Source: a virus
Direction: 5' to 3' (one strand)
IMG/VR virus record: IMGVR_UViG_3300027852_000001
Span: 104,091-168,090 of that record
Length of the DNA: 64,000 nucleotides
How positions within the stretch are numbered: position 1 is the first letter of the stretch; the number at the start of each line of letters is the position of its first letter. The position numbers and the translations under genes are program-made. Below are positions 1-64,000 of this stretch, piece by piece. The notes under the pieces were generated by a model that worked only from the letters and a program-made list of their open reading frames with translations, made no database searches and was not told where the DNA came from.

Positions 1-450
1 GAAACTACCGATATCACGAATTTCTGGACTACAGTTGCTGCAGAAAAAGGTGGAATCGCTAGTGTGGTTACACAGGGCTCTGGTGCTGCTCTTGGAACAA
101 ACATCACAGACGAGGCTAATGTAGTTGGTTATACAGCAGTCGCATCGGGTTCGTTTCCAAAGGGTATTTTGCTTCAGACAGTTACTGCTGAACTGAGTGC
201 AACCAGAGATTTTGTTAATTACGAAAATCAGGAAATTCGTCCTGGGGACAAGTGTACCCTAGTGACAAAGGGATTCGTGGTAACTGACATGATCGTTTCG
301 GGCGACACCCCAACTGCTGGTGCTGCCGCATATGTTGGTGCTAGTGGGTATATCAGTACTACATCTGGTACAGGTATCGTGCAAGTTGGTAGGTTCGAGA
401 CAACCAAGGATGCCAATGGTTTTTGTAGGGTTTCTATTAATATAACATAA
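1..450 (+). CDS. Partial virion protein, probable head decoration or head fibre protein (C-terminal part)
   Basis: The reading frame is open from base 1, so the gene begins upstream of the window; the GTG at 64 is not needed as a start. The visible 149 residues are Gly/Thr/Ser/Val-rich and look all-beta, with a stretch on being primed to give the capsid-adjacent 'PGDKCTLVTKGF' type of turn. It ends 14 bases before the major capsid gene, with which it is surely co-transcribed. Position directly before the capsid gene and the compact beta composition suggest a decoration or head-fibre protein, which coats the outside of the capsid. No diagnostic motif is visible, so the family is not certain. 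Confidence 0.6.
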   Translation, partial: ETTDITNFWTTVAAEKGGIASVVTQGSGAALGTNITDEANVVGYTAVASGSFPKGILLQTVTAELSATRDFVNYENQEIRPGDKCTLVTKGFVVTDMIVSGDTPTAGAAAYVGASGYISTTSGTGIVQVGRFETTKDANGFCRVSINIT

Positions 451-464
451 GGGGGTGAAGAAGA

Positions 465-1490
465 ATGAAGCGTAATATACGTAAACCAACTCAGGAACAG
501 ATTGAACTTCTGAGAAAAACTGGTTCCTCAAATAGAGCAGAAGCTATGGAGGCTATGCATTTTCTAGCTCAGGCTTTACAGGTTCCTCTGCGGTCTGCGC
601 TATTAGATGGTGACATTTTAGGCGGAATCTTCACGCCTGAAGTTCTAGATCCTAGTGCTACAGCAGAATATCCTTTGGATTTCTATCAGACTGCACAGGA
701 AGGCGATTATGCTGCATATATGATTCCTAGTGTTGGTGCTCTTCCACAGCGTACAGTATGTGGGGACGCAGTAACCATCGGAACATATGATGTTGGTAAT
801 GCAATTGACTGGCCTCTGAAGTATTCGTCTTCAGCACGCTGGAACATTGTAGCTCGCGCCATGGAGGTTCTAGAAGCTGGGTTCGTTAAGAAAATGAACA
901 CAGATGGATGGAGAGTTATTATTGCTGCCGGTGCTGGTAGAACAGACTATAGCGGTGGGGCACCATTAGTTTATGATAGTGCTGCAACTGCTGGTCAGTT
1001 CACTAAGAGACTAGTTTCTCTTATGAAGACTACCATGACACGTCTAGGTGGAGGTAACAGTTCTTCGGTCAATCGAAGTCGTCTAACCGATCTGTATGTC
1101 AGCCCAGAAGCTTTGGAAGACATCAGAAATTGGGATTCTGACGAAGTTGATGACCTGACTCGTAGAGAAATTCTTGTTGCTGGTGACACAAGTGGTCCCG
1201 CTGCAGAAATTTACGGAGTCAAGCTGCATACGCTAGACGAACTAGGTGAAAATCAGGAACTACAGACATACTTTGCAACGCTAGGTGTTACAATGGGCAC
1301 AAGCGATGTCGAGGTCGTAGTTGGACTGGATCTGTCTCACAGTGACACATTTGTCATGCCCGTGAAGCGTCAGCTTGAAATCTTTGAGGATGACAATCTT
1401 CATAGACGTCAGAAGGCTGGATTCTACGGATGGCAAGAGCATGGTTTCGCTGCTCTCGACGGACGGAGGGTTTTACTCGGATCTTTCTAG
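465..1490 (+). CDS. Major capsid protein (HK97-type fold expected)
   Basis: 341 residues, the usual size of a tailed-phage major capsid protein. The ATG at 465 follows a strong ribosome binding site (GGGGGTGA) in the 14-base gap after the decoration gene. The N-terminal part is helical and charged, followed by mixed alpha/beta sequence. The segment LTDLYVSPEALEDIRNW (near residues 206-222) is a spine-helix-type element frequently seen in capsid proteins annotated as HK97-like, and the C-terminal part ends in a beta-rich segment. No scaffold or protease domain is fused. A strong intrinsic terminator follows at 1530, as expected for a highly expressed gene at the end of a head operon. Family assignment rests on sequence pattern and context. 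Confidence 0.8.
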   Translation: MKRNIRKPTQEQIELLRKTGSSNRAEAMEAMHFLAQALQVPLRSALLDGDILGGIFTPEVLDPSATAEYPLDFYQTAQEGDYAAYMIPSVGALPQRTVCGDAVTIGTYDVGNAIDWPLKYSSSARWNIVARAMEVLEAGFVKKMNTDGWRVIIAAGAGRTDYSGGAPLVYDSAATAGQFTKRLVSLMKTTMTRLGGGNSSSVNRSRLTDLYVSPEALEDIRNWDSDEVDDLTRREILVAGDTSGPAAEIYGVKLHTLDELGENQELQTYFATLGVTMGTSDVEVVVGLDLSHSDTFVMPVKRQLEIFEDDNLHRRQKAGFYGWQEHGFAALDGRRVLLGSF

Positions 1491-1529
1491 ACTGTTATAA
1501 ATAAATGATTTATATCCTTTAATCGATAC

Positions 1530-1564
1530 GAGGGGGTGGGGTAAAACCTTCCCCCTCTTTTTTA
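1530..1564 (+). terminator. Intrinsic terminator after the capsid gene
   Basis: GAGGGGG at 1530-1536 pairs with CCCCCTC at 1551-1557, followed directly by a run of Ts. It separates the head operon from the adhesin operon, and a candidate promoter follows about 50 bases later. Confidence 0.85.
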
Positions 1565-1613
1565 TTTAATACAATCATGTCCCAATATTCAAATTAACTA
1601 TAGAATAATCTAT

Positions 1614-1623
1614 GGTGTATAAT
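1614..1623 (+). promoter_or_regulatory. Candidate phage promoter (GGTGTATAAT)
   Basis: TATAAT at 1618-1623 preceded by GGTG, in the spacer between the capsid terminator and the gene at 1703. No convincing -35 box lies 15-19 bases upstream. The same decamer occurs at 20579 and 44088, with close relatives at 12104, 14019, 19882 and 39667. Confidence 0.5.
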
Positions 1624-1702
1624 CATAACAATGGATGAAGTTTTTTTAAAAAAATACTACAGAATAAACTAAAATAGTACTTTGACACAGTAAGGAGTTA
1701 CA

Positions 1703-2044
1703 ATGTCAGCCATAGGACAATCTGTTTTAGAATTTAATTTTTTCAGAGACGCACCCCCGACTATTATAGGCACTCTTGTTACAGGACAAACTGTAAATAT
1801 AGAGTTGTGGGACAATGGAGTATTGGTAGATGTTTCTTCCAGTGGATGCGGAGAAATAGGAAATACTGGAAGATATAGTTGGTCAACCAGCGGCACACCA
1901 CCTCTTACGTCTAGCAGACAACAGTACCATTGGCGAATGTCTGATGGATCTAATACAGACGAGGGTGATTTTGTTTTAATATCATACGAGAATAAAGACG
2001 GAGGGATGCCTTCTCTTTCTGATCAATCGGATTATTTAGTATAA
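1703..2044 (+). CDS. Small virion-associated protein, stand-alone copy of an 'ELWD' beta module
   Basis: 113 residues, unknown family, all-beta composition. Residues about 25-90 (TVNIELWDNG, SSGCGEIGNTGRYSWST, QQYHWRM) match the last 75 residues of the next gene (SVNVELWD, SSGCTRIGDTSNWCWST, QQYYYRM). The gene is therefore a free-standing version of a domain that is C-terminally fused to an adhesin. The ATG at 1703 follows AAGGAG with good spacing. It lies between the capsid terminator and the large adhesin gene, so a surface or fibre-tip role is plausible, but no function is known. Confidence 0.75.
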   Translation: MSAIGQSVLEFNFFRDAPPTIIGTLVTGQTVNIELWDNGVLVDVSSSGCGEIGNTGRYSWSTSGTPPLTSSRQQYHWRMSDGSNTDEGDFVLISYENKDGGMPSLSDQSDYLV

Positions 2045-2076
2045 TAAATAGATAGGTAAGGAAAAAGGTATTTAAA

Positions 2077-4410
2077 ATGGCAAGCTCTATAGGTAATACA
2101 ACAGCTTTTTGGGCAGAAGATGGACCAAATCAAATACGTTCTTCTGGTATTTTTGGTGGAACAGCATCTGGTGTTATAACTACTGGTTTGACCAATCCTT
2201 ATGGTGTGGCAGTAGATTCTTCTGGTGTCAAATTATACTACAGTGATTATGGAACTAAAACTGTAAATAGTTCATTGGTGGATGGTTCTAGTCCCACAGT
2301 ACTTGCTTCTAGTCTAAGTAGTCCCAAGGGTGTTGCTGTTGACATAGCTAACGATAAATTGTATTGGTGTGATGATAGTGACAATACAATAACAAGATCG
2401 GATCAAGATGGAAGCAACGCATCAGTTATTGTTAGTGGAGTTAAAGCTGTAGATGTAGCATTAGATATACCTAACGCTAAAATGTATTGGACGGTTGGAG
2501 AAGCTTCTGGTTCACTGATGGTAGCAGATTTGGATGGATCTAATTCTGGATATCTTACTACAGGTAGTGGTGATTTAGGCGATGTTTTAACATCATATAG
2601 TGGTCAAATATTTTATGATGGTGATGTATTTGTTGTTAAATCGATAAAACTTTCGGAAGGTAAACATGTAGTTATATATTCCCACTCTGCTGCTGCAAAC
2701 TCTGCAATGTACGGTAAAGTAATTGATTTTGTAGATAATATTGCTACGTCTGGTGATGAATTTACTCTCAAGGGTGCGTCTACATATCCTGGATATAAAA
2801 ATGCAACTAATATTCAAAGAATAAGTGATGATCAGTTTTTTATGGTACACGGACAAGACTCAGGAACTGATATAGATATAATATCTCTTAGTGGTGTTAG
2901 CGATAACGAGTTGTCTGTGGATTCAACGTATGAGTTTGATGCCGGATTTATGTATGAAATGAATACTACAGAAATGGTTCCACAAACACCAACTACTTCT
3001 GGTATTTATATGTTAATCGCTAAAAGTCTTGGAAACAATAAGTGTTATATAAGAACACTCGCTGTTAGTGGTACTACTACTATAGCTGGTAGTAATGTAG
3101 CAATAGACAATGAATTGAATCATACACAATATTTATCTGTTGGATCATTTAATACAACTGAATTTGTAACATTTTTTGCTCCTACTGGTGTTAATAAGAG
3201 TAGGTATCGGTATGGTAGTATAAGTGGTTTAACTGTTACTATGGGAACTAGTGGAAACATTGGTAATGATAAGTTAGTAGAGCATCCTTTGTGTGAACGG
3301 TTAGAAGAAGACAAAATAGTTATGTTCGGAGAAATCTCTGATGATGATAACAGGATATATATGTATAATCTTGAAGATTCTGTTATTTCGGAAACACCAG
3401 TCGACGGCATAGCTACTCAACACTCAGATAAACACGCACTAACTGTTTTAGATAGTTCGACCATAGCACTATGTACACACGAACACCCAGATACTAGAGT
3501 TCAGATATGTAAATTAACAGATACATCTGGTTCTCTTGGAGAGATAATTACAAAAGACGAAGCAGCATATTTGTGGTTTGAAACTATAACAAGTAATAGC
3601 TTCGCACTATATAGTGCTAATGGTGGAGATGATATCGGAGAAGTAGAAGTTTTTACTGTAAATAGTTCTGGTGGATTAACCACATCAGGAAGTTTATCAT
3701 ATCCGAGATCAATTGATGTTAACTCAGATAGTAGTAAAATTTATTGGACAAACTATTATGTTGGAGATACATCCGAGGTATGTAGTATAAACACTGATGG
3801 GTCCAGTTCTGGAGTGCTTGTTTCAACAGGAAGTGGATTTCAAGGTATAAATGGTTTAGTGATTGATACACAATCAGACAAGATTTATGTTACAGATGAA
3901 ACTCTTGGAGTTATAAGTAAATTTGATATAGACGGTACAAATGTTGAAGTAGTAGGTAGTGGGTTATCTAGTCCCCAGGGTATTGATTTGATGTTTTCTC
4001 CAATTCACAATGTTAGTCTATATACATGTGGGTTTACAATAGAAACAGAATTCACTGGATCGTCTAACCTATTCATATCAGGAAGTGTTCCTGAGACTTC
4101 TGGGGCATTGGCGTCTAGAGTAATAAATTTCTTTACTAATAAGTGGGATTATTATCCTCAAATAGTAGATAGTTTTGATATGGCTCCGACAAGTGTAAAT
4201 GTAGAACTATGGGATGTTATAAATGGATTAAACACCAGAGTTACTTTGACGAGTAGTGGATGTACTAGAATCGGAGATACTAGTAATTGGTGTTGGTCAA
4301 CAGAAAATCTTCCATTTGATCAATCATATAGCCAACAGCAATATTATTATAGAATGATATCTAATTTCGGCGAACAACAGTGCGGTGAATTTTTCATAAA
4401 TATGCAATAG
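2077..4410 (+). CDS. Large beta-propeller adhesin-like virion protein with YWTD-type repeats
   Basis: 777 residues. The N-terminal part (about 25-160) and a later part (about 540-650) carry LDL-receptor class B (YWTD)-like blades: GVAVDSSGVKLYYSDYG, GVAVDIANDKLYWCDDSD, RSIDVNSDSSKIYWTNYY, GLVIDTQSDKIYVTDET, each followed by a 'DGSxxxVL' strand. The middle (about 190-520) is another beta-rich region that may complete or add a propeller. A single NLFISG unit (4066-4083) links to the C-terminal ELWD module shared with the preceding 113-residue protein. YWTD propellers are extracellular binding domains, so a receptor-binding or fibre role is likely. The start ATG follows AAGGAAAAAGG. No enzymatic motif is seen. 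Confidence 0.75.
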   Translation: MASSIGNTTAFWAEDGPNQIRSSGIFGGTASGVITTGLTNPYGVAVDSSGVKLYYSDYGTKTVNSSLVDGSSPTVLASSLSSPKGVAVDIANDKLYWCDDSDNTITRSDQDGSNASVIVSGVKAVDVALDIPNAKMYWTVGEASGSLMVADLDGSNSGYLTTGSGDLGDVLTSYSGQIFYDGDVFVVKSIKLSEGKHVVIYSHSAAANSAMYGKVIDFVDNIATSGDEFTLKGASTYPGYKNATNIQRISDDQFFMVHGQDSGTDIDIISLSGVSDNELSVDSTYEFDAGFMYEMNTTEMVPQTPTTSGIYMLIAKSLGNNKCYIRTLAVSGTTTIAGSNVAIDNELNHTQYLSVGSFNTTEFVTFFAPTGVNKSRYRYGSISGLTVTMGTSGNIGNDKLVEHPLCERLEEDKIVMFGEISDDDNRIYMYNLEDSVISETPVDGIATQHSDKHALTVLDSSTIALCTHEHPDTRVQICKLTDTSGSLGEIITKDEAAYLWFETITSNSFALYSANGGDDIGEVEVFTVNSSGGLTTSGSLSYPRSIDVNSDSSKIYWTNYYVGDTSEVCSINTDGSSSGVLVSTGSGFQGINGLVIDTQSDKIYVTDETLGVISKFDIDGTNVEVVGSGLSSPQGIDLMFSPIHNVSLYTCGFTIETEFTGSSNLFISGSVPETSGALASRVINFFTNKWDYYPQIVDSFDMAPTSVNVELWDVINGLNTRVTLTSSGCTRIGDTSNWCWSTENLPFDQSYSQQQYYYRMISNFGEQQCGEFFINMQ

Positions 4411-4423
4411 TTTGGGGGGTAAT

Positions 4424-4942
4424 ATGTCTTGGAGCACAGATCTTGTTACGATTGTTAGGGTTTTGGTGAATGATATTGCTCTCCCACAATCGTATACTGA
4501 CGACTATCTAAAACAAGTAATTATTACTGCTGGATATTCAGTTGATGCTGAAGTTGAATTTGCATACACGTATACATATGATATTTCAGAACTAACAATA
4601 AGTCCAGATCCAATGACGAATAATGACTCTGTTTTTATAGCTCTAATACCCCTAAAAGCAGCTTGTATATTAAACGTAGGAGAGTTTAAAAAAGCATTGG
4701 GGCAGGGAATAAAAGTAAGAGACGGAGATAGTTCTGTTGATACGAGTGTTAGTTTTAGAGGTTATAGAGATATTTTGGAGCTTGGACCGTGTGCTTCGTA
4801 CAATAGACTAAAATGGACTATACTTGCTTCCTCTGGAGTTGGTAAAGCTGTTTTGGGACCATATAGAACTCCGACAGGCAATGCTCTTAGTACTATTCAA
4901 TGGTATTATGATCAGTTTGCAAATGTAAGGAGAGATAGATAA
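4424..4942 (+). CDS. Probable neck or head-tail connector protein
   Basis: 172 residues. The start is taken at ATG 4424 rather than a TTG 12 bases upstream, because TTGGGGGGT (4412-4420) is then a well-placed ribosome binding site. The opening SWSTDLVTIVRVLVND, followed by a short 'YTDDYLKQVIITAG' helix pair, resembles the compact N-terminal helices of phage head-completion or connector proteins of the gp6/gp15 type. It lies between adhesin and small genes of the head-to-tail region. Assignment is by pattern and place only; a general virion protein is the alternative. Confidence 0.55.
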   Translation: MSWSTDLVTIVRVLVNDIALPQSYTDDYLKQVIITAGYSVDAEVEFAYTYTYDISELTISPDPMTNNDSVFIALIPLKAACILNVGEFKKALGQGIKVRDGDSSVDTSVSFRGYRDILELGPCASYNRLKWTILASSGVGKAVLGPYRTPTGNALSTIQWYYDQFANVRRDR

Positions 4943-4943
4943 A

Positions 4944-5165
4944 ATGTTAGTTAGCGGGATAAATGTCATAGAAATAAATTTAGCAGTAAATAGAATGGAT
5001 ACTCATATTAGTCATTTTATAGTAGCTACACAAGGAATACGAAGTACATTAGAATTGAGATCACTTATAGATGATGATGCTATTACATTAAAAATGCTAA
5101 ATTATTACTGCAACGAATTGGGGACAAGAGCTTCTGGATTATTGGATGAGGTAGAAAATTTATGA
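4944..5165 (+). CDS. Small protein of unknown function
   Basis: 73 residues, mostly helical, with an IDDDAITLKML segment and no membrane helix or cysteine pattern. ATG 4944 lies one base after the preceding stop and is preceded by GGAGAGA inside that gene. Its end overlaps the next gene by four bases (ATGA), showing translational coupling in the structural operon. No family recognised. Confidence 0.7.
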   Translation: MLVSGINVIEINLAVNRMDTHISHFIVATQGIRSTLELRSLIDDDAITLKMLNYYCNELGTRASGLLDEVENL

Positions 5166-5380
5166 AAATCACAATAGATTTAGAAACTACTGATGAAAAT
5201 GGGATTCCTGTCCCTGTCATGATTTTAGAAAATGTTTTATGTTTTGGGTTAGCTGCCTTACATCCAGATGGTATGATTTTTCATCACCATGGAGATCCAA
5301 TAGCAATTGATAGTGCTATTCATGGACTAAAAGTATGCATGAAACCACATATTGACAAGGTTCAAAAAGAAATGACATAA
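5162..5380 (+). CDS. Small protein of unknown function
   Basis: 72 residues. It opens with a beta hairpin (MKITIDLETTDENGIPVPV) and has a His cluster (FHHHGDP) in the middle that could bind a metal or simply be part of a loop. It overlaps the upstream gene by ATGA and is followed one base later by the giant fibre gene. Co-expression with the fibre suggests a chaperone or accessory role, but nothing in the sequence proves this. Confidence 0.65.
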   Translation: MKITIDLETTDENGIPVPVMILENVLCFGLAALHPDGMIFHHHGDPIAIDSAIHGLKVCMKPHIDKVQKEMT

Positions 5381-5381
5381 T

Positions 5382-8300
5382 ATGCCACTACAGTTCGACA
5401 ACAATTTTCGTCTAATTTGGATACATGACGAATCTGGTGTTAGTGGTATTCCTGCGGGATTCTTGAGGGACAATCAATACGACGGTAGATCCCTGCAAGG
5501 TTCGACTAGTGGCCAGATCGATGGTGGTGACGGTGGTCACTCTCACTCACTTGAAGACCACACTCATACGTCAGAAACACACGTTCATTATATATCTGCC
5601 ACATCTGTTACTGCTTCAAATACTTTAAGTGTAACAGCTGCGCTTTGGTATACAAACTATCAATGTCCACATGCAACGCACTCTCATACAAGTAGTGCAT
5701 CTGCTCCTGCATCCATAGATTATGCATCAAGTGGTGCTGGAAACACAAATAGTGCTTCTGGAATATACCCAGCCCATGTTACAGCGATTATAATAAAACC
5801 AACTGGTACAGTATCTTCAATACCAAGTGGTGTTGTAGCGTTTACCGATTCTGATAGTGCTCCTGACAATTTTGAAATTGCTAGTGGTATAAATAATTAT
5901 CCAGACTTAAGTGGCTTATTCGTTATTGGAGCATCGTCTGGGTCTGATGCCGGACAAGTAAATGTTGCGTCAACAGGACACACACATACGGCGTCTAGCG
6001 ATCATAAACACGAAGAAGGTGCTCACTCTCACTCTCCGGTGGACTGTGGTTACTCATATACTACATTCGATACATATATTGGGTATTCTTTGCCTGGATA
6101 TGCTTTATCGAAACACCATACAACAGCGTTGGCCACTACTACATCTGGAGATGGATACACGACAGAAAGCGGGATAACAACAGATAGTGGCGGTGCTGAA
6201 CCAGCATATACAAAATTACTGGGAGTACAAACTACTGGGTCAACAACAATACCTTCTGGATTGATATTTGGTTATGTTGGTTTACCAGAAAACTTAGATA
6301 CAGATCAGTGGGAAATTTGTGATGGAAGTGGAGGAACAACAGATCTATCTAATACTCAGATAAAAATAACAACAAATATATCAGATATAGGTAATACTGA
6401 TGATTCAAAAAATCTACATACTCATAGTTCGTCCCATGGACACGTTAGACCAAGTGGAAGCCATACCCACACAGTAACAGTATTGCATAAAAGAAATCAG
6501 ATTGGTAGAGATCCGTCTTTCCCAACAGATACATCCTTTAGGGGTGGAACAGCCCACACTCACACATGGACGTGTACTTCTATGTCTGGAGGGGCTGTCA
6601 TCGATGCTGATGTAACAACCTCATCAGGTGACCACAGAGGACCGTGGAGGAGTATGATATGGGTTAAATCGAAAGAATTTACTTCAGCTTCTGAATATAC
6701 TTCTTCTGGAAATCTATTTATTGGCGGTTGTGAACAAGTCAATGTTTCTGGTGATTTATTTATAGATGGTTATGGAGCAGATAATTCTTCTTGTGATTTG
6801 TTTGTTTGGGGAATTAATGATCAAACTGCATCTGGCGATTTATATATTATTGGCTCTAGTGAATCATCTACTTCTGGGGATTTGTTTATAGAAGGGTATA
6901 TTCAGGAATTTGATGACATATATCTTTACACCAAAGGGCCTGATGGTACAAACTCATCTAGTAATCTATTCATTTATGGAGGAAATGGACTTCCTCTATA
7001 TATAGCCGGGTCTTCTCCTGAACCTTCTTCTGGAAATATACCATTATTTACACAAGGAAGCGAGGATGAAAATAATTCTCACGAATTATTTATTTACGGA
7101 TATGAATCGTTAGCAGCTTCTGGTGATTTATTCATTGAAGGATTTGATAGCAAAACCACATCAGTAGATTTGTTTATAGATAGTCATGTAAGCACATCAT
7201 CGTCTATAGATTTATTTATCAACGGAAGAACATTAGATTATAGTGATATTCCATTATATATCAATGGGCCTACACAAAATAGTTCTTCTGTAAGTTTGTT
7301 TGTTTATGGTGGTAATAATCTTCCATTATACGTTGGTGGTATTGCAGATATATCATCTTCTGGTGATCTGTTCGTTGGTGGCTTTGATGCTGAAACATTG
7401 TCTACAGATCTTTTTATTGAAGGATCACAAGAAGAAACAAAATTTTGCAATTTATTCATTGGTGGTCTAGATAACCTGTCGTCGTCAGGTAATCTTTTCG
7501 TAGGTGGTGTTGGTAGTGGTTTGGAACCATTGTTACCGCTATTTATTTATGGATATACATCAGAATCTGGAACAATAGATTTATTCATAGGTGGTCATTC
7601 TGGATCAACTTCTGAGATAGACTTGTTTATTGGTGGCAAAAATACAATTGATACGCCATCACTTCCTCTTTTTATAGCTGGATACGCATACAATAATAAT
7701 TCTATCGATTTGTTTATAAATAGCTATAGCGGTAGTTATGATTCTACCGAATTGTTTATTGCAGGACAAGAAATATGGTCGTCTTCTGGAGATTTATATA
7801 CTGGTGGACACACAGGTGCTTCTTCTTCGGGTAATTTATTCATTGGAGGATACCACCTAACAAGCGGTGACACGAACCTATACGTTCATGGATATTCTGC
7901 AACTACATCTTCCGTAGATCTATTCATACACGGTTGTAGTTCATTCAGTGGTAGTAATGATTTATACATAGGTGGATACAACATCTATTCGTCGTCTGGC
8001 GATCTGTTTATTGAAGGACTTGGTACTAGTAGCGAAAATGATAATTTATCTCTCTTCATTGAGGGATTGGGATTAGTTTCTGTTTCTGGTTATGTTAATT
8101 TGTTTGTAAATGGATACGAGCCGTTGACTCCATCCGTGTGTCCACTGCCAGATCCAACAGCAAGTTTTCAGATTCCACTTAGTGTTATAGATGTATATCA
8201 AAGTAGAATTGATGCCTTAATAAATCAAGTTGGTAAGAATGTTGTTTTGAGGTTTGATCCAAATATTACAAAATGTCCTAATTGTGGATGGGATTCTATT

Positions 8301-8663
8301 AGGTCTAGATCAAACGGTAAATATGTTATTGGGGGACCGAGACAGTTTGATTATGGTACTGTTTGTCCATATTGTAATGGTGATGGAATTTTGAAGGAAA
8401 ACGTAGAATTGTGTATAAAATGTTTGATAGATTGGAACCCAAAAGAAACGACTAATGAAGAAATTTCTGTTTATGATGGGTCAGAAATTATTAAAATTAA
8501 AACTTTAATCACCAATGCCAAAGACTTAAAGAGAGCTAAGGTTGCTTTGGTTGATCGTCAAGTTGCTAATATTGTTAAATATGAGGCCAAGCTTATTAGT
8601 GGTCCTTATCCGTTAGGAATAAGAGAAGATAGATATTGTGTTAGTTTTTGGAGGACCATATAA
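5382..8663 (+). CDS. Giant fibre protein: collar-like His-rich modules, 34 LFIxG repeats and a C-terminal zinc domain
   Basis: 1093 residues in three parts. (1) About 1-440: three tail-collar-like modules with His-x-His clusters (GHSHSLEDHTHTSETHVH at 52-69; HTHTASSDHKHEEGAHSHS; HTHSSSHGHV) and a QWEICDGSGGTTDLS element like the 'WxxCDGxxGTPDL' of collar domains. In fibres such His pairs coordinate metal ions along a trimer axis. (2) About 444-911: 34 repeats of a unit ending LFIxG, spaced about 14-16 residues, joined by Ser/Thr/Gly linkers. (3) About 920-1093: a domain with Cys pairs CPNC (965-968) and CPYC (995-998) that is clearly homologous to the whole of the next gene. Likely a receptor-binding or surface fibre anchored through its ends. 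The ATG start is one base after the preceding stop region. Confidence 0.75.
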   Translation: MPLQFDNNFRLIWIHDESGVSGIPAGFLRDNQYDGRSLQGSTSGQIDGGDGGHSHSLEDHTHTSETHVHYISATSVTASNTLSVTAALWYTNYQCPHATHSHTSSASAPASIDYASSGAGNTNSASGIYPAHVTAIIIKPTGTVSSIPSGVVAFTDSDSAPDNFEIASGINNYPDLSGLFVIGASSGSDAGQVNVASTGHTHTASSDHKHEEGAHSHSPVDCGYSYTTFDTYIGYSLPGYALSKHHTTALATTTSGDGYTTESGITTDSGGAEPAYTKLLGVQTTGSTTIPSGLIFGYVGLPENLDTDQWEICDGSGGTTDLSNTQIKITTNISDIGNTDDSKNLHTHSSSHGHVRPSGSHTHTVTVLHKRNQIGRDPSFPTDTSFRGGTAHTHTWTCTSMSGGAVIDADVTTSSGDHRGPWRSMIWVKSKEFTSASEYTSSGNLFIGGCEQVNVSGDLFIDGYGADNSSCDLFVWGINDQTASGDLYIIGSSESSTSGDLFIEGYIQEFDDIYLYTKGPDGTNSSSNLFIYGGNGLPLYIAGSSPEPSSGNIPLFTQGSEDENNSHELFIYGYESLAASGDLFIEGFDSKTTSVDLFIDSHVSTSSSIDLFINGRTLDYSDIPLYINGPTQNSSSVSLFVYGGNNLPLYVGGIADISSSGDLFVGGFDAETLSTDLFIEGSQEETKFCNLFIGGLDNLSSSGNLFVGGVGSGLEPLLPLFIYGYTSESGTIDLFIGGHSGSTSEIDLFIGGKNTIDTPSLPLFIAGYAYNNNSIDLFINSYSGSYDSTELFIAGQEIWSSSGDLYTGGHTGASSSGNLFIGGYHLTSGDTNLYVHGYSATTSSVDLFIHGCSSFSGSNDLYIGGYNIYSSSGDLFIEGLGTSSENDNLSLFIEGLGLVSVSGYVNLFVNGYEPLTPSVCPLPDPTASFQIPLSVIDVYQSRIDALINQVGKNVVLRFDPNITKCPNCGWDSIRSRSNGKYVIGGPRQFDYGTVCPYCNGDGILKENVELCIKCLIDWNPKETTNEEISVYDGSEIIKIKTLITNAKDLKRAKVALVDRQVANIVKYEAKLISGPYPLGIREDRYCVSFWRTI
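6711..8114 (+). repeat. LFIxG protein-repeat array (34 units)
   Basis: Thirty-four units of the pattern [DNPS]-L-[FY]-[IVT]-x-G counted in the fibre gene from NLFIGG (6711) to NLFVNG (8097-8114), usually preceded by SSSG or TSGD. The repeat is conserved at protein level while codons vary, so this is an old or selected array and not a recent DNA duplication. The same unit occurs in the genes at 28114 and 2077. Confidence 0.9.
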
Positions 8664-9250
8664 TGGAAAGTGGAGTAGTCAATATTTTTATCAATGGTGA
8701 ACCAGAACCAGTATCTTCTACATGCCCGACCCTTGATCCAGAAGCTTCTATACAAATTACTGATGATTTAATTGGTATATATCAGTCAAGAATAGATGCT
8801 TTAATAAATCAATTAGGAAAACATGTACTACTTGAGTTTGCTCCAATAAAAACTCAATGCACTAATTGTGGGTATGATTCTATGAGAAATAGATCTGATG
8901 GAATATATACACAAGGGGGACCGAGACCATTTGCTCGTGGAAGAAAATGTCCCCATTGTAAGGGATCTGGGATATTATTGGAAGAGGTCAATGAATGTAT
9001 TCATGCTTTATTAAAATGGAATCCAAAAAATCCAGAAGAATACGGTATATCTGCTTCGAAACACAAAGGAATTGTTAGAATAAAAACATATTTACATCAT
9101 ATGCCTAGTTTAATGAGAGCAGAAACGGCTATTACGAATTATGACATAAGAGCTATGCTGACTTTAAAAGTAAAGAAGATAAAAGGTCCAATTCCTGTCG
9201 GATTAAGAGAGGACAGGTATTGTATTAGTTTTTGGGAATTAATTTCCTAA
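8663..9250 (+). CDS. Zinc-ribbon virion protein, paralogue of the fibre C-terminal domain (neck candidate)
   Basis: 195 residues from ATG 8663; this start overlaps the fibre stop by one base (TAATG) and is served by GGAGGA at 8650-8655. It aligns along its whole length with the last 170 residues of the upstream fibre: IYQSRIDALINQLGKHV, Cys pairs CTNC and CPHC, a GGPRPF turn, and a conserved end GLREDRYCISFWE. The paired CxxC motifs suggest a structural zinc. Short phage proteins of this kind are found near neck genes, so a head-tail joining or fibre-anchoring role is plausible. The tandem arrangement of a fused and a free copy is unusual. Confidence 0.7.
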   Translation: MESGVVNIFINGEPEPVSSTCPTLDPEASIQITDDLIGIYQSRIDALINQLGKHVLLEFAPIKTQCTNCGYDSMRNRSDGIYTQGGPRPFARGRKCPHCKGSGILLEEVNECIHALLKWNPKNPEEYGISASKHKGIVRIKTYLHHMPSLMRAETAITNYDIRAMLTLKVKKIKGPIPVGLREDRYCISFWELIS

Positions 9251-9262
9251 AAGGGGAATATT

Positions 9263-10468
9263 GTGGATATGGATTTTATAACTGGTGATGAATACAAATT
9301 TTATAATGGTTACATATACGGAGGTGTGTGTGTATCTGTAACGAATGATACTTATGCAATATTATACCAAACTAATGTTATAACTAGACCTACATTTGTT
9401 ATGGCTGCTGTCAGGAATGGATTAGAGCTATCATTTTCTTCTGCAAAAAATTTATCTTATTTTTCCAACTATGAAGCCAATAATGATCAATATTCTGCAC
9501 TTGGGATGTGTTTGTGTGGACCGAATAATGTTATGACTAAATGGGTTGATGAGTCCACAGGAAAAGCGTTATATAGGATAGCATCATTATCTGGGACTTC
9601 CACTCCCGATGCTGGTGAGATATATTCTGAATTATTATACGAAGGCGGCATGTATGGAGATCCTTGTTCGATAGTTATGGATAGCGATTCTGTTAGTGGA
9701 ATAATTTTATGTTGTCACGAAGAACACGCTTCTGTTTTAACTATAAACGGAACAGAGATTATTGATCAGTCTGATTATACTCAAATTTTTGAAAACAATA
9801 ATATAGTAAATACCACAGAACATATAGGAAGTGGTTTGGTGTTATCATTCTCAAAAGGTGATACACCACTTGGAGAAACATATTCCATTTCCGTAGACGG
9901 AACAACAGTTACTAAAGAGGTGTTAAATTCTTTCGTTGCAAATCCTGCAGATCCAGATTACCTTAGTTCTTGTTTGTTACATGATGATCAAACGTGCGGA
10001 TTAGTATGGAGAGATGCAAACAACAGTAATAAAGGTAATATCTGTCATGTTTCTGTTTCTGAAACTACTCCAATTTATGGTACACCCCAAATATGGTCTA
10101 GTGGACAAATTAGATGCCCAAGTATTTTCAGTTATGGGGATGACAATATTGGTGTTGTTTATATAGATACAGAAGATAGTGATAAACTGAAGATTATTAG
10201 AGGAACATTATCAGGGACTGTATTTACTTTTCCAGAAGATCCAATTGTTGTCCATGATGCTGCAACAACTCATGTTCATAGACCAGCATTACAAGATGAT
10301 CGTTATTTAATGATTTCTTATAGAGATGCAGATGATTCGAACAAAGGAAAAGCTGTTATCGTGGATGTTGTTGGATCTCCATCCAATAACATGTCTGCTA
10401 CTGTTGGAGGACATCAAATATTTGCTAACATCTGGGTTCCAGAGACATGGAGGGTATATCGTGGCTAA
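9263..10468 (+). CDS. Beta-propeller-like virion protein
   Basis: 401 residues from GTG 9263, preceded by AAGGGG at 9251-9256. It is all-beta with blade-like repeats such as GLVWRDANNSNKGNICHV and ISYRDADDSNKGKAVIV and VVYIDTEDSDKLKII, spaced about 50-60 residues. This is typical of a six- or seven-bladed propeller. No catalytic residues stand out. The end overlaps the next gene's GTG start by eight bases. Surface exposure and ligand binding are likely by family analogy; the exact role is unknown. Confidence 0.65.
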   Translation: MDMDFITGDEYKFYNGYIYGGVCVSVTNDTYAILYQTNVITRPTFVMAAVRNGLELSFSSAKNLSYFSNYEANNDQYSALGMCLCGPNNVMTKWVDESTGKALYRIASLSGTSTPDAGEIYSELLYEGGMYGDPCSIVMDSDSVSGIILCCHEEHASVLTINGTEIIDQSDYTQIFENNNIVNTTEHIGSGLVLSFSKGDTPLGETYSISVDGTTVTKEVLNSFVANPADPDYLSSCLLHDDQTCGLVWRDANNSNKGNICHVSVSETTPIYGTPQIWSSGQIRCPSIFSYGDDNIGVVYIDTEDSDKLKIIRGTLSGTVFTFPEDPIVVHDAATTHVHRPALQDDRYLMISYRDADDSNKGKAVIVDVVGSPSNNMSATVGGHQIFANIWVPETWRVYRG

Positions 10469-11162
10469 AATAAATTGGAAGCTTGATATGCCTAATTCTG
10501 CACACATTGATTTAATAGAAAAAATCAGATACCATGGATCAAGATTGTGGGCTAATGTTGTTCTGTCTAAGGGTGGTAAGATTCGAGCAAAAATTAGTCA
10601 AATGTTAGTTAACGCTTTTAATGAAACTGATGTTGCCATGTCTCTGAGAGGAAAGGGTTCTGATGATTTACCTGCTCACTTTGGTCTAAGCGATAGTTTA
10701 GCAAATTCTTTAGCTGACGGAATGGCTAATTTGATTGCATCTTCCGTTAAAGTTATTACAACATCTAGTGGAAATTCTGTTTCTGTAACTATCAAAGCAA
10801 TAGATAAAGATTGGGGTGAATATCTGAATCTTCCTGGGGCTAGTTACATTTCTTCTCAGTCGGATATTGTTATCCCAGTTGCAAAATGGATGCTTGTAGA
10901 TCCAACAATAGATATAGGACAGGCTGCATATGATATAGTATTCAAGGGTGATGACGACAAGTTTGATGTTCGTATACAACATACATCAAGGAGTGGTAGA
11001 GCAATCATGGTAGCCTTACAAGCTCTTGGGGGTGGCGGTGGAGGATATGTGTTGCCAGATATTATTTCTGGTAATGCTGGTGAAAATTTCATAGAATATA
11101 CTTTAGGACAGCAAAAGGTCGCAATAAGTGCTGCTAATATACTTATGGGAGAGGTAGGATAA
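10461..11162 (+). CDS. Virion protein of unknown function (neck or tail completion candidate)
   Basis: 233 residues from GTG 10461, chosen because GGAGGG (10449-10454) lies six bases upstream; a longer frame from 10326 would overlap the upstream gene by 143 bases and lacks a good site. The first 60 residues are helical (HIDLIEKIRYHGSRLWANVVLSKGGKIRAKI). A beta region and a Gly-rich loop (ALGGGGGGYV) follow. The mixture and the position before the tail tube fit a neck or tail-completion protein. No family motif recognised. Confidence 0.55.
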   Translation: MAKINWKLDMPNSAHIDLIEKIRYHGSRLWANVVLSKGGKIRAKISQMLVNAFNETDVAMSLRGKGSDDLPAHFGLSDSLANSLADGMANLIASSVKVITTSSGNSVSVTIKAIDKDWGEYLNLPGASYISSQSDIVIPVAKWMLVDPTIDIGQAAYDIVFKGDDDKFDVRIQHTSRSGRAIMVALQALGGGGGGYVLPDIISGNAGENFIEYTLGQQKVAISAANILMGEVG

Positions 11163-11163
11163 T

Positions 11164-12099
11164 ATGTGTGCCTTAGATTTTAAAGGTGTTAATGACGGTG
11201 GTTTTGGTGGCTATGAATTAACAGATCATCTACTATATAATCTCAAGTGGTTTCTAGATTGGGGTCTGCTAAATAATGGCGCATATGACATATATACGTA
11301 TGACGACGCTAGTTTTTACGACGACGATGAATCCAAATTACATCCAGTAAAAGATGAGAGATATGGCGATGGGCACGTCTGGGAAGGTGCTGGACACGAA
11401 TGGGTATGGGAGAGTGGTGTCTCACTAAATGGGGCAATCACTGATCCGTTTAGGGTGTCCGGTGTCTATATTAATGGTGACTTTTATCCAAAAACAGAGA
11501 CTGGAATAAATGCACACCACATTGATTATAGAAGAGGAAGAATAATATTCGATGAACCAAAAAGCTTAGACGAGGATATTAGAGCAGAATTTACTAGAAA
11601 GTCTGTTTTCGTTGGGTTTGCAGATCATAAGGAATTTAGAGTATTAATGTTAGATGCTGCATACGAATTCGCCACAGATGCTTCTACGTCTGGCACTACG
11701 TCAAGAGAACACCAAGTTTGGTTACCGAGTATTTTTATAGAGGTGTCTAGAGGTAAACAAAGGGGTCTACAATTGGGTGGTGGGCAAATAAAAACTAGAT
11801 ATGTTACTTTTCATATTTTTGCCGATAGTCCGTCTGATAGGAACTTATTGATGGATTTAATTGATTATCAAAGTAGAAAAAGTTTTTGGATGGCTGATTT
11901 AAATAATATAACATTTCCATTCGATATATATGGGGATATTGTTGACGGTGTAACTAATTGGTCAAATATGACATTAGAACATCCATGGAAACGTTTGAGG
12001 GTTGTGGATAGTACAACATCGTCAATAAATTCATTAAATTCTCAATTATTTAGAGCTAGGGTTTCGTGGGAGATAGAAATTGATATGGGTTCTCTGTAA
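11164..12099 (+). CDS. Virion protein of unknown function, tail-terminator-region candidate
   Basis: 311 residues, acidic and aromatic, soluble. The N-terminus is Asp/Tyr-rich (YDIYTYDDASFYDDDESK). A central segment GRIIFDEPKSLDEDIRAEFTRKSVFVGFADHKEFRVL and the later RYVTFHIFADSPSDRNLLMDL look like alpha/beta tail-terminator or tail-completion folds. It is one base downstream of its neighbour and last gene before the tail tube promoter. The position between neck-type genes and tube supports a role in joining head and tail, by inference only. Confidence 0.55.
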   Translation: MCALDFKGVNDGGFGGYELTDHLLYNLKWFLDWGLLNNGAYDIYTYDDASFYDDDESKLHPVKDERYGDGHVWEGAGHEWVWESGVSLNGAITDPFRVSGVYINGDFYPKTETGINAHHIDYRRGRIIFDEPKSLDEDIRAEFTRKSVFVGFADHKEFRVLMLDAAYEFATDASTSGTTSREHQVWLPSIFIEVSRGKQRGLQLGGGQIKTRYVTFHIFADSPSDRNLLMDLIDYQSRKSFWMADLNNITFPFDIYGDIVDGVTNWSNMTLEHPWKRLRVVDSTTSSINSLNSQLFRARVSWEIEIDMGSL

Positions 12100-12103
12100 T
12101 TAT

Positions 12104-12113
12104 GGTGTATAAA
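12104..12113 (+). promoter_or_regulatory. Candidate phage promoter (GGTGTATAAA) before the tail tube gene
   Basis: GGTGTATAAA in the 68-base gap upstream of the tail tube gene. The surrounding bases (TATGGTGTATAA, then AACA and ATGG) resemble those around the 1614 site, so similarity extends past the -10 core. No -35 box is evident. The TATAAATA form is close to T4-type late promoters. Confidence 0.45.
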
Positions 12114-12167
12114 TAACAGATGGATAGTTTTGGACAGACACTTAACGAAAGGGTATGGTGGTAAAGG

Positions 12168-13283
12168 GTGAGTACAAATAATCGTATATTTTACGCAATT
12201 CAAGCAGTTGGTTTTGCAGAGCATGATGTTTTGTGTCCATTAGATGCTGGTGCATTACACGCTGGTTCTGGAACACATCCGTCCGGTTTTGCTACAGCTC
12301 ATGGTGTCCAGAGTGTTGGACTTAATACTACATTCAATCTAGAGCAGGTTTTTGAATTAGGACAATTGGAACTTTATGAGAATATTGAAGGAATACCCGA
12401 TATTGAATTAACTGTACAGAAGGTTCTTGATGGATATCCATTACTATATCATCTTGCAACTCCAGGGGCTGCATCTGCCACTCTTGTTGGTCGTTCAAAT
12501 GAGAGATGTTTTGGTGCCTTAAATATTTATCCAGATACATTTGACAATGCCTCTGGTACTCCACTACAGTCTGTTGGTATGTCTGGTATGTATGTTTCAG
12601 CTTTATCATACACACTACAGGTTGATGGAAGTTCGACAGAAGATGTTACTCTCGTTGGAAACAACAAAGAATGGGTTGCTTCTGGTCTAAATCACTTTGT
12701 ACCGACGTCGTTTGATGGTGCAGATGCACCACAGTCACTAGCAACTTCTGGTGGAGTAGCTAGGAGAGAAGATATTCTTATGGGTACTGGCTGTGCTATG
12801 GATGCTGATGGAGATATAACAGGAGTAAGCGGTAGCATATGGCCAATAGAAATTGATGGCATAAATGGAGACGGACATAATGTTGTTGATGGAGATTCTT
12901 ACAGCGCCCACCTACAAACAGTTACTGTTTCTTCAGATCTAGGAAGAGAAGAGTTGTTTGAACTGGGACGTAGGGGGCCGTATCATAGGTTCGTTTCATT
13001 CCCTACCGAAGTGACATGTACTATAGACACAACTTCTTCGGAGGGCGATCTAATAGATGCTCTAGCTGATCCGGTCGGCGGAAGTAATATCACAAACCAA
13101 AAGATATTTATCTGGGTCAGAGAAGGAACCAGGATAAACCTTGGAGCTAAAAACAAATTAGCGTCAGTATCATATGGTGGTGGAGATGCTGGTGGTGGAA
13201 ACGTAAGTGTTAGTTACAACTATTCAAACTTCAATAGTTTGAAGGTAACGCATGTAGCAGATCCTGCAGGACTTGCTACATAA
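12168..13283 (+). CDS. Probable tail tube (major tail) protein
   Basis: 371 residues from GTG 12168, served by AAAGGGG-like sequence close upstream. The segment VFELGQLELYENIEGIPDIEL followed by TVQKVLDGYPLLYHLAT has the N-terminal beta-sandwich look of large-phage tail tube proteins. A second similar half occurs near residues 245-275 (REELFELGRRGPYHRFVSFP then TEVTCTID), giving the tandem appearance common in tube proteins. The gene has its own promoter and strong terminator, which fits the high copy number of a tube subunit. It lies between head-completion genes and the tape measure region. The family is inferred, not proven. Confidence 0.65.
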   Translation: MSTNNRIFYAIQAVGFAEHDVLCPLDAGALHAGSGTHPSGFATAHGVQSVGLNTTFNLEQVFELGQLELYENIEGIPDIELTVQKVLDGYPLLYHLATPGAASATLVGRSNERCFGALNIYPDTFDNASGTPLQSVGMSGMYVSALSYTLQVDGSSTEDVTLVGNNKEWVASGLNHFVPTSFDGADAPQSLATSGGVARREDILMGTGCAMDADGDITGVSGSIWPIEIDGINGDGHNVVDGDSYSAHLQTVTVSSDLGREELFELGRRGPYHRFVSFPTEVTCTIDTTSSEGDLIDALADPVGGSNITNQKIFIWVREGTRINLGAKNKLASVSYGGGDAGGGNVSVSYNYSNFNSLKVTHVADPAGLAT

Positions 13284-13313
13284 AATTCACAGTTTAGTCT
13301 GTGACCAATAATT

Positions 13314-13348
13314 AAACGGAGTGGTTTTCGGACCACTCCGTTTTTTTT
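13314..13348 (+). terminator. Intrinsic terminator after the tail tube gene
   Basis: CGGAGTGG (13317-13324) pairs perfectly with CCACTCCG (13333-13340) and is followed by eight Ts. The outer AAA/TTT bases extend the stem. It ends the first structural block. Confidence 0.92.
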
Positions 13349-13377
13349 GTATTTTAGAAACAATATAATTAATTAAT

Positions 13378-13385
13378 TGTATAAT
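13378..13385 (+). promoter_or_regulatory. Candidate promoter (TTGTATAAT)
   Basis: TATAAT at 13380-13385, about 30 bases after a strong terminator and 20 bases before a start codon with TAGGAGG. AT-rich upstream sequence gives no clear -35 box. Confidence 0.45.
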
Positions 13386-13404
13386 ACAGTAGGAGGATTG
13401 TATT

Positions 13405-13665
13405 ATGGAAAGACCAAAACCTGGAAATATTATTCGTATTGATGATTTTGAATGCAGTTCTGGAGATAAAGAGTTTGAAGTGGTAGAATGTCCAGATAAC
13501 ATGACTGATAATATGTTTTGCAGAGAAGAGGTGTGGTTTTATTCTCCTGATGATAAAAAAATATGTTGGATACCTAAAGAACGATGCATTGTGTTGCGTT
13601 TATGCGGTGTTGATAGTTTCTTAAAACAACAACTAGATGATAACTTAAGGTCTGTTTTTGCTTAA
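13405..13665 (+). CDS. Small acidic protein of unknown function
   Basis: 86 residues with six Cys (including CSS, CPD, CRE, ICW, RCI, LCG contexts), opening with a short charged strand (GNIIRIDDFECSSGDKEFEVVEC). It may be a small beta-barrel; the N-terminal 'PGxIIRI' is reminiscent of SH3-like folds. First gene of the accessory block, with TAGGAGG upstream. No family recognised. Confidence 0.7.
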   Translation: MERPKPGNIIRIDDFECSSGDKEFEVVECPDNMTDNMFCREEVWFYSPDDKKICWIPKERCIVLRLCGVDSFLKQQLDDNLRSVFA

Positions 13666-13706
13666 TGTGTTTTTTTTGTTTATATAGTTAAATATTGGAG
13701 AATAAA

Positions 13707-13994
13707 ATGAGTGATACTAAAAATGAAAATTGTAATTTGGTAAAATATCCTGTAGCTACTTTTGGAGGACAACATATTATTAATGGTAGAGTACGGAACC
13801 TTAGCAAAAGAGCTATTGAAGTTATAGAGGCACAATTACCTGATGATTTTGATTGGAATAATTACGATGTTGTTGTAACAATTTCACCTAAAAGTCAAAA
13901 TAATTTGTGTGTTCACAAAATTGGAAATAAAAGCAAGCCAGCAACACAGGAACAAATTGATGAACTAACGGAAAATATAAAAAACAAAGATTAA
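13707..13994 (+). CDS. Small protein of unknown function
   Basis: 95 residues from ATG 13707, chosen over an upstream in-frame TTG because GGAG (13697-13700) lies six bases before the ATG. Central region RVRNLSKRAIEVIEAQLPDDFDWNNYDVVVTI is a helix plus strand; the C-terminus is a charged helix (QEQIDELTENIKNKD). No cysteine cluster or membrane segment. No family recognised. Confidence 0.7.
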   Translation: MSDTKNENCNLVKYPVATFGGQHIINGRVRNLSKRAIEVIEAQLPDDFDWNNYDVVVTISPKSQNNLCVHKIGNKSKPATQEQIDELTENIKNKD

Positions 13995-14018
13995 TTTCTA
14001 ATACAAAAAATTTTGTTA

Positions 14019-14028
14019 TGTGTATAAT
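14019..14028 (+). promoter_or_regulatory. Candidate promoter of a small RNA (ATGTGTATAAT region)
   Basis: TATAAT at 14023-14028 preceded by TGTG, placed so that a transcript would begin near 14035, at the left edge of a GC-richer, protein-free segment ending in a terminator. Confidence 0.5.
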
Positions 14029-14034
14029 AGATTT

Positions 14035-14128
14035 GGACGAAAGTGTTGAGCAGGCGTCAATTGTGAGTTACGCCATCCTTGCGCGTCGTTCGCTACCTTG
14101 GATCGGGGGCTAATCGCCCCCGTCTTTT
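14035..14128 (+). ncRNA. Candidate small non-coding RNA
   Basis: A stretch of about 95 bases, visibly more GC-rich than its surroundings, begins just after a TATAAT and ends in a perfect hairpin with a T run. It contains an internal hairpin GGCGT (14053-14057) with ACGCC (14070-14074). ACGA near 14037-14040 can pair with TCGT near 14086-14089. No ribosome binding site or sizeable reading frame explains it. It may act as a regulatory RNA; a long leader for the downstream membrane-protein gene is the alternative, but the terminator lies before that gene. Confidence 0.5.
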
Positions 14129-14130
14129 TT
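14101..14130 (+). terminator. Intrinsic terminator of the small RNA candidate
   Basis: CGGGGGC (14104-14110) pairs perfectly with GCCCCCG (14116-14122) around a five-base loop, then TCTTTTTTT. Among the strongest hairpins in the window. Confidence 0.92.
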
Positions 14131-14133
14131 TAT

Positions 14134-14463
14134 ATGAATATCAAAAAATACTGGTACATAATTTTTCCTGTCTTGGTTTTAATAGTGTCTTCTGGAGACC
14201 TTTGGGCCACGATACATTTTAGCAAAACATCGGACAATTTTGAAGAAGCCAATCCGGTAGCAGCTTATATTTGGATTAATCATGGAGTCGCTGGCTTGAT
14301 TGTTTTTAAAATTACCGTCACCTTATTATCGTGTTCATGTATTGGATATGTGATAAATACTAAATGTAAATTTTGGATAATTTTTACATCAATTTTTATA
14401 ATATTGGTTTGCTCAGTTCTTATCGGATGGTGGATTTTTTGGTTTTTTTCGCAACAAACCTAG
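14134..14463 (+). CDS. DUF5658-like small membrane protein
   Basis: 109 residues from ATG 14134; the longer frame starting at a TTG inside the terminator is not credible. Three membrane segments are visible: about 8-24 (YIIFPVLVLIVSSGDLW), 45-70 (with the EANPVAAYIWINHGVAGLIVFKI motif) and 80-102. The pattern of an acidic residue in the first helix, then 'EANP', then a Gly-rich helix with FKI is that of DUF5658 proteins, whose function is unknown. There is no clear ribosome binding site, so expression may be weak or need readthrough of the terminator. Confidence 0.6.
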   Translation: MNIKKYWYIIFPVLVLIVSSGDLWATIHFSKTSDNFEEANPVAAYIWINHGVAGLIVFKITVTLLSCSCIGYVINTKCKFWIIFTSIFIILVCSVLIGWWIFWFFSQQT

Positions 14464-14485
14464 ATTTTTATAGTATAATATCTAC

Positions 14486-15049
14486 ATGGAAACCACAAAA
14501 CACAATTTGTCTGACGAAGTATTGATAACAGCAGATATGATTAGTCGTCGAGTTACCGAGATGGCGTCACAAATTGATAATTATTACACTTCTAGATACT
14601 GGTATTCACAAACAGACATGCCAGTAGTTGTTATAGGCATTTTGTCTGGATCAATCTTTTTCATGTCTGACTTAGTTAGGCGTATGTCCATTAGAACTGA
14701 AATTGATTTCATAGGAGTGTCTACTTATCCAGGTAAATCTATGAAACCAACTACTCCAAAAATAACTTCAGTTCCATCTAAATTCTTGGCTAATTCTCAC
14801 GTATTATTGGTAGATGATATTCTGGATACTGGAGTAACAATGTCTACTGTCAGACGTTTCCTTTGGGGAAAATCTGTTGCTAGTATTACCGATGCTTTTT
14901 TGTTGAGAAAACCGGACAGTATTATATCAACACATAATTGTGATTCGTTTATCGGATTTGATATTCCGGATAAGTTTGTTGTAGGATATGGATTAGATTT
15001 CGATAATAGGTATAGAGAGTTGCCAGACATAAGAGTGATAGGAGATTAG
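14486..15049 (+). CDS. Hypoxanthine-type phosphoribosyltransferase
   Basis: 187 residues. Residues 106-119 (VLLVDDILDTGVTM) are the PRPP-binding motif of type I phosphoribosyltransferases. VVVIGILSGSIFFMSDLVRRM (about 47-68) is the N-terminal strand and PPi-loop region of HPRT. FVVGYGLDFDNRYRELPDI near the C-terminus is the purine-binding hood signature of hypoxanthine-guanine enzymes. It salvages hypoxanthine or guanine to IMP or GMP with PRPP, which would help nucleotide supply in infection. The SMKPTTPK insert in the flexible loop is usual. The TATAAT seven bases upstream of the ATG is too close to leave a leader, so I do not treat it as a promoter. Confidence 0.88.
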   Translation: METTKHNLSDEVLITADMISRRVTEMASQIDNYYTSRYWYSQTDMPVVVIGILSGSIFFMSDLVRRMSIRTEIDFIGVSTYPGKSMKPTTPKITSVPSKFLANSHVLLVDDILDTGVTMSTVRRFLWGKSVASITDAFLLRKPDSIISTHNCDSFIGFDIPDKFVVGYGLDFDNRYRELPDIRVIGD

Positions 15050-15050
15050 C

Positions 15051-15290
15051 ATGGACGTAGATAAGATAAAACGTTTGCTGGATGAAGCTGTGGAGACTTC
15101 TTCTACTGAGTATATTGCGATAGAAAATATATGTGAGGTTCTCTACATGATTATCGAGGAGCTATCTTTAAGACCTTCTTTTGTCTTGCCTAAGAATATC
15201 GATACGATCTTAAAAACAAATAAAAGTAAAGAACAGTGTGATAATTTACTAAAAAGAAAACGAAAAGGAAATGCAGGAGATGCTGAATAA
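15051..15290 (+). CDS. Small helical protein of unknown function
   Basis: 79 residues, acidic N-terminal helices (KIKRLLDEAVETSSTEYIAIENICEVLYMIIEEL) and a basic Lys/Arg tail (LLKRKRKGN). AGGAGA within the preceding gene serves as ribosome binding site, and the stop overlaps the next ATG by one base. No family recognised. Confidence 0.65.
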   Translation: MDVDKIKRLLDEAVETSSTEYIAIENICEVLYMIIEELSLRPSFVLPKNIDTILKTNKSKEQCDNLLKRKRKGNAGDAE

Positions 15291-15607
15291 TGGCTAAATA
15301 TTATCTACTTAGTGGTGAATTCAGGACTATTAAAGACGCCAAAGATCACCAAGAAGGAATGAGAAAGGCTGTGTTGGAGTTGTTTAATGGTAACTTGCCA
15401 CATACATTATTTATGGGTGTTAGCGAAAGAGGATTTGAGTCGTCAATCAATAATTTATATCCAATGATTCCTGTGTTAAGGGATTTGGGAATTGATTTAC
15501 CTTCTGACGAATGTTTGATTTCTGCTGTTTGCGAGTCTCTTGGTGTTAAAAGAATCAGCGATGATGAAAAAGAATGGATTTTATATGGGAGAAGTATCCG
15601 TGAATAA
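15290..15607 (+). CDS. Small protein of unknown function
   Basis: 105 residues, soluble, with a short N-terminal strand (AKYYLLSGEFRTIKDAKDHQ) and helical remainder. Translationally coupled to the gene before it (TAATG) and overlapping the RNA ligase start by eight bases after it. No family recognised; the tight coupling on both sides suggests a shared functional group with the ligase. Confidence 0.65.
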   Translation: MAKYYLLSGEFRTIKDAKDHQEGMRKAVLELFNGNLPHTLFMGVSERGFESSINNLYPMIPVLRDLGIDLPSDECLISAVCESLGVKRISDDEKEWILYGRSIRE

Positions 15608-16565
15608 TATTTTATCTCATACATGTGATGTTGTTGTCGTGCGATTAAGAGAACATCCGAATGCAGATTCTCTTAGTCTTGTTAATGTTGACGATTTTCA
15701 GTGTGTTGTAAGAACTTCAGATTGGAACGATGGCGATCTTGGTATATACATCCCACCAGATAGTGTTGTACCAGATACTGACGAATTTAAATTTTTAGGT
15801 GGTAAAAGAAGAATAAAAGCTAGAAAACTGAGGGGTCAATGGTCTATGGGTTTGCTGATCAAAGCACCATTAGATGCAACTATTGGCGACGATTATATGG
15901 AGAAATTCGGCATAGTTCATTATGAACCAAAGGTTCATGGTAGTTTTAGTTCTGGTGGGAATGATGTAACACCACCGAAAGTATTTGCTCCAGTTTATGA
16001 TATTTTAAATTTTCGCAAATATTCTAATAGATTTGAAGATGGTGAGGAAGTTATTTGTACCGAAAAAACCCACGGTTGTAACTCAAGGTTTGTTTGTTTG
16101 AATGATCAAATTTTTTGTGGTTCTAGAAAATTTTGGAAACAAGAAGATGTTAATAATCTATGGTGGAAAGCTTTAGAATGGAATCCAGCATTAGATGCGT
16201 GGTTAAGACACCATGAAGGATTAGTAGTCTACGGAGAAGTCTACGGTCAAGTACAAAATCTTAAGTATGGTGCTACTAATGGTGAATTGTATTTTGCTGC
16301 ATTTGATATTTTGGATGGTGATCGATGGCTAGATTATGACGAAGCTAGGATGGTTGGCTCTGGTCTTCCTTGGGTTCCTCTAGTTTATAGAGGTCCGTTT
16401 GATAAAGAAAAAATTCTTGAGTTTGCAGAAGGAGATAGTAGCTATCCAAGAGCAAATCATCACAGAGAAGGGGTTGTCATAAAGCCGGTTAACGAACGAA
16501 TAGATCGTAATATTGGACGGGTTCAACTAAAGGTTGTTGGAAATAGATATTTAAGTAAAAGTTGA
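15600..16565 (+). CDS. RNA ligase of the DraRnl (Rnl5)-like type
   Basis: 321 residues from GTG 15600, preceded by GGAG eight bases upstream; an in-frame ATG at 15585 is the alternative. An N-terminal OB-like domain (about 1-120) includes DVVVVRLREHPNADSLSLVNVD, a tRNA-binding-like beta barrel as in DraRnl. The nucleotidyl-transferase motif I is CTEKTHGCNSRF with Lys-156 the expected site of AMP attachment. VVYGEVYG is motif III, LYFAAFDIL is motif IIIa, REGVVIKPV is motif IV, and RVQLKVV is motif V. The enzyme seals RNA nicks with ATP, for instance to repair host anticodon-nuclease damage. All core motifs are intact, so it should be active. Confidence 0.82.
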   Translation: MNNILSHTCDVVVVRLREHPNADSLSLVNVDDFQCVVRTSDWNDGDLGIYIPPDSVVPDTDEFKFLGGKRRIKARKLRGQWSMGLLIKAPLDATIGDDYMEKFGIVHYEPKVHGSFSSGGNDVTPPKVFAPVYDILNFRKYSNRFEDGEEVICTEKTHGCNSRFVCLNDQIFCGSRKFWKQEDVNNLWWKALEWNPALDAWLRHHEGLVVYGEVYGQVQNLKYGATNGELYFAAFDILDGDRWLDYDEARMVGSGLPWVPLVYRGPFDKEKILEFAEGDSSYPRANHHREGVVIKPVNERIDRNIGRVQLKVVGNRYLSKS

Positions 16566-16577
16566 TTGGGGAATATA

Positions 16578-16862
16578 ATGCCATATATAAGAATGGAAGA
16601 GCGAGAAAAATACTATGAGTTAATAGATCAGTTGTTTGATGTGTTAAAAAATTTAGAAAATGATGTTTTAGCAGGTGAATTAAATTTTGTTTTTTTCAGT
16701 TTAGCAGATATGTTAGTTAGGGAACATCCCACAAATAATCGAAATTATGCAAGAATGGCTGTTGTATCATCGGCTTTATCCGAAGCACAAGCAGAGTTTA
16801 GGAGAAGGAATATGGGACCATATGAAGATAAGGCTATAATAAAAAATGGGGATATTTTGTGA
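16578..16862 (+). CDS. DUF6899-like phage protein
   Basis: 94 residues from ATG 16578 with TTGGGGA at 16566-16572. The pattern MPYI, 'EREKYYELIDQL', 'NYARM', a helix with AEFRRRNMGPYEDKAI and a final NGD matches a very widespread short phage protein family (DUF6899 in my memory), whose function is unknown. It overlaps the next GTG by four bases. Recognition is from recall of the family pattern, not a search. Confidence 0.65.
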   Translation: MPYIRMEEREKYYELIDQLFDVLKNLENDVLAGELNFVFFSLADMLVREHPTNNRNYARMAVVSSALSEAQAEFRRRNMGPYEDKAIIKNGDIL

Positions 16863-17068
16863 TCAAAAAACAACATTGTCCAAATTGTGGTTACTTCCCG
16901 TTTCCCGCAAAAAATATTAAAGAATTACTAATTAATAGTTTTCCACAAGTATTATTTAAGATTGGTCTTTATATATTTTTTATTTATTGTGTATATATTT
17001 ATGGAGCTATGAATCCATCTAATCAGACTGTGATTGAAAAGTATGCAGAGATATCTGCTGTTAAGTAA
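16859..17068 (+). CDS. Small membrane protein with an N-terminal zinc-ribbon-like start
   Basis: 69 residues from GTG 16859 (overlaps previous stop by GTGA). HCPNCGYFPF at residues 5-14 supplies one CxxC pair, too little for a full zinc site alone, and a membrane helix at about 30-50 (VLFKIGLYIFFIYCVYIYGAM) follows. Topology with the Cys motif inside is plausible. No family recognised. Confidence 0.6.
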   Translation: MIKKQHCPNCGYFPFPAKNIKELLINSFPQVLFKIGLYIFFIYCVYIYGAMNPSNQTVIEKYAEISAVK

Positions 17069-17073
17069 TTATC

Positions 17074-17214
17074 TGGCGAGGAAACATCCATGTTAGGGGG
17101 ATGACTGCTGGAAGCAGACTTGGTGGTGTGTCTGAAAATCCACCGTTCCCAATATATGTGTAAGGACCAAAGGGGAAAAAAAAAGACTATTCGGTTCGAC
17201 TCCGAAACTCGCCG
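17074..17214 (+). ncRNA. Candidate structured RNA with tRNA-like acceptor stem and T-arm
   Basis: The protein-free gap between 17068 and 17242 folds as a multi-branched RNA by eye. GGCGAG (17075-17080) closes with CTCGCC (17208-17213). Inside lie CATCC/GGATG (17085-17103), CTGCT/AGCAG (17105-17117), GGTGG/CCACC (17122-17144), TTCCC/GGGAA (17146-17177) and a textbook T-arm TTCGG-TTCGACT-CCGAA (17190-17206). It is about 140 bases, too long for a normal tRNA and too short for a usual tmRNA; there is no T at position 8, an extra A sits between the T-arm and the acceptor, and no CCA is encoded. Best described as a tRNA-like or tmRNA-derived structured RNA of unknown function. Confidence 0.55.
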
Positions 17215-17241
17215 TTATTTTAAATTTTAGATAGTGAAACT

Positions 17242-17805
17242 ATGGAAATAACCAAAAACACACAAAATGATTATGCAGTAACTGTTTTTGCTCCAAGGGT
17301 AGAGCGTAAACATAGACAATATGTTATGAAAAGAAGTATTAAATATAAATCTTGGCACGAAATGAAACTTGGTACAATTTATCCGACACAACAAGAACTA
17401 GCCGACGATTATATGTATATTTTAAGTTTTGAAATAGATGGTGTCAAAATGTGCGAAATGTATGAGCTTAATCCAAAATTGAAACCCTTGATTAAAACTC
17501 TTGCTGATGCAAAAATTCCAACAACAATGTCTGGGGATCAATATGACAATAAAATTATTTATGTGGATATAGGGTTTGATAAGAGATGGATATTAGCTAC
17601 TTCCAGAGCTATACTTCCAAAAGGTTGGAATATTAACAAATGTCATGCTAATTATAAACCAAAAACCCGCAGTATAAGAATATGGAAAACAACATCTGAT
17701 ACTATCTGTTATGAAGAAGCAGCTTTAGTTAGAGATGCATTACGTGATAGCTATAACAACCTTTTTGTTCAGAAAGATATGGAAAGAAGTAATAAAACAC
17801 AATGA
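17242..17805 (+). CDS. Protein of unknown function
   Basis: 187 residues, basic, mixed alpha/beta, with a cluster of aromatic and Lys residues (RKHRQYVMKRSIKYKSWHEMK) that could bind nucleic acid. The middle QYDNKIIYVDIGFDKRWILATSRAILPKGWN has alternate strands. No catalytic pattern recognised. It follows the structured RNA candidate directly and overlaps the next gene by ATGA, so RNA and protein could be expressed together. Confidence 0.7.
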   Translation: MEITKNTQNDYAVTVFAPRVERKHRQYVMKRSIKYKSWHEMKLGTIYPTQQELADDYMYILSFEIDGVKMCEMYELNPKLKPLIKTLADAKIPTTMSGDQYDNKIIYVDIGFDKRWILATSRAILPKGWNINKCHANYKPKTRSIRIWKTTSDTICYEEAALVRDALRDSYNNLFVQKDMERSNKTQ

Positions 17806-18002
17806 TAAAAAAGAATCGAGAAAAAATTAATCAAGAGGTTCTAGATTCAATAGGAAGTCCCAACGCTTGGACTCCAGAAGCTGAAAATAAATGGATAGAT
17901 GAATTAAAGAAAATTCCTGATGGGTTTATATATTGTTTATTTCCTCCTATCAGAAAGCCACCTAATGTTGGTCGTAGGACAAAGGGTTTCAATTGGGGAT
18001 AA
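17802..18002 (+). CDS. Small protein of unknown function
   Basis: 66 residues with a charged N-terminal helix (KKNREKINQEVLDSIG) and a Pro/Arg-rich C-terminus (PPIRKPPNVGRRTKGFNWG). The ATGA overlap with the upstream gene shows translational coupling. No family recognised. Confidence 0.6.
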   Translation: MIKKNREKINQEVLDSIGSPNAWTPEAENKWIDELKKIPDGFIYCLFPPIRKPPNVGRRTKGFNWG

Positions 18003-18006
18003 GAAT

Positions 18007-18333
18007 ATGTTGAAAAAATTTAGAAAATTATTCTTTGGTTTAGGTTTGTTTGTTGTTATTGGTGTAGTTTTATTTAGTGGAAACCACGAGACGCCACCTG
18101 ATGAAGTTAGTTATAAAATTTCGATATTTGATCATATGACAAATTTATTGTATGTTCTAAAAACTACAGACGATGTTAGTCAAGCAGATATACAACTTGT
18201 CGCATTGAATCGAATGAATGAATTAATTGATCAAGAAATGCTTAATAGCGAACATTTTGGACACGAACTAACTGCTTATAAGATGTTTGTGATTGGAGAG
18301 ATAGTCAAGAGAAAAAATCTGTTAGATAGGTAA
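18007..18333 (+). CDS. Membrane-anchored small protein
   Basis: 108 residues from ATG 18007 (GGGGATAAG upstream); a longer frame from 17920 would run inside the preceding gene. Residues 1-8 are basic and 9-24 (FFGLGLFVVIGVVLFS) form a signal anchor. The remainder is a helical, soluble domain (SYKISIFDHMTNLLYVLKTTDD...). Probably attached to the inner membrane with the domain outside. No family recognised. Confidence 0.65.
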   Translation: MLKKFRKLFFGLGLFVVIGVVLFSGNHETPPDEVSYKISIFDHMTNLLYVLKTTDDVSQADIQLVALNRMNELIDQEMLNSEHFGHELTAYKMFVIGEIVKRKNLLDR

Positions 18334-18339
18334 TATTTT

Positions 18340-18525
18340 ATGAAGAAAATATCAATAGTTTTGTTGTTAATTGTTATGTGTGGTGGATGTAATATTCTAG
18401 AGCAATCTGTCAGTGATGTCGGAGGGTGGGATTTATCTGCTTGCGTGGGTGATTTTGGTACTTGCTGGGAGTTGTTTTGGGATAATTCAGATAGGTTTGA
18501 AGGTGGTTTTGTAAATATACCGTAG
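18340..18525 (+). CDS. Small lipoprotein-like protein
   Basis: 61 residues. A basic start (MKK), a hydrophobic core (ISIVLLLIVMCGG) and a Cys in the place expected for lipobox processing (CGGC) suggest a lipoprotein signal, although the lipobox is not canonical. The mature part is short, with two further Cys (ACVGDFGTCW). Such phage lipoproteins can act in superinfection exclusion or as spanins, but nothing here shows which. Confidence 0.5.
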   Translation: MKKISIVLLLIVMCGGCNILEQSVSDVGGWDLSACVGDFGTCWELFWDNSDRFEGGFVNIP

Positions 18526-18538
18526 AGTGTTGAACACG

Positions 18539-18700
18539 ATGGACCATAAAGAACTAAATGAAATAATCGAACAACTTAATGCATACAAAAAGAAAATATG
18601 TGTTAGTCGTCAGACTGCTATAGATGCTTTGGTGAAAGCTGGTCTTATTACCAAAGATGGTTCACCAACTGAATTTTACAAGCCAAATTCGGAGGGATAG
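18539..18700 (+). CDS. Very short helical protein
   Basis: 53 residues from ATG 18539. The product is a helical, mildly charged peptide (MDHKELNEIIEQLNAYKKKI, then VSRQTAIDALVKAGLITKDG) ending in FYKPNSEG. The TAIDALVKAGLITKDG part has the look of a small helix-turn-helix. Spacing within the run of small genes (13 bases after the preceding stop, five bases before the next ATG) supports it as real, though the ribosome binding site is weak. Confidence 0.55.
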   Translation: MDHKELNEIIEQLNAYKKKICVSRQTAIDALVKAGLITKDGSPTEFYKPNSEG

Positions 18701-18704
18701 TATT

Positions 18705-18827
18705 ATGTTTGGATTTGATTTTCCATGGTGGACCAAGCCTATTTCGCTGTTTTTGTATTTCTGGGAATATATAGCAGCAGCTAGTGTTGGTGGTATACTT
18801 GTATGGCTATTACTTATGTTTTTTTAG
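18705..18827 (+). CDS. Very short membrane protein
   Basis: 40 residues from ATG 18705, with GGAGGGA at 18691-18697. It is aromatic-rich at the start (FGFDFPWWTKP) and has one or two hydrophobic segments ending in GGILVWLLLMFF. The excellent ribosome binding site and tight spacing argue for expression. Single-helix phage peptides of this size can be holin or regulatory peptides; no function is assigned. Confidence 0.55.
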   Translation: MFGFDFPWWTKPISLFLYFWEYIAAASVGGILVWLLLMFF

Positions 18828-18922
18828 TTCTCTACCAGTGGTAGGTAATATATTAAGGTTTAACCACTGAACCAGCCTGGACAAATCAGTGGTAAATTTT
18901 ATTTTACACAGGATATGATGAC
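18828..18922 (+). promoter_or_regulatory. Structured leader with alternative hairpins
   Basis: CTACC (18832-18836) pairs with GGTAG (18840-18844). Further on, ACCACTGA (18863-18870) pairs with TCAGTGGT (18886-18893). The octamer CAGTGGTA occurs twice (18836-18843 and 18887-18894), so CCACTG can pair with either copy, giving two exclusive folds. It lies just before the gene at 18923 and could be an attenuator or switch; no known riboswitch class is recognised. Confidence 0.35.
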
Positions 18923-19315
18923 ATGAACATTAACATAAAAGACATAGCACAACTAAAAGCATCATTGTGCGCACAAGGTTATCGAAATTCCGATATAGAA
19001 GCTATAGTAATTAGTGTTGAAGATTATTGCGTACTACGCAATGAGGTTGAGAATGATATACACCACATGTGTAATAGTATTGGACATTCAAGAAACAATA
19101 GTTTTTCAGTACTTGGAGTGTCAATTATTGTATCAGACTATTTACCACAAGGTAAAATGTTGAGAGTTTTAAAAGAAGACGCAATTCCAGATAAACGTTT
19201 TGTTGATCACACTATGTTTACCAGTTGCGAACCAGATCAACTTCCATGGGCACCACCTCCAAAGAAACCAAAACCAAAAAAACAACCCACAAAAAAAAGA
19301 AGAATCCAATTATGA
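18923..19315 (+). CDS. Protein of unknown function with basic C-terminal tail
   Basis: 130 residues. The N-terminal half is helical; the last 25 residues are Pro/Lys-rich (APPPKKPKPKKQPTKKRR), a flexible nucleic-acid-binding type of tail. Two Cys occur near the N-terminus and one in TSCEPDQLPW. It ends in an ATGA overlap with the next gene. No family recognised. Confidence 0.65.
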   Translation: MNINIKDIAQLKASLCAQGYRNSDIEAIVISVEDYCVLRNEVENDIHHMCNSIGHSRNNSFSVLGVSIIVSDYLPQGKMLRVLKEDAIPDKRFVDHTMFTSCEPDQLPWAPPPKKPKPKKQPTKKRRIQL

Positions 19316-19488
19316 ATTATTTAAAACGTATAACTAGATTTTGGTATAAATGGTTGTGGTGTTCTTTAATACATAAAAAATATCGATGTTATCCATGTGA
19401 TAATATTTATTGGCATTGTGAAAAGTGTCACGACTGTGATGAAGAAGTTGATATAATAATTAACAGACAAAAACCGAAGTGGTTTTAA
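19312..19488 (+). CDS. Small Cys-rich basic protein
   Basis: 58 residues from ATG 19312 (ATGA overlap). It is aromatic and basic at the N-terminus (YLKRITRFWYKWLW), then has a run of Cys (RCYPCDNIYWHCEKCHDCDEE) including CxxC and CxxCxxC groups that should bind one or two zinc ions. Likely nucleic acid or protein binding. No family recognised. Confidence 0.6.
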   Translation: MNYLKRITRFWYKWLWCSLIHKKYRCYPCDNIYWHCEKCHDCDEEVDIIINRQKPKWF

Positions 19489-19652
19489 TGGCTAGAAAAC
19501 ATAAAGAAGAGTGGGAGAAAAACAGAGATACTGCAAGAAAATCGAGGCATGGAATTCATTGGTGTAATTGTTGCGATATGTGTCTTGTTGGTGATGGTGA
19601 GAAGTGTCCTGTATGTGGTAAAAAACAGATCCCAAAAAGGTATAAAAAATGA
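19488..19652 (+). CDS. Very short zinc-ribbon protein
   Basis: 54 residues from ATG 19488, overlapping the previous stop by one base (TAATG) and the next start by four (ATGA). It has a basic N-terminal helix and two Cys groups (WCNCCDMC, then KCPVCG) arranged like a zinc ribbon. Third Cys-rich protein in a row here, which suggests a functional set. Confidence 0.6.
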   Translation: MARKHKEEWEKNRDTARKSRHGIHWCNCCDMCLVGDGEKCPVCGKKQIPKRYKK

Positions 19653-19855
19653 TAAGAACAGACATAAATATCAATCATCTCAACAGTATGTTTGAATTTG
19701 GTATAAATGATTGTGATGATTATTTTTTAGTATGCTCATATGTAAAAGGTCTTAGGTCTATCTCAAATTTAAGTAGTAATTTAAAATCATTGTTGAATGA
19801 TTTATTAAAAATATGTTCGGATTATGAAGAAGTACATTACCGATATGGTAATTAG
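19649..19855 (+). CDS. Small protein of unknown function
   Basis: 68 residues, acidic and helical, with CDDYFLVCSYVKGL in the middle and KICSDYEEVHYRYGN at the end. It is coupled to the preceding gene by ATGA and is last in the small-gene run. A promoter-like motif follows about 30 bases later. No family recognised. Confidence 0.6.
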   Translation: MIRTDININHLNSMFEFGINDCDDYFLVCSYVKGLRSISNLSSNLKSLLNDLLKICSDYEEVHYRYGN

Positions 19856-19881
19856 TAAACATTTCAGTATTATATAAAAAT

Positions 19882-19891
19882 TGTGTATAAT
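19882..19891 (+). promoter_or_regulatory. Candidate phage promoter (TGTGTATAAT)
   Basis: TATAAT at 19886-19891, preceded by TTGTG, 80 bases before the start of a probable high-copy virion protein. No -35 box is evident, as at the other GTGTATAAT sites. Confidence 0.5.
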
Positions 19892-19970
19892 CTCCTAGAT
19901 GAATCTATATGGCCTTCTATTTCAGGTGATGTAGGAATCCATATAGCCTTATTTAAATGGAGGTAATACC
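19892..19970 (+). promoter_or_regulatory. 5' leader with stem-loop and ribosome binding site
   Basis: CTATATGG (19905-19912) pairs perfectly with CCATATAG (19939-19946), enclosing a 26-base loop. ATGGAGG about ten bases before the ATG is a strong ribosome binding site and stays outside the stem. Such hairpins near a 5' end can stabilise an abundant message. Confidence 0.4.
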
Positions 19971-20519
19971 ATGACTTTAGTAACTGACAGTTGGGGAGCA
20001 AATAGAAATCCTGCTCCAAAAACATTCAAAATGTACAAAACACTCAACGCAACAGCAGCTTCTGGTTCTGCTACCACAGACACTGAGACGTTTTACACAA
20101 AAGATTGTCCATTCCCAGTGAAGATTGTTGGGTTTGAAGTACAAAGTGTATCAGTATCTGGAGATGGTTTTAGTGGATCTGGATCAAATCTTACCGTAAC
20201 ACTTCAGAGTTCTGACGAAGTTGATGTTTCGCCAGCCGCACCTACGGCTGTAGTGTGGGATACTGTAGCAACAGCAGATTGTTCTGGATATGTAGCTAGT
20301 ACTGACAAGATGCTACTCAGAGCACCATCTAATTCTGGAGCAGTAATTGATATTGGTTTGGATCAGACTTATGTCGCAGTTCCAAAGGGTGGCTCACTGA
20401 GGGCTACACTGTCTGTACAGGCTAAGGATGCTATTGGGGTCAGTGCTACTACTCCTGTAGAATTACTAGCAATAGTTGAATGTTTGCCAACTGCGGTAAA
20501 CGATCAATTATCATTCTAG
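19971..20519 (+). CDS. Probable abundant virion protein (decoration type)
   Basis: 182 residues, Gly/Ser/Thr/Ala-rich, all-beta, few charges. It has its own promoter, a stabilised leader, a strong ribosome binding site and a strong terminator, which mark a monocistronic, highly expressed gene. The composition resembles capsid decoration or fibre proteins (VTLQSSDEVDVSPAAPTAV, SGAVIDIGLDQTYVAVPKGG). The cell- or capsid-surface role is inferred from these features; no family motif recognised. Confidence 0.6.
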   Translation: MTLVTDSWGANRNPAPKTFKMYKTLNATAASGSATTDTETFYTKDCPFPVKIVGFEVQSVSVSGDGFSGSGSNLTVTLQSSDEVDVSPAAPTAVVWDTVATADCSGYVASTDKMLLRAPSNSGAVIDIGLDQTYVAVPKGGSLRATLSVQAKDAIGVSATTPVELLAIVECLPTAVNDQLSF

Positions 20520-20542
20520 TAAATGTAAAATTATAATAAATT

Positions 20543-20575
20543 AGGCCGAGAGCGAAAGCTTTCGGCCTTTTTTTA
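20543..20575 (+). terminator. Intrinsic terminator with GNRA loop
   Basis: AGGCCGAGAGC (20543-20553) pairs with GCTTTCGGCCT (20558-20568), one G-T pair included, around a GAAA tetraloop, followed by Ts. The candidate promoter TATAAT starts only about eight bases after it. Confidence 0.95.
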
Positions 20576-20578
20576 TTT

Positions 20579-20588
20579 GGTGTATAAT
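20579..20588 (+). promoter_or_regulatory. Candidate phage promoter (GGTGTATAAT) for the tail block
   Basis: TATAAT at 20583-20588, identical decamer to the 1614 and 44088 sites, immediately downstream of a strong terminator. It would drive the tape-measure operon. The terminator stem occupies the usual -35 place, which argues for -10-only recognition. Confidence 0.55.
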
Positions 20589-20656
20589 TTGAAGGGATAG
20601 AGCTTATTATTTGGATAGACAGTACCAAGAAAATAATGGAACTGGGAAGGTGCGCA

Positions 20657-21739
20657 ATGAATATCACCACGAAAGAAAGGCTTATCTCTCAAATAGTTTG
20701 GGGACATACCTCTGCTGTAGTAAAATCACACAATGGCGATATAATATCACTGTATTTACGACCTCCCACTCCAGAAGAACAAGCAAAAGCTTCTAGAATT
20801 TATTCTGTAGAATTAAGCAGGGCTATATATATAGGATTGCCTACAGAAGAAAAAGCATTAAATGATTTAATAGAAATTGGAAGATGGAGTGTAAAACAAG
20901 AAGCTGAAATCGATGGATTGTATACGGATATACACAACATTAGAAAAGGTTTACTTGATTTTGTTTTCAATGTAACTAAACTAGAACAAGCACGGTCTCT
21001 TTTACGTCGTGCAGAAAAAGCTCTTGTAGATAGATTAAATCTTAGACACAGTCTATTGCAATGTAGTGCAGAGGCTCATGCTGAGATTTGTAGACAACAC
21101 TATTTAATTGGTGTTATTACCGAGAACGAAAATGGTTCACAATTTTGGAAAACTATTGATGATTTTAACGAATATGATGACCAATCTTTAGTAAATCAAT
21201 TGTGTGAAGCATTTTTCCAGACATCTAGGATACCAGTGGTAGCTATTCGTGAATTAGCAAAATCCCAACAATGGAGAACATACTGGGATATAGCGAAAAA
21301 TACTAATGATTTATTCGAAGGGCCTATTGTTTCATGGTCCTTGGATCAAAGGGAATTGGCATATTGGTCTACGGTGTATGATTCTGTTTATAGTGCATAC
21401 GAAAGACCATCTAAAGAAATAATTAATGATGATGATTTATTAGATTCCTGGTTTATTAGACAGGGAGATAAGATAGAAGGAGTTTCTAAAAAAGAATCAC
21501 TTAATGCTCCGCTCAAAAATGGTAGAAATGAACAATTTATAATGTCTGATAGAGAAGGTGCCAAAAAGGTTTACAGTATGAATAGTCCGGCGTCAAGGGC
21601 TAGAGTTATTGCTAAGCAAAAATTGTTAGAAAGAAAAGGAACCATAAAAGAACAGGATATGCCGGATAGTCAAAATGAGATGAGAAAACAACTAGCTACT
21701 ATGACGAGTAAGAAGGCAAAAAGTATCAATAGTAGATAG
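20657..21739 (+). CDS. Tail-assembly-region protein of unknown function
   Basis: 360 residues from ATG 20657, taken over an in-frame ATG 21 bases upstream because GGAAGG (20645-20650) lies six bases before it. It is helical, mixed charge, with a basic C-terminal tail (SKKAKSINSR). First of three cytosolic-type genes between the tail tube block and the tape measure, the usual place for tail assembly chaperones, so a role in tape measure folding is likely. No catalytic motif recognised. Confidence 0.6.
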   Translation: MNITTKERLISQIVWGHTSAVVKSHNGDIISLYLRPPTPEEQAKASRIYSVELSRAIYIGLPTEEKALNDLIEIGRWSVKQEAEIDGLYTDIHNIRKGLLDFVFNVTKLEQARSLLRRAEKALVDRLNLRHSLLQCSAEAHAEICRQHYLIGVITENENGSQFWKTIDDFNEYDDQSLVNQLCEAFFQTSRIPVVAIRELAKSQQWRTYWDIAKNTNDLFEGPIVSWSLDQRELAYWSTVYDSVYSAYERPSKEIINDDDLLDSWFIRQGDKIEGVSKKESLNAPLKNGRNEQFIMSDREGAKKVYSMNSPASRARVIAKQKLLERKGTIKEQDMPDSQNEMRKQLATMTSKKAKSINSR

Positions 21740-21750
21740 GGGAGAAAATT

Positions 21751-22116
21751 ATGTCAAGTAAAGAAACAGAGTTAGCTGCTCTTAGAAAAAAAAATACATT
21801 AACAATAAAACAAAAAACAGCAGAAGAATCTAAAGCAAGATTAAAGAAAATTTCTGCAAAAAAATTTCAAACATGTTTTATTTTTGCTATAGCTGCTTTT
21901 GAAGGTGTTTTTGGTAGTGATTTGTGGGGTCATGATTTACCAGAAGACACACTAACACCAGAACAGATAGAAAACAGGAAGAAATGGGAGATAGTAAGAA
22001 AAAATATACTAGACAAAGGACACACACAGTCTAGGGCTCTGTGTATGGAAATGGACCTACATGATATAGAATTTATGGGGTATAGGATGAATTTTGGAGG
22101 ACATGAAAATGGATAG
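21751..22116 (+). CDS. Tail-assembly-region protein of unknown function
   Basis: 121 residues, with a charged helical start (SSKETELAALRKKNTLTIKQK) and a compact domain with FIFAIAAFEGVFGSDLWGHDLP. This FAIAAFE...LWGH pattern recurs in short proteins near phage tail genes, as far as I recall. The last 8 bases overlap the next gene (and its ribosome binding site lies inside this gene). Likely a chaperone partner for the tape measure. Confidence 0.6.
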   Translation: MSSKETELAALRKKNTLTIKQKTAEESKARLKKISAKKFQTCFIFAIAAFEGVFGSDLWGHDLPEDTLTPEQIENRKKWEIVRKNILDKGHTQSRALCMEMDLHDIEFMGYRMNFGGHENG

Positions 22117-23026
22117 TAAAAGAATTAGTTTCGACATAGTTGGTGAGAATGGAGATAAGATTAACCTAGTTGTTGTTCGCCCAAGCAACAGAGTAACGCA
22201 AGATGCAAATATGGCATATAATCTAAGGATGTCCAAATTGATTAGGGATGGCGCAAGAAATGTAGAAAATAGATTATTGCTAAGATCTGAACTAGAAGAA
22301 TATTTGCTTAAAATGGGGGTATGGACGCTTGGGGATACTGTTGAGGTAGAAAAACTTGCATTAGAAATAAGAGCAAGTGAGCTTATGTTGAAAAAGGGTG
22401 GATTAAAGATCTCAGAAGGCAAAGCTATTGCTATGGAAATGGCAGAAAAAAGACAATTAATTTTGGATAGACACGCAAAAAGACTTCAGTTTGATTCTAT
22501 GACAATAGAATCTCAAGCAGAAAATTTTAGATTTGAATATTTACTGGTTAAATGTTTATTGGTTACAGAAACTAATAAACCGTTTCTAAAAAGCCACGAC
22601 GACTATGTTGCAAGACAAGAAGATGAGGCTGTTATAGAAGGTGCTAGAATTTTATCCAATATAATTTATGGTATAGAAGATAGTGTCCAGGAAAATATGT
22701 TTGAAAGAAAATGGCTTAAAGATGCAGGTATGATAGATAGTAAGGGTAGATATACTGGACCAAGTGGGGAGATGGTTGATAGAAATGGTCGACTAATAAA
22801 CAAAGATGGAAGATATATCAATAAAGATGGTCAGTTAATAGATACCTTCGGTAGACTTGTTGATGAACATGGTAATCTTATAATAGACGAATCGAAACCA
22901 TTTATAGACGATGAAACTGGTGATAAAATTGTTGTTGGCGAAATAGGTAAAACGACTAAGAATACAACTTCCAAGAAAAAAGTAACAAAAAAAAGAAAGA
23001 ATAAAAAAACAAAATCTGGAAGTTAG
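22109..23026 (+). CDS. Tail-assembly-region protein with DxxGRxI repeats and basic tail
   Basis: 305 residues from ATG 22109, with GGAGG (22096-22100) eight bases upstream. The N-terminal 180 residues are helical. Residues about 220-260 contain short repeats (DSKGRYTG, DRNGRLINKDGRYINKDG, DTFGRLVDEHGN) in a DxxGR-[LY]-[IV] pattern that predicts a repeating beta turn. The last 30 residues are strongly basic (TSKKKVTKKRKNKKTKSGS). It ends 22 bases before the tape measure. A tape-measure chaperone role is inferred from position. Confidence 0.6.
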   Translation: MDSKRISFDIVGENGDKINLVVVRPSNRVTQDANMAYNLRMSKLIRDGARNVENRLLLRSELEEYLLKMGVWTLGDTVEVEKLALEIRASELMLKKGGLKISEGKAIAMEMAEKRQLILDRHAKRLQFDSMTIESQAENFRFEYLLVKCLLVTETNKPFLKSHDDYVARQEDEAVIEGARILSNIIYGIEDSVQENMFERKWLKDAGMIDSKGRYTGPSGEMVDRNGRLINKDGRYINKDGQLIDTFGRLVDEHGNLIIDESKPFIDDETGDKIVVGEIGKTTKNTTSKKKVTKKRKNKKTKSGS

Positions 23027-23048
23027 AATGTTTAGGGGAGTGATATAG

Positions 23049-26000
23049 GTGGCATTTGTACTTGATGTTAATCTTAGAATTAAAGAGATCCTTGGCTTAA
23101 AGAAAGTCGAGGCTGCTCTCAATAAGACTCAAGGAACACTCCAAGCTGGTATCGGAGGTAGTGGTGGGAGTACTGGTGGCACCAATTCTATGGTTACATC
23201 AACAAAAGCACTAGCTGCCGCTGCCGCAACAAGTGCTGTTGCCATAAACAAAACAACAAAGGCAACTCAAAAACTAAATGCTGTTCAGGGTAAAACTGCT
23301 GTTGGGTTACAAAAATCTAGCAATAGCATAAAGGATGCTGGAAAACAAGCTGATACTTTTGGACACAAGATTAAATTAGCAGGAACACGTTATGCCGCGT
23401 TCTTAGCTGCTACTGCTGGTCCAATAGCAGTAATTGGGGCATTCGGAAAAGCTACGGCAGCTGTCATTGAATTCGATAGTGCTATGCTAAAAATGAGACA
23501 AATTACTGGAGAGACAGAACAACAGATAAGTGGTATGAGGGATAACATACTTGATTTTGCTGCAAGTACAGGAACGTCTGCTAGTGAACTTGCTAGAGTT
23601 GGAAAGGTATTGGCTCAAGCTGGACAAAGAGGTGATCAACTGACAGAATCACTAAGTGCTTTATCTAAAGTTCCACTAACTCCATCTTTTGAAACTATGG
23701 ATGCTGCAATAGAAGGTACAATTGCCGCCATTAATCAGTTCAACTCTGAAGGACTGAAAACCACAGAAGTCTTAGATGTAATGACAGCTCTTTCGAATAA
23801 ATTTGCTGCATCGTCAGAGGATATAGCAAAAGGTACTGCTCGTGGTGGTGCTGCATTCGAAGCTATTGGTGGTACATTCAAAGAATTTGCTGCTGTTTTC
23901 ACCACAGTAAGACAAGCAACCAGAGAAAGTGCCGAAACAGTCGGTACATTCATGAAAACTATCTCTTCTCGTCTGGCAGACCCCAAAATTGTTTCATTCC
24001 TAGAGGGGAAAGGAATTAATATAGGAGAAGCTATTGAAGCTGGTGATCCAGTTGGGGCCATGAAAAGAATAGCCGCTGCATTAGAAGATATTACAAGTGT
24101 TCAGGATAAAATTGAAATAGGAACTAAGCTTGGTGGAAGAAGACAAATCAGCCGGTTGCTAGCTTTGGTCAGCAATATGGATGTATTAAATGATGCATTA
24201 AAAACAGCAGGAACCTCTGGTGGTGCATTCGGAGAAGTAGCGGAGAAGGGTTTGTCTGGATTGCAGGCTCAGATAAATATAATGGTTCAAGAATGGAATA
24301 AGCTAATACAAGCATTAGCTGCTCCTGTTTTTGTCCCATTGATTAAATTTGCCACATCTGCCGGAAAAGCTTTGGCAGCTATGGTTGATTTTGCTAAACC
24401 GGTTATACCAGCATTAACATACATTGCTGGTTTCGCTGGATCTTTTAAGCTTTTAACTATTTCCATAACAAACGCAGGAAAAGCATTGTCTTTTATGAGT
24501 AAGGTTGGTAAAACAGTTGGTGGGGGATTAAATAACGCTGCTGTAGGTTTAAGAGGGGTTGCTGATAGTGCTGGGGGTAGGGCTGGTTCTACAGCTAGGG
24601 AACGTGTTAAGAATAGACTCGCTGGTGGGGTTGGTCTTGCTGCTGGACAAGCTGCTGGTGGTTTTGGGGCTCGGGCTGCTACCGGGTTGAAAGCAGCTGC
24701 TGCATCTCCAATAACACAACTTGCTGGTGCTGCTGCTCTCGCTTTGGGTGCTAACAAAGCTTCTGAAGCATTCGAAAAAGCTGGTAATTCTGCTGGAGTA
24801 TTCGCTGCCGAAGCAATTCAAGCTGCTTCTGTTTTGGCTATTGCGGTTTCTGCTTTATCTGGAAAAAGTATTGTAAGTGCTTTCGCTTCTCTTGGTCCGT
24901 TTGGTGGTGCAATAGCTGGTGCCACATTGGCTATTGGGGCATTATCTTATGCTGCTAATCAAGCTGCTGAGATGGATTTTCAAACAGCTATAGACGAAGC
25001 TTCTAAGAAAATTTCTGAATTAGATTTTGGTAGAATAGCTCCCGGTGATTCTTCTGGTCTTCAGGAAGCAGTTGGTGCTCTTGGGACAGAGGGTCTCAAG
25101 GGATTACAAGAGGCTGCAAGTAAATATGAAGATGATTGGTATGATTTCTTAGCTAGTACTCCAAGTAGAATTGGCAATCTATTGTCTGGAGAGGGTCTTG
25201 TTACAATAGACGACGCCCAAGCTAGAGAAATACTAGATACTATGGTTGGAAGTAATCCTGAATTACTAAATGAAATTCTTAGATCTGCTGTAGAGCAATT
25301 TGGTGTTGGAGATATAGAATCTGGTCTTGATCAGATGCTTTCAGAATCATTTGGCGGTAATGTACAGGCTGCTCAGCAACTTAGAAAAGTAATGATAACC
25401 CATCTTGGTGGATTAGAAAAAATTGCTTCTAGTGTTGAGAAAGTTAATTTGGATGCTAAAATTAGCGTATTAGCAAATGCTATAGAAAAAGCTTCTGAAG
25501 ATTTCAGAACACTACATATACCTGCTGAAATTAGTAGTCAACTAGGACTGTTGAGCGATGCAGTTGGCAATGCTGCTAGAGCTATTGAAACTAATGTAAC
25601 ATTATTTGATCAGATGAGTCAAGTTGTAGGACAGGACATAGGAGTTGCTCGTCCAGGAACAGATTGGTCCACATCTGCGGTAGAAGAAATAGCAAGATCT
25701 GGTAATATGGGGGATTTACTTGATCTTAGTAATTTTAGTGAGCTAGAAGGATTTACAACTGACATGGCACAAGTTGGTACTGCTCTTGAAAACTTCATGA
25801 AAACAATGGTTCAAAGTAAGGCAAGTGCTGATTCTTTGAGATCTCAGTTATCTGATCCTGCCATAGATCCATTCGATATTATGGAAGTATATATTGATCA
25901 GTTTACGGAACAATATCCAGAACAGATTCCACCAGAAGCGGTTGCTGCTTTTAAAGCATCTGCTGCTAAACTGGGTCAACAACTAAGAGATCAAATAGTT

Positions 26001-28103
26001 GATGGTGCTGGTGTTATACAAAATGCTGATACATTTAAAGAAGCATTTAATTCTACATTAGGAAAACAAAAACCGTTATATAGTGCTGCTATAGAAGTTT
26101 ATAGAACGTGGTTGGAAGCTCAGAGCAAACAGCTTAATGCTAGTTTAAGTGGAAGTGAATTGCTCGTTAAGTCTGATGTTAATACAGCAGAATTGGGATC
26201 TACCGTGATAGAAAGTCTTCAAAGATCTATGAGTAATGTTGGTATGGATCTTGATCTTCCTGGTTTTGACATGTTTCAAGATGCCGATGGGGCAATGGTT
26301 GAATTAATAAAAAATGGTAGTGCTGTTGATGATGTTCTGTCGAAATATGGAGAAAGTCTTAAAAAACATGGAGAATTACTTAGAAAAGAAAAAGAAGCCA
26401 GAGATTCTGGAGAAGGTGCTAGTAAAGAATTGATAGTTTCTACCAGAGATGCTGCAAGGGAAGTTCTTGAGTTACAAGCTGCTCTAACATTATTGGCTGA
26501 AATAGCTAGTAGAGCACCAGAAGCTTTTACTGAGCAAGAAAAGAAACAAACTGAGCTTGGATATGGAGGAACTACAGATCCAAGAGAAAAAGAAGAATTT
26601 GATAAATTAGCCAAAGAAACATCAGAGCAAATAACTAGAGGTAGACAGTTGATTGAATCAGAAGTTGCTGTAGATATTGCTCAAGTTCTTGAGGAGCCAG
26701 CAGATATATTTGCCCAGGCTTTGAGAGAAAGTGCTGATGCAGTTAAGTCTTTTACTACAGCGTTAACACAGCAAGACTTAGATCGTGGTGCCAAACAACT
26801 GGTTACAAAGACTACACCAGAGGGACGTCAATACACAGAGAGGCAAAGCGCACCACCAAAGGATACGTCTGGTGAGTCGGGTATTAACACAAAACATCTT
26901 CAGTCAGCATTATTTGGTGGAGAAATAGAAAATGTTATGGAAACATTGCTTCAATCCGCCTCTCAAGTAGCTGGTGGAAAAGTGTTTGGTAACTTGGCAT
27001 CTGGAGATACAGAGAGTGCTACTGCTAATCAGAATTTAGAAAAAAGTTTGAATGAATTTTCTGGATTTATATATGATATTCCGAAAATTATTCAGGACAG
27101 CGGTCTTGATCCTGCTGAGGTTGCTAGGGTTGCTGCTGAATCGTTGAAAGAGCAAGCTGGTGCTCCTGGAGCTAAAGAAATAGAACACCTAGGGGCATTG
27201 AATAGAACTATGGGTGATCTTGAATCAAGCTTAAGAACTATGATAGAAAGACCTGATGTCGCTAGACAACCAGAGCAGTTAATGTCTCAACTAACACCAG
27301 CTATGCAGGAATCTTTACAAAATCTGTCTACGTCTACACAGCAACCAGCTGCTGAAGCAATTGATACACCTCGTGTTTTTGAAGGTTTGTCCGTATCTGC
27401 TTCTGATATATCACAGGCCGCTTCTGAGACAAGAATGGCTGCAGACGCCACAAACGTAGCTACTGAAGGAATGAAAATAGCATCCTTGGATATGAAAACT
27501 GGTGGGACTGATATTCTGTCCGCAAGTCAGAGTATTGGAGAATCGGTGAATCAACTACAAGCAATCTCAGATATTCAAAGAGAAGCTGTTTCTGGAGAGC
27601 AAGCTACTATGGCTAGCCAATCTGAAGATGGTGGTGGAGTGAGAGAAGCTATGACTAATAACACAGAAGCAATAAGTAGTTTGGGAGAAAGAATGGATGC
27701 TGTTGTTCAGGCTGTTGATATGCAAACACAACAAGAAGCTGAAATAGCTGCATCTTCAAAAGAGTCTACCTTAGAACTTCCGGGTCTTGAAGAAAATACT
27801 AGTGCAATTTCCACAAATAATGAAGTAGCTGGAAAAACACAAGAAAGTATGTCTGGTTTAAATAATGGTATGGACAAAATTGCATCAGCTATGGAAGATG
27901 GTGTTGGTGTTGATGTATCTACTATGAGTGAGGTAAAAGTTAATGTTGAAGGTGTTTCTGCTGCTGCTCGTGAATTTACTGCTGAATTCGAAGCTGTCGC
28001 AGAAAGAGTTGCTAAGGCTGAGATTAATATGATATTGCAACAACTAGCCCGTTCTGCTGGTAGTCCAGAAGCTGCCAGTACGTTTGAAAGTGCTATAACC
28101 TAG
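23049..28103 (+). CDS. Tail tape measure protein
   Basis: 1684 residues from GTG 23049, preceded by GGGGAG. Residues about 130-400 match the TP901-type tape measure core: FDSAMLKMRQITGETEQQISG, SASELARVGKVLAQAGQ, EGTIAAINQFNSEG, RLADPKIVSFLEG. A hydrophobic Gly/Ala-rich region follows (about 480-640, with probable membrane segments) and the rest is long, helical and coiled-coil. The protein sets tail length, so at the known ratio of roughly 0.15 nm per residue the tail may be near 250 nm. No lysozyme or peptidase domain is obvious. It is followed by baseplate-type genes as usual. Confidence 0.92.
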   Translation: MAFVLDVNLRIKEILGLKKVEAALNKTQGTLQAGIGGSGGSTGGTNSMVTSTKALAAAAATSAVAINKTTKATQKLNAVQGKTAVGLQKSSNSIKDAGKQADTFGHKIKLAGTRYAAFLAATAGPIAVIGAFGKATAAVIEFDSAMLKMRQITGETEQQISGMRDNILDFAASTGTSASELARVGKVLAQAGQRGDQLTESLSALSKVPLTPSFETMDAAIEGTIAAINQFNSEGLKTTEVLDVMTALSNKFAASSEDIAKGTARGGAAFEAIGGTFKEFAAVFTTVRQATRESAETVGTFMKTISSRLADPKIVSFLEGKGINIGEAIEAGDPVGAMKRIAAALEDITSVQDKIEIGTKLGGRRQISRLLALVSNMDVLNDALKTAGTSGGAFGEVAEKGLSGLQAQINIMVQEWNKLIQALAAPVFVPLIKFATSAGKALAAMVDFAKPVIPALTYIAGFAGSFKLLTISITNAGKALSFMSKVGKTVGGGLNNAAVGLRGVADSAGGRAGSTARERVKNRLAGGVGLAAGQAAGGFGARAATGLKAAAASPITQLAGAAALALGANKASEAFEKAGNSAGVFAAEAIQAASVLAIAVSALSGKSIVSAFASLGPFGGAIAGATLAIGALSYAANQAAEMDFQTAIDEASKKISELDFGRIAPGDSSGLQEAVGALGTEGLKGLQEAASKYEDDWYDFLASTPSRIGNLLSGEGLVTIDDAQAREILDTMVGSNPELLNEILRSAVEQFGVGDIESGLDQMLSESFGGNVQAAQQLRKVMITHLGGLEKIASSVEKVNLDAKISVLANAIEKASEDFRTLHIPAEISSQLGLLSDAVGNAARAIETNVTLFDQMSQVVGQDIGVARPGTDWSTSAVEEIARSGNMGDLLDLSNFSELEGFTTDMAQVGTALENFMKTMVQSKASADSLRSQLSDPAIDPFDIMEVYIDQFTEQYPEQIPPEAVAAFKASAAKLGQQLRDQIVDGAGVIQNADTFKEAFNSTLGKQKPLYSAAIEVYRTWLEAQSKQLNASLSGSELLVKSDVNTAELGSTVIESLQRSMSNVGMDLDLPGFDMFQDADGAMVELIKNGSAVDDVLSKYGESLKKHGELLRKEKEARDSGEGASKELIVSTRDAAREVLELQAALTLLAEIASRAPEAFTEQEKKQTELGYGGTTDPREKEEFDKLAKETSEQITRGRQLIESEVAVDIAQVLEEPADIFAQALRESADAVKSFTTALTQQDLDRGAKQLVTKTTPEGRQYTERQSAPPKDTSGESGINTKHLQSALFGGEIENVMETLLQSASQVAGGKVFGNLASGDTESATANQNLEKSLNEFSGFIYDIPKIIQDSGLDPAEVARVAAESLKEQAGAPGAKEIEHLGALNRTMGDLESSLRTMIERPDVARQPEQLMSQLTPAMQESLQNLSTSTQQPAAEAIDTPRVFEGLSVSASDISQAASETRMAADATNVATEGMKIASLDMKTGGTDILSASQSIGESVNQLQAISDIQREAVSGEQATMASQSEDGGGVREAMTNNTEAISSLGERMDAVVQAVDMQTQQEAEIAASSKESTLELPGLEENTSAISTNNEVAGKTQESMSGLNNGMDKIASAMEDGVGVDVSTMSEVKVNVEGVSAAAREFTAEFEAVAERVAKAEINMILQQLARSAGSPEAASTFESAIT

Positions 28104-28113
28104 GCGGTAAATA

Positions 28114-31100
28114 ATGGCTCAGTGTTTTTACACAGAATGTATCAATACTTGGAAAGCTTCTGATGGAGAAGACGCTACTTGGGTAGAGTATAGTCTTTTG
28201 CCATATGGAGTTCCGTCTGGTGCTGTTGTAGAGATTGCAATAGCCTGTTTAGATCCAAGTTATGAAAAATATGGTGGGGTAAGGGCTACATCTGGAACAC
28301 TAGATCGTACAATTCAAATAGTAAAATCAGCAGATGGTGACTCTTTCGCCACAATGCACGTACAGGCTGATGGCGATAGTAAAATAGATTATTATGCCGA
28401 AGAAACACCAGATATTGAATTTACTATTTTGGGTTATTGGCTTGGATGCGAATATGTTGAAAAGATGGAAACATTTGCTCCAACCGGAGACGCTGCCTGG
28501 GAGGGGTATTCATTAAGTCAATATGGTATTGGTAATGGTGATATTGTTGACACAACAATATCCAATACAGAAACCGCTGCTACCAGAACAATTGGAATAA
28601 GAGCAAGTGGGTCATCGAGATCTTTAACTTTTGACATGAGTGAAGCTGAGGGTGGGGGAAACAACTGCATATCCCAATTCATTATAGCTAGTGGAGATAC
28701 TGCTGCTATTGAATTATACGCTCAAGACCACAATGATTGTTCAGGATATTTGTTTGGATATTTCAGCTCTCCACCTGGAGACTATACAGAAGCAGACATT
28801 GTTTTTCCAGAACCAGCATCTCAGGTTAGTTGGCAGACATTGGACGTGGGTGCTTCTGGCGTCCCAACTGGGTGTGTGGCAGAATTTGTTTTAGGACAAC
28901 AAATAACTGATGACCAAGATATTGGGGTAAGAGAATCAACTTCATCTATAGACAGATTCGTTAATTTAGAAGAATCTGAAGATAATGATGGTTACAGTTG
29001 TGTTTCTATGAAAGCAAATGTTGATAGTGATGGAGAAATCCAATATTATTCAGAAGACATAAGCGATAAACCACTATTCCAATTAATTGGTTATTGGGAC
29101 AATTTTAACGAATCCCCAACTGCGTTCTCACAAAACGATAACTGTGATTGTTTTATTTATGGATTAAATCCGTACATACATTATATAGAAACATATACAA
29201 GTAAGTTTTCTGTAGACTCTGCTAGTACTTGGGAAGAACATGATTTAACAACATACGGGATACCAGTTTCAACGGATGAAAAACCAGTTGTAGCCGAAAT
29301 AGTAGCAACTAATAAATCAACTTCTTCTAGTACTGAAAAATATGTTGGTGTTAGACCTGTCGGATCAAGCTTGGACAGAAAGTTTTTGCTAGACGAAGCA
29401 GAGGGCACTGGGGTTGATTGCCTCAATATGCTAGTTACGGTAGATTCTGCTGGTAAGGTGGAGATTTACGGAGGAAATACTTCATACATAGAATTCCAGG
29501 TAATAGGATACTGGAATGGTGCAATTTATGTGGAAGCGGCTTCGGGGTTTACTACTGTTGGAGACGGATCTTGGAATGATTATGAATTAGGTCCACAATT
29601 TGAAGACAAAGTAGTAGATATTGTAATTTCCAATGATACAACGATACATCAAAGCGGAGGAGTACGTCAGGTAGGTTCTTCTGTTGATAGGTATCACTCC
29701 ATAGGAAAACAAGAAGGTGGACTTGGTTACGCTACCATAGAAACAACAGCAAGTGGAACTAACGGAACAATTCAAGTATACGCCGATTCTGCATCTAATG
29801 TTTCATTCACTTTAATGGGACATTGGTCTCGACCACCAGGAGACTATAATGAAGTATTTACAGACAATACAGCAACAGAAAGTTTAACATGGCAACAGAA
29901 AGACATAAGTATATCGCAAAATTCTATTGTAGAAATGGCATTAGAAAATTGGGATGCAAGTTCTGAACAGAAGATGGGTGTAAGAGAGGTCGGTTCTTCA
30001 GAATCCAGAATTTGGGAAATTAGAGAGACTGATTTAGCAGAGGGGGATGTTGCTGCAAAAATAGTTAGAGCATTTGTGAATGTTTCGAGTGGAACATCTA
30101 TTGAAATTTACCACGAAGCACATATATACCCTCACCACTTTAGAATACTTGGATATTGGGATAATCTAAGTTTAATACCAACATCAACAAATGATAATAT
30201 TCAGATGTTTATGTCAGGTTCTGTTGGTTTTATAAGCACAAGTGGAGATAAAGGTGGATTGTATCCTTCTGGAGTATCTCTCTGGATAAATAGCATAGAA
30301 AATGATGAAATAAGTCTATATACGAATGGTGTTGGATTTGTTGAATCATCTGGGTCTTTGTTTACAGATGGAATTTATCGACTAAATACGCTGGATAATC
30401 CGCAATATCCTAGTGGAGTAACACTATATCAACACGGATACGGTATAATACAAGTAAGTGGACAAGAAACACTATTTATTGATGGTCACCTACCAACTTC
30501 TTCGTCTGGCGATCTTGTCGTCCCAGGACACGGATTTGATAGTGATTCCAGCGACCTATTCTTGAAAGTAATAGATCCACTAAATGCTTCAATGAATCTT
30601 GTTTTGTATAGTCCAGTAGACACTGGTTCTGGATTGATACGAGAAGATAATGCTGTATTTTATCTGAATAACGCTGTAGACGGAGAAAATACGGAAGAAC
30701 AAACACAGGGTATAGATTGGTATGTGCCTGATCTATATTTCTACTCAGTTTCTCATGTAGGAAATTATCACGAAACAGAAACTGCTGGAGACGGAACACT
30801 TCCATTTTATAATCGTCTTGGTGGTGGTTTTGCTCCTGGTCAATTTGGTCTTTCGTTTGAAGGTAATGTAAACAGACAACAAAACGTATTTGGTCTAGTA
30901 GCAAACGATCGATCTCCAAGAACAGAATTGAAAGATTATAGATTTGTTGGAGACGACAGTATAACTGCTGCATTCTGGATGTCTGGGTCTCAGGTTCCAG
31001 CATCGTCTCAAATTGATGTGTACGGGGCAGTACAAACAGCAAGTGGAACACAGGTAAACATAGGATGGTTTTATCGTTTTGGTGAGTTTAGAGCTAGTGA

Positions 31101-33693
31101 TAATGAATTAGGCTCTGCTACTTTAGCACATACTGTTGGGTTAGAAACCAAGGGAGAAAGTGGTTTAGTTGTAAGAACATCCGTAAGAGATGTACCATAC
31201 ACAAAAGAGAGTGGTACGGATTTGTGGTGGGGTGGCACTACACACTACGGAACTCCAACGGGGACTAGTTGGACATGGAATGGTGAGGTAAGCGAAGAAT
31301 ATTATACTTGGGAACAGGAATGGCCGGAAATAAATGTTGCTAGAAGTAACACTACATTTTTCGTAGTTCGTTCTGAGTTTGTTCCTAGTGGTGGTGGTAT
31401 TCCTAATCACATGAAAGTCTACTTGAGTACAGATGGACAACCATGGACTTTTATAGGATCTGGAGTAACTGGACCTCCAGCTAGTTCTTTATACAACTAT
31501 GATGACCCATGGAACAGATATGCAGAAAATGCTGTAGGTTTTAATGTTTTAACAAATAACTGGAGCGGAGGATATCACCATGTAAATACTTCACTAGCAG
31601 AAGTTGCGCTATGGACAGATTCCGACAGATTCACAGATGATGAATTATATGATCTATACCATTTAGTAGAGACATATAAAAGACCGTTGAATGAATATAA
31701 ACCAACAGTAGATGCTCTTCCAACCTATGTAAAAAGAACAGTAGGTCAATTTCAGTATAATCCAATTATGCCGTGGATTACTGGATATAATCCTGGTGAA
31801 ATTTGTTCTGGATTGTTAGTAACACTAGAAGTTGGGATAGGTGGTTACGGAGAGGATGCTTCTGCTTATCTACTAGAAGAAAAACCTCCTTCTGGATTTT
31901 ATGTAAAAGATATAAGTCCACTACAAACAAATTACGGAGGACAGGGAGATAGGCCAGCATCAAGACAAGGACAGTTCAACGATCCACAAAGTGGAATAAT
32001 GGAGCCATATTCTTTCCAGTTGGGTAATTTTAATGAGGCTTCAATAAGGTGGGTTAATCATGATAATAACCCAGAATTTGGTGAAAGAAGATCTCCGCAA
32101 CCAACAAAGACTTTTACCTACAAACTATATCCACAACAGTATAGGGGATTACCACAGGTAGATGAATTTGATTTTTCTGGTAGTGGTGTGTTTTTTGGAG
32201 GAACAACAGGAAGTGGAGTTTTTGTTGTAGCTACAACGGGAGATGTTGATGGTACGACTAGTGGTGTTTTAGGAAGAATATTTACTGATGGATGTGATTT
32301 ATATACTAGTGGACCAGAACAGCCAAGTGGAACAACTAATTTATATGTAAAGACAATAGAACCAATTACAAGTGCTTTTATAGGGAATACTCCAAGAACA
32401 CCCAGTATATCTGACATAGTTTACTCAGCAGAAGGAAAATCTGCCACAGACACTATGGCTGGAGTCGAATATGGTCCAAATCTATACACAAAGGGACCAT
32501 TGAGTTATGATGATAATACTTCATTGTTTATCAGAGCACCAGAAGGTAATGATACAACAATATTTACCGAAGGACACCTAGACCACGATACTAGTGGTTC
32601 TTATCCTTCTGGTATGCTGATGAGAATTGGTGATGGACATGTTCTCCAGAGTCAATCTGGAAATCTTTTCATATTTGGACCACAGCCATCATCTGGTACT
32701 ATCGGATTATTTACTCAGGCCGGTGCGTTTACGAGAAGGATTAATGGTTCTTCCGGACATGGAAATAGTCCAAATCTTTACATTACGTCATATACAGTCA
32801 ATAGTGGTAGTTGTGATTTATTCATAAAAGTACCAGAACCTTCTACGTCTAGCGGCAACCTGTATTGTAAAGGTCCAGAATTTATTTGTTCTAGTGGAGA
32901 TTTTGAATATCCTTACAATCCAGATAGTTTCGAATATCCATCTGGAGATTTGAGCCCTCCACTGTTTATGTATAAACCAATAGGTTTTGGAACAGGTGTT
33001 GTAGATCTATTCATCCAGAGATATTCACGACCAAACTTCACGTTATATCTAAAAACAGATGACAATGATATAACTGGATCTGTTAATTTGTTCACGCATG
33101 GATGTCAAACAGAGGGTGGTGCTGAGCAAAACTTTAAACATACCTCCCTATATATGGATGCTTCCGAAGCTGAATATCCATATACAGAAGGTGGTACTGG
33201 TAACTGGACATTATTCTTAAAGGCGCAAGAAGGTAATTTATCTGAAACTTCAGAATGGACAATGTTCCTGAAGAGTGATACGACCACAACTTCTTCAGCT
33301 AATTTGTACACCTATGGACATGCTTCTGGAGCTAATCCTCATGGAATAGAAATAACAGGATCTATGGGTCTTGTTTGTAGTGTTAATCCAGACGACTACA
33401 GCAGAATAGGATATATACCAACAAATACAGATGATGATCCATGGACGCTGTTTATTAAAGGTTCTCCTGGAGTTTTTGATTCTGTATCTATGTATATGTC
33501 TGGGTCAGCACCTGGGATATCTCTTTCATCTGGGAATTTGTTTGTGGAAGGACTATTTGGTCAACCAACAGGAACATCTAATTTATATATAATGGGCATT
33601 TCAGGGACACTTAATAATGATTGCCCACTATTTATACATGCTGGTCTTCAGGTGTATAATACTGATGGTAACCTATATACCCACGGGTATTAA
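28114..33693 (+). CDS. Giant virion protein: six beta repeats, lectin-like region and two LFIxG arrays
   Basis: 1859 residues from ATG 28114. Part 1 (about 10-690): six tandem units of about 105 residues, each starting near [ST]W-x(3)-[DE/Y]L and ending in 'F-x-[IL]-x-G-[YH]-W'. Part 2 (about 697-836): LFIxG units (QMFMSG, SLYTNG, TLFIDG, DLFLKV). Part 3 (about 840-1240): a LamG- or concanavalin-like beta-sandwich (SITAAFWMSGSQVPASS, NTTFFVVRSEF, HMKVYLSTDG). Part 4 (about 1395-1859): about 26 more LFIxG units up to the end. It follows the tape measure, so it is likely a tail-tip or side-fibre protein with carbohydrate binding. No enzyme motif seen. Among the longest genes here. Confidence 0.75.
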   Translation: MAQCFYTECINTWKASDGEDATWVEYSLLPYGVPSGAVVEIAIACLDPSYEKYGGVRATSGTLDRTIQIVKSADGDSFATMHVQADGDSKIDYYAEETPDIEFTILGYWLGCEYVEKMETFAPTGDAAWEGYSLSQYGIGNGDIVDTTISNTETAATRTIGIRASGSSRSLTFDMSEAEGGGNNCISQFIIASGDTAAIELYAQDHNDCSGYLFGYFSSPPGDYTEADIVFPEPASQVSWQTLDVGASGVPTGCVAEFVLGQQITDDQDIGVRESTSSIDRFVNLEESEDNDGYSCVSMKANVDSDGEIQYYSEDISDKPLFQLIGYWDNFNESPTAFSQNDNCDCFIYGLNPYIHYIETYTSKFSVDSASTWEEHDLTTYGIPVSTDEKPVVAEIVATNKSTSSSTEKYVGVRPVGSSLDRKFLLDEAEGTGVDCLNMLVTVDSAGKVEIYGGNTSYIEFQVIGYWNGAIYVEAASGFTTVGDGSWNDYELGPQFEDKVVDIVISNDTTIHQSGGVRQVGSSVDRYHSIGKQEGGLGYATIETTASGTNGTIQVYADSASNVSFTLMGHWSRPPGDYNEVFTDNTATESLTWQQKDISISQNSIVEMALENWDASSEQKMGVREVGSSESRIWEIRETDLAEGDVAAKIVRAFVNVSSGTSIEIYHEAHIYPHHFRILGYWDNLSLIPTSTNDNIQMFMSGSVGFISTSGDKGGLYPSGVSLWINSIENDEISLYTNGVGFVESSGSLFTDGIYRLNTLDNPQYPSGVTLYQHGYGIIQVSGQETLFIDGHLPTSSSGDLVVPGHGFDSDSSDLFLKVIDPLNASMNLVLYSPVDTGSGLIREDNAVFYLNNAVDGENTEEQTQGIDWYVPDLYFYSVSHVGNYHETETAGDGTLPFYNRLGGGFAPGQFGLSFEGNVNRQQNVFGLVANDRSPRTELKDYRFVGDDSITAAFWMSGSQVPASSQIDVYGAVQTASGTQVNIGWFYRFGEFRASDNELGSATLAHTVGLETKGESGLVVRTSVRDVPYTKESGTDLWWGGTTHYGTPTGTSWTWNGEVSEEYYTWEQEWPEINVARSNTTFFVVRSEFVPSGGGIPNHMKVYLSTDGQPWTFIGSGVTGPPASSLYNYDDPWNRYAENAVGFNVLTNNWSGGYHHVNTSLAEVALWTDSDRFTDDELYDLYHLVETYKRPLNEYKPTVDALPTYVKRTVGQFQYNPIMPWITGYNPGEICSGLLVTLEVGIGGYGEDASAYLLEEKPPSGFYVKDISPLQTNYGGQGDRPASRQGQFNDPQSGIMEPYSFQLGNFNEASIRWVNHDNNPEFGERRSPQPTKTFTYKLYPQQYRGLPQVDEFDFSGSGVFFGGTTGSGVFVVATTGDVDGTTSGVLGRIFTDGCDLYTSGPEQPSGTTNLYVKTIEPITSAFIGNTPRTPSISDIVYSAEGKSATDTMAGVEYGPNLYTKGPLSYDDNTSLFIRAPEGNDTTIFTEGHLDHDTSGSYPSGMLMRIGDGHVLQSQSGNLFIFGPQPSSGTIGLFTQAGAFTRRINGSSGHGNSPNLYITSYTVNSGSCDLFIKVPEPSTSSGNLYCKGPEFICSSGDFEYPYNPDSFEYPSGDLSPPLFMYKPIGFGTGVVDLFIQRYSRPNFTLYLKTDDNDITGSVNLFTHGCQTEGGAEQNFKHTSLYMDASEAEYPYTEGGTGNWTLFLKAQEGNLSETSEWTMFLKSDTTTTSSANLYTYGHASGANPHGIEITGSMGLVCSVNPDDYSRIGYIPTNTDDDPWTLFIKGSPGVFDSVSMYMSGSAPGISLSSGNLFVEGLFGQPTGTSNLYIMGISGTLNNDCPLFIHAGLQVYNTDGNLYTHGY
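28150..30175 (+). repeat. Six tandem beta-domain repeats (about 105 residues each)
   Basis: Units begin near TWVEYSLLPYG, AWEGYSLSQYG, SWQTLDVGASG, TWEEHDLTTYG, SWNDYELGPQ and TWQQKDISI, then share 'GVR..GSS.DR' and '..IEIY...F.ILGYW' elements. They are diverged at DNA level. Confidence 0.8.
30202..30620 (+). repeat. LFIxG protein-repeat array (about nine units)
   Basis: QMFMSG, SLWINS, SLYTNG, SLFTDG, TLYQHG, TLFIDG, DLVVPG, DLFLKV, NLVLYS: same family as the fibre array, more degenerate. Confidence 0.7.
32296..33692 (+). repeat. LFIxG protein-repeat array (about 26 units)
   Basis: From DLYTSG to the final NLYTHGY, units such as NLFIFG, DLFIKV, NLFTHG, TLFIKG, SMYMSG, NLFVEG, NLYIMG, PLFIHA. 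Units are spaced irregularly and tolerate longer Pro- and aromatic-rich linkers. Confidence 0.8.
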
Positions 33694-33704
33694 CGGAGGA
33701 AAAT

Positions 33705-35450
33705 ATGGCTTCTGTAGTTTATGACAACAAAGCAATTATTCCGGCTCCTCTCGTTTCTATAACGAAAGTTTATAGAACTTCTGGGGATGGTGACAAACAT
33801 GGTTCATCATACGAAATATCTTTAGCTGGAACATTATTGCCATTTAAAGGATCTCCTAGTGGTAATTATTCGCTTGGAGACCCATCAAATTCGTTTTGGA
33901 CTCTTGGTGGGTATCCTCCTGACGACACATATGTTGGAGGGGATACTCCATTTGTTCTACTAGAACGAAAACAAGAAGCTTTGCGATGGTTATTCAGAGA
34001 AGATGGAAAAATTTTAGAATGGTACGGGGGTGCTGCTTCTCCAGTAAAATGCAGACCAAAAATAAAATCTATTGTTTTCCCACAAGGACAATGGGCAGAT
34101 AGATGTGATTATCAGATAGAATTAGAAGCAGAATATTTAACTGGACTAAACGAAGAAGACGATTTTAGTACATCTGGATTAAACAGCGTATCAGAAGAAT
34201 GGCAATTCAATGAAGTTGCCGGGCATGACGGAAAAGTGTATGAAATTAGTCATGTAACTAGTGCTCAAGGATTAATGACATTTGATGAGGTAACTGGAGA
34301 TAATGTATCCGCTTGGTCTAATGCTAAAACATGGTGTGATTCTAAAGTTACGGGAACTCCAGATTCTGATTTTGTTACATATGCAACTGGTTTTTCTAAT
34401 TGGGTAAATGGTAGTTATAATAAAAATACTAATATTGCTGAATTTAATGGTAGTTATGCCGTAACAGAAACATGGATAATAACAGAAGCTGGTGCTGGTG
34501 CAGTTGCAGCCACGTATAGCGAAAAAACTTTTACTGTAGTTCATAAAGAATCTGATGATGATATAGAAGTGACATACACTGGAACTATTTATGGATTGCA
34601 AACAAATGAACATACTGGTGGATCTTCTGCTATTGCTAACGCAAAAGCTGCTATACCAACAAACGCAGAAGCGAAAACAGAAGCAGAAACTTCTTTAGGT
34701 AGTTTACTTGGTACGTATGTAGTACCGAGTTCTCCTTCCCAAAAGAATATAACAATCAATAATGCTGATGCTGTTGTAACATTTAGTTTTAACTGGTCTG
34801 CTGGAGAAGATGCTGATTATACACAAAATAACGAAGCCACAATATCCTATAGTTCTAATGATGGGGTGTACACATTAGTATTGAATGTTGATATCGAAGG
34901 CAATGGGGATACAAAGGAAATAAGACTTGTAAATGCTTTAGCAAATATTCCGACAGATACTGCAGCAAGAACTCTTGCTCAAACATTAGTAGGATCTCAG
35001 AAACCAGATAGTGTAACGTTTACAGGAGATCATATTGCAAAATCCAGTGCAATAAATGAAAGTCGTGGATCTACCAGAACGTCGTGGACTTGGACAGATA
35101 GAGATGAGAATAATGTAGATATTTCAGTAGACATATCTTATCCGCAAATAATAGCTCCAGAAATTACAATACCAGGAAGGGTTGCTGGACCAATTATTCA
35201 GAGAATGACAACAGCTACTGCTAAAAAAATTACAGTAAGTTATAGATCTCAGGGGCATGGTTCAACAAAACCAGATTCAGATACTATATCTGATACTATG
35301 GACGACGCTGGTAGCGTCCCTTATGGACCAGGAATAAGTCCGTGGTATCCTGGGTCTTATATTCTAAGAAACGACACAGAAAGTTGGAATCCAACTACCG
35401 GGAAGTATTCTAGAACACGAACACACACAGTAACTGAGAGTGGACTTTAA
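33705..35450 (+). CDS. Tail or baseplate structural protein
   Basis: 581 residues, GGAGGAAAAT before the ATG. N-terminal 150 residues form beta structure with the pattern FVLLERKQEALRWLFREDGKILEWYGG, suggestive of a distal-tail-like domain. A central segment is Ala/Thr/Asn-rich and includes a repeated 'AIPTNAEAKTEAETSLGSL' and 'NIPTDTAARTLAQTLVGSQ'. The C-terminal part is beta-rich. It directly follows the giant repeat protein and overlaps the hub candidate by one base, a usual tail-tip order. Exact family not recognised. Confidence 0.6.
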   Translation: MASVVYDNKAIIPAPLVSITKVYRTSGDGDKHGSSYEISLAGTLLPFKGSPSGNYSLGDPSNSFWTLGGYPPDDTYVGGDTPFVLLERKQEALRWLFREDGKILEWYGGAASPVKCRPKIKSIVFPQGQWADRCDYQIELEAEYLTGLNEEDDFSTSGLNSVSEEWQFNEVAGHDGKVYEISHVTSAQGLMTFDEVTGDNVSAWSNAKTWCDSKVTGTPDSDFVTYATGFSNWVNGSYNKNTNIAEFNGSYAVTETWIITEAGAGAVAATYSEKTFTVVHKESDDDIEVTYTGTIYGLQTNEHTGGSSAIANAKAAIPTNAEAKTEAETSLGSLLGTYVVPSSPSQKNITINNADAVVTFSFNWSAGEDADYTQNNEATISYSSNDGVYTLVLNVDIEGNGDTKEIRLVNALANIPTDTAARTLAQTLVGSQKPDSVTFTGDHIAKSSAINESRGSTRTSWTWTDRDENNVDISVDISYPQIIAPEITIPGRVAGPIIQRMTTATAKKITVSYRSQGHGSTKPDSDTISDTMDDAGSVPYGPGISPWYPGSYILRNDTESWNPTTGKYSRTRTHTVTESGL

Positions 35451-37849
35451 TGGCTACTATTATATACGATGATGAATATGGGGCTAGAACCACCAAAGTA
35501 TTTGGCTGTTCATTTAAGAGTATAACAGCACAAATGGGGTTTAATAGCCAGCCAATTGTATTTACGATTACTGTCGTGGAAGAAAGTGATCAAGATTTCA
35601 CATTGGATCGTGGAGATATTAGGTCTGCTCAATATATTTCGTATGGTGAATTAGATATTCTTGGAATAGTACAATCTTGGGAAAAAACAACTGTTGACGC
35701 ACAGGGAACTGGTATTTATACTGTGAGATTAACAGATTGTAGGACGGTTCTTGATTCTGCTAATATAGCAAATGTTTATGTTGACGAACCAGATACCGAA
35801 GTATCGTTGATTAATACGAATGTTGTTTATGTTGGATCTCGCGGATATAAAGAAGCAGAAGACGGTGCTAGCAGAGAAGAAGATAGCGGTGTTTTGTTTA
35901 GTACAGTGATAGATCGTGTAGAAGCTGCCACGCTTAGGTATGGTAATGATGTCTTCGAAGTTGATATGAGTGCTTTGGTTCCACTAAAAAATTGGCAGGG
36001 AGAAGGTGTTGGTCAGTACTACATTGAAGGAGAAATAAGATCATTAGTCTCTACAATAACAGAATTTTGTAATGCTGTAGGTGCTGAGTGGTGGGTTGAA
36101 TCAAAAAGAAAAAGTGTAGTAGATGATACTGTCGTTATAGAGATTAAAGTAGTTAGAAGACTTGATGGGCTTGGTAATCCAGTATCTATTGATCTAGATG
36201 CACTTGCAGCATTCCACGATGGAAGGGTAATTCTAAGAAAAGACGGTTATGAAAATCAAGATGTTGTAACTAACAAAGTTATTTGGGGTGGGGTCAAGAG
36301 ACAACTAAAACAAGCACACGATATAGAAATGTCTCAATTTTGGGGATTTGATAATAATGGACAACCATTATCTTCTCCATCATATAACATACCAAGTGAA
36401 CCACAAGGGAGAAGAATACCAACGTCAGTATCTGAAATGGAGAACGTACTAAACTCAGATACAACTACACTAAATAATTTAGGTAGTGAAAAGTCAGCAG
36501 CATTGAAAAGATATATGGACGATTGTTGGGGTAAAAAATTCTATTACACACTCAGTAAAAGTGCTATGTCTGATTCTGGCAATAATTTACCAGATTACCC
36601 AGAAGTTATTTCGGCTGGATGGTGGGAAGGTGCTACCGCACCTCATGGCGTAAAACAATTTGAACCAGACGTTCTTAGAAAAATGACAACCGATGATGGT
36701 AGATGGGGTCCGTTTGTTCAACTATCAGAATTATTCACAACAGGATCTGGAACAGTAGATAATCCAACCCAAGCACATTACGTCACTTGGGCGTCTGGCG
36801 TACATAGTTCTCCTAATTTTATATCGGTAGAAGATAATTCATATATGAGAATTACTTCAGAACAATACGGTAAGTATGTTATAATTAACTTACCATCTCC
36901 ATTAACTAGATATCATATGGATGAAGATACTGGTGAAATTAGTACGGTAGGAAGAATTACCCGACATGATAAAATATCAAACGCATGGATTCCATTAATG
37001 GATAGAGGTATTCATTATGGTCCGTGGAGTAATACATCTCTAACCATAAGTAACATACCATCTCCAGGCAGATCTGAGGTTTCTGTCGATAGAGATTTGG
37101 TTCCATGGGTGTTTGGTGTTCGTGATATGTATCATAATACCGCAATGAATCAACTTACAGATATGGCTAATCAAAAAATAGAAACACTTCCAGGTCTCTC
37201 TGTCGTAAATACTGGTCAGTTGGAAGTTGCTGGAGTTCCTGCTGTCAATATAGGACAAGCTGTTGGTCTTGGTGGTAGTATAACTGAAATTTTTATAAGA
37301 TTTGATGCTAACGGTGTGAAAACTAGATATGTGATGAATTTGTATACAAGAGAATTGGGTGAATTTAAGAGGAAAAAACAAAAACTACAAGAAGAATTAC
37401 AAGAAAAAATTGAAAAAGAAGTTGAGGATGAATTCCCTGAAATGGTAGATGATTTAGAAACTCCACCAGAAATAGAACAAACACAAGAAGATGAGGAAGA
37501 TCCAAGACTTGGTGACCCATATCAGAAATATGTTTATCAAAAACCAGAAGGAGGTATGGGGGTAGTTACTGCCAAGGAGGGTGGTCCATTTTATGCTGTT
37601 AGAAGAACAAATTATGCAGATATAGATCCTCAGACATTTGCTGGTGGTTTGAATATAACAGAATCTTACTTTTTATCTGATTGGACTAATGTCAGAAATT
37701 TAGCGGAATCTACTATTAGTCCAGGTTTAATACCAATTGGAACACAAGTTACTGTAAGTATTTTTTCTGAAAGTGAACATGGTCCATTCGTTGCGTATAT
37801 GGAACAAACTCCACAAGTATTTACTCCACCAGTTCCAGAAGAGGATTAA
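35450..37849 (+). CDS. Baseplate or tail-hub-like protein
   Basis: 799 residues, start overlapping the previous stop by one base. Residues 1-400 resemble a gpD/gp27-type hub: FTLDRGDIRSAQYISYGELDILGIVQSW, a DCRTVLDSANIANVYV segment, and 'VVTNKVIWGGVKRQLKQA' reminiscent of the hub 'VVNYVTVWGG' loop. A coiled-coil near 635-680 (KRKKQKLQEELQEKIEKEVEDEF) and an acidic Pro/Glu linker separate a C-terminal domain of about 110 residues. The hub would close the tail tip and carry fibres. Assignment is by pattern; moderately confident. Confidence 0.55.
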   Translation: MATIIYDDEYGARTTKVFGCSFKSITAQMGFNSQPIVFTITVVEESDQDFTLDRGDIRSAQYISYGELDILGIVQSWEKTTVDAQGTGIYTVRLTDCRTVLDSANIANVYVDEPDTEVSLINTNVVYVGSRGYKEAEDGASREEDSGVLFSTVIDRVEAATLRYGNDVFEVDMSALVPLKNWQGEGVGQYYIEGEIRSLVSTITEFCNAVGAEWWVESKRKSVVDDTVVIEIKVVRRLDGLGNPVSIDLDALAAFHDGRVILRKDGYENQDVVTNKVIWGGVKRQLKQAHDIEMSQFWGFDNNGQPLSSPSYNIPSEPQGRRIPTSVSEMENVLNSDTTTLNNLGSEKSAALKRYMDDCWGKKFYYTLSKSAMSDSGNNLPDYPEVISAGWWEGATAPHGVKQFEPDVLRKMTTDDGRWGPFVQLSELFTTGSGTVDNPTQAHYVTWASGVHSSPNFISVEDNSYMRITSEQYGKYVIINLPSPLTRYHMDEDTGEISTVGRITRHDKISNAWIPLMDRGIHYGPWSNTSLTISNIPSPGRSEVSVDRDLVPWVFGVRDMYHNTAMNQLTDMANQKIETLPGLSVVNTGQLEVAGVPAVNIGQAVGLGGSITEIFIRFDANGVKTRYVMNLYTRELGEFKRKKQKLQEELQEKIEKEVEDEFPEMVDDLETPPEIEQTQEDEEDPRLGDPYQKYVYQKPEGGMGVVTAKEGGPFYAVRRTNYADIDPQTFAGGLNITESYFLSDWTNVRNLAESTISPGLIPIGTQVTVSIFSESEHGPFVAYMEQTPQVFTPPVPEED

Positions 37850-37858
37850 TGATATAAT

Positions 37859-39667
37859 ATGTCTTCATTAGGTAATTTACCAGATAATAAAATTGTTAGT
37901 TTAGCAATGCACGGGGTAGACCCTTTTATGCCTGAAAATGGTGCATTTTGTGGTGGTTATCAGGGATTGTTATATCCAAATCCAACAACATTGGTATATC
38001 CAGAATTTGATCCATATCAGTATACAGTGGCAGAAGCGTCTGTCTTTATGCCAAACACATCATTCATAGGATTAGGTGCTGGGAATCCTGGAATAGATTA
38101 TAAAAATCCAGGACATATAATTGGACTATTAGATACATTTTGTCGTATGTCATACGGAATAGGAATGCTAGAAGCAATACATATAGGAGATGATAGTGTC
38201 GGCACTCCACCAGTAAACGTAAGAGTTCCTATGTTGAGTTGGAATGGGTCTGTATCTTTTGGTGCTAGCGACATATATCCCTTATTGAGCGAAATACCAA
38301 CTGATTGGGTTAGTAGTTTTAGAATTAGACCAGATGGAAGTATGAGACCGGAAATACCAACAGACGCTCATACTCCAGACCTAAATATGATAGATACAAC
38401 AATTTTTAACAATTTGTTTTTTGAAAAATTGATTTTATCATATTACGGTATGCCACAATACTTTAGAAGTGTTATTGAGTCTTTGTATAATTCGAGTTCT
38501 GCACTAATAGACAAAAGTGAATTAACTTTTATTCTTGATGATCCTGATATATATAATCAATATGGTGAGATGCCAAGTGATGCCTCAGATTTTCCAAGTA
38601 TAAATTTATTAGATAACAGCAATTGGGAGCAGGGAGGAAAAGTCATACATCAATGTGAGGTGCTTTCTCCATCACAAGCATTAAAAGTTCTCACTGGTTC
38701 TGAATCATATCATGATGGTTCTGATGGATTAAATGAATACAGGTCTTTAACAGAACTTAATTCTGTTGTGAATATTGTTCCATTAAGAACAACAGGATCA
38801 ACTTATTGGTTTGATTGTCAATGGCCAAGAGAAGAATACACAGAAGCTGCTGGAGCGGTTATTGTTGTTGATGAATGGAGTGGTCGTGGTTTTAAAACTG
38901 CTGCTAAAATGTATTCAGATTTTTTGATACACGTTTCAGATATTCCGGATGATCTAAATAATCCGCAACCAACTACAGTAACTGTTACCGGTGAAGTTAA
39001 AATTAAAAATTTAATAAAAAACGTAGGAGTATACAATTGGCATTTGACAAAAAGATACGGTAGTGTTCCTCTTAGCGAAGATGATTGGCAAGAAGACATA
39101 ACTCCTGATGAAATTACTTTTGGCCCAGAGGAGTGGATGTATAAAAAAGCTGAAGTTTCACTTGAAGTTGCAAATAAATATTCTTGGGATAGATCTTGGT
39201 TGGATAAATCATCAATATCTGAATCAGAAGATTTTGAAGATACATTTTCAGACATCACAATAGGAGGTATTGCTGGTGGGCCAGACGGAGATGGTGGTTT
39301 GACTCCTTTTGCATCAGATCATGAGGTTGTAGTCCCATTTTCGAAAACGTTTACTCTTGCTCCTGGATGTAATACTATTAAAATGAGAATAAAAGCATGT
39401 AATCGCCACTGGATAAGACAAAAAGCCGAAGCATATATTATTCATGAAGATGCTTGGTGGCCATATGGTACTTATTGGTGGAAATGGTGGGGCGAATTAC
39501 TTGGGTATGACCCGTGGATGTATGTTTATCCGCGTGCTGTATTGTATAGTCTTTGGGAAAATGATCCATCTACCGCCAGAGATGTTCTGGAGTGGTCAAG
39601 TATTGAGGCGTCCTTTACTGTTGCCGGGAATAAATTTGGTTCTATGGAATACGAGGTGTCTCTTTAG
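37859..39667 (+). CDS. Large virion protein of unknown function
   Basis: 602 residues, Asp/Ser/Pro/Trp-rich, no signal peptide. Motifs include GMPQYFRSVIESLYNSSSALI, EWSGRGFKTAAKMYSDFLIHV and DAWWPYGTYWWKWWGELLG, a striking Trp cluster near residue 530. The C-terminus is a beta strand. It sits in the tail-tip block after the hub candidate and before a GGTGTATAAA motif. A baseplate or fibre-attachment role is possible. Confidence 0.6.
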   Translation: MSSLGNLPDNKIVSLAMHGVDPFMPENGAFCGGYQGLLYPNPTTLVYPEFDPYQYTVAEASVFMPNTSFIGLGAGNPGIDYKNPGHIIGLLDTFCRMSYGIGMLEAIHIGDDSVGTPPVNVRVPMLSWNGSVSFGASDIYPLLSEIPTDWVSSFRIRPDGSMRPEIPTDAHTPDLNMIDTTIFNNLFFEKLILSYYGMPQYFRSVIESLYNSSSALIDKSELTFILDDPDIYNQYGEMPSDASDFPSINLLDNSNWEQGGKVIHQCEVLSPSQALKVLTGSESYHDGSDGLNEYRSLTELNSVVNIVPLRTTGSTYWFDCQWPREEYTEAAGAVIVVDEWSGRGFKTAAKMYSDFLIHVSDIPDDLNNPQPTTVTVTGEVKIKNLIKNVGVYNWHLTKRYGSVPLSEDDWQEDITPDEITFGPEEWMYKKAEVSLEVANKYSWDRSWLDKSSISESEDFEDTFSDITIGGIAGGPDGDGGLTPFASDHEVVVPFSKTFTLAPGCNTIKMRIKACNRHWIRQKAEAYIIHEDAWWPYGTYWWKWWGELLGYDPWMYVYPRAVLYSLWENDPSTARDVLEWSSIEASFTVAGNKFGSMEYEVSL

Positions 39668-39676
39668 GTGTATAAA
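39667..39676 (+). promoter_or_regulatory. Candidate phage promoter (GGTGTATAAA)
   Basis: Located immediately at the stop of the 602-residue gene, 23 bases before the start of the next. Same core as the sites at 1614 and 12104, with A in place of the last T. Confidence 0.35.
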
Positions 39677-39698
39677 CTATCTATAGAAGGGGGAAAAT

Positions 39699-40334
39699 AT
39701 GCCATCATTTAATTTATATGCCGGTGAGGATACTTTGGTTCCTGTAAGTTCCGGACTAGGGTTTTACGGAGATAATGGGTTTGACGATCCCGTATCTATA
39801 GGTTCTTATAATGGATATACATTTACTACAAATGGAAGTGGTACTGTCCAGGGATATGAATGTAATAATAATAAATACGATACAGCATCAACTGTAATAC
39901 ACGGACAGAGTGGTTCTGGTATATCTATGAGTAATTTACCGAACGAATTAGCGACAATAAATCCTAGATTTACACATCCAGAAGCTATCAGATGTCAAAA
40001 TGCAAAAGTGTGGATTTTTGATGGAAGTTTTACAGGTAGTGTTGCTAACAAAGCGACTCCAGCAGAAAATTTAACATTTTACTTAGCAGAAATACGCCAT
40101 CCTAGTAGATTGCAAACAATAGAAAGTTCGCATAGTGACGCTACGTGGACTGATGTTAGTTCTAGTGGTACAAACTATATTGGTCTAGTTGATTCTCCTG
40201 GGTTATCTGGTGTTAGACAGGGAGGTGGAGAACAGACTAGTACTAGACATGATTGGTATATAGCATTAACGTGTTCTCCAACACAACTTGGCGACAAACA
40301 ATTTGGGATAACATTTGAAGTAGAATATCTATAG
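39699..40334 (+). CDS. Virion protein, paralogue of the protein at 44138
   Basis: 211 residues, Gly/Ser/Thr/Asn-rich beta protein. It starts with LYAGEDTLVPVSSGLGFYG and ends with TRHDWYIALTCSPTQLGDK, then FEVEYL. Start and end match the 44138 product (FYGGEGGGTWTDL... TRHDWYVGLSATPTSIGSK, then QLEYL). AAGGGGG precedes the ATG. Likely a copy-number-rich surface protein of the virion, with the 1241-residue protein between the two paralogues. Confidence 0.65.
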   Translation: MPSFNLYAGEDTLVPVSSGLGFYGDNGFDDPVSIGSYNGYTFTTNGSGTVQGYECNNNKYDTASTVIHGQSGSGISMSNLPNELATINPRFTHPEAIRCQNAKVWIFDGSFTGSVANKATPAENLTFYLAEIRHPSRLQTIESSHSDATWTDVSSSGTNYIGLVDSPGLSGVRQGGGEQTSTRHDWYIALTCSPTQLGDKQFGITFEVEYL

Positions 40335-40343
40335 GTATTTCAT

Positions 40344-43300
40344 ATGAGAATGTATACGCTATCTTTTGGTCAGGGACAGGAACATATGCTTCCATTTTCT
40401 CCCTTTATAGCAAATATGCCATACGTCTATGACGGATGGGATAATAGTGATGGACACATTATACATTCACACATTAGAGGACAAAATTCCAGAGTAGTAT
40501 CACACAGAGAAATCCTGAAAAACTACGGAATAAAAGGTGGTCATGGGGAATATTGTCTCGAAACATGGACCCAAAGTGTTGATCATCCAGAATTTGCATT
40601 TCAGTTACCAATTGGCGGCTATGGTGATATGACATCTCCAGACAGAGATCACAACGTTAATGGATTGTATCTCAAGTTTGATTTTATGTACACAATGACA
40701 GATAGTGGAGAAGTATTGGGGATACACAGATCAAATACAGGAGAAGTGTCTAGCGACTTCTGTCTAAACATAGACAGTGGTTATTTAAGGGCACAAGGTG
40801 CTCCATTGCATGTTACACAACCAGATGGTGGTAAAATTGGGAATGCGTGGATAGGTACTGGCAAAACTGGAAATATTCACCTAGAAGCAGATAAATGGCA
40901 TGAAATTCAAGTTTTTGTTGCAGCATATCAAGACTGGGGATTAAGTCGTGTCGGACCATCTCCATATGGATTGTTTGGTTTTTACGAATCTCAGTTTGGT
41001 ACATACGTACCATTCTTTAAAGCATATGAACATAACCCAGAGAATCCGCCAAATATAGCTGGAGCAGAATCGGTTAATTCCGAAAAAGAATATCCATTGA
41101 GGATAGAATCTTGGCCAGCTAATGGTCAACCGAAATATCCAAATGCAATGCTTCCTGGACATGATCAAACAGCATGGCCACCAGAAAATTATGGTAGTGG
41201 TCAGTATTTTTATGGAGATAATCTTGGATTAGTATATGTCTGGGTTAACGGAAATCTGGACATACAACATGTAACTAATATGTCTAATGAGACAGCTGGG
41301 TGGACAAGTGAATCAATCGGTAGACAAAGCGCTTATCTAGGTAGGGTAGTTGATAACTCTTCTTCGTCTGGCGTAGTAGGCCCTAGATTCTTTTTTGATA
41401 ACGTGATTATGAATGATATAAGAGATCCTTCTGGTTCTTATCCGTCAAAACATTTCGATCCACCATTTTCTTCTCACGAAAGCTTGGAATGGAATCCAAA
41501 TTATAAGTTAAAATTTACAGCAATGGAAATGGATGACAACTATTGGGGTTCTGACGTTAAAGGTAATGATACTGGACCCATATCTACTCAATCAAGAAAA
41601 CATGATACATGGTTACCAGACCATCGTTTTGGAGCATTGGTTGCTAGTGGTAATCCATATTTTGTTGATGCTCCAAATAGATTGGGCTCATCAAACGATA
41701 GTATGATTCCCCATAGAACAAAATTAACAGTTATTCATGTTGATTGGGACGGTAGTGGAGAGATAATATACGACTGGATACCAGAAACAGTTGCTGATCC
41801 AGTAACAAATCCTCCTCGTTATTTTTTGACAGATATAGCTACCAGTGGTGAAAGATATCCATACATTAATACTGGTAATGAAGAATTGTATGCTGACTAT
41901 GAAACAGATTATAGATATCAGATAGTGCAACCACAAGAGAGCAATCCTATGGTTACTAATGCTGATGATCCATACTTACTGTCTGGTAAGTGGCTATTCC
42001 ACGGAGAATTAGTTGATGAACCATCTGGTTCAGTTTCTGGTATGCAAGTTCATAAACAATTTTTCTATCTTAAAAGACCCCCATCCGTGAGTGGAACACC
42101 ACATTTTCCGAACAGACATCCAAGACAAAAATACTACGGAAAACAACCACTTGCTGGTGGATATGGTCTCGGTGGTGCAACAAATTATTCCCCGAATATA
42201 CATCCAGAACTTGGAGAAAATACTCTTCCTGCTATTTATAGAATATGGACATGTTTGCAAGATTCTCATAAGGGTGTAGATTTACCAACAGATAAACAAT
42301 ATCATACAATAAGAGTTCCATCTGGTTCTAGTAGTTATGTTGATTTTATTTCAGACAACCCGTGTCCAGGAAACACTGATTATGTTACATACGGTGGTTC
42401 TCCTAACGTTATTCCAAATAGTTTTTCCATGGCAGACTGGCCATATAATCCAGTTACAAATGAACCATGGACTTGGGATGATATTGATGTATTACAAATA
42501 GGTGCGTGCCATAGTGGTCATACGTTAGGTAATTGGGTTCAATTACACACAGCTTATATCGTTGTGGAACATGCTAGTTCTGAAGATACAGAATTTGATT
42601 TATTGGGAAGTAATTTATTGGAATGGTCTGTGGCAGATAATGTTCCATTCTTGTATCAAAAAAAGAGTATGTATATTCCTGGATGGAAACAGTATGGAGA
42701 AGAAGGATCGTCAATAGAATACTATAATAGGTGGGATATTAGTCCTCAGTATATAATAAATAGGTCTGATAGACAAACAACCGATGGACAAGCAACTATT
42801 CCAAATCCACAATATAGTGGAACCATTAGTTATGATTATAAGATAAGATATATTAATGGAGATATAGTTGAAGGAGATAGCTATCGTCTTTTTGATGAAT
42901 TATATCCAACCGTCTGGGTATATACTTGTGATAACATAATTCCATCATCACCAGCAAGATTTCCTTTTAGAGGAGAGGTCATAAAAGATTCTGATGGAAA
43001 CTATTATACATTTTTGACCCATCCAGTTGCGGTTTGGAATACACAAAAATATCCAACAGATAATAATCTTTCTCCAATAGGTGTGTATCCATATGTGCTG
43101 TATGATACAAATTCACTATATGTAGTTCCTCTCAGAATGGACAATGCCATAACTGATTTAGATTTAGATGATGTTACTAGCAATTGGACAGATCCGATTA
43201 CACCACCAGTAGTTGCATCTGGTGTGGATTGGTTGATAAATTCTCAAGACAATACTTTTAACTTTAAAATAGATCCAGATAGTTATTTTCATCCATTTAG

Positions 43301-44069
43301 TCCATCTTCTGTGATAAATCATTCGTTATCACATCCCAATGAACCTTTAACTAGTTTGTATCCGGCGTCAAGGGATGGTCATGATTATTATTTCCAAGCA
43401 CCAAGTTTACCATCTGGATCTACGTCTCAAACAATATTCTTGACGGATAAATTGGGCGTATCTAGAGATGCAATAGATAATGAATTATATACAGCAACAA
43501 TTGGTTTATATCAAGCAACAACTGATCAAGCATCTAACGATTCTGGTGAGGGTGTATTTAATTTTTACAATGATACTACACTTATTTCTGGGTATACGTT
43601 TGGGCAAGACACAACAGCTGAGTGGCATAAAAATGAAACTACAGTAACATTACCGTCTGGTACTAGAAAAATAAAATTCACGTTTTATGCGATAAGAAAT
43701 ACTGGTGGGGAAAAATCACCAGGATGCACCCTTGGTGGTACGAACAACTTTGCATCCTTTGACGAACCATCTATTGTATTAAATCTAGCAACTGGTGTAA
43801 ACGAAGGTTATCATCCAGCAGATACTAACCAAGATAATCGCATTGGATATGATGAATTAGCTAATTACATTAATCAGTGGCAAAGTGGGTTATTGCCTCT
43901 TGGAATAGCAAAAACATACCTAGACAAAGCCGAGCAAATATGGCAGAGTGGAGTAGCTGTGGTTCGCAATGAGCCTTCCGGTGGTATGTACTTAAATGAC
44001 GGGATTGGTCAGAAACCAGAAAATTGGATGCCATCTGGATATTCTGGTGAATTACCCGATGGATATTAG
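40344..44069 (+). CDS. Giant virion protein with lectin-like regions and C-terminal dockerin-like EF-hand
   Basis: 1241 residues. N-terminal 350 residues look like a concanavalin/LamG-like sandwich (GLYLKFDFMYTMTDSG, LEADKWHEIQVFVAAYQD, LGLVYVWVNGNLDIQHV). A second region around 720-1000 is also beta-rich and contains NLLEWSVADNVPFLYQKKSM. Near the end, DTNQDNRIGYDE (residues 1160-1171) is a textbook EF-hand loop followed by a helix, as in dockerin type I halves; only one loop is seen. Then a short helix and Gly-rich C-terminus follow. It probably binds carbohydrates or cell-surface proteins, possibly held by calcium-dependent contact. The ribosome binding site is weak, so the ATG at 40350 is an alternative start. 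Confidence 0.7.
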   Translation: MRMYTLSFGQGQEHMLPFSPFIANMPYVYDGWDNSDGHIIHSHIRGQNSRVVSHREILKNYGIKGGHGEYCLETWTQSVDHPEFAFQLPIGGYGDMTSPDRDHNVNGLYLKFDFMYTMTDSGEVLGIHRSNTGEVSSDFCLNIDSGYLRAQGAPLHVTQPDGGKIGNAWIGTGKTGNIHLEADKWHEIQVFVAAYQDWGLSRVGPSPYGLFGFYESQFGTYVPFFKAYEHNPENPPNIAGAESVNSEKEYPLRIESWPANGQPKYPNAMLPGHDQTAWPPENYGSGQYFYGDNLGLVYVWVNGNLDIQHVTNMSNETAGWTSESIGRQSAYLGRVVDNSSSSGVVGPRFFFDNVIMNDIRDPSGSYPSKHFDPPFSSHESLEWNPNYKLKFTAMEMDDNYWGSDVKGNDTGPISTQSRKHDTWLPDHRFGALVASGNPYFVDAPNRLGSSNDSMIPHRTKLTVIHVDWDGSGEIIYDWIPETVADPVTNPPRYFLTDIATSGERYPYINTGNEELYADYETDYRYQIVQPQESNPMVTNADDPYLLSGKWLFHGELVDEPSGSVSGMQVHKQFFYLKRPPSVSGTPHFPNRHPRQKYYGKQPLAGGYGLGGATNYSPNIHPELGENTLPAIYRIWTCLQDSHKGVDLPTDKQYHTIRVPSGSSSYVDFISDNPCPGNTDYVTYGGSPNVIPNSFSMADWPYNPVTNEPWTWDDIDVLQIGACHSGHTLGNWVQLHTAYIVVEHASSEDTEFDLLGSNLLEWSVADNVPFLYQKKSMYIPGWKQYGEEGSSIEYYNRWDISPQYIINRSDRQTTDGQATIPNPQYSGTISYDYKIRYINGDIVEGDSYRLFDELYPTVWVYTCDNIIPSSPARFPFRGEVIKDSDGNYYTFLTHPVAVWNTQKYPTDNNLSPIGVYPYVLYDTNSLYVVPLRMDNAITDLDLDDVTSNWTDPITPPVVASGVDWLINSQDNTFNFKIDPDSYFHPFSPSSVINHSLSHPNEPLTSLYPASRDGHDYYFQAPSLPSGSTSQTIFLTDKLGVSRDAIDNELYTATIGLYQATTDQASNDSGEGVFNFYNDTTLISGYTFGQDTTAEWHKNETTVTLPSGTRKIKFTFYAIRNTGGEKSPGCTLGGTNNFASFDEPSIVLNLATGVNEGYHPADTNQDNRIGYDELANYINQWQSGLLPLGIAKTYLDKAEQIWQSGVAVVRNEPSGGMYLNDGIGQKPENWMPSGYSGELPDGY
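43821..43856 (+). other. Dockerin-like EF-hand calcium-binding loop
   Basis: Codes for DTNQDNRIGYDE: Asp at 1, Asn at 3, Asp at 5, Gly at 9 (backbone turn), Glu at 12 of the loop, with helix-forming residues after it. A canonical Ca2+ loop by residue position. Dockerins normally have two, so this is a half-dockerin. Confidence 0.6.
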
Positions 44070-44087
44070 CAATTGCTTTTAATGAAT

Positions 44088-44097
44088 GGTGTATAAT
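44088..44097 (+). promoter_or_regulatory. Candidate phage promoter (GGTGTATAAT)
   Basis: Decamer identical to the 1614 and 20579 sites, 40 bases upstream of a start with an ideal ribosome binding site. A second TATAAT (44105-44110) follows. Confidence 0.55.
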
Positions 44098-44123
44098 AAG
44101 TTAGTATAATATATAACTAATGG

Positions 44124-44133
44124 AAGGAGGTGA
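44124..44133 (+). promoter_or_regulatory. Ideal Shine-Dalgarno sequence
   Basis: AAGGAGGTGA is fully complementary to the bacterial 16S rRNA 3' end and lies four bases before ATG 44138. It decides the start over an ATG at 44120 and predicts very strong translation. Confidence 0.85.
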
Positions 44134-44137
44134 AAAC

Positions 44138-44779
44138 ATGGCAGCTACAATCAATTTTTACGGTGGTGAAGGTGGTGGCACATGGACTGATTTAAATTCG
44201 TCAGGTGTTGGTTTCTTTGGTGCATCCTTTGGAACTTCGGTTCAAGTCGGGGAGTATCAGGATAGTACATTTATTTGCGACGGAGATGGTGGAGCAGATA
44301 ATGGAGAAACTGAACTTACAAATACTAAGTACGTGTCCACTCAGTCATTAACTGTCAATGGTGGTGCGGCGGTTGCTCCATCAGCAGTGGCAATTAATTC
44401 TGGTGTTCTGAATATAAGATTTGGCTACGATACTGCGGTTAAAACGCAAAACTGTGAGCTTAGAATTTTCGACAGAACAACCATCACAACTGGTGCAGAG
44501 GGAGTTACGACTCAGGTACTTCAGATTAATAATGGTGGTTCTGGAGTTAGTTCTTCAGGTACTGCAGAAGCTCCTGCTAGTCACTCTGGATGGATCGCAG
44601 CATCTGGTTCAAGTGTTGTTGTTCCATTGCTAAGCAGTGCTGGTAGCGGTGGACTAAGTCCATCAGGAACAGACACTCAAGATACTAGGCATGATTGGTA
44701 CGTGGGATTATCCGCTACTCCAACAAGCATAGGGTCTAAAGAGAATTTTGGTCTATATGTACAACTTGAGTATCTATAG
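44138..44779 (+). CDS. Abundant virion protein, paralogue of the 39699 product
   Basis: 213 residues from ATG 44138. Gly/Ser/Thr/Ala-rich beta protein with start FYGGEGGGTWTDLNSSGVGF and end HDWYVGLSATPTSIGSK matching the 211-residue protein before the 1241-residue gene. It has its own promoter, an ideal ribosome binding site and a terminator, so it is expected to be a high-copy surface protein (decoration or fibre subunit). No catalytic motif. Confidence 0.7.
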   Translation: MAATINFYGGEGGGTWTDLNSSGVGFFGASFGTSVQVGEYQDSTFICDGDGGADNGETELTNTKYVSTQSLTVNGGAAVAPSAVAINSGVLNIRFGYDTAVKTQNCELRIFDRTTITTGAEGVTTQVLQINNGGSGVSSSGTAEAPASHSGWIAASGSSVVVPLLSSAGSGGLSPSGTDTQDTRHDWYVGLSATPTSIGSKENFGLYVQLEYL

Positions 44780-44799
44780 AGATTTTGTTTGAAATATTT

Positions 44800-44841
44800 G
44801 GGGGTATTCCGTGACCCGACGCGGATAACCCCCATTTTTTT
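44800..44841 (+). terminator. Intrinsic terminator after the virion block
   Basis: GGGGGT (44800-44805) pairs with ACCCCC (44828-44833), with an internal loop and a further TCCG/CGGA stem. A T run follows. It ends the late structural transcription. Confidence 0.8.
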
Positions 44842-44853
44842 AGAGATAATACT

Positions 44854-45171
44854 ATGTGGCAAAACGCATTAGGACTAGATGGTGAAATATACGATTCTAT
44901 ATCTGAAACTAAAATTGCAGATTGGTTTTTTCTTAATGATATAAATTATCAGCCACATAAGCGTTTACCTAAACCAAGTAGAAGTATATGTGATTTTTAT
45001 TTACCAGATTATGATTTATGGGTTGAATATGATGGTTTAATGGAAGTAAGAGCTAACGACAAGCTCGTAAGAAAAGTAAAGTTTTATGAGAGTAAAGGTC
45101 TGAATTTTATAGTCATAACTAGAGACAACTGGGAACTAGACTTACTTAACAAAATTGAGTTAGGACAATAA
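44854..45171 (+). CDS. Small PD-(D/E)XK or Vsr-like endonuclease
   Basis: 105 residues. SETKIADWFFLNDINYQPHK gives the first acidic residue and helix, RSICDFYLPDYDLWVEYDG gives the Asp and the Glu of the nuclease core, and FYESKGLNFIVITRDN supplies a strand near the C-terminus. These match short endonucleases of the Vsr/DUF559 type, often stand-alone in phages, which may nick DNA or act as mobile (homing-like) elements. Genuine nuclease activity is inferred. It follows the structural block on its own after a terminator, before the strand switch. Confidence 0.65.
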   Translation: MWQNALGLDGEIYDSISETKIADWFFLNDINYQPHKRLPKPSRSICDFYLPDYDLWVEYDGLMEVRANDKLVRKVKFYESKGLNFIVITRDNWELDLLNKIELGQ

Positions 45172-45174
45172 ATC

Positions 45175-45480
45175 ATGACAAAAAAACAACAAACATTTTA
45201 TGGTGTTCTATGTGTATTATTTGGTTTAGTAGGCGGTGTTATCAGTACTGCATACACTTTTGGCGCAGAAAAACAACACATAGAAGATTGCATCAAAAAC
45301 AATACTTCAAAAATACAACAAATTGAAGACCAATCAACTACACAGTTAGACAGTTTCACTAAAGCTGTAGAGAAACTGAGAGACGGCATAGATGAGATGA
45401 AAGACACCATAGGCGGCTTAAGGTCTGACATAAAGGTATTAGAAGCTATTGTTTTGAGAATAGAACAAAACAATCAATAA
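45175..45480 (+). CDS. Membrane-anchored coiled-coil protein
   Basis: 101 residues. Basic start, a membrane helix at about 9-27 (GVLCVLFGLVGGVISTAY), then a heptad-patterned helix to the end (SKIQQIEDQSTTQLDSFTKAVEKL, RDGIDEMKDTIGGLRSDIKVLEAIV). An inner-membrane anchored coiled coil fits an i-spanin- or XhlA-like lysis helper, but a tail or regulatory role cannot be excluded. Its stop abuts the stop of the convergent minus-strand gene. Confidence 0.55.
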   Translation: MTKKQQTFYGVLCVLFGLVGGVISTAYTFGAEKQHIEDCIKNNTSKIQQIEDQSTTQLDSFTKAVEKLRDGIDEMKDTIGGLRSDIKVLEAIVLRIEQNNQ

Positions 45481-45966
45481 TTACCATTTATAAATTTCTT
45501 CTACTGCTTTTCTTAATAATACCGCCAAAACACAGACTTCCCCATTACTAAAAGTATGCCTCATAGCTATTTGTTCAGAATCTCTCTTTACACTTAAGTA
45601 TATGTTGTATCTATCGTTATCATCTAATCCAAAATATAGAACCGCATTGCCTTTTGTATTTGAATGATACAATCCTTTGTGCTTAGACGTCTTTCTATCA
45701 AACGGCCCGACACCTCTTTGAATTCCGGTTACTACAGCCAACAACTCACCAATATCAGAGACACCTAGCTTAAATACAATCTTACCATCTTTCCATCCAA
45801 ATGTTGCGTTTCCGTTGTCGTTTTTCCCAGTTTGTTTAGCCATTTCCAGAAACACACTTTGTTTGTCTGGCCTAAAACTCCATTGAGATGCACAACCATC
45901 ACCAGATGTTCTAGCTTTATAGAAAGTAAGGTCACTTGAAAAATTATCTTTTTGGTCTCTAGTCAT
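45481..45966 (-). CDS. Whirly-like ssDNA-binding protein candidate
   Basis: 161 residues. The order of elements, KIVFKLGVSDIGELLAVVTGI, a segment GLYHSNTKGNAVLYFG, RYNIYLSVKRDSEQIAMRH and a final amphipathic helix CVLAVLLRKAVEEIYKW, recalls the Whirly/PC4-type fold (strand, strand, helix, repeated) that binds ssDNA. I judge this by pattern only. It overlaps the start of the next-upstream recombination-like gene by eight bases, which fits a recombination pair. Located at the 3' end of the minus-strand operon. Confidence 0.45.
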   Translation of the reverse strand: MTRDQKDNFSSDLTFYKARTSGDGCASQWSFRPDKQSVFLEMAKQTGKNDNGNATFGWKDGKIVFKLGVSDIGELLAVVTGIQRGVGPFDRKTSKHKGLYHSNTKGNAVLYFGLDDNDRYNIYLSVKRDSEQIAMRHTFSNGEVCVLAVLLRKAVEEIYKW

Positions 45967-46906
45967 TGTCTTTTCCTTTGTTGTCCATCATTTGTCTCAT
46001 TTCTCTTACTACGTCAGTTGCTTGCTGATATGTTAAATTTGTCAAATCAACATCACCTGTTTTTTCACTAAGTTTACATTCTATTCCAAGCTTCTCTAGT
46101 ATTGATGGAATATGAAAATCTTCTCTTCCAGCTATTAATCTTAATGCAGCTATTTGTCCAGCATGAACACTTCCTCCCGGCTGTATCTCCGTACTAAGGG
46201 ACAGCGTTTTGTTTATTTCTTCAGCAGCTACAACCCTTTTCAGCCCCAAAGCATTCCTAAACATTCTACCCTTAGCTCTAGTATCAGCCATAGAAACTAG
46301 ATATGTAGAAAAATCATCCATGCAGTTATCCTGATTCGCGTCAGCCAATGCTTCAAATCTTTTCGTGCCCATTGGTGTAAGGAAAATACCCCATGCTTTA
46401 CAACACGCTCTATACCTATTATCTTCACATGGGGTAGCAATTAAATCACACCCTTCCTCCATTAGTTCTCCGACAAGCAAACCAGCTACTCTTCTAAGAC
46501 CTTCAACTCTTGGGTTTTTACCATCAACTTCATCATCCATAAATAAACCAAGAACGTATTGAGTCCACTCTGGATCACTAGGACTTGGAGGTGTTGGCTC
46601 ATCGTCGGTCCACCGAGTATCGCTCGGTGAAGTTACTACACCAGAACATAACGGTAATGTATCTGTAAATTCTGACTTTGAAGTAAAAGGAGTTGTTATT
46701 TCAATTCCTACATCATCTTCGTCGTCCTGATTTTCCGTGATAACAAAACCAACAGTTTTCTGACCCTTTCTGTGTTCTCTCAATGTGTCCAATAGTTCTG
46801 GTCTCTTCATTGTATTTATTTTACTGTCTTCATACCCACACTTTATTAGTTCTTCCTTTATTTCTGTTTTACTCATTCTGGTTGGCGACTTTAGTTCATT
46901 ATCCAT
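45959..46906 (-). CDS. Putative ssDNA-annealing or recombination-associated protein
   Basis: 315 residues. N-terminal 50 residues look like a SAP-type helix pair (SKTEIKEELIKCGYEDSKIN, then LLDTLREHRKGQK). Residues about 150-230 contain a FSTYLVSMADTRAKGRMFRNALGL motif like the 'AETRAKGRALRxALG' signature of phage Rad52/Erf-related ssDNA-annealing proteins. The C-terminal 80 residues (HAGQIAALRLIAGREDFHIP... then LTNLTYQQATDVVREMRQMM) resemble a helical tail often attached to these. Placement next to a ssDNA-binding candidate supports a recombination role. Confidence 0.5.
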   Translation of the reverse strand: MDNELKSPTRMSKTEIKEELIKCGYEDSKINTMKRPELLDTLREHRKGQKTVGFVITENQDDEDDVGIEITTPFTSKSEFTDTLPLCSGVVTSPSDTRWTDDEPTPPSPSDPEWTQYVLGLFMDDEVDGKNPRVEGLRRVAGLLVGELMEEGCDLIATPCEDNRYRACCKAWGIFLTPMGTKRFEALADANQDNCMDDFSTYLVSMADTRAKGRMFRNALGLKRVVAAEEINKTLSLSTEIQPGGSVHAGQIAALRLIAGREDFHIPSILEKLGIECKLSEKTGDVDLTNLTYQQATDVVREMRQMMDNKGKDND

Positions 46907-47486
46907 TTTTTGTCTCCGTTATGGCAATCCGTACTAGTTTATCGACATTACAGTCTGGAATTATTGTATCACAGACTTTTATTCCGAATTCCCTCTCAAT
47001 TACTTCCTTGTGAGATTCATGTCTTGTAATAACCTCAACTCTATTATCGCAGAAAGTAGAATTAATGTTTCTTAATGCTAAAATTTTATTATCAATAAAA
47101 TCAAGATCAAAAACATAATGATATATTTTGGACGCATTTGTAATCAGCGCTTCTGTAGTTGTCCCAATACTTGTAGTTATCAAAGGATAGTTGCCCCAAC
47201 TAATAAGGCGAGAAGTATTAAAAACTGGACATGTAGGCACTACACATGGTGGAATCATGTGTTGCGTAAATATTGCTATATCTATTCCAGCATATTTTCT
47301 ACATAATTCATTAATAGAATGTATCCCCAAATATGTTAATTGCGATATAGCTAGATGCTCAAATACAAACCCAACAGTGAAAATATCATCGGATAGACTC
47401 AATCCAATTTCACCAACCTCTTCGGCTGCTTTTCTCTGTCTTGCACAAGCCATCTTATGTTGTTTATTTTTATTCTTTTTTGCCAT
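46899..47486 (-). CDS. Protein of unknown function, glycosylation-cluster associated
   Basis: 195 residues from ATG at 47486 (ACAGGA upstream), chosen over a 14-codon longer start that lies inside the upstream gene. It begins with a basic stretch (AKKNKNKQHKMACARQRK). The middle PLITTSIGTTTEALITNASKI then YHYVFDLDFID recalls a small Rossmann-like domain that I have seen beside phage glycosyltransferases. No catalytic motif. It is coupled to the GT2 gene. Function unknown. Confidence 0.55.
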   Translation of the reverse strand: MAKKNKNKQHKMACARQRKAAEEVGEIGLSLSDDIFTVGFVFEHLAISQLTYLGIHSINELCRKYAGIDIAIFTQHMIPPCVVPTCPVFNTSRLISWGNYPLITTSIGTTTEALITNASKIYHYVFDLDFIDNKILALRNINSTFCDNRVEVITRHESHKEVIEREFGIKVCDTIIPDCNVDKLVRIAITETKNG

Positions 47487-48243
47487 CAGTATTTTCCTGT
47501 CTAGTATTAATAAACTCTCTAACGGCATTTTCTTCTTGTTGTATCAATTTTTTTACAGATTCATCTAGTGGTTTAACTATATTATGGTGTAGTGGTGCCG
47601 GAATATGATAGACTAAACCAACCTCTGATATTCTAACACACATATCGTAATCATATCTGACCATTAGTTGTTCGTTAAAACCTCCACCCATTTTTTGCAA
47701 AATTTGTGGTCTAATAAGAAAGTTTGTATCAAACAAAAATCCATCATTCAATCTATTGGCACTATATGATTTTCTGAAAATTCTTTCAACTCGCCCGTCT
47801 TCGTGATGATTGTCACAGTCACTAACAACACACGCCACGGACTTTACACTGTTAAAAGTATATACTGATTGAATTATCTTATCTGGAGCATACCAGCTAG
47901 TTGGATCTAAAAATCCAAAAAGAGTGACACCTTGCCATTTTCTTTGCATTGCTATATTCAGTGTATGTCCTATGGTTGTTTTTCTTTTTCTGAAAATTTT
48001 TATAGGAACTCCATTATATTTCCCATCAAATTCGGGGGGAAGTCCAGTTTGTCCGTCTATTGTAACACTATCCGCACCAAGTATCGAACATAATTTTTCA
48101 TATGTCCCGTCAGTACTATCATTGTCTCCCACAATTATTTGATCAGCAATTCTAAAACCCTTAGATACTGATTCAATTGCACGAACAATTGTATTCACAT
48201 TATTTTCTGTTGCTATTATAATAGTAATGTTTTCTTTGTCCAT
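47470..48243 (-). CDS. Glycosyltransferase family 2 (GT-A)
   Basis: 257 residues. The N-terminus (ITIIIATENNVNTIVRAIESV then QIIVGDNDSTDGTYE) is the classic nucleotide-sugar-binding part of GT2 enzymes. FGFLDPTSWYAPDKI corresponds to the DxD area, with an altered Asp-Pro-Thr. The C-terminal region has an aromatic, helical acceptor domain. It would transfer a sugar from UDP- or GDP-sugar to an acceptor in the cytosol. Its start overlaps the end of the 48245 gene closely. Confidence 0.78.
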   Translation of the reverse strand: MDKENITIIIATENNVNTIVRAIESVSKGFRIADQIIVGDNDSTDGTYEKLCSILGADSVTIDGQTGLPPEFDGKYNGVPIKIFRKRKTTIGHTLNIAMQRKWQGVTLFGFLDPTSWYAPDKIIQSVYTFNSVKSVACVVSDCDNHHEDGRVERIFRKSYSANRLNDGFLFDTNFLIRPQILQKMGGGFNEQLMVRYDYDMCVRISEVGLVYHIPAPLHHNIVKPLDESVKKLIQQEENAVREFINTRQENTDGKKE

Positions 48244-48244
48244 T

Positions 48245-49003
48245 TTATACTAATCCACAATCATCCATAAACCAAACTAATCCCATTCCTGACTCTTCTT
48301 CTTCTATAGCTAGTTGCTCTGAAAAAGATTTATTTTCAGATATCATTACCATATTTTTATATGGTTTGGTTAAAAATAATCCATTGTTAAGAGTTTTGTC
48401 AATGACAGCAGTTCCATTAATCATTAAGGGAAAAGACCAACTAATTACTCTTGTTGGCATCATTCTTATCTGTGATGCTAATTTATCAGTGTTAAATAAC
48501 ACTTTTCCAGCATTTATTGTCATAAAAAACGGAGATTTAACTGTTTTCAATAATCTTCGCATTGTTGTTTCCGTACTGTCTAACGGCTCTTTTTCAACAC
48601 TACTATCCACAGTAGTTGGTATTTTATGGTTTTGAGTTTGTAAATAATTTAGTGCTATATTTTGTCTTTCCCCGAAACCAGTAACATCTACAATAGTGAC
48701 TTTTCTTGCATATTTAAGATACCAATCTGAATCTAATGTGGCTGTAAGAGATTCATGCGAATGTACCTGTTCATCGAAAAAAACAAAAAGATCAAATTTA
48801 AGGACATTTTCTTCTATTACTTTGTTAAGTAATTTTTGTACTCCCGATACCGGTTGTTTTTTACTCCATTCAATACTTCTACATTGACGACAATATCCAG
48901 GAGCTACTGTTCTATTTCCATTAGAAACACAAAGTTGGTTTAGTGAACATTTACTCTCATTGCACAAAAAGAAACAACACCCATTACATCCAGTTGTTAG
49001 CAT
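48245..49003 (-). CDS. Cys-rich possible glycosyltransferase-like protein
   Basis: 252 residues with GGAGG well placed upstream of ATG 49003. N-terminal Cys cluster (TGCNGCCFFLCNESKCSL, then YCRQCRSI) can hold zinc or iron-sulphur. The rest is alpha/beta (KFDLFVFFDEQVHSHESL, SPFFMTINAGKVLFN) and could be a degenerate GT-A domain without an evident DxD. It overlaps the methyltransferase by seven bases. Family uncertain; placement suggests a role in glycan modification. Confidence 0.5.
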   Translation of the reverse strand: MLTTGCNGCCFFLCNESKCSLNQLCVSNGNRTVAPGYCRQCRSIEWSKKQPVSGVQKLLNKVIEENVLKFDLFVFFDEQVHSHESLTATLDSDWYLKYARKVTIVDVTGFGERQNIALNYLQTQNHKIPTTVDSSVEKEPLDSTETTMRRLLKTVKSPFFMTINAGKVLFNTDKLASQIRMMPTRVISWSFPLMINGTAVIDKTLNNGLFLTKPYKNMVMISENKSFSEQLAIEEEESGMGLVWFMDDCGLV

Positions 49004-49470
49004 TTTTCAGCCTCCAGGTAAAAAGCTATACCCTCATATCTTTTAACTACAATATTTAGGCCAGATTTTTCTAATAAAGAGATAACTGTTAAGACATCTA
49101 TCATAGACTTTCTGTTATCAATTTTTGAGTCAAATCCAAAAGTAATTTGGGTATATTGTTTTAGGTCTAGTTGTCCTTGCATAAAAGCTTTGGCTACAGA
49201 ATAACAGTCTGGGAATAACATTCTAATTACTCCACCAACCTTAAGCTTATTCACCCAATTAACAATTGTATCATTTATAAAATTATGATCAACATATTCA
49301 ACACAATCTAATGCTAAAATTTCTTCCACAGAACCGTCTTCTGCCATCCAATCCAAAGATGTTATATCACCCTGCCTGTATACAGAAGGATCTGAACAAT
49401 TAGAAGGTAATCTATCTATGTTAACATATCCGTTTCTTACGTCTTGACCACATCCTAGGTTTAACTTCAT
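48997..49470 (-). CDS. Class I SAM-dependent methyltransferase
   Basis: 157 residues from ATG 49470, with GGGAG six bases upstream; an in-frame ATG 21 bases earlier lies in the neighbouring gene. MKLNLGCGQDVRNGYVNID is motif I (GxGxD-type SAM pocket). EEILALDCVEYVDH is a later strand with an acidic residue, and VGGVIRMLFPDC closes the core. Shorter than average but complete. Probably methylates a sugar of the glycan; nucleic-acid methylation is less likely. Confidence 0.75.
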   Translation of the reverse strand: MKLNLGCGQDVRNGYVNIDRLPSNCSDPSVYRQGDITSLDWMAEDGSVEEILALDCVEYVDHNFINDTIVNWVNKLKVGGVIRMLFPDCYSVAKAFMQGQLDLKQYTQITFGFDSKIDNRKSMIDVLTVISLLEKSGLNIVVKRYEGIAFYLEAEKC

Positions 49471-49472
49471 TT

Positions 49473-50486
49473 TTATCTCCCAATTGGGCATTGTATTGTT
49501 TTGAAAAATGCTTCATTCCACTCGTCAAGAAAACGTTGTTGTCCAAAATGCTCTATAACTGTCTGTCTTCCTGCTGCTCCTATTTCTTTAGCCATGTCTT
49601 TATTATTAATTAATTCTACCAATTTTTCTCTCATTGTTTCTGGATTATTTGTTATGAAACCGTTTACTCCATTTTGAATAAACTCTGGCATCATTGTTGT
49701 AGCTGTTGTAACAATCGGACATCCGACAGACATGGCCTCTAACAAAGAAAATGGACAAGAAGACCATAGTGTTGTGTTTAAAAACACAGAGGCATTCCTA
49801 TATAGGTCTAGTAAATGATCTGAGTTATCTGCCATAACTGACAACCCTGGAGTCTCTCCCCATGGGTTGGTTTCTAAGTCTTTAGTTACTTCTTTCCATA
49901 TTGAAAATCCACAAATTCTATCTCTTTTGATATAATCCCATACTGCCGTCATCACCTTACCATCTCCACCAACCCACCCATTCCAATAATTTGTATCCAT
50001 ACCATGTTTAATTATTGAAATATTTGGATCATCTGGTTCATGAAACCATGCACCTGTAGAAAAATCAGAAACAAAAATATTATGACTACATCGCTGATGT
50101 CCCACTTGTTCTATAATATTGTCGTCCCAATCTGGCCAAGGAAGAGTGTGTTCCATTTGAAGTAACGGACAATTTAATTGTGCAGCAATTTGTGATAATA
50201 TTGGATAGTGGTCTACTCTATTCTGAGTAAGAACTAAATCAAAACACATTTCTGGTTTTATTTGTTTTTCGATACTATCGCCAGACAAGAAAAAGAAGTT
50301 GGGAGGTGTTGGTCTTTCTTTTACATCCCACGGATGGAATCTTGGGTGAGACAATACGAAAAAATTGTGTCCTGTTTTTGCTAGTGTAGCACTATAAGCT
50401 TCATGATTATTAGCGTATAGAATATTTAATGGACGACTTTTATCTTTGTTTATCGACCTAAGTACCGATGACATTGGTGATGACAT
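49473..50486 (-). CDS. Glycosyltransferase family 4/1 (GT-B)
   Basis: 337 residues from ATG 50486 (GGAG six bases upstream); the longer frame would overlap the upstream gene by 47 bases. NILYANNHEAYSATLAKTGHNFF forms the N-terminal Rossmann domain. The C-terminal domain carries VFLNTTLWSSCPFSLLEAMSVGCPIVT, the 'E-x7-E'-type and Gly-rich donor-binding region of GT4. It would transfer a sugar using a nucleotide-sugar donor. It is two bases before the methyltransferase start. Confidence 0.8.
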   Translation of the reverse strand: MSSPMSSVLRSINKDKSRPLNILYANNHEAYSATLAKTGHNFFVLSHPRFHPWDVKERPTPPNFFFLSGDSIEKQIKPEMCFDLVLTQNRVDHYPILSQIAAQLNCPLLQMEHTLPWPDWDDNIIEQVGHQRCSHNIFVSDFSTGAWFHEPDDPNISIIKHGMDTNYWNGWVGGDGKVMTAVWDYIKRDRICGFSIWKEVTKDLETNPWGETPGLSVMADNSDHLLDLYRNASVFLNTTLWSSCPFSLLEAMSVGCPIVTTATTMMPEFIQNGVNGFITNNPETMREKLVELINNKDMAKEIGAAGRQTVIEHFGQQRFLDEWNEAFFKTIQCPIGR

Positions 50487-50487
50487 T

Positions 50488-51675
50488 TTATTCTCCAGAA
50501 TCCTCAAGTAATTGTTTTGCAATTTTTCCAACATTTGTATAGCTAAATTTCTTAGCTCTGTTGTGGGCAGCTTTACCTTTTTCCGCCAAAAGTCCAGACC
50601 CCCACTCTCCGTATGCTGATTTCATACAAGATCCTAGATGTTCAATATTTGGTTCAAACCACAATTCATTTCCAGTATATAAGTCTGGGAAACTATCTGT
50701 CTGACCAAAACAAGACGTTAAGCATCCATCAATAAGCCATCCACAATCTATATCTCCTGAATTGGTGAATTTTTGTGTATCTGGGTTCCAATATGAACTA
50801 GCCATTTCTAGAACTAGTTCTGGATATGATCCCCAATTGCTTAGAATTACTGGATTACTAAATCCCATAGCGTCATGTGCTGGTATTCCCCAAGCTTCTC
50901 CGTGACTTGCAGAAACAAATACGTCGCCAGACAAATGCAATCTATCTATTTCTATGTCTGTTAGAAAATCTGAAATACATATCACTGGTGGATAATAATC
51001 ATGTTCTATGTATAGGTGCATTGATTTTTTTATGTCTATACACATTTTCTTTATAAGTTCTGTTACGTCTGCCGGTGATTGATTTGGTGAACTTGTTTTT
51101 ATTACTAACGCTACATTATCTCTGGACGTGAATGTCCCATAAAATGCTCTGATTATTGCTATGATATTTTTTCTACGACTTAATTCACCTATTGTATAAA
51201 ATACGCACTTATCTTTTAGTTTTTGAATGTTGAGCGGTTGTTTGTCTTTGTTAAACCTCAATATATCTCCAGCACACGGCAAAATCTTTATGGGTACTTG
51301 GACATTGCTTTGTTTTGCTGCAGCAACATTTTGAAGTGACGGAACCCAAATTTCATCCATCATGTTACAACATTGTGGCCAGTTTGATCTATCGAAGTGA
51401 GTGGTTTCCCAATCAAACAATCCTATATTTTTAATACCACTTTTAAATTCAAACATATGCGGTAAAATATGTTGGATTACGACATCTACTCCGTCAGTTT
51501 GTTTATCTTCTAAATGTCTAACCCTATTAGATAATGCTTCATTCGTATTATTGGACAACCTAATTGACCTAGCAACTACATCTAACCCAACGGAGTCCAT
51601 TGCTAACATATTATTTACTGCTTGGTTAGCGTATCCAGTAGAATCTCTGTAAACAGATAAATAGGCTATTTTCAT
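50488..51675 (-). CDS. Glycosyltransferase family 4 (GT-B)
   Basis: 395 residues. MKIAYLSVYRDSTGYANQAVNNM is the N-terminal GT4 Rossmann strand and loop; CVFYTIGELSRRKNIIAIIRAF is the hallmark second-domain start ('G-x-x-x-R-K-N'). FVSASHGEAWGIPAHDAMGFSNPVI is the donor-binding helix with Glu/Gly. All GT4 features are intact. It is adjacent to two other GT4 enzymes in the minus operon, so sequential sugar additions are likely. Confidence 0.85.
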   Translation of the reverse strand: MKIAYLSVYRDSTGYANQAVNNMLAMDSVGLDVVARSIRLSNNTNEALSNRVRHLEDKQTDGVDVVIQHILPHMFEFKSGIKNIGLFDWETTHFDRSNWPQCCNMMDEIWVPSLQNVAAAKQSNVQVPIKILPCAGDILRFNKDKQPLNIQKLKDKCVFYTIGELSRRKNIIAIIRAFYGTFTSRDNVALVIKTSSPNQSPADVTELIKKMCIDIKKSMHLYIEHDYYPPVICISDFLTDIEIDRLHLSGDVFVSASHGEAWGIPAHDAMGFSNPVILSNWGSYPELVLEMASSYWNPDTQKFTNSGDIDCGWLIDGCLTSCFGQTDSFPDLYTGNELWFEPNIEHLGSCMKSAYGEWGSGLLAEKGKAAHNRAKKFSYTNVGKIAKQLLEDSGE

Positions 51676-51676
51676 A

Positions 51677-53389
51677 TTATATCACCGTTACTTTAACTTC
51701 ATTTGTTTCGTTATTTGACATAGCAGAACATCTCTTGATTTCAAATTCATTTGCTTGATCAACAAGCTGGTTAAAATGTTCTACCATCATTTTTCTATTG
51801 AATGGGATTCTCCTGTCTCCAGATGTTCTTGATCCACTATTTAGTGCCTTAAGCCATTCTCCAGAAAACTGTGTATTAAGCATGTCTGGTCTACCCCAGA
51901 ATGTCCCTATAACCCAATTAACAAATTCAACATTGTTCATATTGTCTTCTGGTGGTTTTGGGCTAGGCTTTCTTATTGTTGGTACGGTATTAAACCACGT
52001 CTTTTTGTTGTCATATATATTGGTTTCTCTGAGAACCTCACCCCAAATAGCAGCAGTTCTTTCCCAACCCCTTCTCCTCATTTTCTCGTCTTGCTTATAT
52101 GTGTCTACTAACTCTTCCATATATGCTCTGGTTTGTTTATTTTTCTCATTTCGTGTTTCTTCTGATAATTTCAAGAACTTATCTAATTTGTTAACAAAAT
52201 CCTTATTGCTTGGTAGCGCACGCTTTTGTTCTGTCTCTATTATTGCTTCCCAGAAAAATCTCTCGACATCTATAGGTATCGATCCCGGACATTTTAAGTG
52301 ATCTTGCATAGCAGAATAATCCACGGCGGCTACTGGGACACCACAAGCTTGTGCTTCTGCGCATGGCATACCGAATCCTTCACAGATAGAATATTGTACG
52401 TAGAGATCAAATGATTTCATTATGTCTGCTAGGACATTTCTTGGACAAGAATGGTTTGCATTTGGTGGATGTGCAGCCAATACTCCACACTTACGACAAA
52501 CCATCATTTCTTCTGAAAAGAATGCCGGATAAGCTGTTTGGCAATTGCTACACAAATATGTCATAATAACTTTATTGCCAACATTAAATTCTTTTATTGC
52601 TTTCCCAATATCATATCCAACATCTGGGTAGCTAGTATGTAAATACAAGAATGTTCTTTTGGTTAGATCTGTGTGTCCTTTAGAATTTGACCTATTTATC
52701 CACATACTGAATGCTTCTATCAAGTCGTAGTATAACTTTCTTTTTTGGTTTCTCATTACTGTGCCAACAATCAAGGAATTTGGATCAATTCCCAATCTTC
52801 TTTTGTGGTCTTTTTTGTCTATTGGAGGAGTAAATACCTCAAGGTCTGCTCCAGGAGAAGCTACGGTAACAAGTTCTGTTCCTTTTCTGCTGGTTTTCTC
52901 TAATAAATTCATTCCATAATCAGAATATGTCAATATACGGTCACACTGACGATATGAATCCAACCATAATTCCCTCTGTGGTTCACCATCTATTGTTGGC
53001 ATCCATATAAATTTAAATTTATTTCTTAGTGGTGATCTTAAAATAAATTCATCCATCCACCAGTCACGAATTCCACAAACTATATCTGGTTTAAAATGAA
53101 GGCAAGTACTTTCGAATCTCCATTCACCAAATTGATTTGTATTTTTTTGACCAGAATATATTCTCATAGCATTTTGGTCTGATCTTGCTGGTGCTGCTGG
53201 ATAAAATTTCCAAGGCACTTGTCCGCATCTTGGGTCATCATCGTGGGCATAACTTCCCAACTCAGCTATTTCGAATTCTCCCGTATCGTACAATCTTTTT
53301 ATTACTTCATTCCAGTACGTACTGAATCCAGTGGCTAAGAAACTAGCTTCACCAACAAATAATATTCGACGTTTTGGTTTATTTTCCAT
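51677..53389 (-). CDS. Glycosyltransferase family 4 with inserted zinc ribbon
   Basis: 570 residues from ATG 53389; the in-frame GTG at 53395 leaves too little space after GGAAG. RILFVGEASFLATGFSTYWNEV is the GT4 N-terminus, LIVGTVMRNQKRKLYYDLIEAF begins the second domain, and SICEGFGMPCAEAQACGVPVAA is the donor site with EAQACG. Between them a zinc-ribbon insert (CSNC at 280-283, CRKC at 298-301) interrupts the second Rossmann domain, an unusual addition. The last 130 residues are a helical extension. Could recognise an acceptor protein. Confidence 0.82.
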   Translation of the reverse strand: MENKPKRRILFVGEASFLATGFSTYWNEVIKRLYDTGEFEIAELGSYAHDDDPRCGQVPWKFYPAAPARSDQNAMRIYSGQKNTNQFGEWRFESTCLHFKPDIVCGIRDWWMDEFILRSPLRNKFKFIWMPTIDGEPQRELWLDSYRQCDRILTYSDYGMNLLEKTSRKGTELVTVASPGADLEVFTPPIDKKDHKRRLGIDPNSLIVGTVMRNQKRKLYYDLIEAFSMWINRSNSKGHTDLTKRTFLYLHTSYPDVGYDIGKAIKEFNVGNKVIMTYLCSNCQTAYPAFFSEEMMVCRKCGVLAAHPPNANHSCPRNVLADIMKSFDLYVQYSICEGFGMPCAEAQACGVPVAAVDYSAMQDHLKCPGSIPIDVERFFWEAIIETEQKRALPSNKDFVNKLDKFLKLSEETRNEKNKQTRAYMEELVDTYKQDEKMRRRGWERTAAIWGEVLRETNIYDNKKTWFNTVPTIRKPSPKPPEDNMNNVEFVNWVIGTFWGRPDMLNTQFSGEWLKALNSGSRTSGDRRIPFNRKMMVEHFNQLVDQANEFEIKRCSAMSNNETNEVKVTVI

Positions 53390-53966
53390 ATCCACTTTCT
53401 TCCAGTTTAGGTCTTAACTTAATAGTTTTTGTATATGTTTGTTTCCTACTAAGTCCTGATTCTATCTTAGCATCACTCAGCAATAAACAAATGAAATCTT
53501 TATCATCTTGTTCCAGTTTGTCTGACGATAAAATATCAGTAAGAACACAAAAAGGTTCGCAACTATCCGATGGTTCACTTGACATCATATGTAGTGAACT
53601 AACCTGGATTAGAGATCTTAAATACACTAGTTGTTTCATGCTGATTTGTAATAAATCGCATATCTCTCTCTCTGTATATTCCTTATTCAACAAAGATTCT
53701 ATTTTGTGTACCCTTCTTTTGATTCTGTATGGCGCTGATACAGCACACATTCCACTTACGGCAGTATCCCTCATTGCCCTAGCTATAGCTACAATAGCAT
53801 AAGCTTTAAAATTGGTTACACGACCCCTTTTGTGGTTTATTTCCAATAATTTCATATGGCCCGCTTGAATATAATCATCGATATCAGCACACCTATTTTT
53901 ATATAGTCTCTCGATTTTTATTGCGAGACACTCTATGAAATTTAATATAGAATCTTCTTCTGTCAT
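53379..53966 (-). CDS. Sigma-70-like transcription factor (late-sigma candidate)
   Basis: 195 residues. The N-terminal 75 residues (LAIKIERLYKNRCADIDDYIQ, then LLEINHKRGRVTNFKAYAIVAI, then ARAMRDTA) resemble region 2 of sigma factors, which contacts core RNA polymerase and the -10 box. Residues about 90-120 (KIESLLNKEYTEREICDLLQIS) look like a helix-turn-helix of region 3/4 type. A C-terminal helical part follows. The size is close to that of T4 gp55 (185 residues), which reads -10-only late promoters. Overlaps the GT gene at 51677. By inference it may recognise the GTGTATAAT sites on the plus strand. Confidence 0.65.
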   Translation of the reverse strand: MTEEDSILNFIECLAIKIERLYKNRCADIDDYIQAGHMKLLEINHKRGRVTNFKAYAIVAIARAMRDTAVSGMCAVSAPYRIKRRVHKIESLLNKEYTEREICDLLQISMKQLVYLRSLIQVSSLHMMSSEPSDSCEPFCVLTDILSSDKLEQDDKDFICLLLSDAKIESGLSRKQTYTKTIKLRPKLEESGYGK

Positions 53967-53975
53967 ACTATAATC

Positions 53976-54404
53976 TTAAAACGGGATATTGTCATCACCA
54001 CCACCATCAGCAACTTCTGCCTCTACTGGAGGACTATCGTCCTTTTTCTTGCTTTTTGTTGTGGTATTTTTTGACTTACTTTTTTCACACTTTTGAAAAT
54101 CCTTAGCTTCAAGTGTATAAGCTACTTTTTTGTTTCCGTCGTCATCTGTCCACGTATCTTGCTTTAGATACCCAGAGACGTACAATAAATCCCCCTTTCC
54201 AATCAATTCCGCCATCCTTACAGCTTTGTTTCCCCAAATTTGACACCTCAAAAATGTTGTTTGTTGGCTGTAACTATCTTCATTCTTTCTCTTAAAGCTC
54301 TTGTTAAAAGCTAGATTAACTGTACATAGATCAAACTCTCCAGCTTTTTTTATTTCTGGATCAGCCGTAGCAACTCCAATTCCATTTACGCTTAATTCAG
54401 CCAT
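53976..54404 (-). CDS. ssb: Single-stranded DNA-binding protein
   Basis: 142 residues. OB-fold with VNGIGVATADPEIKKAG, CTVNLAFNKSFKRKNED, TTFLRCQIWGNKAVRMAELI, GDLLYVSGYLKQDTWTDDDGN and AYTLEAKDFQKCE, all diagnostic of bacterial-type SSB. The disordered Lys/Pro/Glu-rich linker ends in DDNIPF, the acidic tip that recruits replication and repair proteins. AAAGG precedes the ATG and a TATAAT lies about 40 bases upstream. It coats ssDNA in phage replication. Confidence 0.93.
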   Translation of the reverse strand: MAELSVNGIGVATADPEIKKAGEFDLCTVNLAFNKSFKRKNEDSYSQQTTFLRCQIWGNKAVRMAELIGKGDLLYVSGYLKQDTWTDDDGNKKVAYTLEAKDFQKCEKSKSKNTTTKSKKKDDSPPVEAEVADGGGDDNIPF

Positions 54405-54440
54405 TGTTTTACCTTTCTAGTATTGTGAATAATTAATCAT

Positions 54441-54452
54441 AGAATTATACAA
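54441..54452 (-). promoter_or_regulatory. Candidate promoter for ssb (TTTGTATAAT)
   Basis: On the minus strand, TATAAT occupies 54449 down to 54444, preceded by TTTG. A transcript would start about 35 bases before the ssb ATG. AT-rich surroundings limit confidence. Confidence 0.4.
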
Positions 54453-54477
54453 ATAATTCTATTTTTTGTTTCTAATA

Positions 54478-56826
54478 TTACATAAGTTTTTGTATATTTT
54501 TAACAATAAAACTTCCGTTCTTTTTTTCTCCATAGAGCAAACATATTATATCTTCTTTACACAAACCCCTCAGTGTTTCAAATTCTCCGGGAAAAACTAC
54601 AGCATGATCTATCGAATATGTTGCGTCAGAAACGGTCAAAAAACACATAGGTTGTCCAGGATTTTTCCCTCTTTTGGTTTTTGTGTGTTTCACTGAATCT
54701 ATAATAACACATACTATTATACTTTCATCATTTGGAGATCTAGCAACCTCCAAGCAGGTATGGGTTGATATGTCACGATCCATATCGTCGGCTGGAGAAC
54801 ACGACAGTGAAATTCCAAGAAAATGTTTTTCTGCTGTAGCATTCGCCAAATTTGTATCTCTAATTTCAGAACTAAGTAATTCTACTTTATCAGACATAGC
54901 CCTTCTTCTTGCATCGCTAGCACATGGAGGTTTGGTTACTACGTCCTTATATCCATTATCAATTAGTAATTTTTGTAGTTCGGCCTTTTTCCTACCTTTC
55001 AGTGAGTCTAGCCACATCTCTTTTTCGTCTTGCGACGTATAAACAAAATCACCATCACCGTCTACTATTTTATCAAACGCCTCCATAGCTTGTCCAAGAT
55101 AATTCCTTGAAGCCTCTAGTAATTCTGTCTTCAACATTTGTTTAGTAGTTTTGGTTTTCTTACTCGGTGGATGAGACATTTGAGATAAAACTTCTTTTGA
55201 TGTATTTCCATCTTCTTTCAGCTTATCAAAAAAATACTCACGTTCTTTCGCTGTCAAACCTTTTATTTCAACTTTTTTACCCAAAGAGTCTACGGTTTGT
55301 GTTCCCAATATCGCTTCGAGTTCTCTTACCATCTCACTTCTACCCATACCAAAACAATCACATGCCCCTGATTTGATGAGAGCTATTCCTACATTTCTGT
55401 GAAAATCTGGAACAGAAGCCAAAAAATCATTCCATGTTACTATGGATTGTTGTGATTCTATAATTTTTTCTATAGCAGATGCTCCAACACCTCTTATGTG
55501 GGATAACCCAAATGCAATACTGTTTTTGACACCATCCACTACCTTAAAATTAACATTACCTCTTCTTATATCTGGTTGCAAAACACTTACACCAAACAAT
55601 CTTGCATCCTGAACAAGTCTGTATATCTCATCTTTTGGATCGGTCTTATATCCAGAAAATGTTAAGTATGATGTAAAAAATTCTTTTGGGAAGTGACATT
55701 TTGCCCATGCTGTTTGATATGCTATTAGTCCATAACTAACTGCGTGAGAATTACATGTGATAATATCATCATTTACCACCAGATTATGATTTGGGCCAGT
55801 CATTGTTACGTCCCACGTATCTACTACACCATCAGTAACTATTGACTCAATTTTAACAGTTTGTGCTGGATAGCCCTTTTCTCCTCGTCCAACTATCCCA
55901 CATATATATAAGGAATCTCCAACAGATAATTCTGCTAATGTTTTTTCTCCATTTGGTGTCGGAAATTTATGATTTGACGTAACAGAAATTGTAGATCCAT
56001 TTGCTAGTGTTACTTTAAACACCCTTTTTCTTCCTGCTGGCTGAATATCTTGTACGGTATTTTGACGTACCATTCCATCAGCACACATAGAAAGACCTTT
56101 GCCATAATTACCACTTGTTTTCCATTTTCTTCTTAGTGATTCATGTCCACATTGTTTCGCATAAACAATGTCATTCTTTACACGATACATATGTTCCACT
56201 GTATATTCAGAACCTTTGATGTGTTTACCACCATTGGGTCTTCTTATTACAGTTTCTCCTGAGACACATTTGTTAAAACTATATCTCTGACATTTTTCTA
56301 TCCAACCAAAAATTTCCTCAGCAATTTCTTCATCTATGTTTTTATGGGTTTTTGATCCATTTATAAATTTTTCCTTAATTTTTGCCATAAGCTTCGGATC
56401 TTTTTTTCCAATAGCTTTTCTCAATTCATCAGCACTTTCAGGACTTAATCCAGCTAAATCTGTAGCTATTTTTATGGCTTGTTCTTGATAAACCATACAA
56501 CCATACGTTGGATCTAAGATAAGCTTAAGTGCTGGATGGATGTATGTATTTTTTTTTCTCTTGAATTTTATATCCACATAATCTTGTGTCATCGAAGATT
56601 CAAGGGGTCCGGGCCGTAGAAGTGCAGTTAAAGCAGCAAGCTCTTCTATATTTTTTGCTCGTGTTTTTCTAGCCCAGTCTTGTCCCAAACTTTTTTCAAG
56701 CTGAAATATTCCTATTGTATTACCTGTGGCTAATAACTCCCAAACAGCTGGACAATCAAGAGGAATTTCGTTTATCTTGAAATTGCCTCTTTCGACTTGG
56801 CATTTACATTTTTTGAACTTGATCAT
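54478..56826 (-). CDS. dnaE: DNA polymerase III alpha (DnaE) C-terminal half with mini-intein
   Basis: 782 residues, of which 173 are an intein (residues 187-359). The extein starts in the palm after the catalytic Asp residues: IPLDCPAVWELLATG, GIFQLEKS and LTALLRPGPLESSMT, then fingers (VYQEQAIKIA, LRKAIGKKD), the SFNK / SHAVSYG split by the intein, a helix-hairpin-helix (SHIRGVGASAIEKII) and a C-terminal OB-fold. The PHP domain and the Asp-x-Asp catalytic part are absent, and a stop codon lies immediately upstream in frame. Active polymerase would need a separate N-terminal polypeptide. Whether it lies elsewhere in the genome is unknown. The neighbour is a glycosyltransferase, not the missing half. 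Confidence 0.85.
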   Translation of the reverse strand: MIKFKKCKCQVERGNFKINEIPLDCPAVWELLATGNTIGIFQLEKSLGQDWARKTRAKNIEELAALTALLRPGPLESSMTQDYVDIKFKRKKNTYIHPALKLILDPTYGCMVYQEQAIKIATDLAGLSPESADELRKAIGKKDPKLMAKIKEKFINGSKTHKNIDEEIAEEIFGWIEKCQRYSFNKCVSGETVIRRPNGGKHIKGSEYTVEHMYRVKNDIVYAKQCGHESLRRKWKTSGNYGKGLSMCADGMVRQNTVQDIQPAGRKRVFKVTLANGSTISVTSNHKFPTPNGEKTLAELSVGDSLYICGIVGRGEKGYPAQTVKIESIVTDGVVDTWDVTMTGPNHNLVVNDDIITCNSHAVSYGLIAYQTAWAKCHFPKEFFTSYLTFSGYKTDPKDEIYRLVQDARLFGVSVLQPDIRRGNVNFKVVDGVKNSIAFGLSHIRGVGASAIEKIIESQQSIVTWNDFLASVPDFHRNVGIALIKSGACDCFGMGRSEMVRELEAILGTQTVDSLGKKVEIKGLTAKEREYFFDKLKEDGNTSKEVLSQMSHPPSKKTKTTKQMLKTELLEASRNYLGQAMEAFDKIVDGDGDFVYTSQDEKEMWLDSLKGRKKAELQKLLIDNGYKDVVTKPPCASDARRRAMSDKVELLSSEIRDTNLANATAEKHFLGISLSCSPADDMDRDISTHTCLEVARSPNDESIIVCVIIDSVKHTKTKRGKNPGQPMCFLTVSDATYSIDHAVVFPGEFETLRGLCKEDIICLLYGEKKNGSFIVKNIQKLM
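55750..56268 (-). other. Mini-intein within DnaE
   Basis: 173 codons between SFNK and SHAVSYG. Starts with Cys (CVSGETVI, block A), has TSNH in block B (GSTISVTSNHKFPT), a block F-like VDTWDVTMTGPNHNLVVND, and ends ITCN before Ser+1 (block G). The usual penultimate His is Cys here. No homing endonuclease fits in this length. It should excise and join the exteins. Confidence 0.85.
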
Positions 56827-56866
56827 ATCTTATTATACCTAGAAATAAATCTTATATTTCACAAAA

Positions 56867-57688
56867 TTAGAAATTTCTATAAATATCGGCGATTTGTTGT
56901 AACATACGTCCGATTACAGGAGACATGTCCGATAACTGTTTGAACAACTGTGTTTCAGTTGCATTAATTATTTCTGTTTTATGGTATTTATAATTTCTTG
57001 CACCTTGTAACCCACGAATACCCCCATGTTCAGCAAGACGAATGTGTGTGCCATGATGATTTGAGGTAGTTAATGACGGCCAATATGTTTCTGATAAATT
57101 ATTCGGTGGTTCCCCAAGGCTTGATTCAACAATCATTTTCAGTAACAGTTGTTCATTGAATCCTTGCTCTGGTAGCTTTATTTCGCCATTTTTTAACATT
57201 TGTCTGTATTTTTTCATAACAGGGAGCATTGCGGCAAACCACTCTCTGGGTTTAATAACGTGTATTCCACATACACGACGTGGTTGTGTTGGGCGTATGA
57301 AATTACTATAAGGTATTTGTAGTTGATTGCAGTGTGCTAAATGTTGATCCATATATGATGGTAGTTCTGAATAAATAGCCATATCAACATCACCTATGGA
57401 CATACAATCATATTGATCGAATGCTGTCTCATATACTAACCATCTCAAACACTTTATCGTAGTAGCATCTGTCGTATCATATTCTTCGAAAGAGTTTTCT
57501 CTTACCTCAAAATTTCCATTCAATAAATCCAGCATAGGACCAATTTTATTACTTATTGTTCCATCTAATAGTACTAATTTATGTGCATGTGGATATGCTA
57601 TGTTCAAAAAATACAAAAACCAAGGAACATACTTCTGGTAAGGTTGATTAGCTACCGTCATAAAACACATTTTACTATTATCAGACAT
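56867..57688 (-). CDS. Glycosyltransferase with DxD motif (GT-A)
   Basis: 273 residues. SIGDVDMAIYS (DVD at 100-102) is a GT-A DxD metal and nucleotide-sugar site. HKLVLLDGTI and YDCMSIGDVDM are neighbouring strands. The C-terminal half includes His/Trp-rich TSNHHGTHIRLAEHGG, likely acceptor or donor contacts. Family resembles GT8/GT6-like enzymes but is not certain. Its start overlaps the stop of the GT-B gene before it by one base. Confidence 0.7.
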   Translation of the reverse strand: MSDNSKMCFMTVANQPYQKYVPWFLYFLNIAYPHAHKLVLLDGTISNKIGPMLDLLNGNFEVRENSFEEYDTTDATTIKCLRWLVYETAFDQYDCMSIGDVDMAIYSELPSYMDQHLAHCNQLQIPYSNFIRPTQPRRVCGIHVIKPREWFAAMLPVMKKYRQMLKNGEIKLPEQGFNEQLLLKMIVESSLGEPPNNLSETYWPSLTTSNHHGTHIRLAEHGGIRGLQGARNYKYHKTEIINATETQLFKQLSDMSPVIGRMLQQIADIYRNF

Positions 57689-58638
57689 TATATCGACACT
57701 CCGACTTCTTTAAGTTGTTTCGTAATATCATTCCACATTGCTTCTGTCATACCACCATCTGGAAGTAGTTGATAATATTCCTCATACAAGTTGTATCCAT
57801 TTTTTGCAATTCTAAGTGTTGCTTGTTCGTCTAAAATAGCTCTTTCACATATTTCCATAAGATTAGATAGATCTGGCAATACATCTAAATAATGTTCATT
57901 TGGAATCATACGATTCAACCATTTAAATTTATCTAAACAACAACTTACAATACAAGACTGCATTCCCATACTTTCAAAATGACGATACGTCAAAACACTA
58001 TTCCCTGGCATACATAATGATAAAAGTGAATTATTAATTGAATTAAGATAAAAATATCTTGGTCGATGACCAACCTCTACCCCAGAAATACATCTATCAG
58101 CACCGGGTTCTTGTCCCACTATACCTCCATGAAACCATGGTTGACTTTTCAAAATATTACAAGCTTTAATGCGTAAGTTTTTTTCTGTATCCAAGTCACC
58201 AGTGGGGAGTCCATAAAAAGATACAATCGGTTTTTTATTGCTGGATGGTTTTTTTAATCCACCAATTAAAAATGGTTGCATAATAATCTGTTTACCAATT
58301 ATACGTCTATCGTAGTCAGAATCATCGTGTGTCCACTGAATTTTAGCAAACGCTGCAGCCTTGTCTATTACTTCGTCAGGCAAACCACGTCCTTCCATCC
58401 GTGTGTTGAATGAACTCCAGTCTCCCAACGACATTAGTATTATCTGCCCGCGAAATGCTATAAGTTCTTCAATTGTCTGATCGCTTATCTTATGTGGATG
58501 CATACAATCTACCAACCAAATATCTGCGTCTGAAATATTTTGATTAGTAAATAGATGTCCGTGCCTAGCTAGTGTTGCAGCTATTGGCCCCATTCTTAGT
58601 GGTGTCGATATGTGTACTATAGTCGCTTTTATTTTCAT
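57688..58638 (-). CDS. Exostosin/GT-B-like glycosyltransferase
   Basis: 316 residues. LCMPGNSVLTYRHFESMGMQSCIVSC resembles the 'LCPPGxGLDTxRxWEAL' donor-binding segment of exostosin (GT47) and related GT-B enzymes. A Rossmann-like start (KIKATIVHISTPLRMG) and helical C-terminus follow. It would add a sugar with retention or inversion depending on subfamily, which I cannot decide. Tightly packed with neighbours on both sides. Confidence 0.65.
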   Translation of the reverse strand: MKIKATIVHISTPLRMGPIAATLARHGHLFTNQNISDADIWLVDCMHPHKISDQTIEELIAFRGQIILMSLGDWSSFNTRMEGRGLPDEVIDKAAAFAKIQWTHDDSDYDRRIIGKQIIMQPFLIGGLKKPSSNKKPIVSFYGLPTGDLDTEKNLRIKACNILKSQPWFHGGIVGQEPGADRCISGVEVGHRPRYFYLNSINNSLLSLCMPGNSVLTYRHFESMGMQSCIVSCCLDKFKWLNRMIPNEHYLDVLPDLSNLMEICERAILDEQATLRIAKNGYNLYEEYYQLLPDGGMTEAMWNDITKQLKEVGVSI

Positions 58639-59384
58639 TAGTTGCTCATTGCTTTTCTGAATAATTGTCCTAATAATGTTGGACTATCTAGTAATTCTTG
58701 TTTACCCATTGTTAAAAATGGACTATTACATTGTTTAAACATTTCGTGAAAAAGCATACATCCAAATGAATCTGGAATACAACATTTATCAATAGATTCT
58801 TTCCCTGCAAAACGAAATGCTTCCCAAGATGGAATTGGCATCAGGAAACGGTAGTCTAAGTGGTGGTATCTTTTTCTTCTAATTGCTTGACGAATTGTTC
58901 CTGGCCCCAATGATCCCCATTGAAAGATATGACCTGGAGGATGCATACTCAAGGCGTGCTCAATTATTGAAACTGCTTTTGTTATAACTGGTCCGTTTTT
59001 CAAAGAAAGTAAAAATCCACTCTCCGGTTGTCCGTAGTTAAGAGTAGGTGATGCAGTTGCTACCAAATCTATACCATCTTTAAGTAAGTCTAACATAGGT
59101 TTAAGACTTTGAAACAAAATTAAATCACTATCTAGCCAAATTCCACCAAGTTCTTTTAGTAATGTATATCTGAGAAAATTTGATTTATTGTTAATTTGCG
59201 CAATACTAAAAAAACTTTCAGATATATCTGGTAAAAAATGTTTTACATTTGCTGTTGTAACAAGATTGATATTAAAATCTTCTCCACAATGTTTTGCTAT
59301 AGACTCCCAACAAAGTTCTATATATGGAGGTGGTGAGGTTTTACCTGGAGGATTATCCCAATATAAAAAGATATTAGGTTTCAT
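58638..59384 (-). CDS. GT32-type glycosyltransferase
   Basis: 248 residues. NKSNFLRYTLLKELGGIWLDSDL is the conserved GT32 'SDxxRyxxLxxxGGIYxDxD' region, with Asp-85 and Asp-87 as the DxD. KPNIFLYWDNPPG is the N-terminal strand. Such enzymes add mannose or galactose-type sugars to capsule or lipopolysaccharide-like chains. Strong ribosome binding site AAGGAAA before ATG 59384. Confidence 0.82.
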   Translation of the reverse strand: MKPNIFLYWDNPPGKTSPPPYIELCWESIAKHCGEDFNINLVTTANVKHFLPDISESFFSIAQINNKSNFLRYTLLKELGGIWLDSDLILFQSLKPMLDLLKDGIDLVATASPTLNYGQPESGFLLSLKNGPVITKAVSIIEHALSMHPPGHIFQWGSLGPGTIRQAIRRKRYHHLDYRFLMPIPSWEAFRFAGKESIDKCCIPDSFGCMLFHEMFKQCNSPFLTMGKQELLDSPTLLGQLFRKAMSN

Positions 59385-59399
59385 AATTTTATTTCCTTT

Positions 59400-59975
59400 T
59401 TATCGTACGACAGAAAATAGAATAGTATGTCTGCCGTCACCCATATAAGTGTGTAAGTTTGTTATTCCCATATCTTTTATACGTTTTTGTAGTTCAGCTT
59501 CTTTGTGTTTCTGTGATGGACTTTTGCGAACATCGAAATCAATAAACACATCACAAACTTTACCATATTCTCCTGTGTCTATTAGATCCAAAATCACCTC
59601 ACACTCACTACCCTCGCAATTTAGTTTCAGGAATATTTCATCATCAATGGAAATATGTTCTTTGAACCAATCGGAAGCTTTTATAAATTGACATTTTGTT
59701 ATCCGTGGTTCTGGATTACATGTTGTTTGGTAGTCAGAATGGACACTTCCACCCTGACTCCCTTCGTTGTGTAGATCCATTTCACATGTGCTAGACCACA
59801 ATCCTTGTTTTACAATAGTAACTCTGTCATTGTTTCCGAATTTACCCTCCAACGCTTTGTGGCATATTGGAGATGGTTCAAAACCTATTATATGATCAAT
59901 TTTGAATCTTGGTCTCAACAACAATTCTATTGTTTGTCCAACGTGAGCACCTACGTCTAGAAAAATACGACTCAT
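59400..59975 (-). CDS. FkbM-type methyltransferase
   Basis: 191 residues from ATG 59975 (GGAGAAA upstream); a longer start lies inside the upstream gene. FLDVGAHVGQTIELLL is the SAM-binding motif I; IIGFEPSPICHKALEG is motif II with the Glu of the ribose; EIFLKLNCEGSECEVI is the FkbM 'LKIDxEGxE' signature, here with Asn-Cys. It probably O-methylates a sugar of the glycan. Overlaps no neighbour but is only one base from the upstream gene. Confidence 0.82.
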   Translation of the reverse strand: MSRIFLDVGAHVGQTIELLLRPRFKIDHIIGFEPSPICHKALEGKFGNNDRVTIVKQGLWSSTCEMDLHNEGSQGGSVHSDYQTTCNPEPRITKCQFIKASDWFKEHISIDDEIFLKLNCEGSECEVILDLIDTGEYGKVCDVFIDFDVRKSPSQKHKEAELQKRIKDMGITNLHTYMGDGRHTILFSVVR

Positions 59976-59976
59976 A

Positions 59977-60819
59977 CTATTTTCTCCAATCATAATATAC
60001 AAAACGTGTTAGGAAGCAGTCATTGTGAATGTGAAAAGCAAATTTCAATTTTTGTAAAAGTCCGGTTACTTTTAGTTGCTTCAAAGCAAATTCATGATTA
60101 GATGGAACACCCTCTCTTAAAAATTTGCCTATATTATCATATAGATCCCCGAATTTATCCATTAATTCTGTCCCACCAAAAAACCAGTAATCTGCTAATG
60201 CAGGGTAGTGAGGTGTGTGTGGATGTCCTATATGAATGTGTTGTAAGTCTTTGTTTTCTTTCTTGTCCCATCCTTTTAGAAACCAATCTTCGTGTCTAAT
60301 TCCTTGTCCATTTGGCATTTTCATTACACACCAATTGGATGCATAGAAATTTTCAGGATCAAATTGATCAAAGTGTACATCTGTCATCCATGCAACATCG
60401 AATCGACCAATCATTACCATGTCATATTTAAATCCGTTTGCTTCTTCATATTCTCTTTTTAGTTTCATGCATTGCTGTATGCTATACCATCTGGCAATAG
60501 TTATTTGTGTTTTTGATGTAATTCCATCTGGGTAATTTTTATCAGTTTTAGCACCAGAAACATCAAATTTTGGATCTGGTTCGAATACTGCTGCTTTTGG
60601 ATTATATGCATTTATCAGGTCTTGTTTAGATTCTACGCTTGGCGTGTGGATAAATACATCAACATCATTATGCTCAAAAATATGTTTTTTGTAATGTTCT
60701 AGTCCTCTTCTCCATTCAACAGGAGTTCTCTTTCCTGTCGTGCCATTCCACATTTGTCCTCCGACTATTTTCTTCCCTTCATGAAGAGCCATTCCATTTA
60801 AGCATAGTGCAATCCTCAT
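59977..60819 (-). CDS. Glycosyltransferase-like protein (GT-A, RFD motif)
   Basis: 280 residues with AAGGGGGT before ATG 60819, the strongest initiation site of the operon. YDMVMIGRFDVAW holds an Arg-Phe-Asp (139-141) in place of DxD, as in several phage and viral GT-A families. HPHTPHYPALADYWFFGG is the acceptor-side loop. No known family is certain. Placed between FkbM and TylF methyltransferases. Confidence 0.65.
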   Translation of the reverse strand: MRIALCLNGMALHEGKKIVGGQMWNGTTGKRTPVEWRRGLEHYKKHIFEHNDVDVFIHTPSVESKQDLINAYNPKAAVFEPDPKFDVSGAKTDKNYPDGITSKTQITIARWYSIQQCMKLKREYEEANGFKYDMVMIGRFDVAWMTDVHFDQFDPENFYASNWCVMKMPNGQGIRHEDWFLKGWDKKENKDLQHIHIGHPHTPHYPALADYWFFGGTELMDKFGDLYDNIGKFLREGVPSNHEFALKQLKVTGLLQKLKFAFHIHNDCFLTRFVYYDWRK

Positions 60820-60831
60820 AAATCAACCCCC

Positions 60832-61398
60832 TTATTCGATTACTCTGATTATTTTTCGCTCTTCTCCGGAAGTCGTTTTGTCTGTAAAAGGTACTACCTC
60901 GCATTTTCTGTCAAATTCTATTACCCACTCATTATATGCTTTTTGTTCGTGATCATCATATTTTTCATCATGTTTATAAAACCACTCATCAAATACAATT
61001 ATAGTTCCTGGAACTATGTGGTCATTGAGAGACCATAACACTTCTTTTGCAGAACTATACAAATCAGAATCTATGTGTAGAAGAGCAATTGGTTCAGCTA
61101 TTTTTAAATATTCAGGTAATGTGTCTGTGAACCATCCTGGATAAAATTTTACACCTTTGACATCTGGTATCACTCCATTTGTAGAAAAATATTCCGGCGG
61201 AACAACAACAACTCCATCCTTGTCTATCCATGCTTCTGGTAAACCAACAAATGAATCAAATCCGAATATATCAAATGATTCGCCAAGCGTTTGTCTTATT
61301 GTTCGTATTGTTTCACCCCGACAAACCCCGAATTCAAGAACATGTGAGTATTTATCGTCTAACAACGTTAGTCCATGTTGTAAACTAGAGTGTATCAT
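60832..61398 (-). CDS. TylF/MycF-type O-methyltransferase
   Basis: 188 residues from ATG 61398 with AAAGG upstream; the longer frame to 61506 lies inside the sulfotransferase gene. VLEFGVCRGETIRTI is the SAM-binding motif, FDIFGFDSFVGLPE and LLHIDSDLYSS are the metal and sugar-hydroxyl Asp motifs typical of macrocin O-methyltransferases. It methylates a sugar hydroxyl using Mg2+. Together with the FkbM gene it indicates at least two methylated positions. Confidence 0.82.
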   Translation of the reverse strand: MIHSSLQHGLTLLDDKYSHVLEFGVCRGETIRTIRQTLGESFDIFGFDSFVGLPEAWIDKDGVVVVPPEYFSTNGVIPDVKGVKFYPGWFTDTLPEYLKIAEPIALLHIDSDLYSSAKEVLWSLNDHIVPGTIIVFDEWFYKHDEKYDDHEQKAYNEWVIEFDRKCEVVPFTDKTTSGEERKIIRVIE

Positions 61399-62059
61399 AC
61401 AAAAACCTTTCTCTGTGTTGTTCAAATAATATATCAAAACTTTTAAGAAATTCCATATCTTCGTTTGAGACATCAAATGGTTTATTGTCCGGAGGATGCC
61501 ATCCAACTGTTTTTTCTATTTTTATTTCCTCATCTGATTTTCTTTTCCACCCCAATAATTTTTGTATTTTAAGGAGTGGTATTTCTTGGTTTTCTTTCAT
61601 TTGTTCATATGTTATGTTTAGGTCTGAATATGCTGTCCAAAACATATTTGTTAGTAACCACAATTCAGGTGGGGTCGTTGGCTGATCTTGTATCCAACTT
61701 CTTCGTGCTTGTGGTACTAATTTGTCATCTAGAAAAATTTTACAATTACCAATAATTCTAGGCATTTTTTTATATGGTGTTCTGATAAATGTTGAAAAAT
61801 CATTTAATTTAATTCCATTTCTTTCCCTCATTCTAAAGACTGACATCAAAACTGGTTGTATTTTACGACTACAATGAATTATGTGTGCTCTAGCGAATCG
61901 TTCTCTTATGTCGGCTTCGAACTTGTGAGTACCAAACATATTCATATAATCTTTGTATGGTGTTTGAAAGTTTTCAAGAATGGTTCTTAACACCCAATGT
62001 GTTCCACTTCGAGGATGTGTTACAAGTCTTAATCTGTCTTTTTTATTTTTTTTATTCAT
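61385..62059 (-). CDS. Sulfotransferase
   Basis: 224 residues. VTHPRSGTHWVL (13-24) is the P-loop-like 5'-phosphosulfate binding motif, and HIIHCSRKIQPVLMSVFRM contains the 3'-phosphate-binding 'R-x-x-x-x-x-x-S' strand and helix. It would transfer sulfate from PAPS to a glycan hydroxyl. It overlaps the fusion gene stop by eight bases and the TylF gene by 14. Sulfated glycan synthesis in a phage is unusual. Confidence 0.78.
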   Translation of the reverse strand: MNKKNKKDRLRLVTHPRSGTHWVLRTILENFQTPYKDYMNMFGTHKFEADIRERFARAHIIHCSRKIQPVLMSVFRMRERNGIKLNDFSTFIRTPYKKMPRIIGNCKIFLDDKLVPQARRSWIQDQPTTPPELWLLTNMFWTAYSDLNITYEQMKENQEIPLLKIQKLLGWKRKSDEEIKIEKTVGWHPPDNKPFDVSNEDMEFLKSFDILFEQHRERFLYDTL

Positions 62060-63620
62060 TTAAGTATTCCGTCACATTAAATAACATTATTTTTCCTAAA
62101 TGAAATAACATTTCCGCATATGGTTGATGGTGTAGTGCTGCTATATTTAGATAAATTAGTGCTGTCAGGGTTATAACTTTATGGTAATCATAATGATTTC
62201 TTACAATATATCTTTTCAACAATACTTCACAATCAATTAATATATGTCTTCGTAATAAATCAAAGTTGACAGTTGTTCCATTGATATCTATGCTGTATAA
62301 ATTTTTATTGATTATTCCGTGAGAGACAATAAGTCCGTGCCATAATTTTGCAAAATCATAATAAATATCTCCGTAATCACTAAGGTCTCCAAAATTTTGT
62401 CTCCAATCTAGTAAACAAAAATCATTACCAGTATCTATAATGTTTTCAAAATGTAAATCTCCGTGAAATCTTACTGGTATACCGGTTGACATCCATACCC
62501 AATCTATTTTGTCTAATAAGTCTCCTATTGGAGGAACATCTACTCCGTTGATACATTGAGCAGTATCTGTGTATCCAAATCTATCAAAATATTCTTTTAC
62601 TCTTGCAAATGTTTTGTCTCTATAAAAACGTAGATATGCTTCTTGAATATCGGATGATAACATTTTGCGACTATTCCATAGCGGCTCTATCCAAGAAATA
62701 AAATCTTTGAATCTAGATACAGTAATTGTGTTAGAAAGAACTCTACCACCAATTTTTCTGTAACAATACATATTTGGTGTGTAGTTTTCGATTGCCGGTA
62801 CATATCCTTCTAATGATTTTGCTCTTTCAACTCTTTGTGAAATAAAATTTTTGTCAGTAGAAAATTTAATAACACGACTATTACAAAACCAAATATGTTC
62901 TTGTTCTTTTGGAAGAATGTTTGGGTCATTTTCTCCAGCAAAAGCTTTGTTTGCACTAGCAAGTGCTTCTACAGTTCCAGTATCAAACCACGTAAATTGA
63001 CGTCCTTTAACAATATTTTCTCCAACCATCTCAGCTAAAGCAAATGATTCTCCTTGATTTGTAGTTCCTTTGCTAATAGCTTCATCCATTTTGTCCCAGA
63101 ACGTTTTATAATCATGAATCCCACAAATTCCAATATAAGCTTTTGCTTCTGTGTGAACTCCTTTTTCTCCCAAATCTTTAACCACAGTATCGTCCCATGA
63201 ATCTGCAACAACAGAACGATAATCATGACCAGCGCGAATATCTGCGTATCCAATCCAATTATGATCTGGTGTTGGGATATCTTCAGTTACAATTGCATCA
63301 TTAGTAAAAAAGATGAATGGACATTGCAACATATTCTTGTAATCACATAAGTCAGATGTTAGTCCATTTCTTCTCGCCCAAATAAATGTGAATTTTCTTT
63401 CAGGATATGCCAAGGTAAGAAACTCTTTAACCAACTCTCCCTTATGTCCCAAATCTATAATAAGTTCTATTTCTGGTGAAAATTTTTCTACTATATAAGA
63501 TATAATTGGACGATTAGCTACTGGAACCAATGTTTTGTTTACATGATCACAGTGATTACCCAAACGCGAACCAATTCCAGCTGTTGGAATTAATACTTTA
63601 TATTTTATATTATCTGCCAT
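62052..63620 (-). CDS. Sugar nucleotidyltransferase-phosphotransferase fusion (LicC/LicA-like)
   Basis: 522 residues from ATG 63620 (GAAG six bases upstream; an ATG at 63626 is also possible). Residues about 5-230 form a nucleotidyltransferase (LIPTAGIGSRLG, NKTLVPVANRPIISYI, FIFFTNDAIV), which would make an activated sugar or CDP-choline-like donor. Residues about 260-520 are an aminoglycoside-phosphotransferase or choline-kinase-like domain with VRFHGDLHFENII (catalytic HGDxHxxN) and CLLDWRQNFGD (metal-binding Asp). A two-step kinase plus nucleotidyl transferase in one chain suits donor synthesis for the cluster. The substrate is unknown. Confidence 0.78.
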   Translation of the reverse strand: MADNIKYKVLIPTAGIGSRLGNHCDHVNKTLVPVANRPIISYIVEKFSPEIELIIDLGHKGELVKEFLTLAYPERKFTFIWARRNGLTSDLCDYKNMLQCPFIFFTNDAIVTEDIPTPDHNWIGYADIRAGHDYRSVVADSWDDTVVKDLGEKGVHTEAKAYIGICGIHDYKTFWDKMDEAISKGTTNQGESFALAEMVGENIVKGRQFTWFDTGTVEALASANKAFAGENDPNILPKEQEHIWFCNSRVIKFSTDKNFISQRVERAKSLEGYVPAIENYTPNMYCYRKIGGRVLSNTITVSRFKDFISWIEPLWNSRKMLSSDIQEAYLRFYRDKTFARVKEYFDRFGYTDTAQCINGVDVPPIGDLLDKIDWVWMSTGIPVRFHGDLHFENIIDTGNDFCLLDWRQNFGDLSDYGDIYYDFAKLWHGLIVSHGIINKNLYSIDINGTTVNFDLLRRHILIDCEVLLKRYIVRNHYDYHKVITLTALIYLNIAALHHQPYAEMLFHLGKIMLFNVTEYLNE

Positions 63621-63933
63621 AATCATCTTCAACTCGTATAACGTCATCTAATTCTGGAGTAGATGACTCTAAATACGTAGCATCTTCTTTCCCTTCCATT
63701 CTATGGATTTCTCCTGGTAAAATTGTACAAAAATTTCCAGGCTTCATCATTATTATTTTACCATCCTTGTGTAATAATAATATACCACTTAGTACATATA
63801 TTGTTTCTGTTTTTTGTTCATGATGTTGTAGACTACATCGTTTTCCTTTTTTCATATGTAATTTTTTAACTACATATTTATCATTAACTTCAAGAATTTC
63901 TTCCTTACCCCATGGCTTATCTACTGTTTTCAT
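63610..63933 (-). CDS. Cupin, mannose-6-phosphate isomerase-type
   Basis: 107 residues. WGKEEILEVNDKYVVKKLHMKKG, RCSLQHHEQKTETIYVLSGI and HKDGKIIMMKPGNFCTILPGEIHRME match the C-terminal cupin of mannose-6-phosphate isomerase or guanylyltransferase (ManC-type). The metal site is H-x-H-E with a later His. It would interconvert or bind a phosphorylated sugar for the pathway. It overlaps the fusion gene start by 11 bases and is overlapped by ATGA with the gene upstream. Confidence 0.8.
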   Translation of the reverse strand: MKTVDKPWGKEEILEVNDKYVVKKLHMKKGKRCSLQHHEQKTETIYVLSGILLLHKDGKIIMMKPGNFCTILPGEIHRMEGKEDATYLESSTPELDDVIRVEDDYGR

Positions 63934-64000
63934 AACATACCCCCAAAAGCTAATGAATAATGATCTATTACTTTCATGATTTCACATATAATGCTTTCCC
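63930..64000 (-). CDS. Partial gene running off the window (C-terminus)
   Basis: The minus strand is open from the window edge to TGA at 63932-63930, ending ...KVIDHYSLAFGGML. It overlaps the cupin start codon by ATGA, the spacing used throughout this operon. Only 23 codons are visible, too few to identify the family. Confidence 0.45.
   Translation of the reverse strand, partial: ESIICEIMKVIDHYSLAFGGML

Follow-up and report, generated by a model that had tools for sequence, protein, structure and literature searches.

A short protein repeat, here called the LFIxG unit, is suggested to build a modular shaft that couples exchangeable adhesion domains to virion anchors in a group of large uncultured phages, and in one neck gene of the window the anchor would be the stopper of the neck; we give this reading a probability of about two in three. 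The window analyzed, a stretch of 64,000 nucleotides, comprises positions 104,091 to 168,090 of a 168,090-base IMG/VR virus record (IMGVR_UViG_3300027852_000001) and covers the last of the head genes as well as the genes for neck and tail. Each unit would form one coil of a beta-structured shaft, and the shaft would act as a spacer that holds receptor-binding or adhesion domains off the virion and is joined to a virion anchor. In the 5382 product (gene products are named by the first position of their genes), the part played by this anchor would fall to a stopper (head-closure) domain of the neck, which has a loop with four cysteines that probably binds zinc. Underneath the portal and adaptor, the protein would be part of the stopper ring or attached to it, and its N-terminal fibre would be directed outward as a covalent neck whisker; the 8648 product would be the same stopper without the fibre. 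The unit likewise joins a propeller to a second anchor (anchor 2) in the 2077 product, and in the 28114 product it is found both among the display domains and behind them. The features concerned, in window coordinates, are as follows.

465-1490, + strand: major capsid protein (phmmer to 6wkk_A "Gp27 major capsid protein", E 3.5e-05)
1703-2044, + strand: short anchor 2, 113 aa, candidate head decoration protein, downstream of the major capsid gene
2077-4410, + strand: propeller adhesin with one LFIxG unit and a C-terminal anchor-2 domain (Ldl_recept_b, 2.9e-08)
4066-4083, + strand: single unit NLFISG between propeller and anchor 2
4126-4407, + strand: anchor-2 domain at the C-terminus of the 2077 product (anchor homology)
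4412-4942, + strand: candidate head-tail adaptor, by position only, between the anchor-2 and stopper-like genes
5382-8663, + strand: fibre-bearing stopper-like protein, 1093 aa, with display N-terminus, LFIxG array, and C-terminal stopper-like domain
5382-6671, + strand: display N-terminus, aa 1-430, collar-like and His-rich (phmmer 1e-161 to a protein of relative L002, 5e-36 to L014)
6699-8126, + strand: LFIxG array, aa 440-915, 34 units mostly of 14 aa
8127-8660, + strand: C-terminal stopper-like domain, aa 916-1093 (A4 family alignment, Foldseek)
8274-8375, + strand: four-cysteine loop CxxC-X26-CxxC (C965, C968, C995, C998), probable zinc site (invariant alignment columns)
8648-9250, + strand: short stopper-like paralogue, 200 aa, without fibre
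8681-8698, + strand: single loose unit NIFING at the N-terminus of the 8648 product, with I replacing L
23049-28103, + strand: tape-measure protein (PhageMin_Tail, 8.2e-21)
28114-33693, + strand: tail-region adhesin, 1859 aa, with degenerate LFIxG arrays, directly after the tape-measure gene
28114-30183, + strand: display modules, aa 1-690 (aa 5-684 match the N-terminal part of the L010 neck fibre, phmmer 4.2e-130)
30184-30603, + strand: first degenerate unit stretch, aa 691-830 (5 loose units; shuffle mean 0.4, maximum 3)
32254-33690, + strand: second degenerate unit stretch, aa 1381-1859 (23 loose units; shuffle mean 1.2, maximum 7)

The gene order is thus capsid, anchor 2, candidate adaptor, stopper-like genes and, further on, tape measure. 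Family searches with the candidate adaptor gave no match, and a similar gene comes after anchor 2 in relatives. An RNA ligase gene (15540-16565; phrog_968, 2.2e-34) lies within the neck-to-tail stretch. Outside this region, the minus strand at 54478-56826 encodes part of a DNA polymerase III alpha subunit from bacteria (finger domain, 4.3e-47), together with a weak intein-splicing match below the cut-off (3.9e-05).

The 5382 product contains exactly 34 units of the form L-[FY]-[IVTLM]-x-[GS], with the leucine at residues 445 to 907, a count that agrees with the first-pass annotation of this DNA, which was made from the letters alone. A position-specific profile built from 677 distinct units of other phages, with the window left out, recognized 32 units in this protein, besides 13 in the 28114 product and a single unit in that of 2077. 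A stricter six-residue form of the motif occurred 31 times in the 5382 product, whereas 2000 shuffles gave 0.08 on average and never more than 2. The spacing of 14-16 residues reported earlier holds for the 5382 product, in which nearly all intervals are 14 residues and the exceptions are 10, 15, or 16, but it fails for the 28114 product, whose units are irregularly placed 12-48 residues apart. About 35 units had been attributed to the latter protein, a count that was not confirmed as it stood: the strict motif gives 12, and even a deliberately loose pattern yields only 5 + 23, or about 28. The arrays of the 28114 product are significant but degenerate. The isolated NLFISG that had been noticed in the 2077 adhesin was recovered at residues 664-669 with 19.7 bits by the relatives' profile. 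Confinement of the unit to these three virion genes was not quite correct, in that the loose NIFING of the 8648 product had been missed; a loose unit at the start is also found in most of the 8648 family. In the rest of the 168-kb record, only two isolated unit matches were seen, both in L048.

The consensus of the unit is [ST]-x-[SN]-[IG]-D-L-F-I-x-G. Among the 677 units from relatives, the leucine is conserved in 97%, the glycine in 95%, and the aromatic F/Y in 89%, and the 14-residue phasing is exact. The DNA beneath this pattern has diverged: leucine is encoded by all six of its codons and glycine by all four, any two units share on average 46% of their nucleotides, and no tandem repeat at the DNA level was detected by Tandem Repeats Finder. 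These data support the view, already put forward in the first-pass annotation, that the repeat is held by selection acting on the protein. The accompanying statement that no named domain has this pattern also stands, since searches with window proteins, long relatives, and profiles against Pfam, PHROGs, NCBIfam, and PDB sequences gave chance-level matches only. Neither the array nor the stopper-like domain had a tblastn match in 50,697 INPHARED phages, a search in which the BLAST low-complexity filter may hide arrays, and the literature yielded nothing relevant on a published 14-residue phage repeat.

Relatives were instead available in IMG/VR. The 8648 product used as query retrieved 16 loci, and a DNA pattern for two successive units, which occurs three times in the window with 0.00 expected by chance, retrieved 29 stretches in 19 contigs; contigs with this pattern carry an anchor of the family or, in L026, the family capsid gene. 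Neck-type proteins consist of a variable N-terminal part, then an array (up to 52 units, in L040), then a constant C-terminal domain of about 180 aa, and relatives that carry the array in a 5382-type gene have the same four-cysteine (Cys4) domain after it. A bare form of the Cys4 domain, about 200 aa long, is present in many genomes, and short paralogues have at most one or two units. RCC1 propellers (2.8e-52), LDLR class B propellers (1.4e-22), and LamG (5.3e-15) occur among the display parts, as does a His-rich domain that is collar-like. The display N-terminus of the 5382 type is kept in the neck fibres of several relatives; the Pfam Collar family (PF07484) did not match the 5382 product, and the L014 relative reached 13.6 bits against a cut-off of 24. 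A role of the unit in coupling exchangeable display domains to two different C-terminal virion anchors is supported by this architecture. The first-pass annotation had recognized a possible fibre shaft and had overlooked this coupling.

Several related sequences lie outside phage collections or at the edge of the family. A deposited "Candidatus Heimdallarchaeota" record, CP070695.1, contains relatives of the window phage (47,484-93,855 and 151,233-172,989; L055, L056, L074-L082), with a capsid protein 80% identical. The suggestion of an Asgard host was rejected: the record strings together many contigs with 100-N spacers in between, and the phage pieces are contigs of their own, so that their presence is attributed to binning and gives no host evidence. 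A relative with a capsid protein 85% identical occurs in a Nitrosospira metagenome-assembled genome (MAG; QIFK01000183.1; L066, G002), which is a candidate host link only; this relative has one fibre-bearing and one short stopper-like gene and lies on separate contigs of the bacterial MAG. A distant Cys4 stopper-like homologue without an LFIxG unit (L114, 3628-4173; A4 profile, E 6e-23) is a possible outgroup.

Profile searches of PHROGs, Pfam, NCBIfam, and PDB detected no sequence-level homology of the C-terminal domain of the 5382 product to any stopper, and the domain is therefore named stopper-like by predicted fold. Two AlphaFold2 (AF2) models of it, mostly of good confidence, have one main helix and a beta-barrel. 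Foldseek against BFVD, a library of viral predicted structures, returned several proteins, mostly of 100-170 aa, with a probability of 1.00 and TMt up to 0.62; those with names include a head-tail joining protein, the SPP1 head-tail adaptor, a head-to-tail connector complex protein, and a T4-type neck protein. In the PDB, the best matches were the T4 gp20-gp14-gp13 neck complex, the phage 812 stopper, and the phiCD508 neck, followed at lower rank by the E217 neck and the T1 stopper. The E-values are weak (at best 0.0058 in the viral library and 0.046 in the PDB) and the TM-scores over the whole model are low, so that the stopper assignment rests on the consistency of the matches together with gene order; on these predictions, a stopper fold is probable. 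The weakness of the E-values would also allow the Cys4 domain to be some other tail or neck beta-barrel, for example a neck decoration or collar protein near the stopper, the more so as the stopper barrel resembles tail-tube proteins, some of which are in the match list. We regard this as distinctly unlikely, given that stopper, head-tail joining, or neck proteins consistently lead the named matches, whichever of the two libraries and two models is used, and that the domain occupies the stopper gene slot in every record searched, single-copy bare forms included. The four cysteines form invariant columns in both alignments (C539, C542, C569, and C572 in A1; C71, C74, C101, and C104 in A4, the domain alignment of 25 rows).

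Twelve records were searched for the domain, the window's own and eleven relatives of 119-181 kb, and at least one copy was found in 12/12. The only copy is fibre-bearing in G012 (166 kb), G014 (180 kb), and G018 (120 kb, possibly partial), with frames of 1032, 1038, and 989 aa, respectively, and bare in G009, G010, G013, and G015. If the domain is the stopper, a single fibre-bearing copy in the former three implies that the ring must consist of fibre-bearing subunits. The anchor tree requires about nine changes between fibre-bearing and bare labels (bootstrap 8-11) and is otherwise poorly resolved; at least two changes are forced by well supported branches, such as that grouping the short L007 form with the long L016 form at 100/96.

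The second anchor is a family of about 115 aa with an invariant W and C and without a match among known families or the PDB. The short 1703 product is homologous to the C-terminus of the 2077 product (1.8e-11), and in each record searched a single short form is accompanied by between one and three long forms that bear display domains; several of the long forms contain LFIxG units (e.g., L004, L009, and L032). The position of the genes suggests that anchor 2 is a capsid decoration protein or the base of a head fibre. Anchor-2 matches in some relatives contain in-frame stops; recoding was considered and rejected, as in the cases read (L014 and L012) these are ordinary stop codons beyond which the match extends by a few residues.

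A third setting for the unit is the tail. The display part of the 28114 product matches the N-terminus of the neck fibre of L010, whose record (G014) has a single stopper-like domain, and also the neck-fibre N-termini of two L011 proteins (1e-26 and 2e-38). The match to the L010 neck fibre indicates that binding modules move between tail and neck positions, the LFIxG units serving as the joint.

A looser pattern of three units retrieved 57 stretches in IMG/VR, about a dozen of which have neither anchor in the fetched stretch (L086-L089, L092, L093, L096, L099, L103, L106, L108-L110, and L112). Arrays of this second group are of a 14-aa SERGLYIxG (LYIxG) type, e.g., SERGLYIEGKDTSN, with more than 70 core matches in L086 and L092. 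Such arrays were seen in L086, L092, L110, L112, L103, L109, and L093 (3362-4144 and 9723-11450). Seven second-group contigs, and L093 as well, have a gene for a protein family of about 225 aa that starts no more than about 20 bases after the array gene; the family member in L093 matches a PHROG head-tail adaptor (E 1e-07). L093 has a further array-bearing protein directly after the tape-measure region, and thus neck and tail tip both appear to be used despite the different anchors. The profiles of the two groups' repeats match at 97% / 40.7 bits, compared with a best of 25.7 bits in 20 column permutations, which is to be read as likeness and not descent because both sets were chosen by one core pattern.

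The beta-helix or beta-solenoid proposed earlier for the array finds a counterpart in AF2 monomer models, the only form modeled. With 18 full-length rows, the array reached a pLDDT of about 60 with one 9-residue strand per unit; with 65 rows, of which 33 were in-phase array pieces, the pLDDT rose to about 80 and each 14 residues comprised a 5-residue strand, a 2-residue turn, a 4-residue strand, and a 3-residue turn. In the consensus strand, L at position 0 and I at position 2 are on one side and the conserved F/Y at position 1 is on the other. Foldseek of the array against the PDB gave no convincing match; a Lolium ice-binding protein and LpxD were dismissed as array folds because they matched at noise level. 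For repeats, AF2 has a known bias toward beta-solenoids that are predicted with confidence and yet are false (PMC11795689), and we consider the chances of a 14-residue beta-roll coil to be about even.

Two other structures for the array have to be weighed against such a coil. It could be a trimeric intertwined fibre of the triple beta-spiral or beta-helix kind, in which strands pair across chains and the Phe/Tyr residues form the inter-chain core. Phage fibres are usually trimeric; moreover, L, F/Y, and I are all conserved, so that both faces of the strand are hydrophobic and packing on both sides is suggested, and the change from one 9-residue strand in the few-row model to two short strands makes the coil prediction unstable. 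The aromatic ladder, being exposed, points to contacts with another chain of the kind found in trimeric fibres. The deep in-phase alignment, on the other hand, led AF2 to a compact two-strand coil, and the period of 14 differs from those of T4 gp5, which has an 8-residue VxGxxxxx repeat, and of the adenovirus shaft, a trimer with a repeat of about 15 residues and a Pro/Gly turn. We hold an intertwined trimer to be unlikely, while taking it seriously. A largely flexible, low-complexity spacer with beta propensity and no regular fold, in which the LFIxG strand is simply a sticky motif, would suit linkers rich in Ser, Thr, Asn, Asp, and Gly, the solenoid bias of AF2 (PMC11795689), and the irregular spacing of the 28114 copies; flexible linkers need no period, yet the phasing is exactly 14 residues in the 677 units and in the second group, and this makes such a spacer improbable. 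The arrays might also have no structural role and be kept as recombination substrates for the swapping of adhesin modules. Display modules do move between anchors and fibres are frequently gained and lost, but the DNA of the units is too diverged for homologous recombination (46% identity and no Tandem Repeats Finder match) and the protein pattern is kept all the same, which leaves this explanation very improbable.

The modular shaft on a neck stopper, the reading that we prefer, carries several further suppositions. Assembly of the 5382 product would be hexameric, the fibre would point outward, and host or surface adhesion would be its task; an adhesin function is inferred from the lectin-like and propeller display domains and by analogy with neck passage structures (NPS), for which carbohydrate-binding modules are a precedent (PMC10747895). 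A bolder possibility is that a hitherto undescribed 14-residue beta-roll shaft makes receptor-binding fibres a covalent part of the genome gate, each virion having six of the fibre-bearing stoppers, that the opening of the gate could be affected mechanically by adhesion at the neck, and that the same shaft was re-used on a capsid-side anchor, in the tail, and in an unrelated phage group; we see this combination as a long shot. If the preferred reading is true, the LFIxG unit is a new shaft repeat that none of the protein-family libraries searched contains, and an adhesin is fused to an apparent head-closure ring protein, whereas neck whiskers and tail fibres as such are already known. The pattern L-[FY]-[IVL]-x-G every 14 residues would then serve as a sequence handle for adhesins in a large group of uncultured phages without matches in the collection of deposited phages searched, and such phages may swap binding domains among neck, capsid-side, and tail anchors.

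Among known shafts, the closest solved analogue in period is the head of the trimeric autotransporter YadA, a left-handed parallel beta-roll with a 14-residue period and a conserved Gly, both of which are likewise found here; for the LFIxG array, two short strands per coil are predicted. The YadA-type roll has the motif GxNSVAIGAxSxAx and forms long arrays, with 42 in BpaC (PMC9543794). This motif, including its glycine at position 1, is absent from the LFIxG arrays, which have no Pfam match, and YadA is an autotransporter with a barrel, whereas the proteins described here are phage virion proteins without an autotransporter barrel. The adenovirus triple beta-spiral and the T4 gp5 triple beta-helix similarly place a repeating beta shaft between an anchor and a receptor-binding head, but with another period and consensus and without sequence similarity to the array; in the PDB, no sequence match of the array to an adenovirus-type triple beta-spiral was found.

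Known stoppers such as T4 gp14, phage 812 gp97, and SPP1 gp16 have in common with the C-terminal domain the beta-barrel-with-helix fold predicted for the latter. T4 gp14 has an N-terminal helix and a six-strand barrel and forms a hexameric ring (PMC12270204), and the genes of tailed-phage stoppers occupy a slot after capsid and adaptor, as is the case here with the candidate adaptor. In phage 812 gp97, zinc is bound by a tetra-cysteine loop of a kind that has been reported from Herelleviridae alone, and four invariant cysteines are also present here, but the arrangement is CPC-Xn-CxxC in gp97 and CxxC-X26-CxxC here, so the pattern is not of the Herelleviridae type (PMC12886913). The N- and C-termini of the phage 812 stopper contact decoration proteins that probably hold neck whiskers (PMC12886913); compared with known stoppers, the present family differs in that the domain is preceded, on its N-terminal side, by as many as about 1700 aa that comprise a display domain and a repeat shaft. 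T4 fibritin and the TP901-1 NPS resemble the proposed arrangement in that they, too, project a neck fibre with binding domains; they are, however, separate proteins attached from outside, whereas the fibre described here is continuous with the predicted ring protein and extends from its N-terminus.

Follow-up and report, generated by a model that had tools for sequence, protein, structure and literature searches.

Predicted glycan genes in the replication operon of an uncultured tailed-phage group with a split DNA polymerase III alpha

A replication operon with constant glycosyltransferases

The window considered here, a stretch of 64,000 nucleotides, belongs to a 168-kb record that was compared with its own clade (the window clade) and with distant relatives, 22 records being covered in the family searches. 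These phages form a widespread, large, uncultured tailed-phage group. Between positions 45481 and 63933, 21 genes, many of them overlapping, lie on one strand (minus, as do all window features given below), and the block runs across the ends of the record as far as the N half of DNA polymerase III alpha. It is a phage replication operon that carries predicted glycan genes. An earlier, sequence-only reading had rightly described a minus-strand block of overlapping enzyme genes; it counted more glycosyltransferases than pass the Pfam cut-off, gave some identities that are not specifically supported and missed the replication genes, namely the polymerase C half with its intein, the SSB gene, and weakly sigma-like and weakly RAD52-like genes. 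The operon is also not "self-contained", as that reading had it, since the replication genes partly enclose and partly precede the glycan genes, and a dehydratase gene is found elsewhere, adjoining the terminase gene.

The C half of the polymerase (polC; fingers, HhH, and OB-like regions) lies at 54478..56826 (Pfam DNA_pol3_finger, 160 bits; HHH_6, 54), and the N half (PHP and palm) is found at the other end of the record (G000:C1:1412-3790). One of the two genes thus lies at each end of the 168-kb record, and an 8.6-kb glycan cassette separates them. The N half stops about 33 residues past the KFDFLG motif and the C half opens directly in polymerase sequence; solved homologs of polC begin at about E. 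coli residue 584. No split-intein halves were found at the break, where the sequence as read leaves no room for them. The same split was present in all of the best 80 loci, chosen by the polymerase alone, and in 77/77 loci of a second set found mostly via the glycosyltransferase GT4a. The sequence shows the replicative polymerase to be encoded in two polypeptides.

Downstream of polC come the genes of a single-strand DNA binding protein (SSB, 53976..54404; Pfam SSB 62.9 bits, PHROG 44) and a weakly sigma-like protein (53379..53966; Sigma70_r2 19 bits, below cut-off). After the SSB gene follow three GT4 glycosyltransferases recognized by Pfam: the core genes GT4a (51677..53395, 572 aa) and GT4b (50488..51675), and the near-core gene GT4c (49473..50534). 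Among the best 80 loci chosen by polC, GT4a follows polC in all 72 that offer room, GT4b is present in all 55 with at least 4.5 kb downstream, and GT4c in 42 of the 45 with at least 8 kb downstream, being missing in three. Divergence of GT4a tracks that of polC (Mantel r 0.66, p 0.001, 59 loci), and in one closely related pair both genes have a dN of 0.071; because synonymous rates have reached saturation in most gene pairs, dN/dS is not quoted. The constancy of the GT4 genes matches that of the polymerase itself, so that glycosylation appears to be a core trait of these phages.

The structure model of GT4a (pLDDT 89.6) resembles GT4 enzymes with Z of about 31, including BshA (Z 31.6, rmsd 3.7, 361 residues aligned), and the two glutamates of its EX7E motif, E339 and E347, are invariant in 23 sequences. 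Fold and motif together identify it as a retaining GT-B (GT4) glycosyltransferase, whose transfer activity is predicted. Its top PDB match in Foldseek was B736L of chlorovirus NY-2A, a likeness at the level of the fold only (13-15% identity). B736L is a GDP-mannose-binding viral enzyme whose own acceptor is unsettled. In GTDB assemblies, relatives of GT4a occur on seven contigs, whose MAGs belong to six groups, the closest in Phycisphaerales (60%); since they are so scattered, no host was assigned.

Inserts interrupt several of these genes. The polymerase C half contains a mini-intein of 173 aa (55750..56268; FNK^C...TCN^SHAVSYG), which scores 23.9 bits, sub-threshold, against Pfam Intein_splicing and is missing from the homologs in loci L003 and L005. 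Some relatives carry inserts in GT4a, which were read in seven loci (in L007, LAGLIDADG_3 exceeds its cut-off; in both L005 and L007, Hint/intein models match below theirs), and two records (G006 and G001) have them in the GDP-mannose dehydratase. The inserts begin with Cys or Ser, contain Hint motifs, end in (H)N or GN before Cys or Ser, are in frame and occupy a conserved site. They are putative inteins, for which self-splicing is predicted.

At its downstream end, the operon contains a probable class I methyltransferase (48997..49491; PHROG E 0.0017; homologs in 18/84 loci), u252 (48245..49003), conserved in the window clade by homolog comparison, a GT2 glycosyltransferase (47470..48243; Pfam 26.9 vs cut-off 23.3), and the open reading frame u209 (46899..47528). 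The next gene (45959..46906) encodes a weakly RAD52-like protein of 315 aa, possibly a single-strand annealing protein by alignment and model; in Foldseek, the first places go to human RAD52, at an E of only 0.03, below significance. This gene is outside the recognized glycan genes, and a last open reading frame (45481..45966) closes the operon.

An exchangeable cassette between the polymerase halves

In the window, the gap upstream of polC begins with u273 (56867..57688), which is glycosyltransferase-like by eye and common to G001, G006, G007, and G021, and u316 (57688..58638), which is common to the version-B genomes and shows weak GT-B similarity, with a weak hhalign match to the donor half of GT4c (E 1e-3, probability 22%). 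They are followed by a Caps_synth/DXD sugar-binding glycosyltransferase (58638..59384; Pfam 38.2 vs cut-off 24.5), an FkbM methyltransferase (59400..60002; 25.8 vs 22.7), the DUF7796-like (sub-threshold) u280 (59977..60819), with 75-81% identity in G006, G007, and G021, and a TylF-type O-methyltransferase (60832..61506; 51.6 vs 23), the start of which, judged from homologs, is probably the ATG at 61398. Next come a probable sulfotransferase (61385..62059), just under the Sulfotransfer_1 cut-off (21.6 vs 22.0), a model that a gene of cassette D passes, and a donor-making fusion (62052..63647) of a sugar nucleotidyltransferase-like domain (15.7 vs 21.2 bits, below cut-off) and an APH-fold kinase (26.4 vs 23.2). 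The last gene of the block encodes a mannose-6-phosphate-isomerase-type cupin (63610..63933; 51.1 vs 23.6). The cassette extends past the record end with aldolase-like and HAD genes, and in G006, G007, and G021 the aldolase, the cupin, and the fusion gene stand in a row.

These assignments bear out the mannose-isomerase-like cupin of the earlier description and revise several of its other items. At least seven glycosyltransferases plus two possible ones had been counted; five genes in the block exceed the Pfam cut-off (47470-48243 and those beginning at 49473, 50488, 51677, and 58638), and u273, u280, u252 (48245), and u209 (46899) gave no match to glycosyltransferase profiles built for comparison. 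Of three proposed methyltransferases, FkbM and TylF are above their cut-offs and the third (48997) is a weak PHROG match. The sulfotransferase narrowly misses its threshold, and the fusion keeps its two-domain, donor-making character, with no specific support for a LicC/LicA identity: in NCBIfam, the first domain matches rmlA/galU/MurU-like families, falling well short of their cut-offs.

The content of the gap is variable. A comparison of nine related records, including the near-duplicates G003 and G004, revealed at least four different cassette contents at this one site in the window clade, discordant with the core tree; cassette B, for example, includes a PfkB kinase and a sub-threshold heptosyltransferase-like gene. 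In distant records, the gap holds a DnaQ-like exonuclease (13/13), and at least one gap contains an endonuclease-VII-like gene. The space between the polymerase genes is a cargo slot, and in the window clade it resembles a capsule-type exchange locus with constant polymerase flanks and an exchanged centre.

Candidate targets of the glycan

The product first suggested for this operon, a phage-made, methylated and sulfated oligosaccharide, is plausible as a methylated and probably sulfated one, and the record offers a donor route in a GDP-mannose 4,6-dehydratase (386 bits in G000), which is sited by the terminase, away from the glycan block. A glycosyltransferase and a GMD lie beside TerL in both G000 and G002, and PF16363 (GMD/SDR family) matched in 21/22 records, some of these matches being other members of the superfamily.

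We tentatively favour, at somewhat below even confidence, a soluble pathway acting on a conserved virion protein, either in place of the LFIxG fibres or in addition to them. GDP-6-deoxyhexose and other NDP-sugars would come from the terminase-side dehydratase and from the isomerase and kinase/nucleotidyltransferase of the cassette; the constant GT4 enzymes would build a core glycan in the cytosol on a conserved phage product; the cassette transferases, methyltransferases, and sulfotransferase would add a strain-specific outer decoration; and a cassette swap would change the glycan type of the virion. A bolder form of this idea, possible and rather more doubtful, is a virion-serotype locus in which the permanently broken polymerase serves as a slot, cassettes are swapped between phages by recombination in its halves, and the constant GT4 enzymes, so well conserved that inteins can settle at their active sites, build an essential core glycan for the cassettes to decorate. 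The siting of the GT4 genes with replication genes, rather than structural ones, fits a DNA or early host target at least equally well.

Glycosylation of DNA by phage enzymes is established, the T4 glucosyltransferases being an example, and it is also named in PMC12619734. Here, the GT4 enzymes could glycosylate the phage's own DNA at replication, with the cassette varying the sugar to escape restriction, and the grouping of several glycosyltransferases, with the GT4 genes constantly placed directly behind polymerase and SSB, agrees with this. However, the thymidylate-synthase-family hydroxymethylase (PF00303) was found in 0/22 records, which may themselves be incomplete (the control responded in 9/14 genomes), and ThyX occurs instead in 12/22. 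In addition, the GT4 genes matched no T4-type glucosyltransferase family in Pfam, and it would be unusual for sugars on DNA to be sulfated or to carry FkbM/TylF-type methyl groups. The lack of T4 DNA glucosyltransferases among the 50 structural matches listed for GT4a carries no weight either way. Tet_JBP (PF12851) matched 0/22 records, with its control silent too. We consider a DNA target unlikely.

It is likewise improbable, in our judgement, that the enzymes remodel the host surface glycan to keep out superinfecting phages, a role suggested for the glycan clusters of cyanophages. Sharing an operon with replication genes, they are probably early; their content varies between related phages, an argument also made for cyanophages (PMC7824862); and the PfkB kinase and heptosyltransferase-like gene of cassette B would suit such a role. 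Nevertheless, none of the 27 operon proteins (operon genes only) contains a transmembrane segment (19-residue hydropathy window, ≥1.6), the initiating polyprenyl phosphoglycosyltransferase PF02397 was found in 0/22 records (control positive in 9/14), and polymerase-like constancy of the core glycosyltransferases is unexpected for an optional exclusion trait. Glycan assembly on host lipid-linked precursors may nonetheless take place.

The proposal of the sequence-only reading, that the glycan is placed on the LFIxG linkers of the virion fibres, is very improbable and, as a general acceptor for the core enzymes, is rejected: arrays occur in 7/7 window-clade records read, within the clade that also has the large glycan cassettes, but 12/12 distant records keep GT4a with no array (0-1 stray motif each in 35-40 kb around the tape measure). 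The expected co-occurrence therefore stands for the large accessory cassettes and fails for the core GT4 genes and, being confined to one clade, counts as one event. Nor does the Ser/Thr content of the linkers exceed that of the remaining protein (0.22 in the LFIxG stretch, a value ordinary for structural proteins, vs 0.275 in the N-terminal part). As to LFIxG proteins in operon-free phages, which would have spoken against the proposal, none was seen among 50,697 phage records; there, the 18-copy protein had a sole match, which falls in the N-terminal part and not in the array, and the second large one had none. Searching viral contigs with patterns for the LFIxG protein returned nothing; this reflects how poor the patterns of so variable a protein are and not its absence, since a query with the protein itself does find relatives. 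A 1684-aa protein first taken for a fibre is tape-measure-like by eye and lacks the LFIxG motif.

Comparison with known systems

Chloroviruses (PBCV-1, NY-2A) glycosylate their capsids, likewise with virus-encoded soluble glycosyltransferases, B736L being the nearest solved fold, and they encode a GDP-mannose dehydratase, as does the phage record. Their conserved core glycan with virus-specific decorations (PMC9614988) is comparable to the scheme proposed here. However, these are unrelated viruses with other hosts, and in the present system, whose glycan is predicted, the genes are part of a replication operon with a split polymerase at its centre. In mycobacteriophages, virion glycosylation with an observed glycan was reportedly described by Freeman in 2023. 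The presumed substrates of the glycosyltransferases involved are capsid and tail proteins (PMC12619734); the moraphages of that source are a different lineage from ours. Unlike that system, the one described here comes with no isolate and has other enzymes at another locus.

The glycan clusters of cyanophages and jumbo phages likewise include epimerases, a cupin isomerase, a PfkB kinase, and several glycosyltransferases, and are polymorphic; they are described as sporadic (PMC7824862), whereas every tested locus has GT4a and GT4b, and the variable part lies between the polymerase halves. Phage glycosyltransferases are usually seen as optional. Here, two of them, GT4a and GT4b, stand behind the polymerase in all informative loci, even where identity has dropped to about 35%. 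This suggests that some phages may have glycosylation among their core functions.

Bacterial capsule and O-antigen loci have constant flanks and a variable centre of donor-synthesis, transferase, and decorating genes, as here. This locus differs in being phage-borne, with the halves of one essential gene as flanks, and no flippase or glycan polymerase was recognized in it. A split polymerase serving as a cassette slot would be a new means for a virus to maintain a variable surface trait, and it connects replication genes to decoration in a way that can be tested.

In the literature covered, from which subscription papers and bioRxiv were mostly missing, we found no account of these phages, of a phage polymerase III alpha that is split throughout a lineage, or of inteins in phage glycosyltransferases. 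Fractured phage genes are said to have been described by Dassa in 2009, and in T4-like phages gp43 may be broken in two with intervening genes, as here, where the endonuclease-VII-like gene in at least one gap is a further likeness. The cyanobacterial DnaE is joined by split inteins, of which the break described here has no halves; and in contrast to fractured genes and other split polymerases, the present split is fixed in every tested member and is used for exchangeable cargo.

Gene content and the split polymerase

The window covers bases 104091-168090 of a virus record 168,090 bases long. Its plus strand carries structural genes, including those for tape-measure-like and LFIxG proteins, and the minus strand holds a block of 21 frequently overlapping genes running from 63933 down to 45481. 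The sequence-only reading, which took this block for a self-contained glycan operon, overlooked a DNA polymerase III alpha C half (polC) with an intein and an SSB, as well as weakly sigma-like and weakly RAD52-like proteins. Among its sugar-related assignments, the mannose-6-phosphate-isomerase-type cupin and the FkbM and TylF methyltransferases were confirmed, the sulfotransferase is only probable, and the supposed LicC/LicA-like gene is present as a nucleotidyltransferase-like/APH-kinase fusion. At least seven glycosyltransferases had been claimed; five scored above Pfam cut-offs and the additional candidates stayed below. Separately, the stretch L088 encodes a phage BrxL homolog (L088:2880-4331; PF13337, 354 bits) and, judged by eye, clustered ThiF/E1-like, JAB-like, and small ubiquitin/MoaD-like proteins (L088:16666-19851).

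The N half of the polymerase (polN), containing PHP and palm, shares its strand with the block, lies at the opposite end of the virus record (G000), and ends at G000:C1:1412. In three members of the window clade (G006, G007, and G021), polN, HAD, aldolase, and cupin genes are contiguous, an order which indicates that the two ends of the window record adjoin on the map and hence that the slot between the polymerase halves is ~8.6 kb in the window phage; the fusion gene comes immediately after the cupin in G007 and G021. Since polN extends to the palm KFDFLG motif and polC starts near residue 584 of E. coli alpha, little or no polymerase sequence appears to be lost, and no intein halves were found in the sequence read at the end of polN and the start of polC. 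Among 114 polN sequences, including that of the window phage (L087:1412-3790), the nine positions that we take to be PHP metal ligands were distributed bimodally (9/9 kept in 28, 0-2 in 85, and seven in one). These ligands are intact in the window clade and degenerate in many phages with an exonuclease in the slot; some phages have both. Further polymerase inteins occupy other sites (RK^..SIGKKK and PG^C) in L012 polC, L049, and L069, and in three loci a polymerase half itself appears to be spread over two ORFs (L080 polC, L201 polN, and L203 polN), maybe through inserts or frameshifts.

Conservation across relatives and probable exchange at the slot

A search of IMG/VR with GT4a, a GT4-type glycosyltransferase gene downstream of polC, from the window and locus L006 returned 85 relatives, of which 80 were kept; four loci added via polC gave a set of 84 that includes duplicates and near-duplicates. 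polC was found in 84/84 loci, and the polymerase lay in separate ORFs in all 77 where polN was visible. Because this set was picked mostly through GT4a, a second search used the polC alignment alone (582 relatives, many contigs being common to the first set). In the best 80 of these 582, the polymerase was split in 80/80 loci; GT4a followed polC in 72/72 loci with at least 800 bases downstream (the other eight have at most 418), GT4b was present in 55/55 with 4.5 kb, and GT4c in 42 of the 45 with 8 kb. GT4a and polC distances were correlated (Mantel r 0.659, p 0.001, 59 loci).

Slot contents were read in 63 of the 77 loci. In 61 of them the slot measures 600-2,144 bases and mostly holds a single exonuclease-like ORF, confirmed by profile as RNase_T in L029; some small slots also contain other single genes, among them FkbM methyltransferase and endonuclease-VII-like genes, and that of L009 has macro and UDG genes. 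By profile, RNase_T was found in 13/13 distant records (G008-G020), once each in G003 and G004, outside the slot, and not in G000, G001, G002, G005, G006, G007, or G021. In the window clade the slot is occupied by glycan genes, which take up ~5 kb or more and come in at least four versions: A (the window, G006, G021, and, without the sulfotransferase and FkbM, G007), B (G002 and G003), C (G001), and D (G005, with sulfotransferases, DegT, GDP-mannose dehydratase, and several transferases). In a core tree (14 genes, nine taxa; support 77-100), G000 branches outside G002; G003 comes next, followed by G001 together with G006/G007/G021. Version A is therefore found at the two extremes of this order, with B intervening. 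The G007 cupin shares 78% identity with the window cupin and 57% with the one in its sister G021, the polC genes of G007 and G021 being 89% identical, and the window cassette gene u316 (57688-58638, minus strand) has counterparts only in version B. From these sequence comparisons, the cassettes are best read as mosaics subject to allelic exchange at the slot. Cassette B of G003 also includes, by eye, a 544-aa radical-SAM-like protein (L258, ORF at 8915 of the reverse complement).

Predicted inteins in the sugar genes

Large in-frame inserts occur in GT4a in nine of the 84 loci (L005, L007, L008, L011, L012, L080, L082, L083, and L084), which, with two near-identical pairs, amount to ~7 distinct inserts. 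They occupy three sites, including one before C107 and one before C338 that touches the EX7E motif; seven were read at their junctions. LAGLIDADG_3 scored above cut-off in L007, and Hint/intein models fell below theirs in L005 and L007. The GDP-mannose 4,6-dehydratase has one predicted intein in G006 and two in G001, at FNHE^S and YQA^STSELFG (L266 and L267), and inserts in both enzymes show homing-endonuclease-like motifs. Inteins persist in proteins that are conserved and needed, and these predicted inteins therefore point to an important role for GT4a and the dehydratase in the phage.

Mechanism and acceptor

The LFIxG linkers of the virion fibres had been proposed as the glycan acceptor. 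Within 35-40 kb around each tape measure, LFIxG arrays were present in 7/7 window-clade records versus 0/12 distant ones, a count that leaves out G001 and G009 (20 kb, arbitrary place) and G004. This disfavours them as a general acceptor and leaves them uncontradicted as one acceptor in the window clade. In the protein at 5382-8663, residues 23-365 resemble Pas28 of Actinoplanes phage phiAsp2 (26%), and the LFIxG part had no match among phage records.

GT4a gives a confident GT-B model (pLDDT 89.6) close to BshA, chlorovirus B736L, and MshA (Z ~31). The placement of the GT4 genes among replication genes is what would be expected if these enzymes modified DNA or acted on an early host target, and counts against a virion acceptor. 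On the other side, no thymidylate-synthase-family hydroxymethylase and no PF02397 were found in the 22 records, 12 of which have ThyX, and no membrane segment in 27 operon proteins. GMD-family genes occur in 21 of the 22 records; in G000 a glycosyltransferase and a GDP-mannose 4,6-dehydratase lie just before TerL (L091:14309-16704, G000:C1:94.3-96.7k), in the same order in G002, which is a late-type location. Together, these features favour a soluble glycan pathway that would act on a virion protein.

Phage glycan clusters (PMC7824862) and virion glycosylation (PMC12619734; PMC9614988) are already described. The literature searched gave no description of a lineage-wide split polymerase, of such a split serving as a cassette slot, of a fixed polymerase-GT4 order, or of inteins in phage glycan genes. 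The favoured soluble pathway, decorating a virion protein, would resemble that of the chloroviruses, whose glycan joins a conserved core to virus-specific decorations (PMC9614988).

What the first reader, a model, noticed from the sequence alone, without database searches (positions are those of the whole stretch)
54478..56826. DnaE exists here only as a C-terminal half, interrupted by a mini-intein
The gene begins after the catalytic Asp region, with a stop codon in frame just before its ATG, and includes 173 residues of intein between SFNK and SHAVSYG. A standard alpha subunit needs the PHP and palm N-terminus. Either the polymerase is split and the other half is elsewhere in the genome, or this fragment has been retained for its clamp-binding or OB-fold region. 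A split replicase with an intein in one half would be notable.
Basis: partly seen in the sequence, partly recalled or inferred. Interest (0 to 1): 0.72.

Follow-up and report, generated by a model that had tools for sequence, protein, structure and literature searches.

The report
Phage replicase in two separate proteins
This virus makes its only recognisable DNA-copying enzyme as two separate proteins from two genes about 8.5 kb apart, and a large group of uncultured viruses splits the enzyme at the same place, so this appears to be an old, working two-part enzyme and not a broken one.

Summary
Window 54478-56826 encodes only the fingers, HhH and OB part of a DnaE-type Pol III alpha, with a 173-residue intein at FNK|SHA. 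The missing half exists: the same 168-kb record (closed by a 127-bp terminal repeat) encodes PHP plus palm, with all catalytic aspartates, as a 792-aa protein about 8.5 kb upstream on the same strand. Predicted structures of a close relative's halves map to E. coli alpha residues 1-575 and 579-1074, so the cut lies in the palm-fingers link. There is no room for a split intein at the break, so the enzyme should be a non-covalent heterodimer (inferred). Pfam searches found no other DnaE, PolA or PolB.

The split is conserved. In 162 of 162 related viral loci with both halves in view (147 contigs) they are separate genes; 152 of 162 carry a DEDDh exonuclease gene between them. The window's clade has variable glycan/methyltransferase-type cargo there and an intact PHP site. 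Control: 77 of 80 DnaE relatives in genome contigs are fused. One GenBank phage (phiT1) is cut at the same place. The intein is patchy and secondary. I rate it a new variant of a known kind (split polymerases).

The parts
54478..56826 (-). DnaE C-half: fingers, HhH, OB fold; 782 aa including the intein
   Evidence: ORF; Pfam; profile to E. coli alpha 583-907 plus a weak OB stretch 981-1054; structure of the 69%-identical L007 C-half aligns to E. coli alpha 579-1074
55750..56268 (-). mini-intein, 173 aa, at FNK|SHA: starts CVSGETV, ends IITCN, next residue Ser
   Evidence: homologue at the same site in L016 (50.8% identity)
56347..56790 (-). DNA_pol3_finger domain (residues 13-160)
   Evidence: Pfam PF17657 E 4.1e-47
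55333..55593 (-). HHH_6 domain (residues 412-498)
   Evidence: Pfam PF14579 E 1.6e-14
54481..54780 (-). OB-fold region (about residues 683-782; placed by alignment with L007 residues 550-649)
   Evidence: structure alignment of the L007 model; alignment
53976..54404 (-). single-strand binding protein, directly downstream of the C-half
   Evidence: PF00436 E 3.3e-17
56867..63933 (-). window part of the gene block that separates the two DnaE halves: glycosyltransferase-, methyltransferase- and sulfotransferase-like, APH-like and unassigned genes; it continues at record C1:57-1422
   Evidence: ORFs; Pfam; gap 8,458 bp
63874..64000 (.). 127-bp direct repeat of the record's first 127 bases; across it the DnaE N-half (record C1:1412-3790, minus, outside the window) is upstream of the C-half
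   Evidence: N-half

Best explanation
It is half of a two-polypeptide Pol III alpha. The N-half (792 aa, gene outside the window) carries the PHP domain and the palm with all three catalytic aspartates; the C-half (this gene, 609 aa after intein removal) carries fingers, HhH and OB fold. Shown: both genes are in one closed record; each half is conserved; the cut lies between the positions equivalent to E. coli alpha 575 and 579; neither end has room for a split intein. Inferred: the halves fold separately and dock through the native palm-fingers interface into one active site; the cis-intein excises itself from the C-half first; the resulting heterodimer is the phage's replicase and uses host clamp and clamp loader. 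In most relatives a DEDDh exonuclease encoded between the halves would proofread. The window's clade lacks that gene and instead has an intact PHP metal site, which may proofread as it is recalled to do in Thermus.
For: N-half found in the same record. Profiles: N-half covers Taq alpha 3-639, C-half Taq 643-965. Predicted structures of the L007 halves align to E. coli alpha 5fku_A 1-575 (Z 33.5, 562 residues, rmsd 2.7) and 579-1074 (Z 23.1, 449 residues, rmsd 8.2). Split in 162 of 162 viral loci with both halves in view, 147 distinct contigs. Both halves under purifying selection: pN 0.10-0.23 against pS 0.72-0.97. N and C trees both need two changes of the split label. Pfam finds no other polymerase in the record. 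N tails at most 23 aa and C heads at most 22 aa beyond the homologous part, 147 contigs. Controls: 77 of 80 genome-contig relatives and 8 of 10 named-phage records fused with the same reading.
Against: No biochemical or proteomic evidence that the halves associate. The two structures were predicted separately, for L007 and not for the window's own proteins, and the C-half superposes loosely over its full length (rmsd 8.2 over 449 residues; 2.9 over 318 on 5lew). No beta-clamp gene was found (PF02768). The census queries came from split C-halves, and only the best 80 hits were kept in each (of 453 and 558 relatives), so it describes this lineage and not all phages.
Confidence: 0.86

Rival explanations
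1. The halves are joined after translation by a split intein, as in cyanobacterial DnaE.
For: Inteins are common in these genes: C-half FNK|SHA (window, L016), C-half RPGPLE|S (L013, L018), N-half (L018; L036 and L046).
Against: At the N/C break the N-half tail is at most 23 aa and the C-half head at most 22 aa in 147 contigs, so no split intein fits; the window intein is whole and inside the C-half.
Confidence: 0.03
2. The split gene is decaying, and the virus relies on the host polymerase.
For: The gene is in pieces and separated by cargo genes.
Against: Split in 162 of 162 viral loci, strong purifying selection on both halves, catalytic residues intact, and 46 split sequences in one clade with SH-aLRT 99.
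Confidence: 0.03
3. The C-half is retained alone for DNA or clamp binding, uncoupled from the N-half.
For: It holds HhH and OB regions.
Against: The fingers domain is among its most conserved parts, and the N-half is present in the same record and in 162 of the 164 loci that show a C-half; the other two, L019 and L020, show no N-half match in the stretch held.
Confidence: 0.03
4. RNA-level joining: an intron or bypass spanning the gap makes one protein.
For: Other breaks in relatives look like introns (L056, L184).
Against: The gap holds complete genes, including a conserved DEDDh exonuclease in 152 of 162 loci, and its content and length vary from 603 to 9,124 bp. No RNA-family search was made of the gap.
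Confidence: 0.03

Closest known systems
Bacterial DnaE / Pol III alpha (E. coli, Taq, M. tuberculosis structures)
   Same: PHP, palm, fingers, HhH and OB parts in the same order; catalytic and PHP metal residues kept
   Different: Two genes instead of one; the structural match ends at E. coli 1074 of 1160, so the C-terminal (tau-binding, recalled) domain appears to be absent; about 110-aa insertion before the PDIDTD motif in the window's clade
Split minimal Pol III alpha of group 2.2 jumbo phages (Iyer et al. 2021, authors recalled; PMC7824862, passages seen)
   Same: Pol III alpha divided between two proteins encoded by distant genes
   Different: That version is described as a minimal catalytic module without the other Pol III domains and alongside a family B polymerase; here PHP, HhH and OB are present and no PolB was found
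Cyanobacterial split DnaE with split intein (recalled; joining mentioned in PMC3919608, passages seen)
   Same: DnaE from two genes; the intein sites lie close together in the finger region (recalled for cyanobacteria)
   Different: Different cut point and no intein at the break, so no trans-splicing there
Rossellomorea phage phiT1 gp20/gp18 (PV767480; record seen)
   Same: N-half and C-half annotated separately as 'DNA polymerase III subunit alpha', cut at the same palm-fingers link, a 49-aa ORF between
   Different: Its best other GenBank hits (C-half 36%, N-half up to 42.5% identity) are records that read as fused where examined (L178, L181); the tree puts it outside the clade but an AU test does not reject one clade (p 0.82); no exonuclease match in the fetched stretch
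vB_PaeM_MIJ3 split PolB with intein (PMC6892783; passages seen)
   Same: Split phage replicase with an intein
   Different: Family B, and the split is by a split intein with an HNH endonuclease

Membership tests
C-family DNA polymerase (DnaE, Pol III alpha) | PHP domain with metal ligands | tested here: met
   PF02811 E 3.5e-41; nine ligands HHDHEHCDH identical to Taq
C-family DNA polymerase (DnaE, Pol III alpha) | Palm with PDxDxD and KxDxLG catalytic motifs | tested here: met
   SLPDIDTD and VKFDFLG in the N-half; the key aspartates are invariant in A2
C-family DNA polymerase (DnaE, Pol III alpha) | Fingers, HhH and OB-fold regions | tested here: met
   (structure on the L007 C-half)
C-family DNA polymerase (DnaE, Pol III alpha) | One polypeptide | tested here: not met
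   separate ORFs in the window record and in 162 of 162 viral loci
C-family DNA polymerase (DnaE, Pol III alpha) | DNA polymerase activity | not testable with these tools
   needs biochemistry
Cyanobacterial split-intein DnaE | Intein halves at the break | tested here: not met
   tails at most 23 aa and heads at most 22 aa, 147 contigs
Jumbo-phage minimal split Pol III alpha | Lacks PHP and accessory domains, accompanies PolB | tested here: not met
   PHP present; no PF00136 match
Hint-type intein | Cys1, block B TxxH, C-terminal Asn, +1 Ser | tested here: met
   CVSG..., TSNH...TCN|S read directly
Hint-type intein | Penultimate His | tested here: not met
   Cys in the window, in L016 and in the same-site intein of MT835601; that His is the usual residue, and that exceptions are known, is recalled
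Hint-type intein | Self-splicing | not testable with these tools
   needs expression

The most novel reading that the evidence does not exclude
A large, uncultured viral lineage runs replication with an obligate heterodimeric Pol III alpha, and the space between its two essential genes is a maintained exchange locus: one branch keeps a proofreading exonuclease there, the other uses it to swap surface-glycan cargo flanked by conserved polymerase halves, with proofreading left to the PHP site.
Probability: 0.35. Interest if true: 0.75.

Novelty: new variant of a known kind. Interest (0 to 1): 0.6.

Why it matters
C-family replicases are usually treated as one-piece enzymes. A stable natural cut exactly between palm and fingers gives a direct test of whether these modules assemble and close on DNA without a covalent link, and the mapping of exonuclease presence against PHP-site erosion allows a natural test of which domain proofreads. 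It also warns that phage DnaE genes annotated as fragments can be real halves.

Tried and rejected
Rejected: assembly break (127-bp terminal repeat and complete neighbouring genes); second polymerase; split-intein joining at the break; decay. My first thought that phiT1 was an independent split is not secured: the tree drew it outside, but the tree with all split rows as one clade scored 21 log units higher and AU p was 0.82; on the other side, its best other GenBank hits include fused phage enzymes. A clean trade of exonuclease against PHP was not found: most exonuclease-bearing loci also keep PHP; only the one-way statement holds (9 eroded PHP rows all have the exonuclease; 8 rows known to lack it between the halves have intact PHP). 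Whether the exonuclease was gained or lost is open: L098, sister to the window's clade in the C tree (support 85), shows no match either. PHROGs searches of six structural-region window proteins gave nothing, so the phage's kin was not placed.

Literature: 9 paper runs were answered. In their listings and in the passages I read I saw no report of this palm-fingers split with an exonuclease gene between; this covers only the held open-access library. Two papers I wanted were not held. Passages read did not bear on it.

The tree used 74 of 146 eligible rows: 47 of 70 split, 20 of 69 fused from genome contigs, 7 of 7 fused phage. For counts per contig, 15 repeat loci of the same contig were dropped from 162 to 147, and L008 (identical to L007) was left out before the census.

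Full report
Observation. The gene at 54478-56826 is on the minus strand, 782 aa, ATG start, with in-frame stops just upstream. Pfam sees fingers (13-160) and HHH_6 (412-498) but no PHP or palm. Residues 187-359 are a 173-aa intein between FNK and SHA that resembles solved inteins and is absent from relatives aligned over the site, for example L007, L009 and L010.

The other half. The window is the last 64 kb of a 168,090-bp virus record. PF07733 and PF02811 hit one ORF at record C1:1412-3790, minus strand, 792 aa, TTG start, ending ...VKFDFLGVVALDKLWEIQNLVNEQAEEKTTSKELINAT. The record's first 127 bases repeat exactly at its end, so it closes into a circle (inference), with the N-half 8,458 bp upstream of the C-half on the same strand. 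No other DnaE, PolA, PolB, beta-clamp domain 3 or RNase_T exonuclease match was found in the record. Primase, DnaB, RecA-like and SSB genes lie nearby.

Where the cut is. A profile of N-halves covers Taq alpha 3-639 and a profile of C-halves covers 643-965 (E. coli 583-907, plus a weak OB stretch 981-1054). Predicted models of the two halves of relative L007 (pLDDT 86.2 and 83.7) align to E. coli alpha 1-575 (Z 33.5, 562 residues, rmsd 2.7) and 579-1074 (Z 23.1, 449 residues, rmsd 8.2). The cut is therefore in the link between palm and fingers, shortly after the strand that carries the third catalytic Asp. The PDIDTD and KFD(F/V/L)LG aspartates are invariant in the N alignment.

Conservation. 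Loci came from four scans of viral contigs (searches kept the best 80 of 453 and 558 relatives). Of 167 loci read, 162 show both halves; 162 of 162 have them as separate ORFs, N upstream of C, none fused. The other five show one half only (three N, two C). After dropping 15 repeat loci these are 147 contigs. 152 of 162 loci have an exonuclease ORF between the halves (139 of 147 contigs); its residues D10, E12, D119, H185 and D190, which I read as the DEDDh set (recalled), are invariant in 62 of 62 unique sequences of the first census, and its L010 member hits PF00929 and the PHROG 'DNA polymerase exonuclease subunit'. The 10 loci without it are the window's own clade, with 0.9-9.1 kb of other genes in the gap. 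In the window these include TylF- and FkbM-type methyltransferases, a capsular-synthesis/glycosyltransferase gene and an APH-like gene over cut-off; GatZ-like, sulfotransferase and DUF7796 matches are below cut-off.

Controls. The same ORF reading of the best 80 DnaE relatives in genome contigs fused (of 551 relatives found); the three split ones are in two Lokiarchaeota MAGs and one Flavobacteriales MAG, and L099 and L100 (not L098) also have the exonuclease, so they may be viral contigs (inference). Of 10 named-phage records so examined, 8 are fused and 2 split: phiT1 at the same link, and Alicyclobacillus phage KKP_3916 in four pieces. One of the eight, Bacillus phage Jayan, is annotated as two polymerase ORFs cut elsewhere. 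Detection is therefore not biased to calling splits.

History. In a C-half tree of 74 of 146 eligible rows, 46 split rows form one clade (SH-aLRT 99) with phiT1 outside; the N-half tree likewise needs two changes. An AU test does not reject phiT1 inside the clade (p 0.82), so one or two origins remain open.

Selection and fidelity. Between five N-halves and five C-halves of the window's clade, pN is 0.10-0.23 and pS 0.72-0.97, mostly saturated. The nine PHP ligands are HHDHEHCDH in the window, as in Taq. Of 75 unique N rows, 9 have eroded PHP sites and all 9 have the exonuclease; the 8 rows known to lack it between the halves and with the PHP region complete (window, L007, L013, L014, L016, L017, L018, L023) have all nine ligands. 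L011, L012 and L015 also have them but their contigs end too soon to judge. Two rows (L009, L021) and some exonuclease rows are cut or gapped over the first ligands and were not counted either way. Most exonuclease-bearing rows keep PHP too, so this is a one-way pattern. That PHP proofreads in the window's clade is inference.

The intein. It has Cys1, TSNH, terminal Asn and +1 Ser, with Cys instead of the usual (recalled) penultimate His; L016 carries a homologue at the same site (50.8% identity, pN 0.28, pS 0.79), and a same-site intein ending TCN|S sits in a DnaE of fecal phage clone MT835601 (29%). It is thus a patchy insert, independent of the split. The N-half tail and C-half head beyond the homologous part are at most 23 and 22 aa in 147 contigs, which leaves no room for a split intein at the palm-fingers break.

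Mechanism and novelty. I conclude a non-covalent heterodimer that rebuilds the alpha active site (confidence 0.86). Assembly and activity are not shown. Split phage polymerases are known, including a minimal split Pol III alpha in jumbo phages (PMC7824862, passages); a full PHP-containing alpha cut at this link, as the record's only identified polymerase, with an exonuclease gene or variable cargo in between, was not seen in the searches listed under Tried and rejected.

Noticed in passing
L036 7028-8452; L046 7022-8550; L035: The N-half itself is broken at GPGRG|C...HN|SAAG by an intein whose two parts are in separate ORFs, with a further ORF in another frame between them; DnaE would then be three polypeptides, two joined by trans-splicing.
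   Followed up: partly
L056 7328-8094 (also L066, L067, L077): Palm broken by about 0.77 kb holding an ORF with a LAGLIDADG-like stretch (recalled motif), possibly an intron.
   Followed up: partly
L018 18169-19500; L013 17490-18700: Inteins with an HNH-like part in the C-half at LRPGPLE|S, a second intein site.
   Followed up: partly
L018 7977-9450: Intein of about 372 aa in the PHP domain of the N-half.
   Followed up: partly
record C1:1412-3790 (L005): About 110-aa non-intein insertion in the palm just before SLPDIDTD, present in the window's clade including L016, absent from L010; function unknown.
   Followed up: no
L098, L099: Split DnaE genes on contigs binned as Lokiarchaeota: either mis-binned phage contigs or Asgard viruses.
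   Followed up: no
L180 (PV767480): Rossellomorea phage phiT1, an isolate, has gp20 and gp18 both annotated Pol III alpha and cut at the same link; a tractable model.
   Followed up: partly
L184 (OQ846916): Alicyclobacillus phage KKP_3916 DnaE reads in four pieces, all annotated as hypothetical proteins.
   Followed up: partly
window 51677-53395: Glycosyltransferase group 1 gene downstream of SSB; similar ORFs follow SSB in L007 and L009.
   Followed up: no
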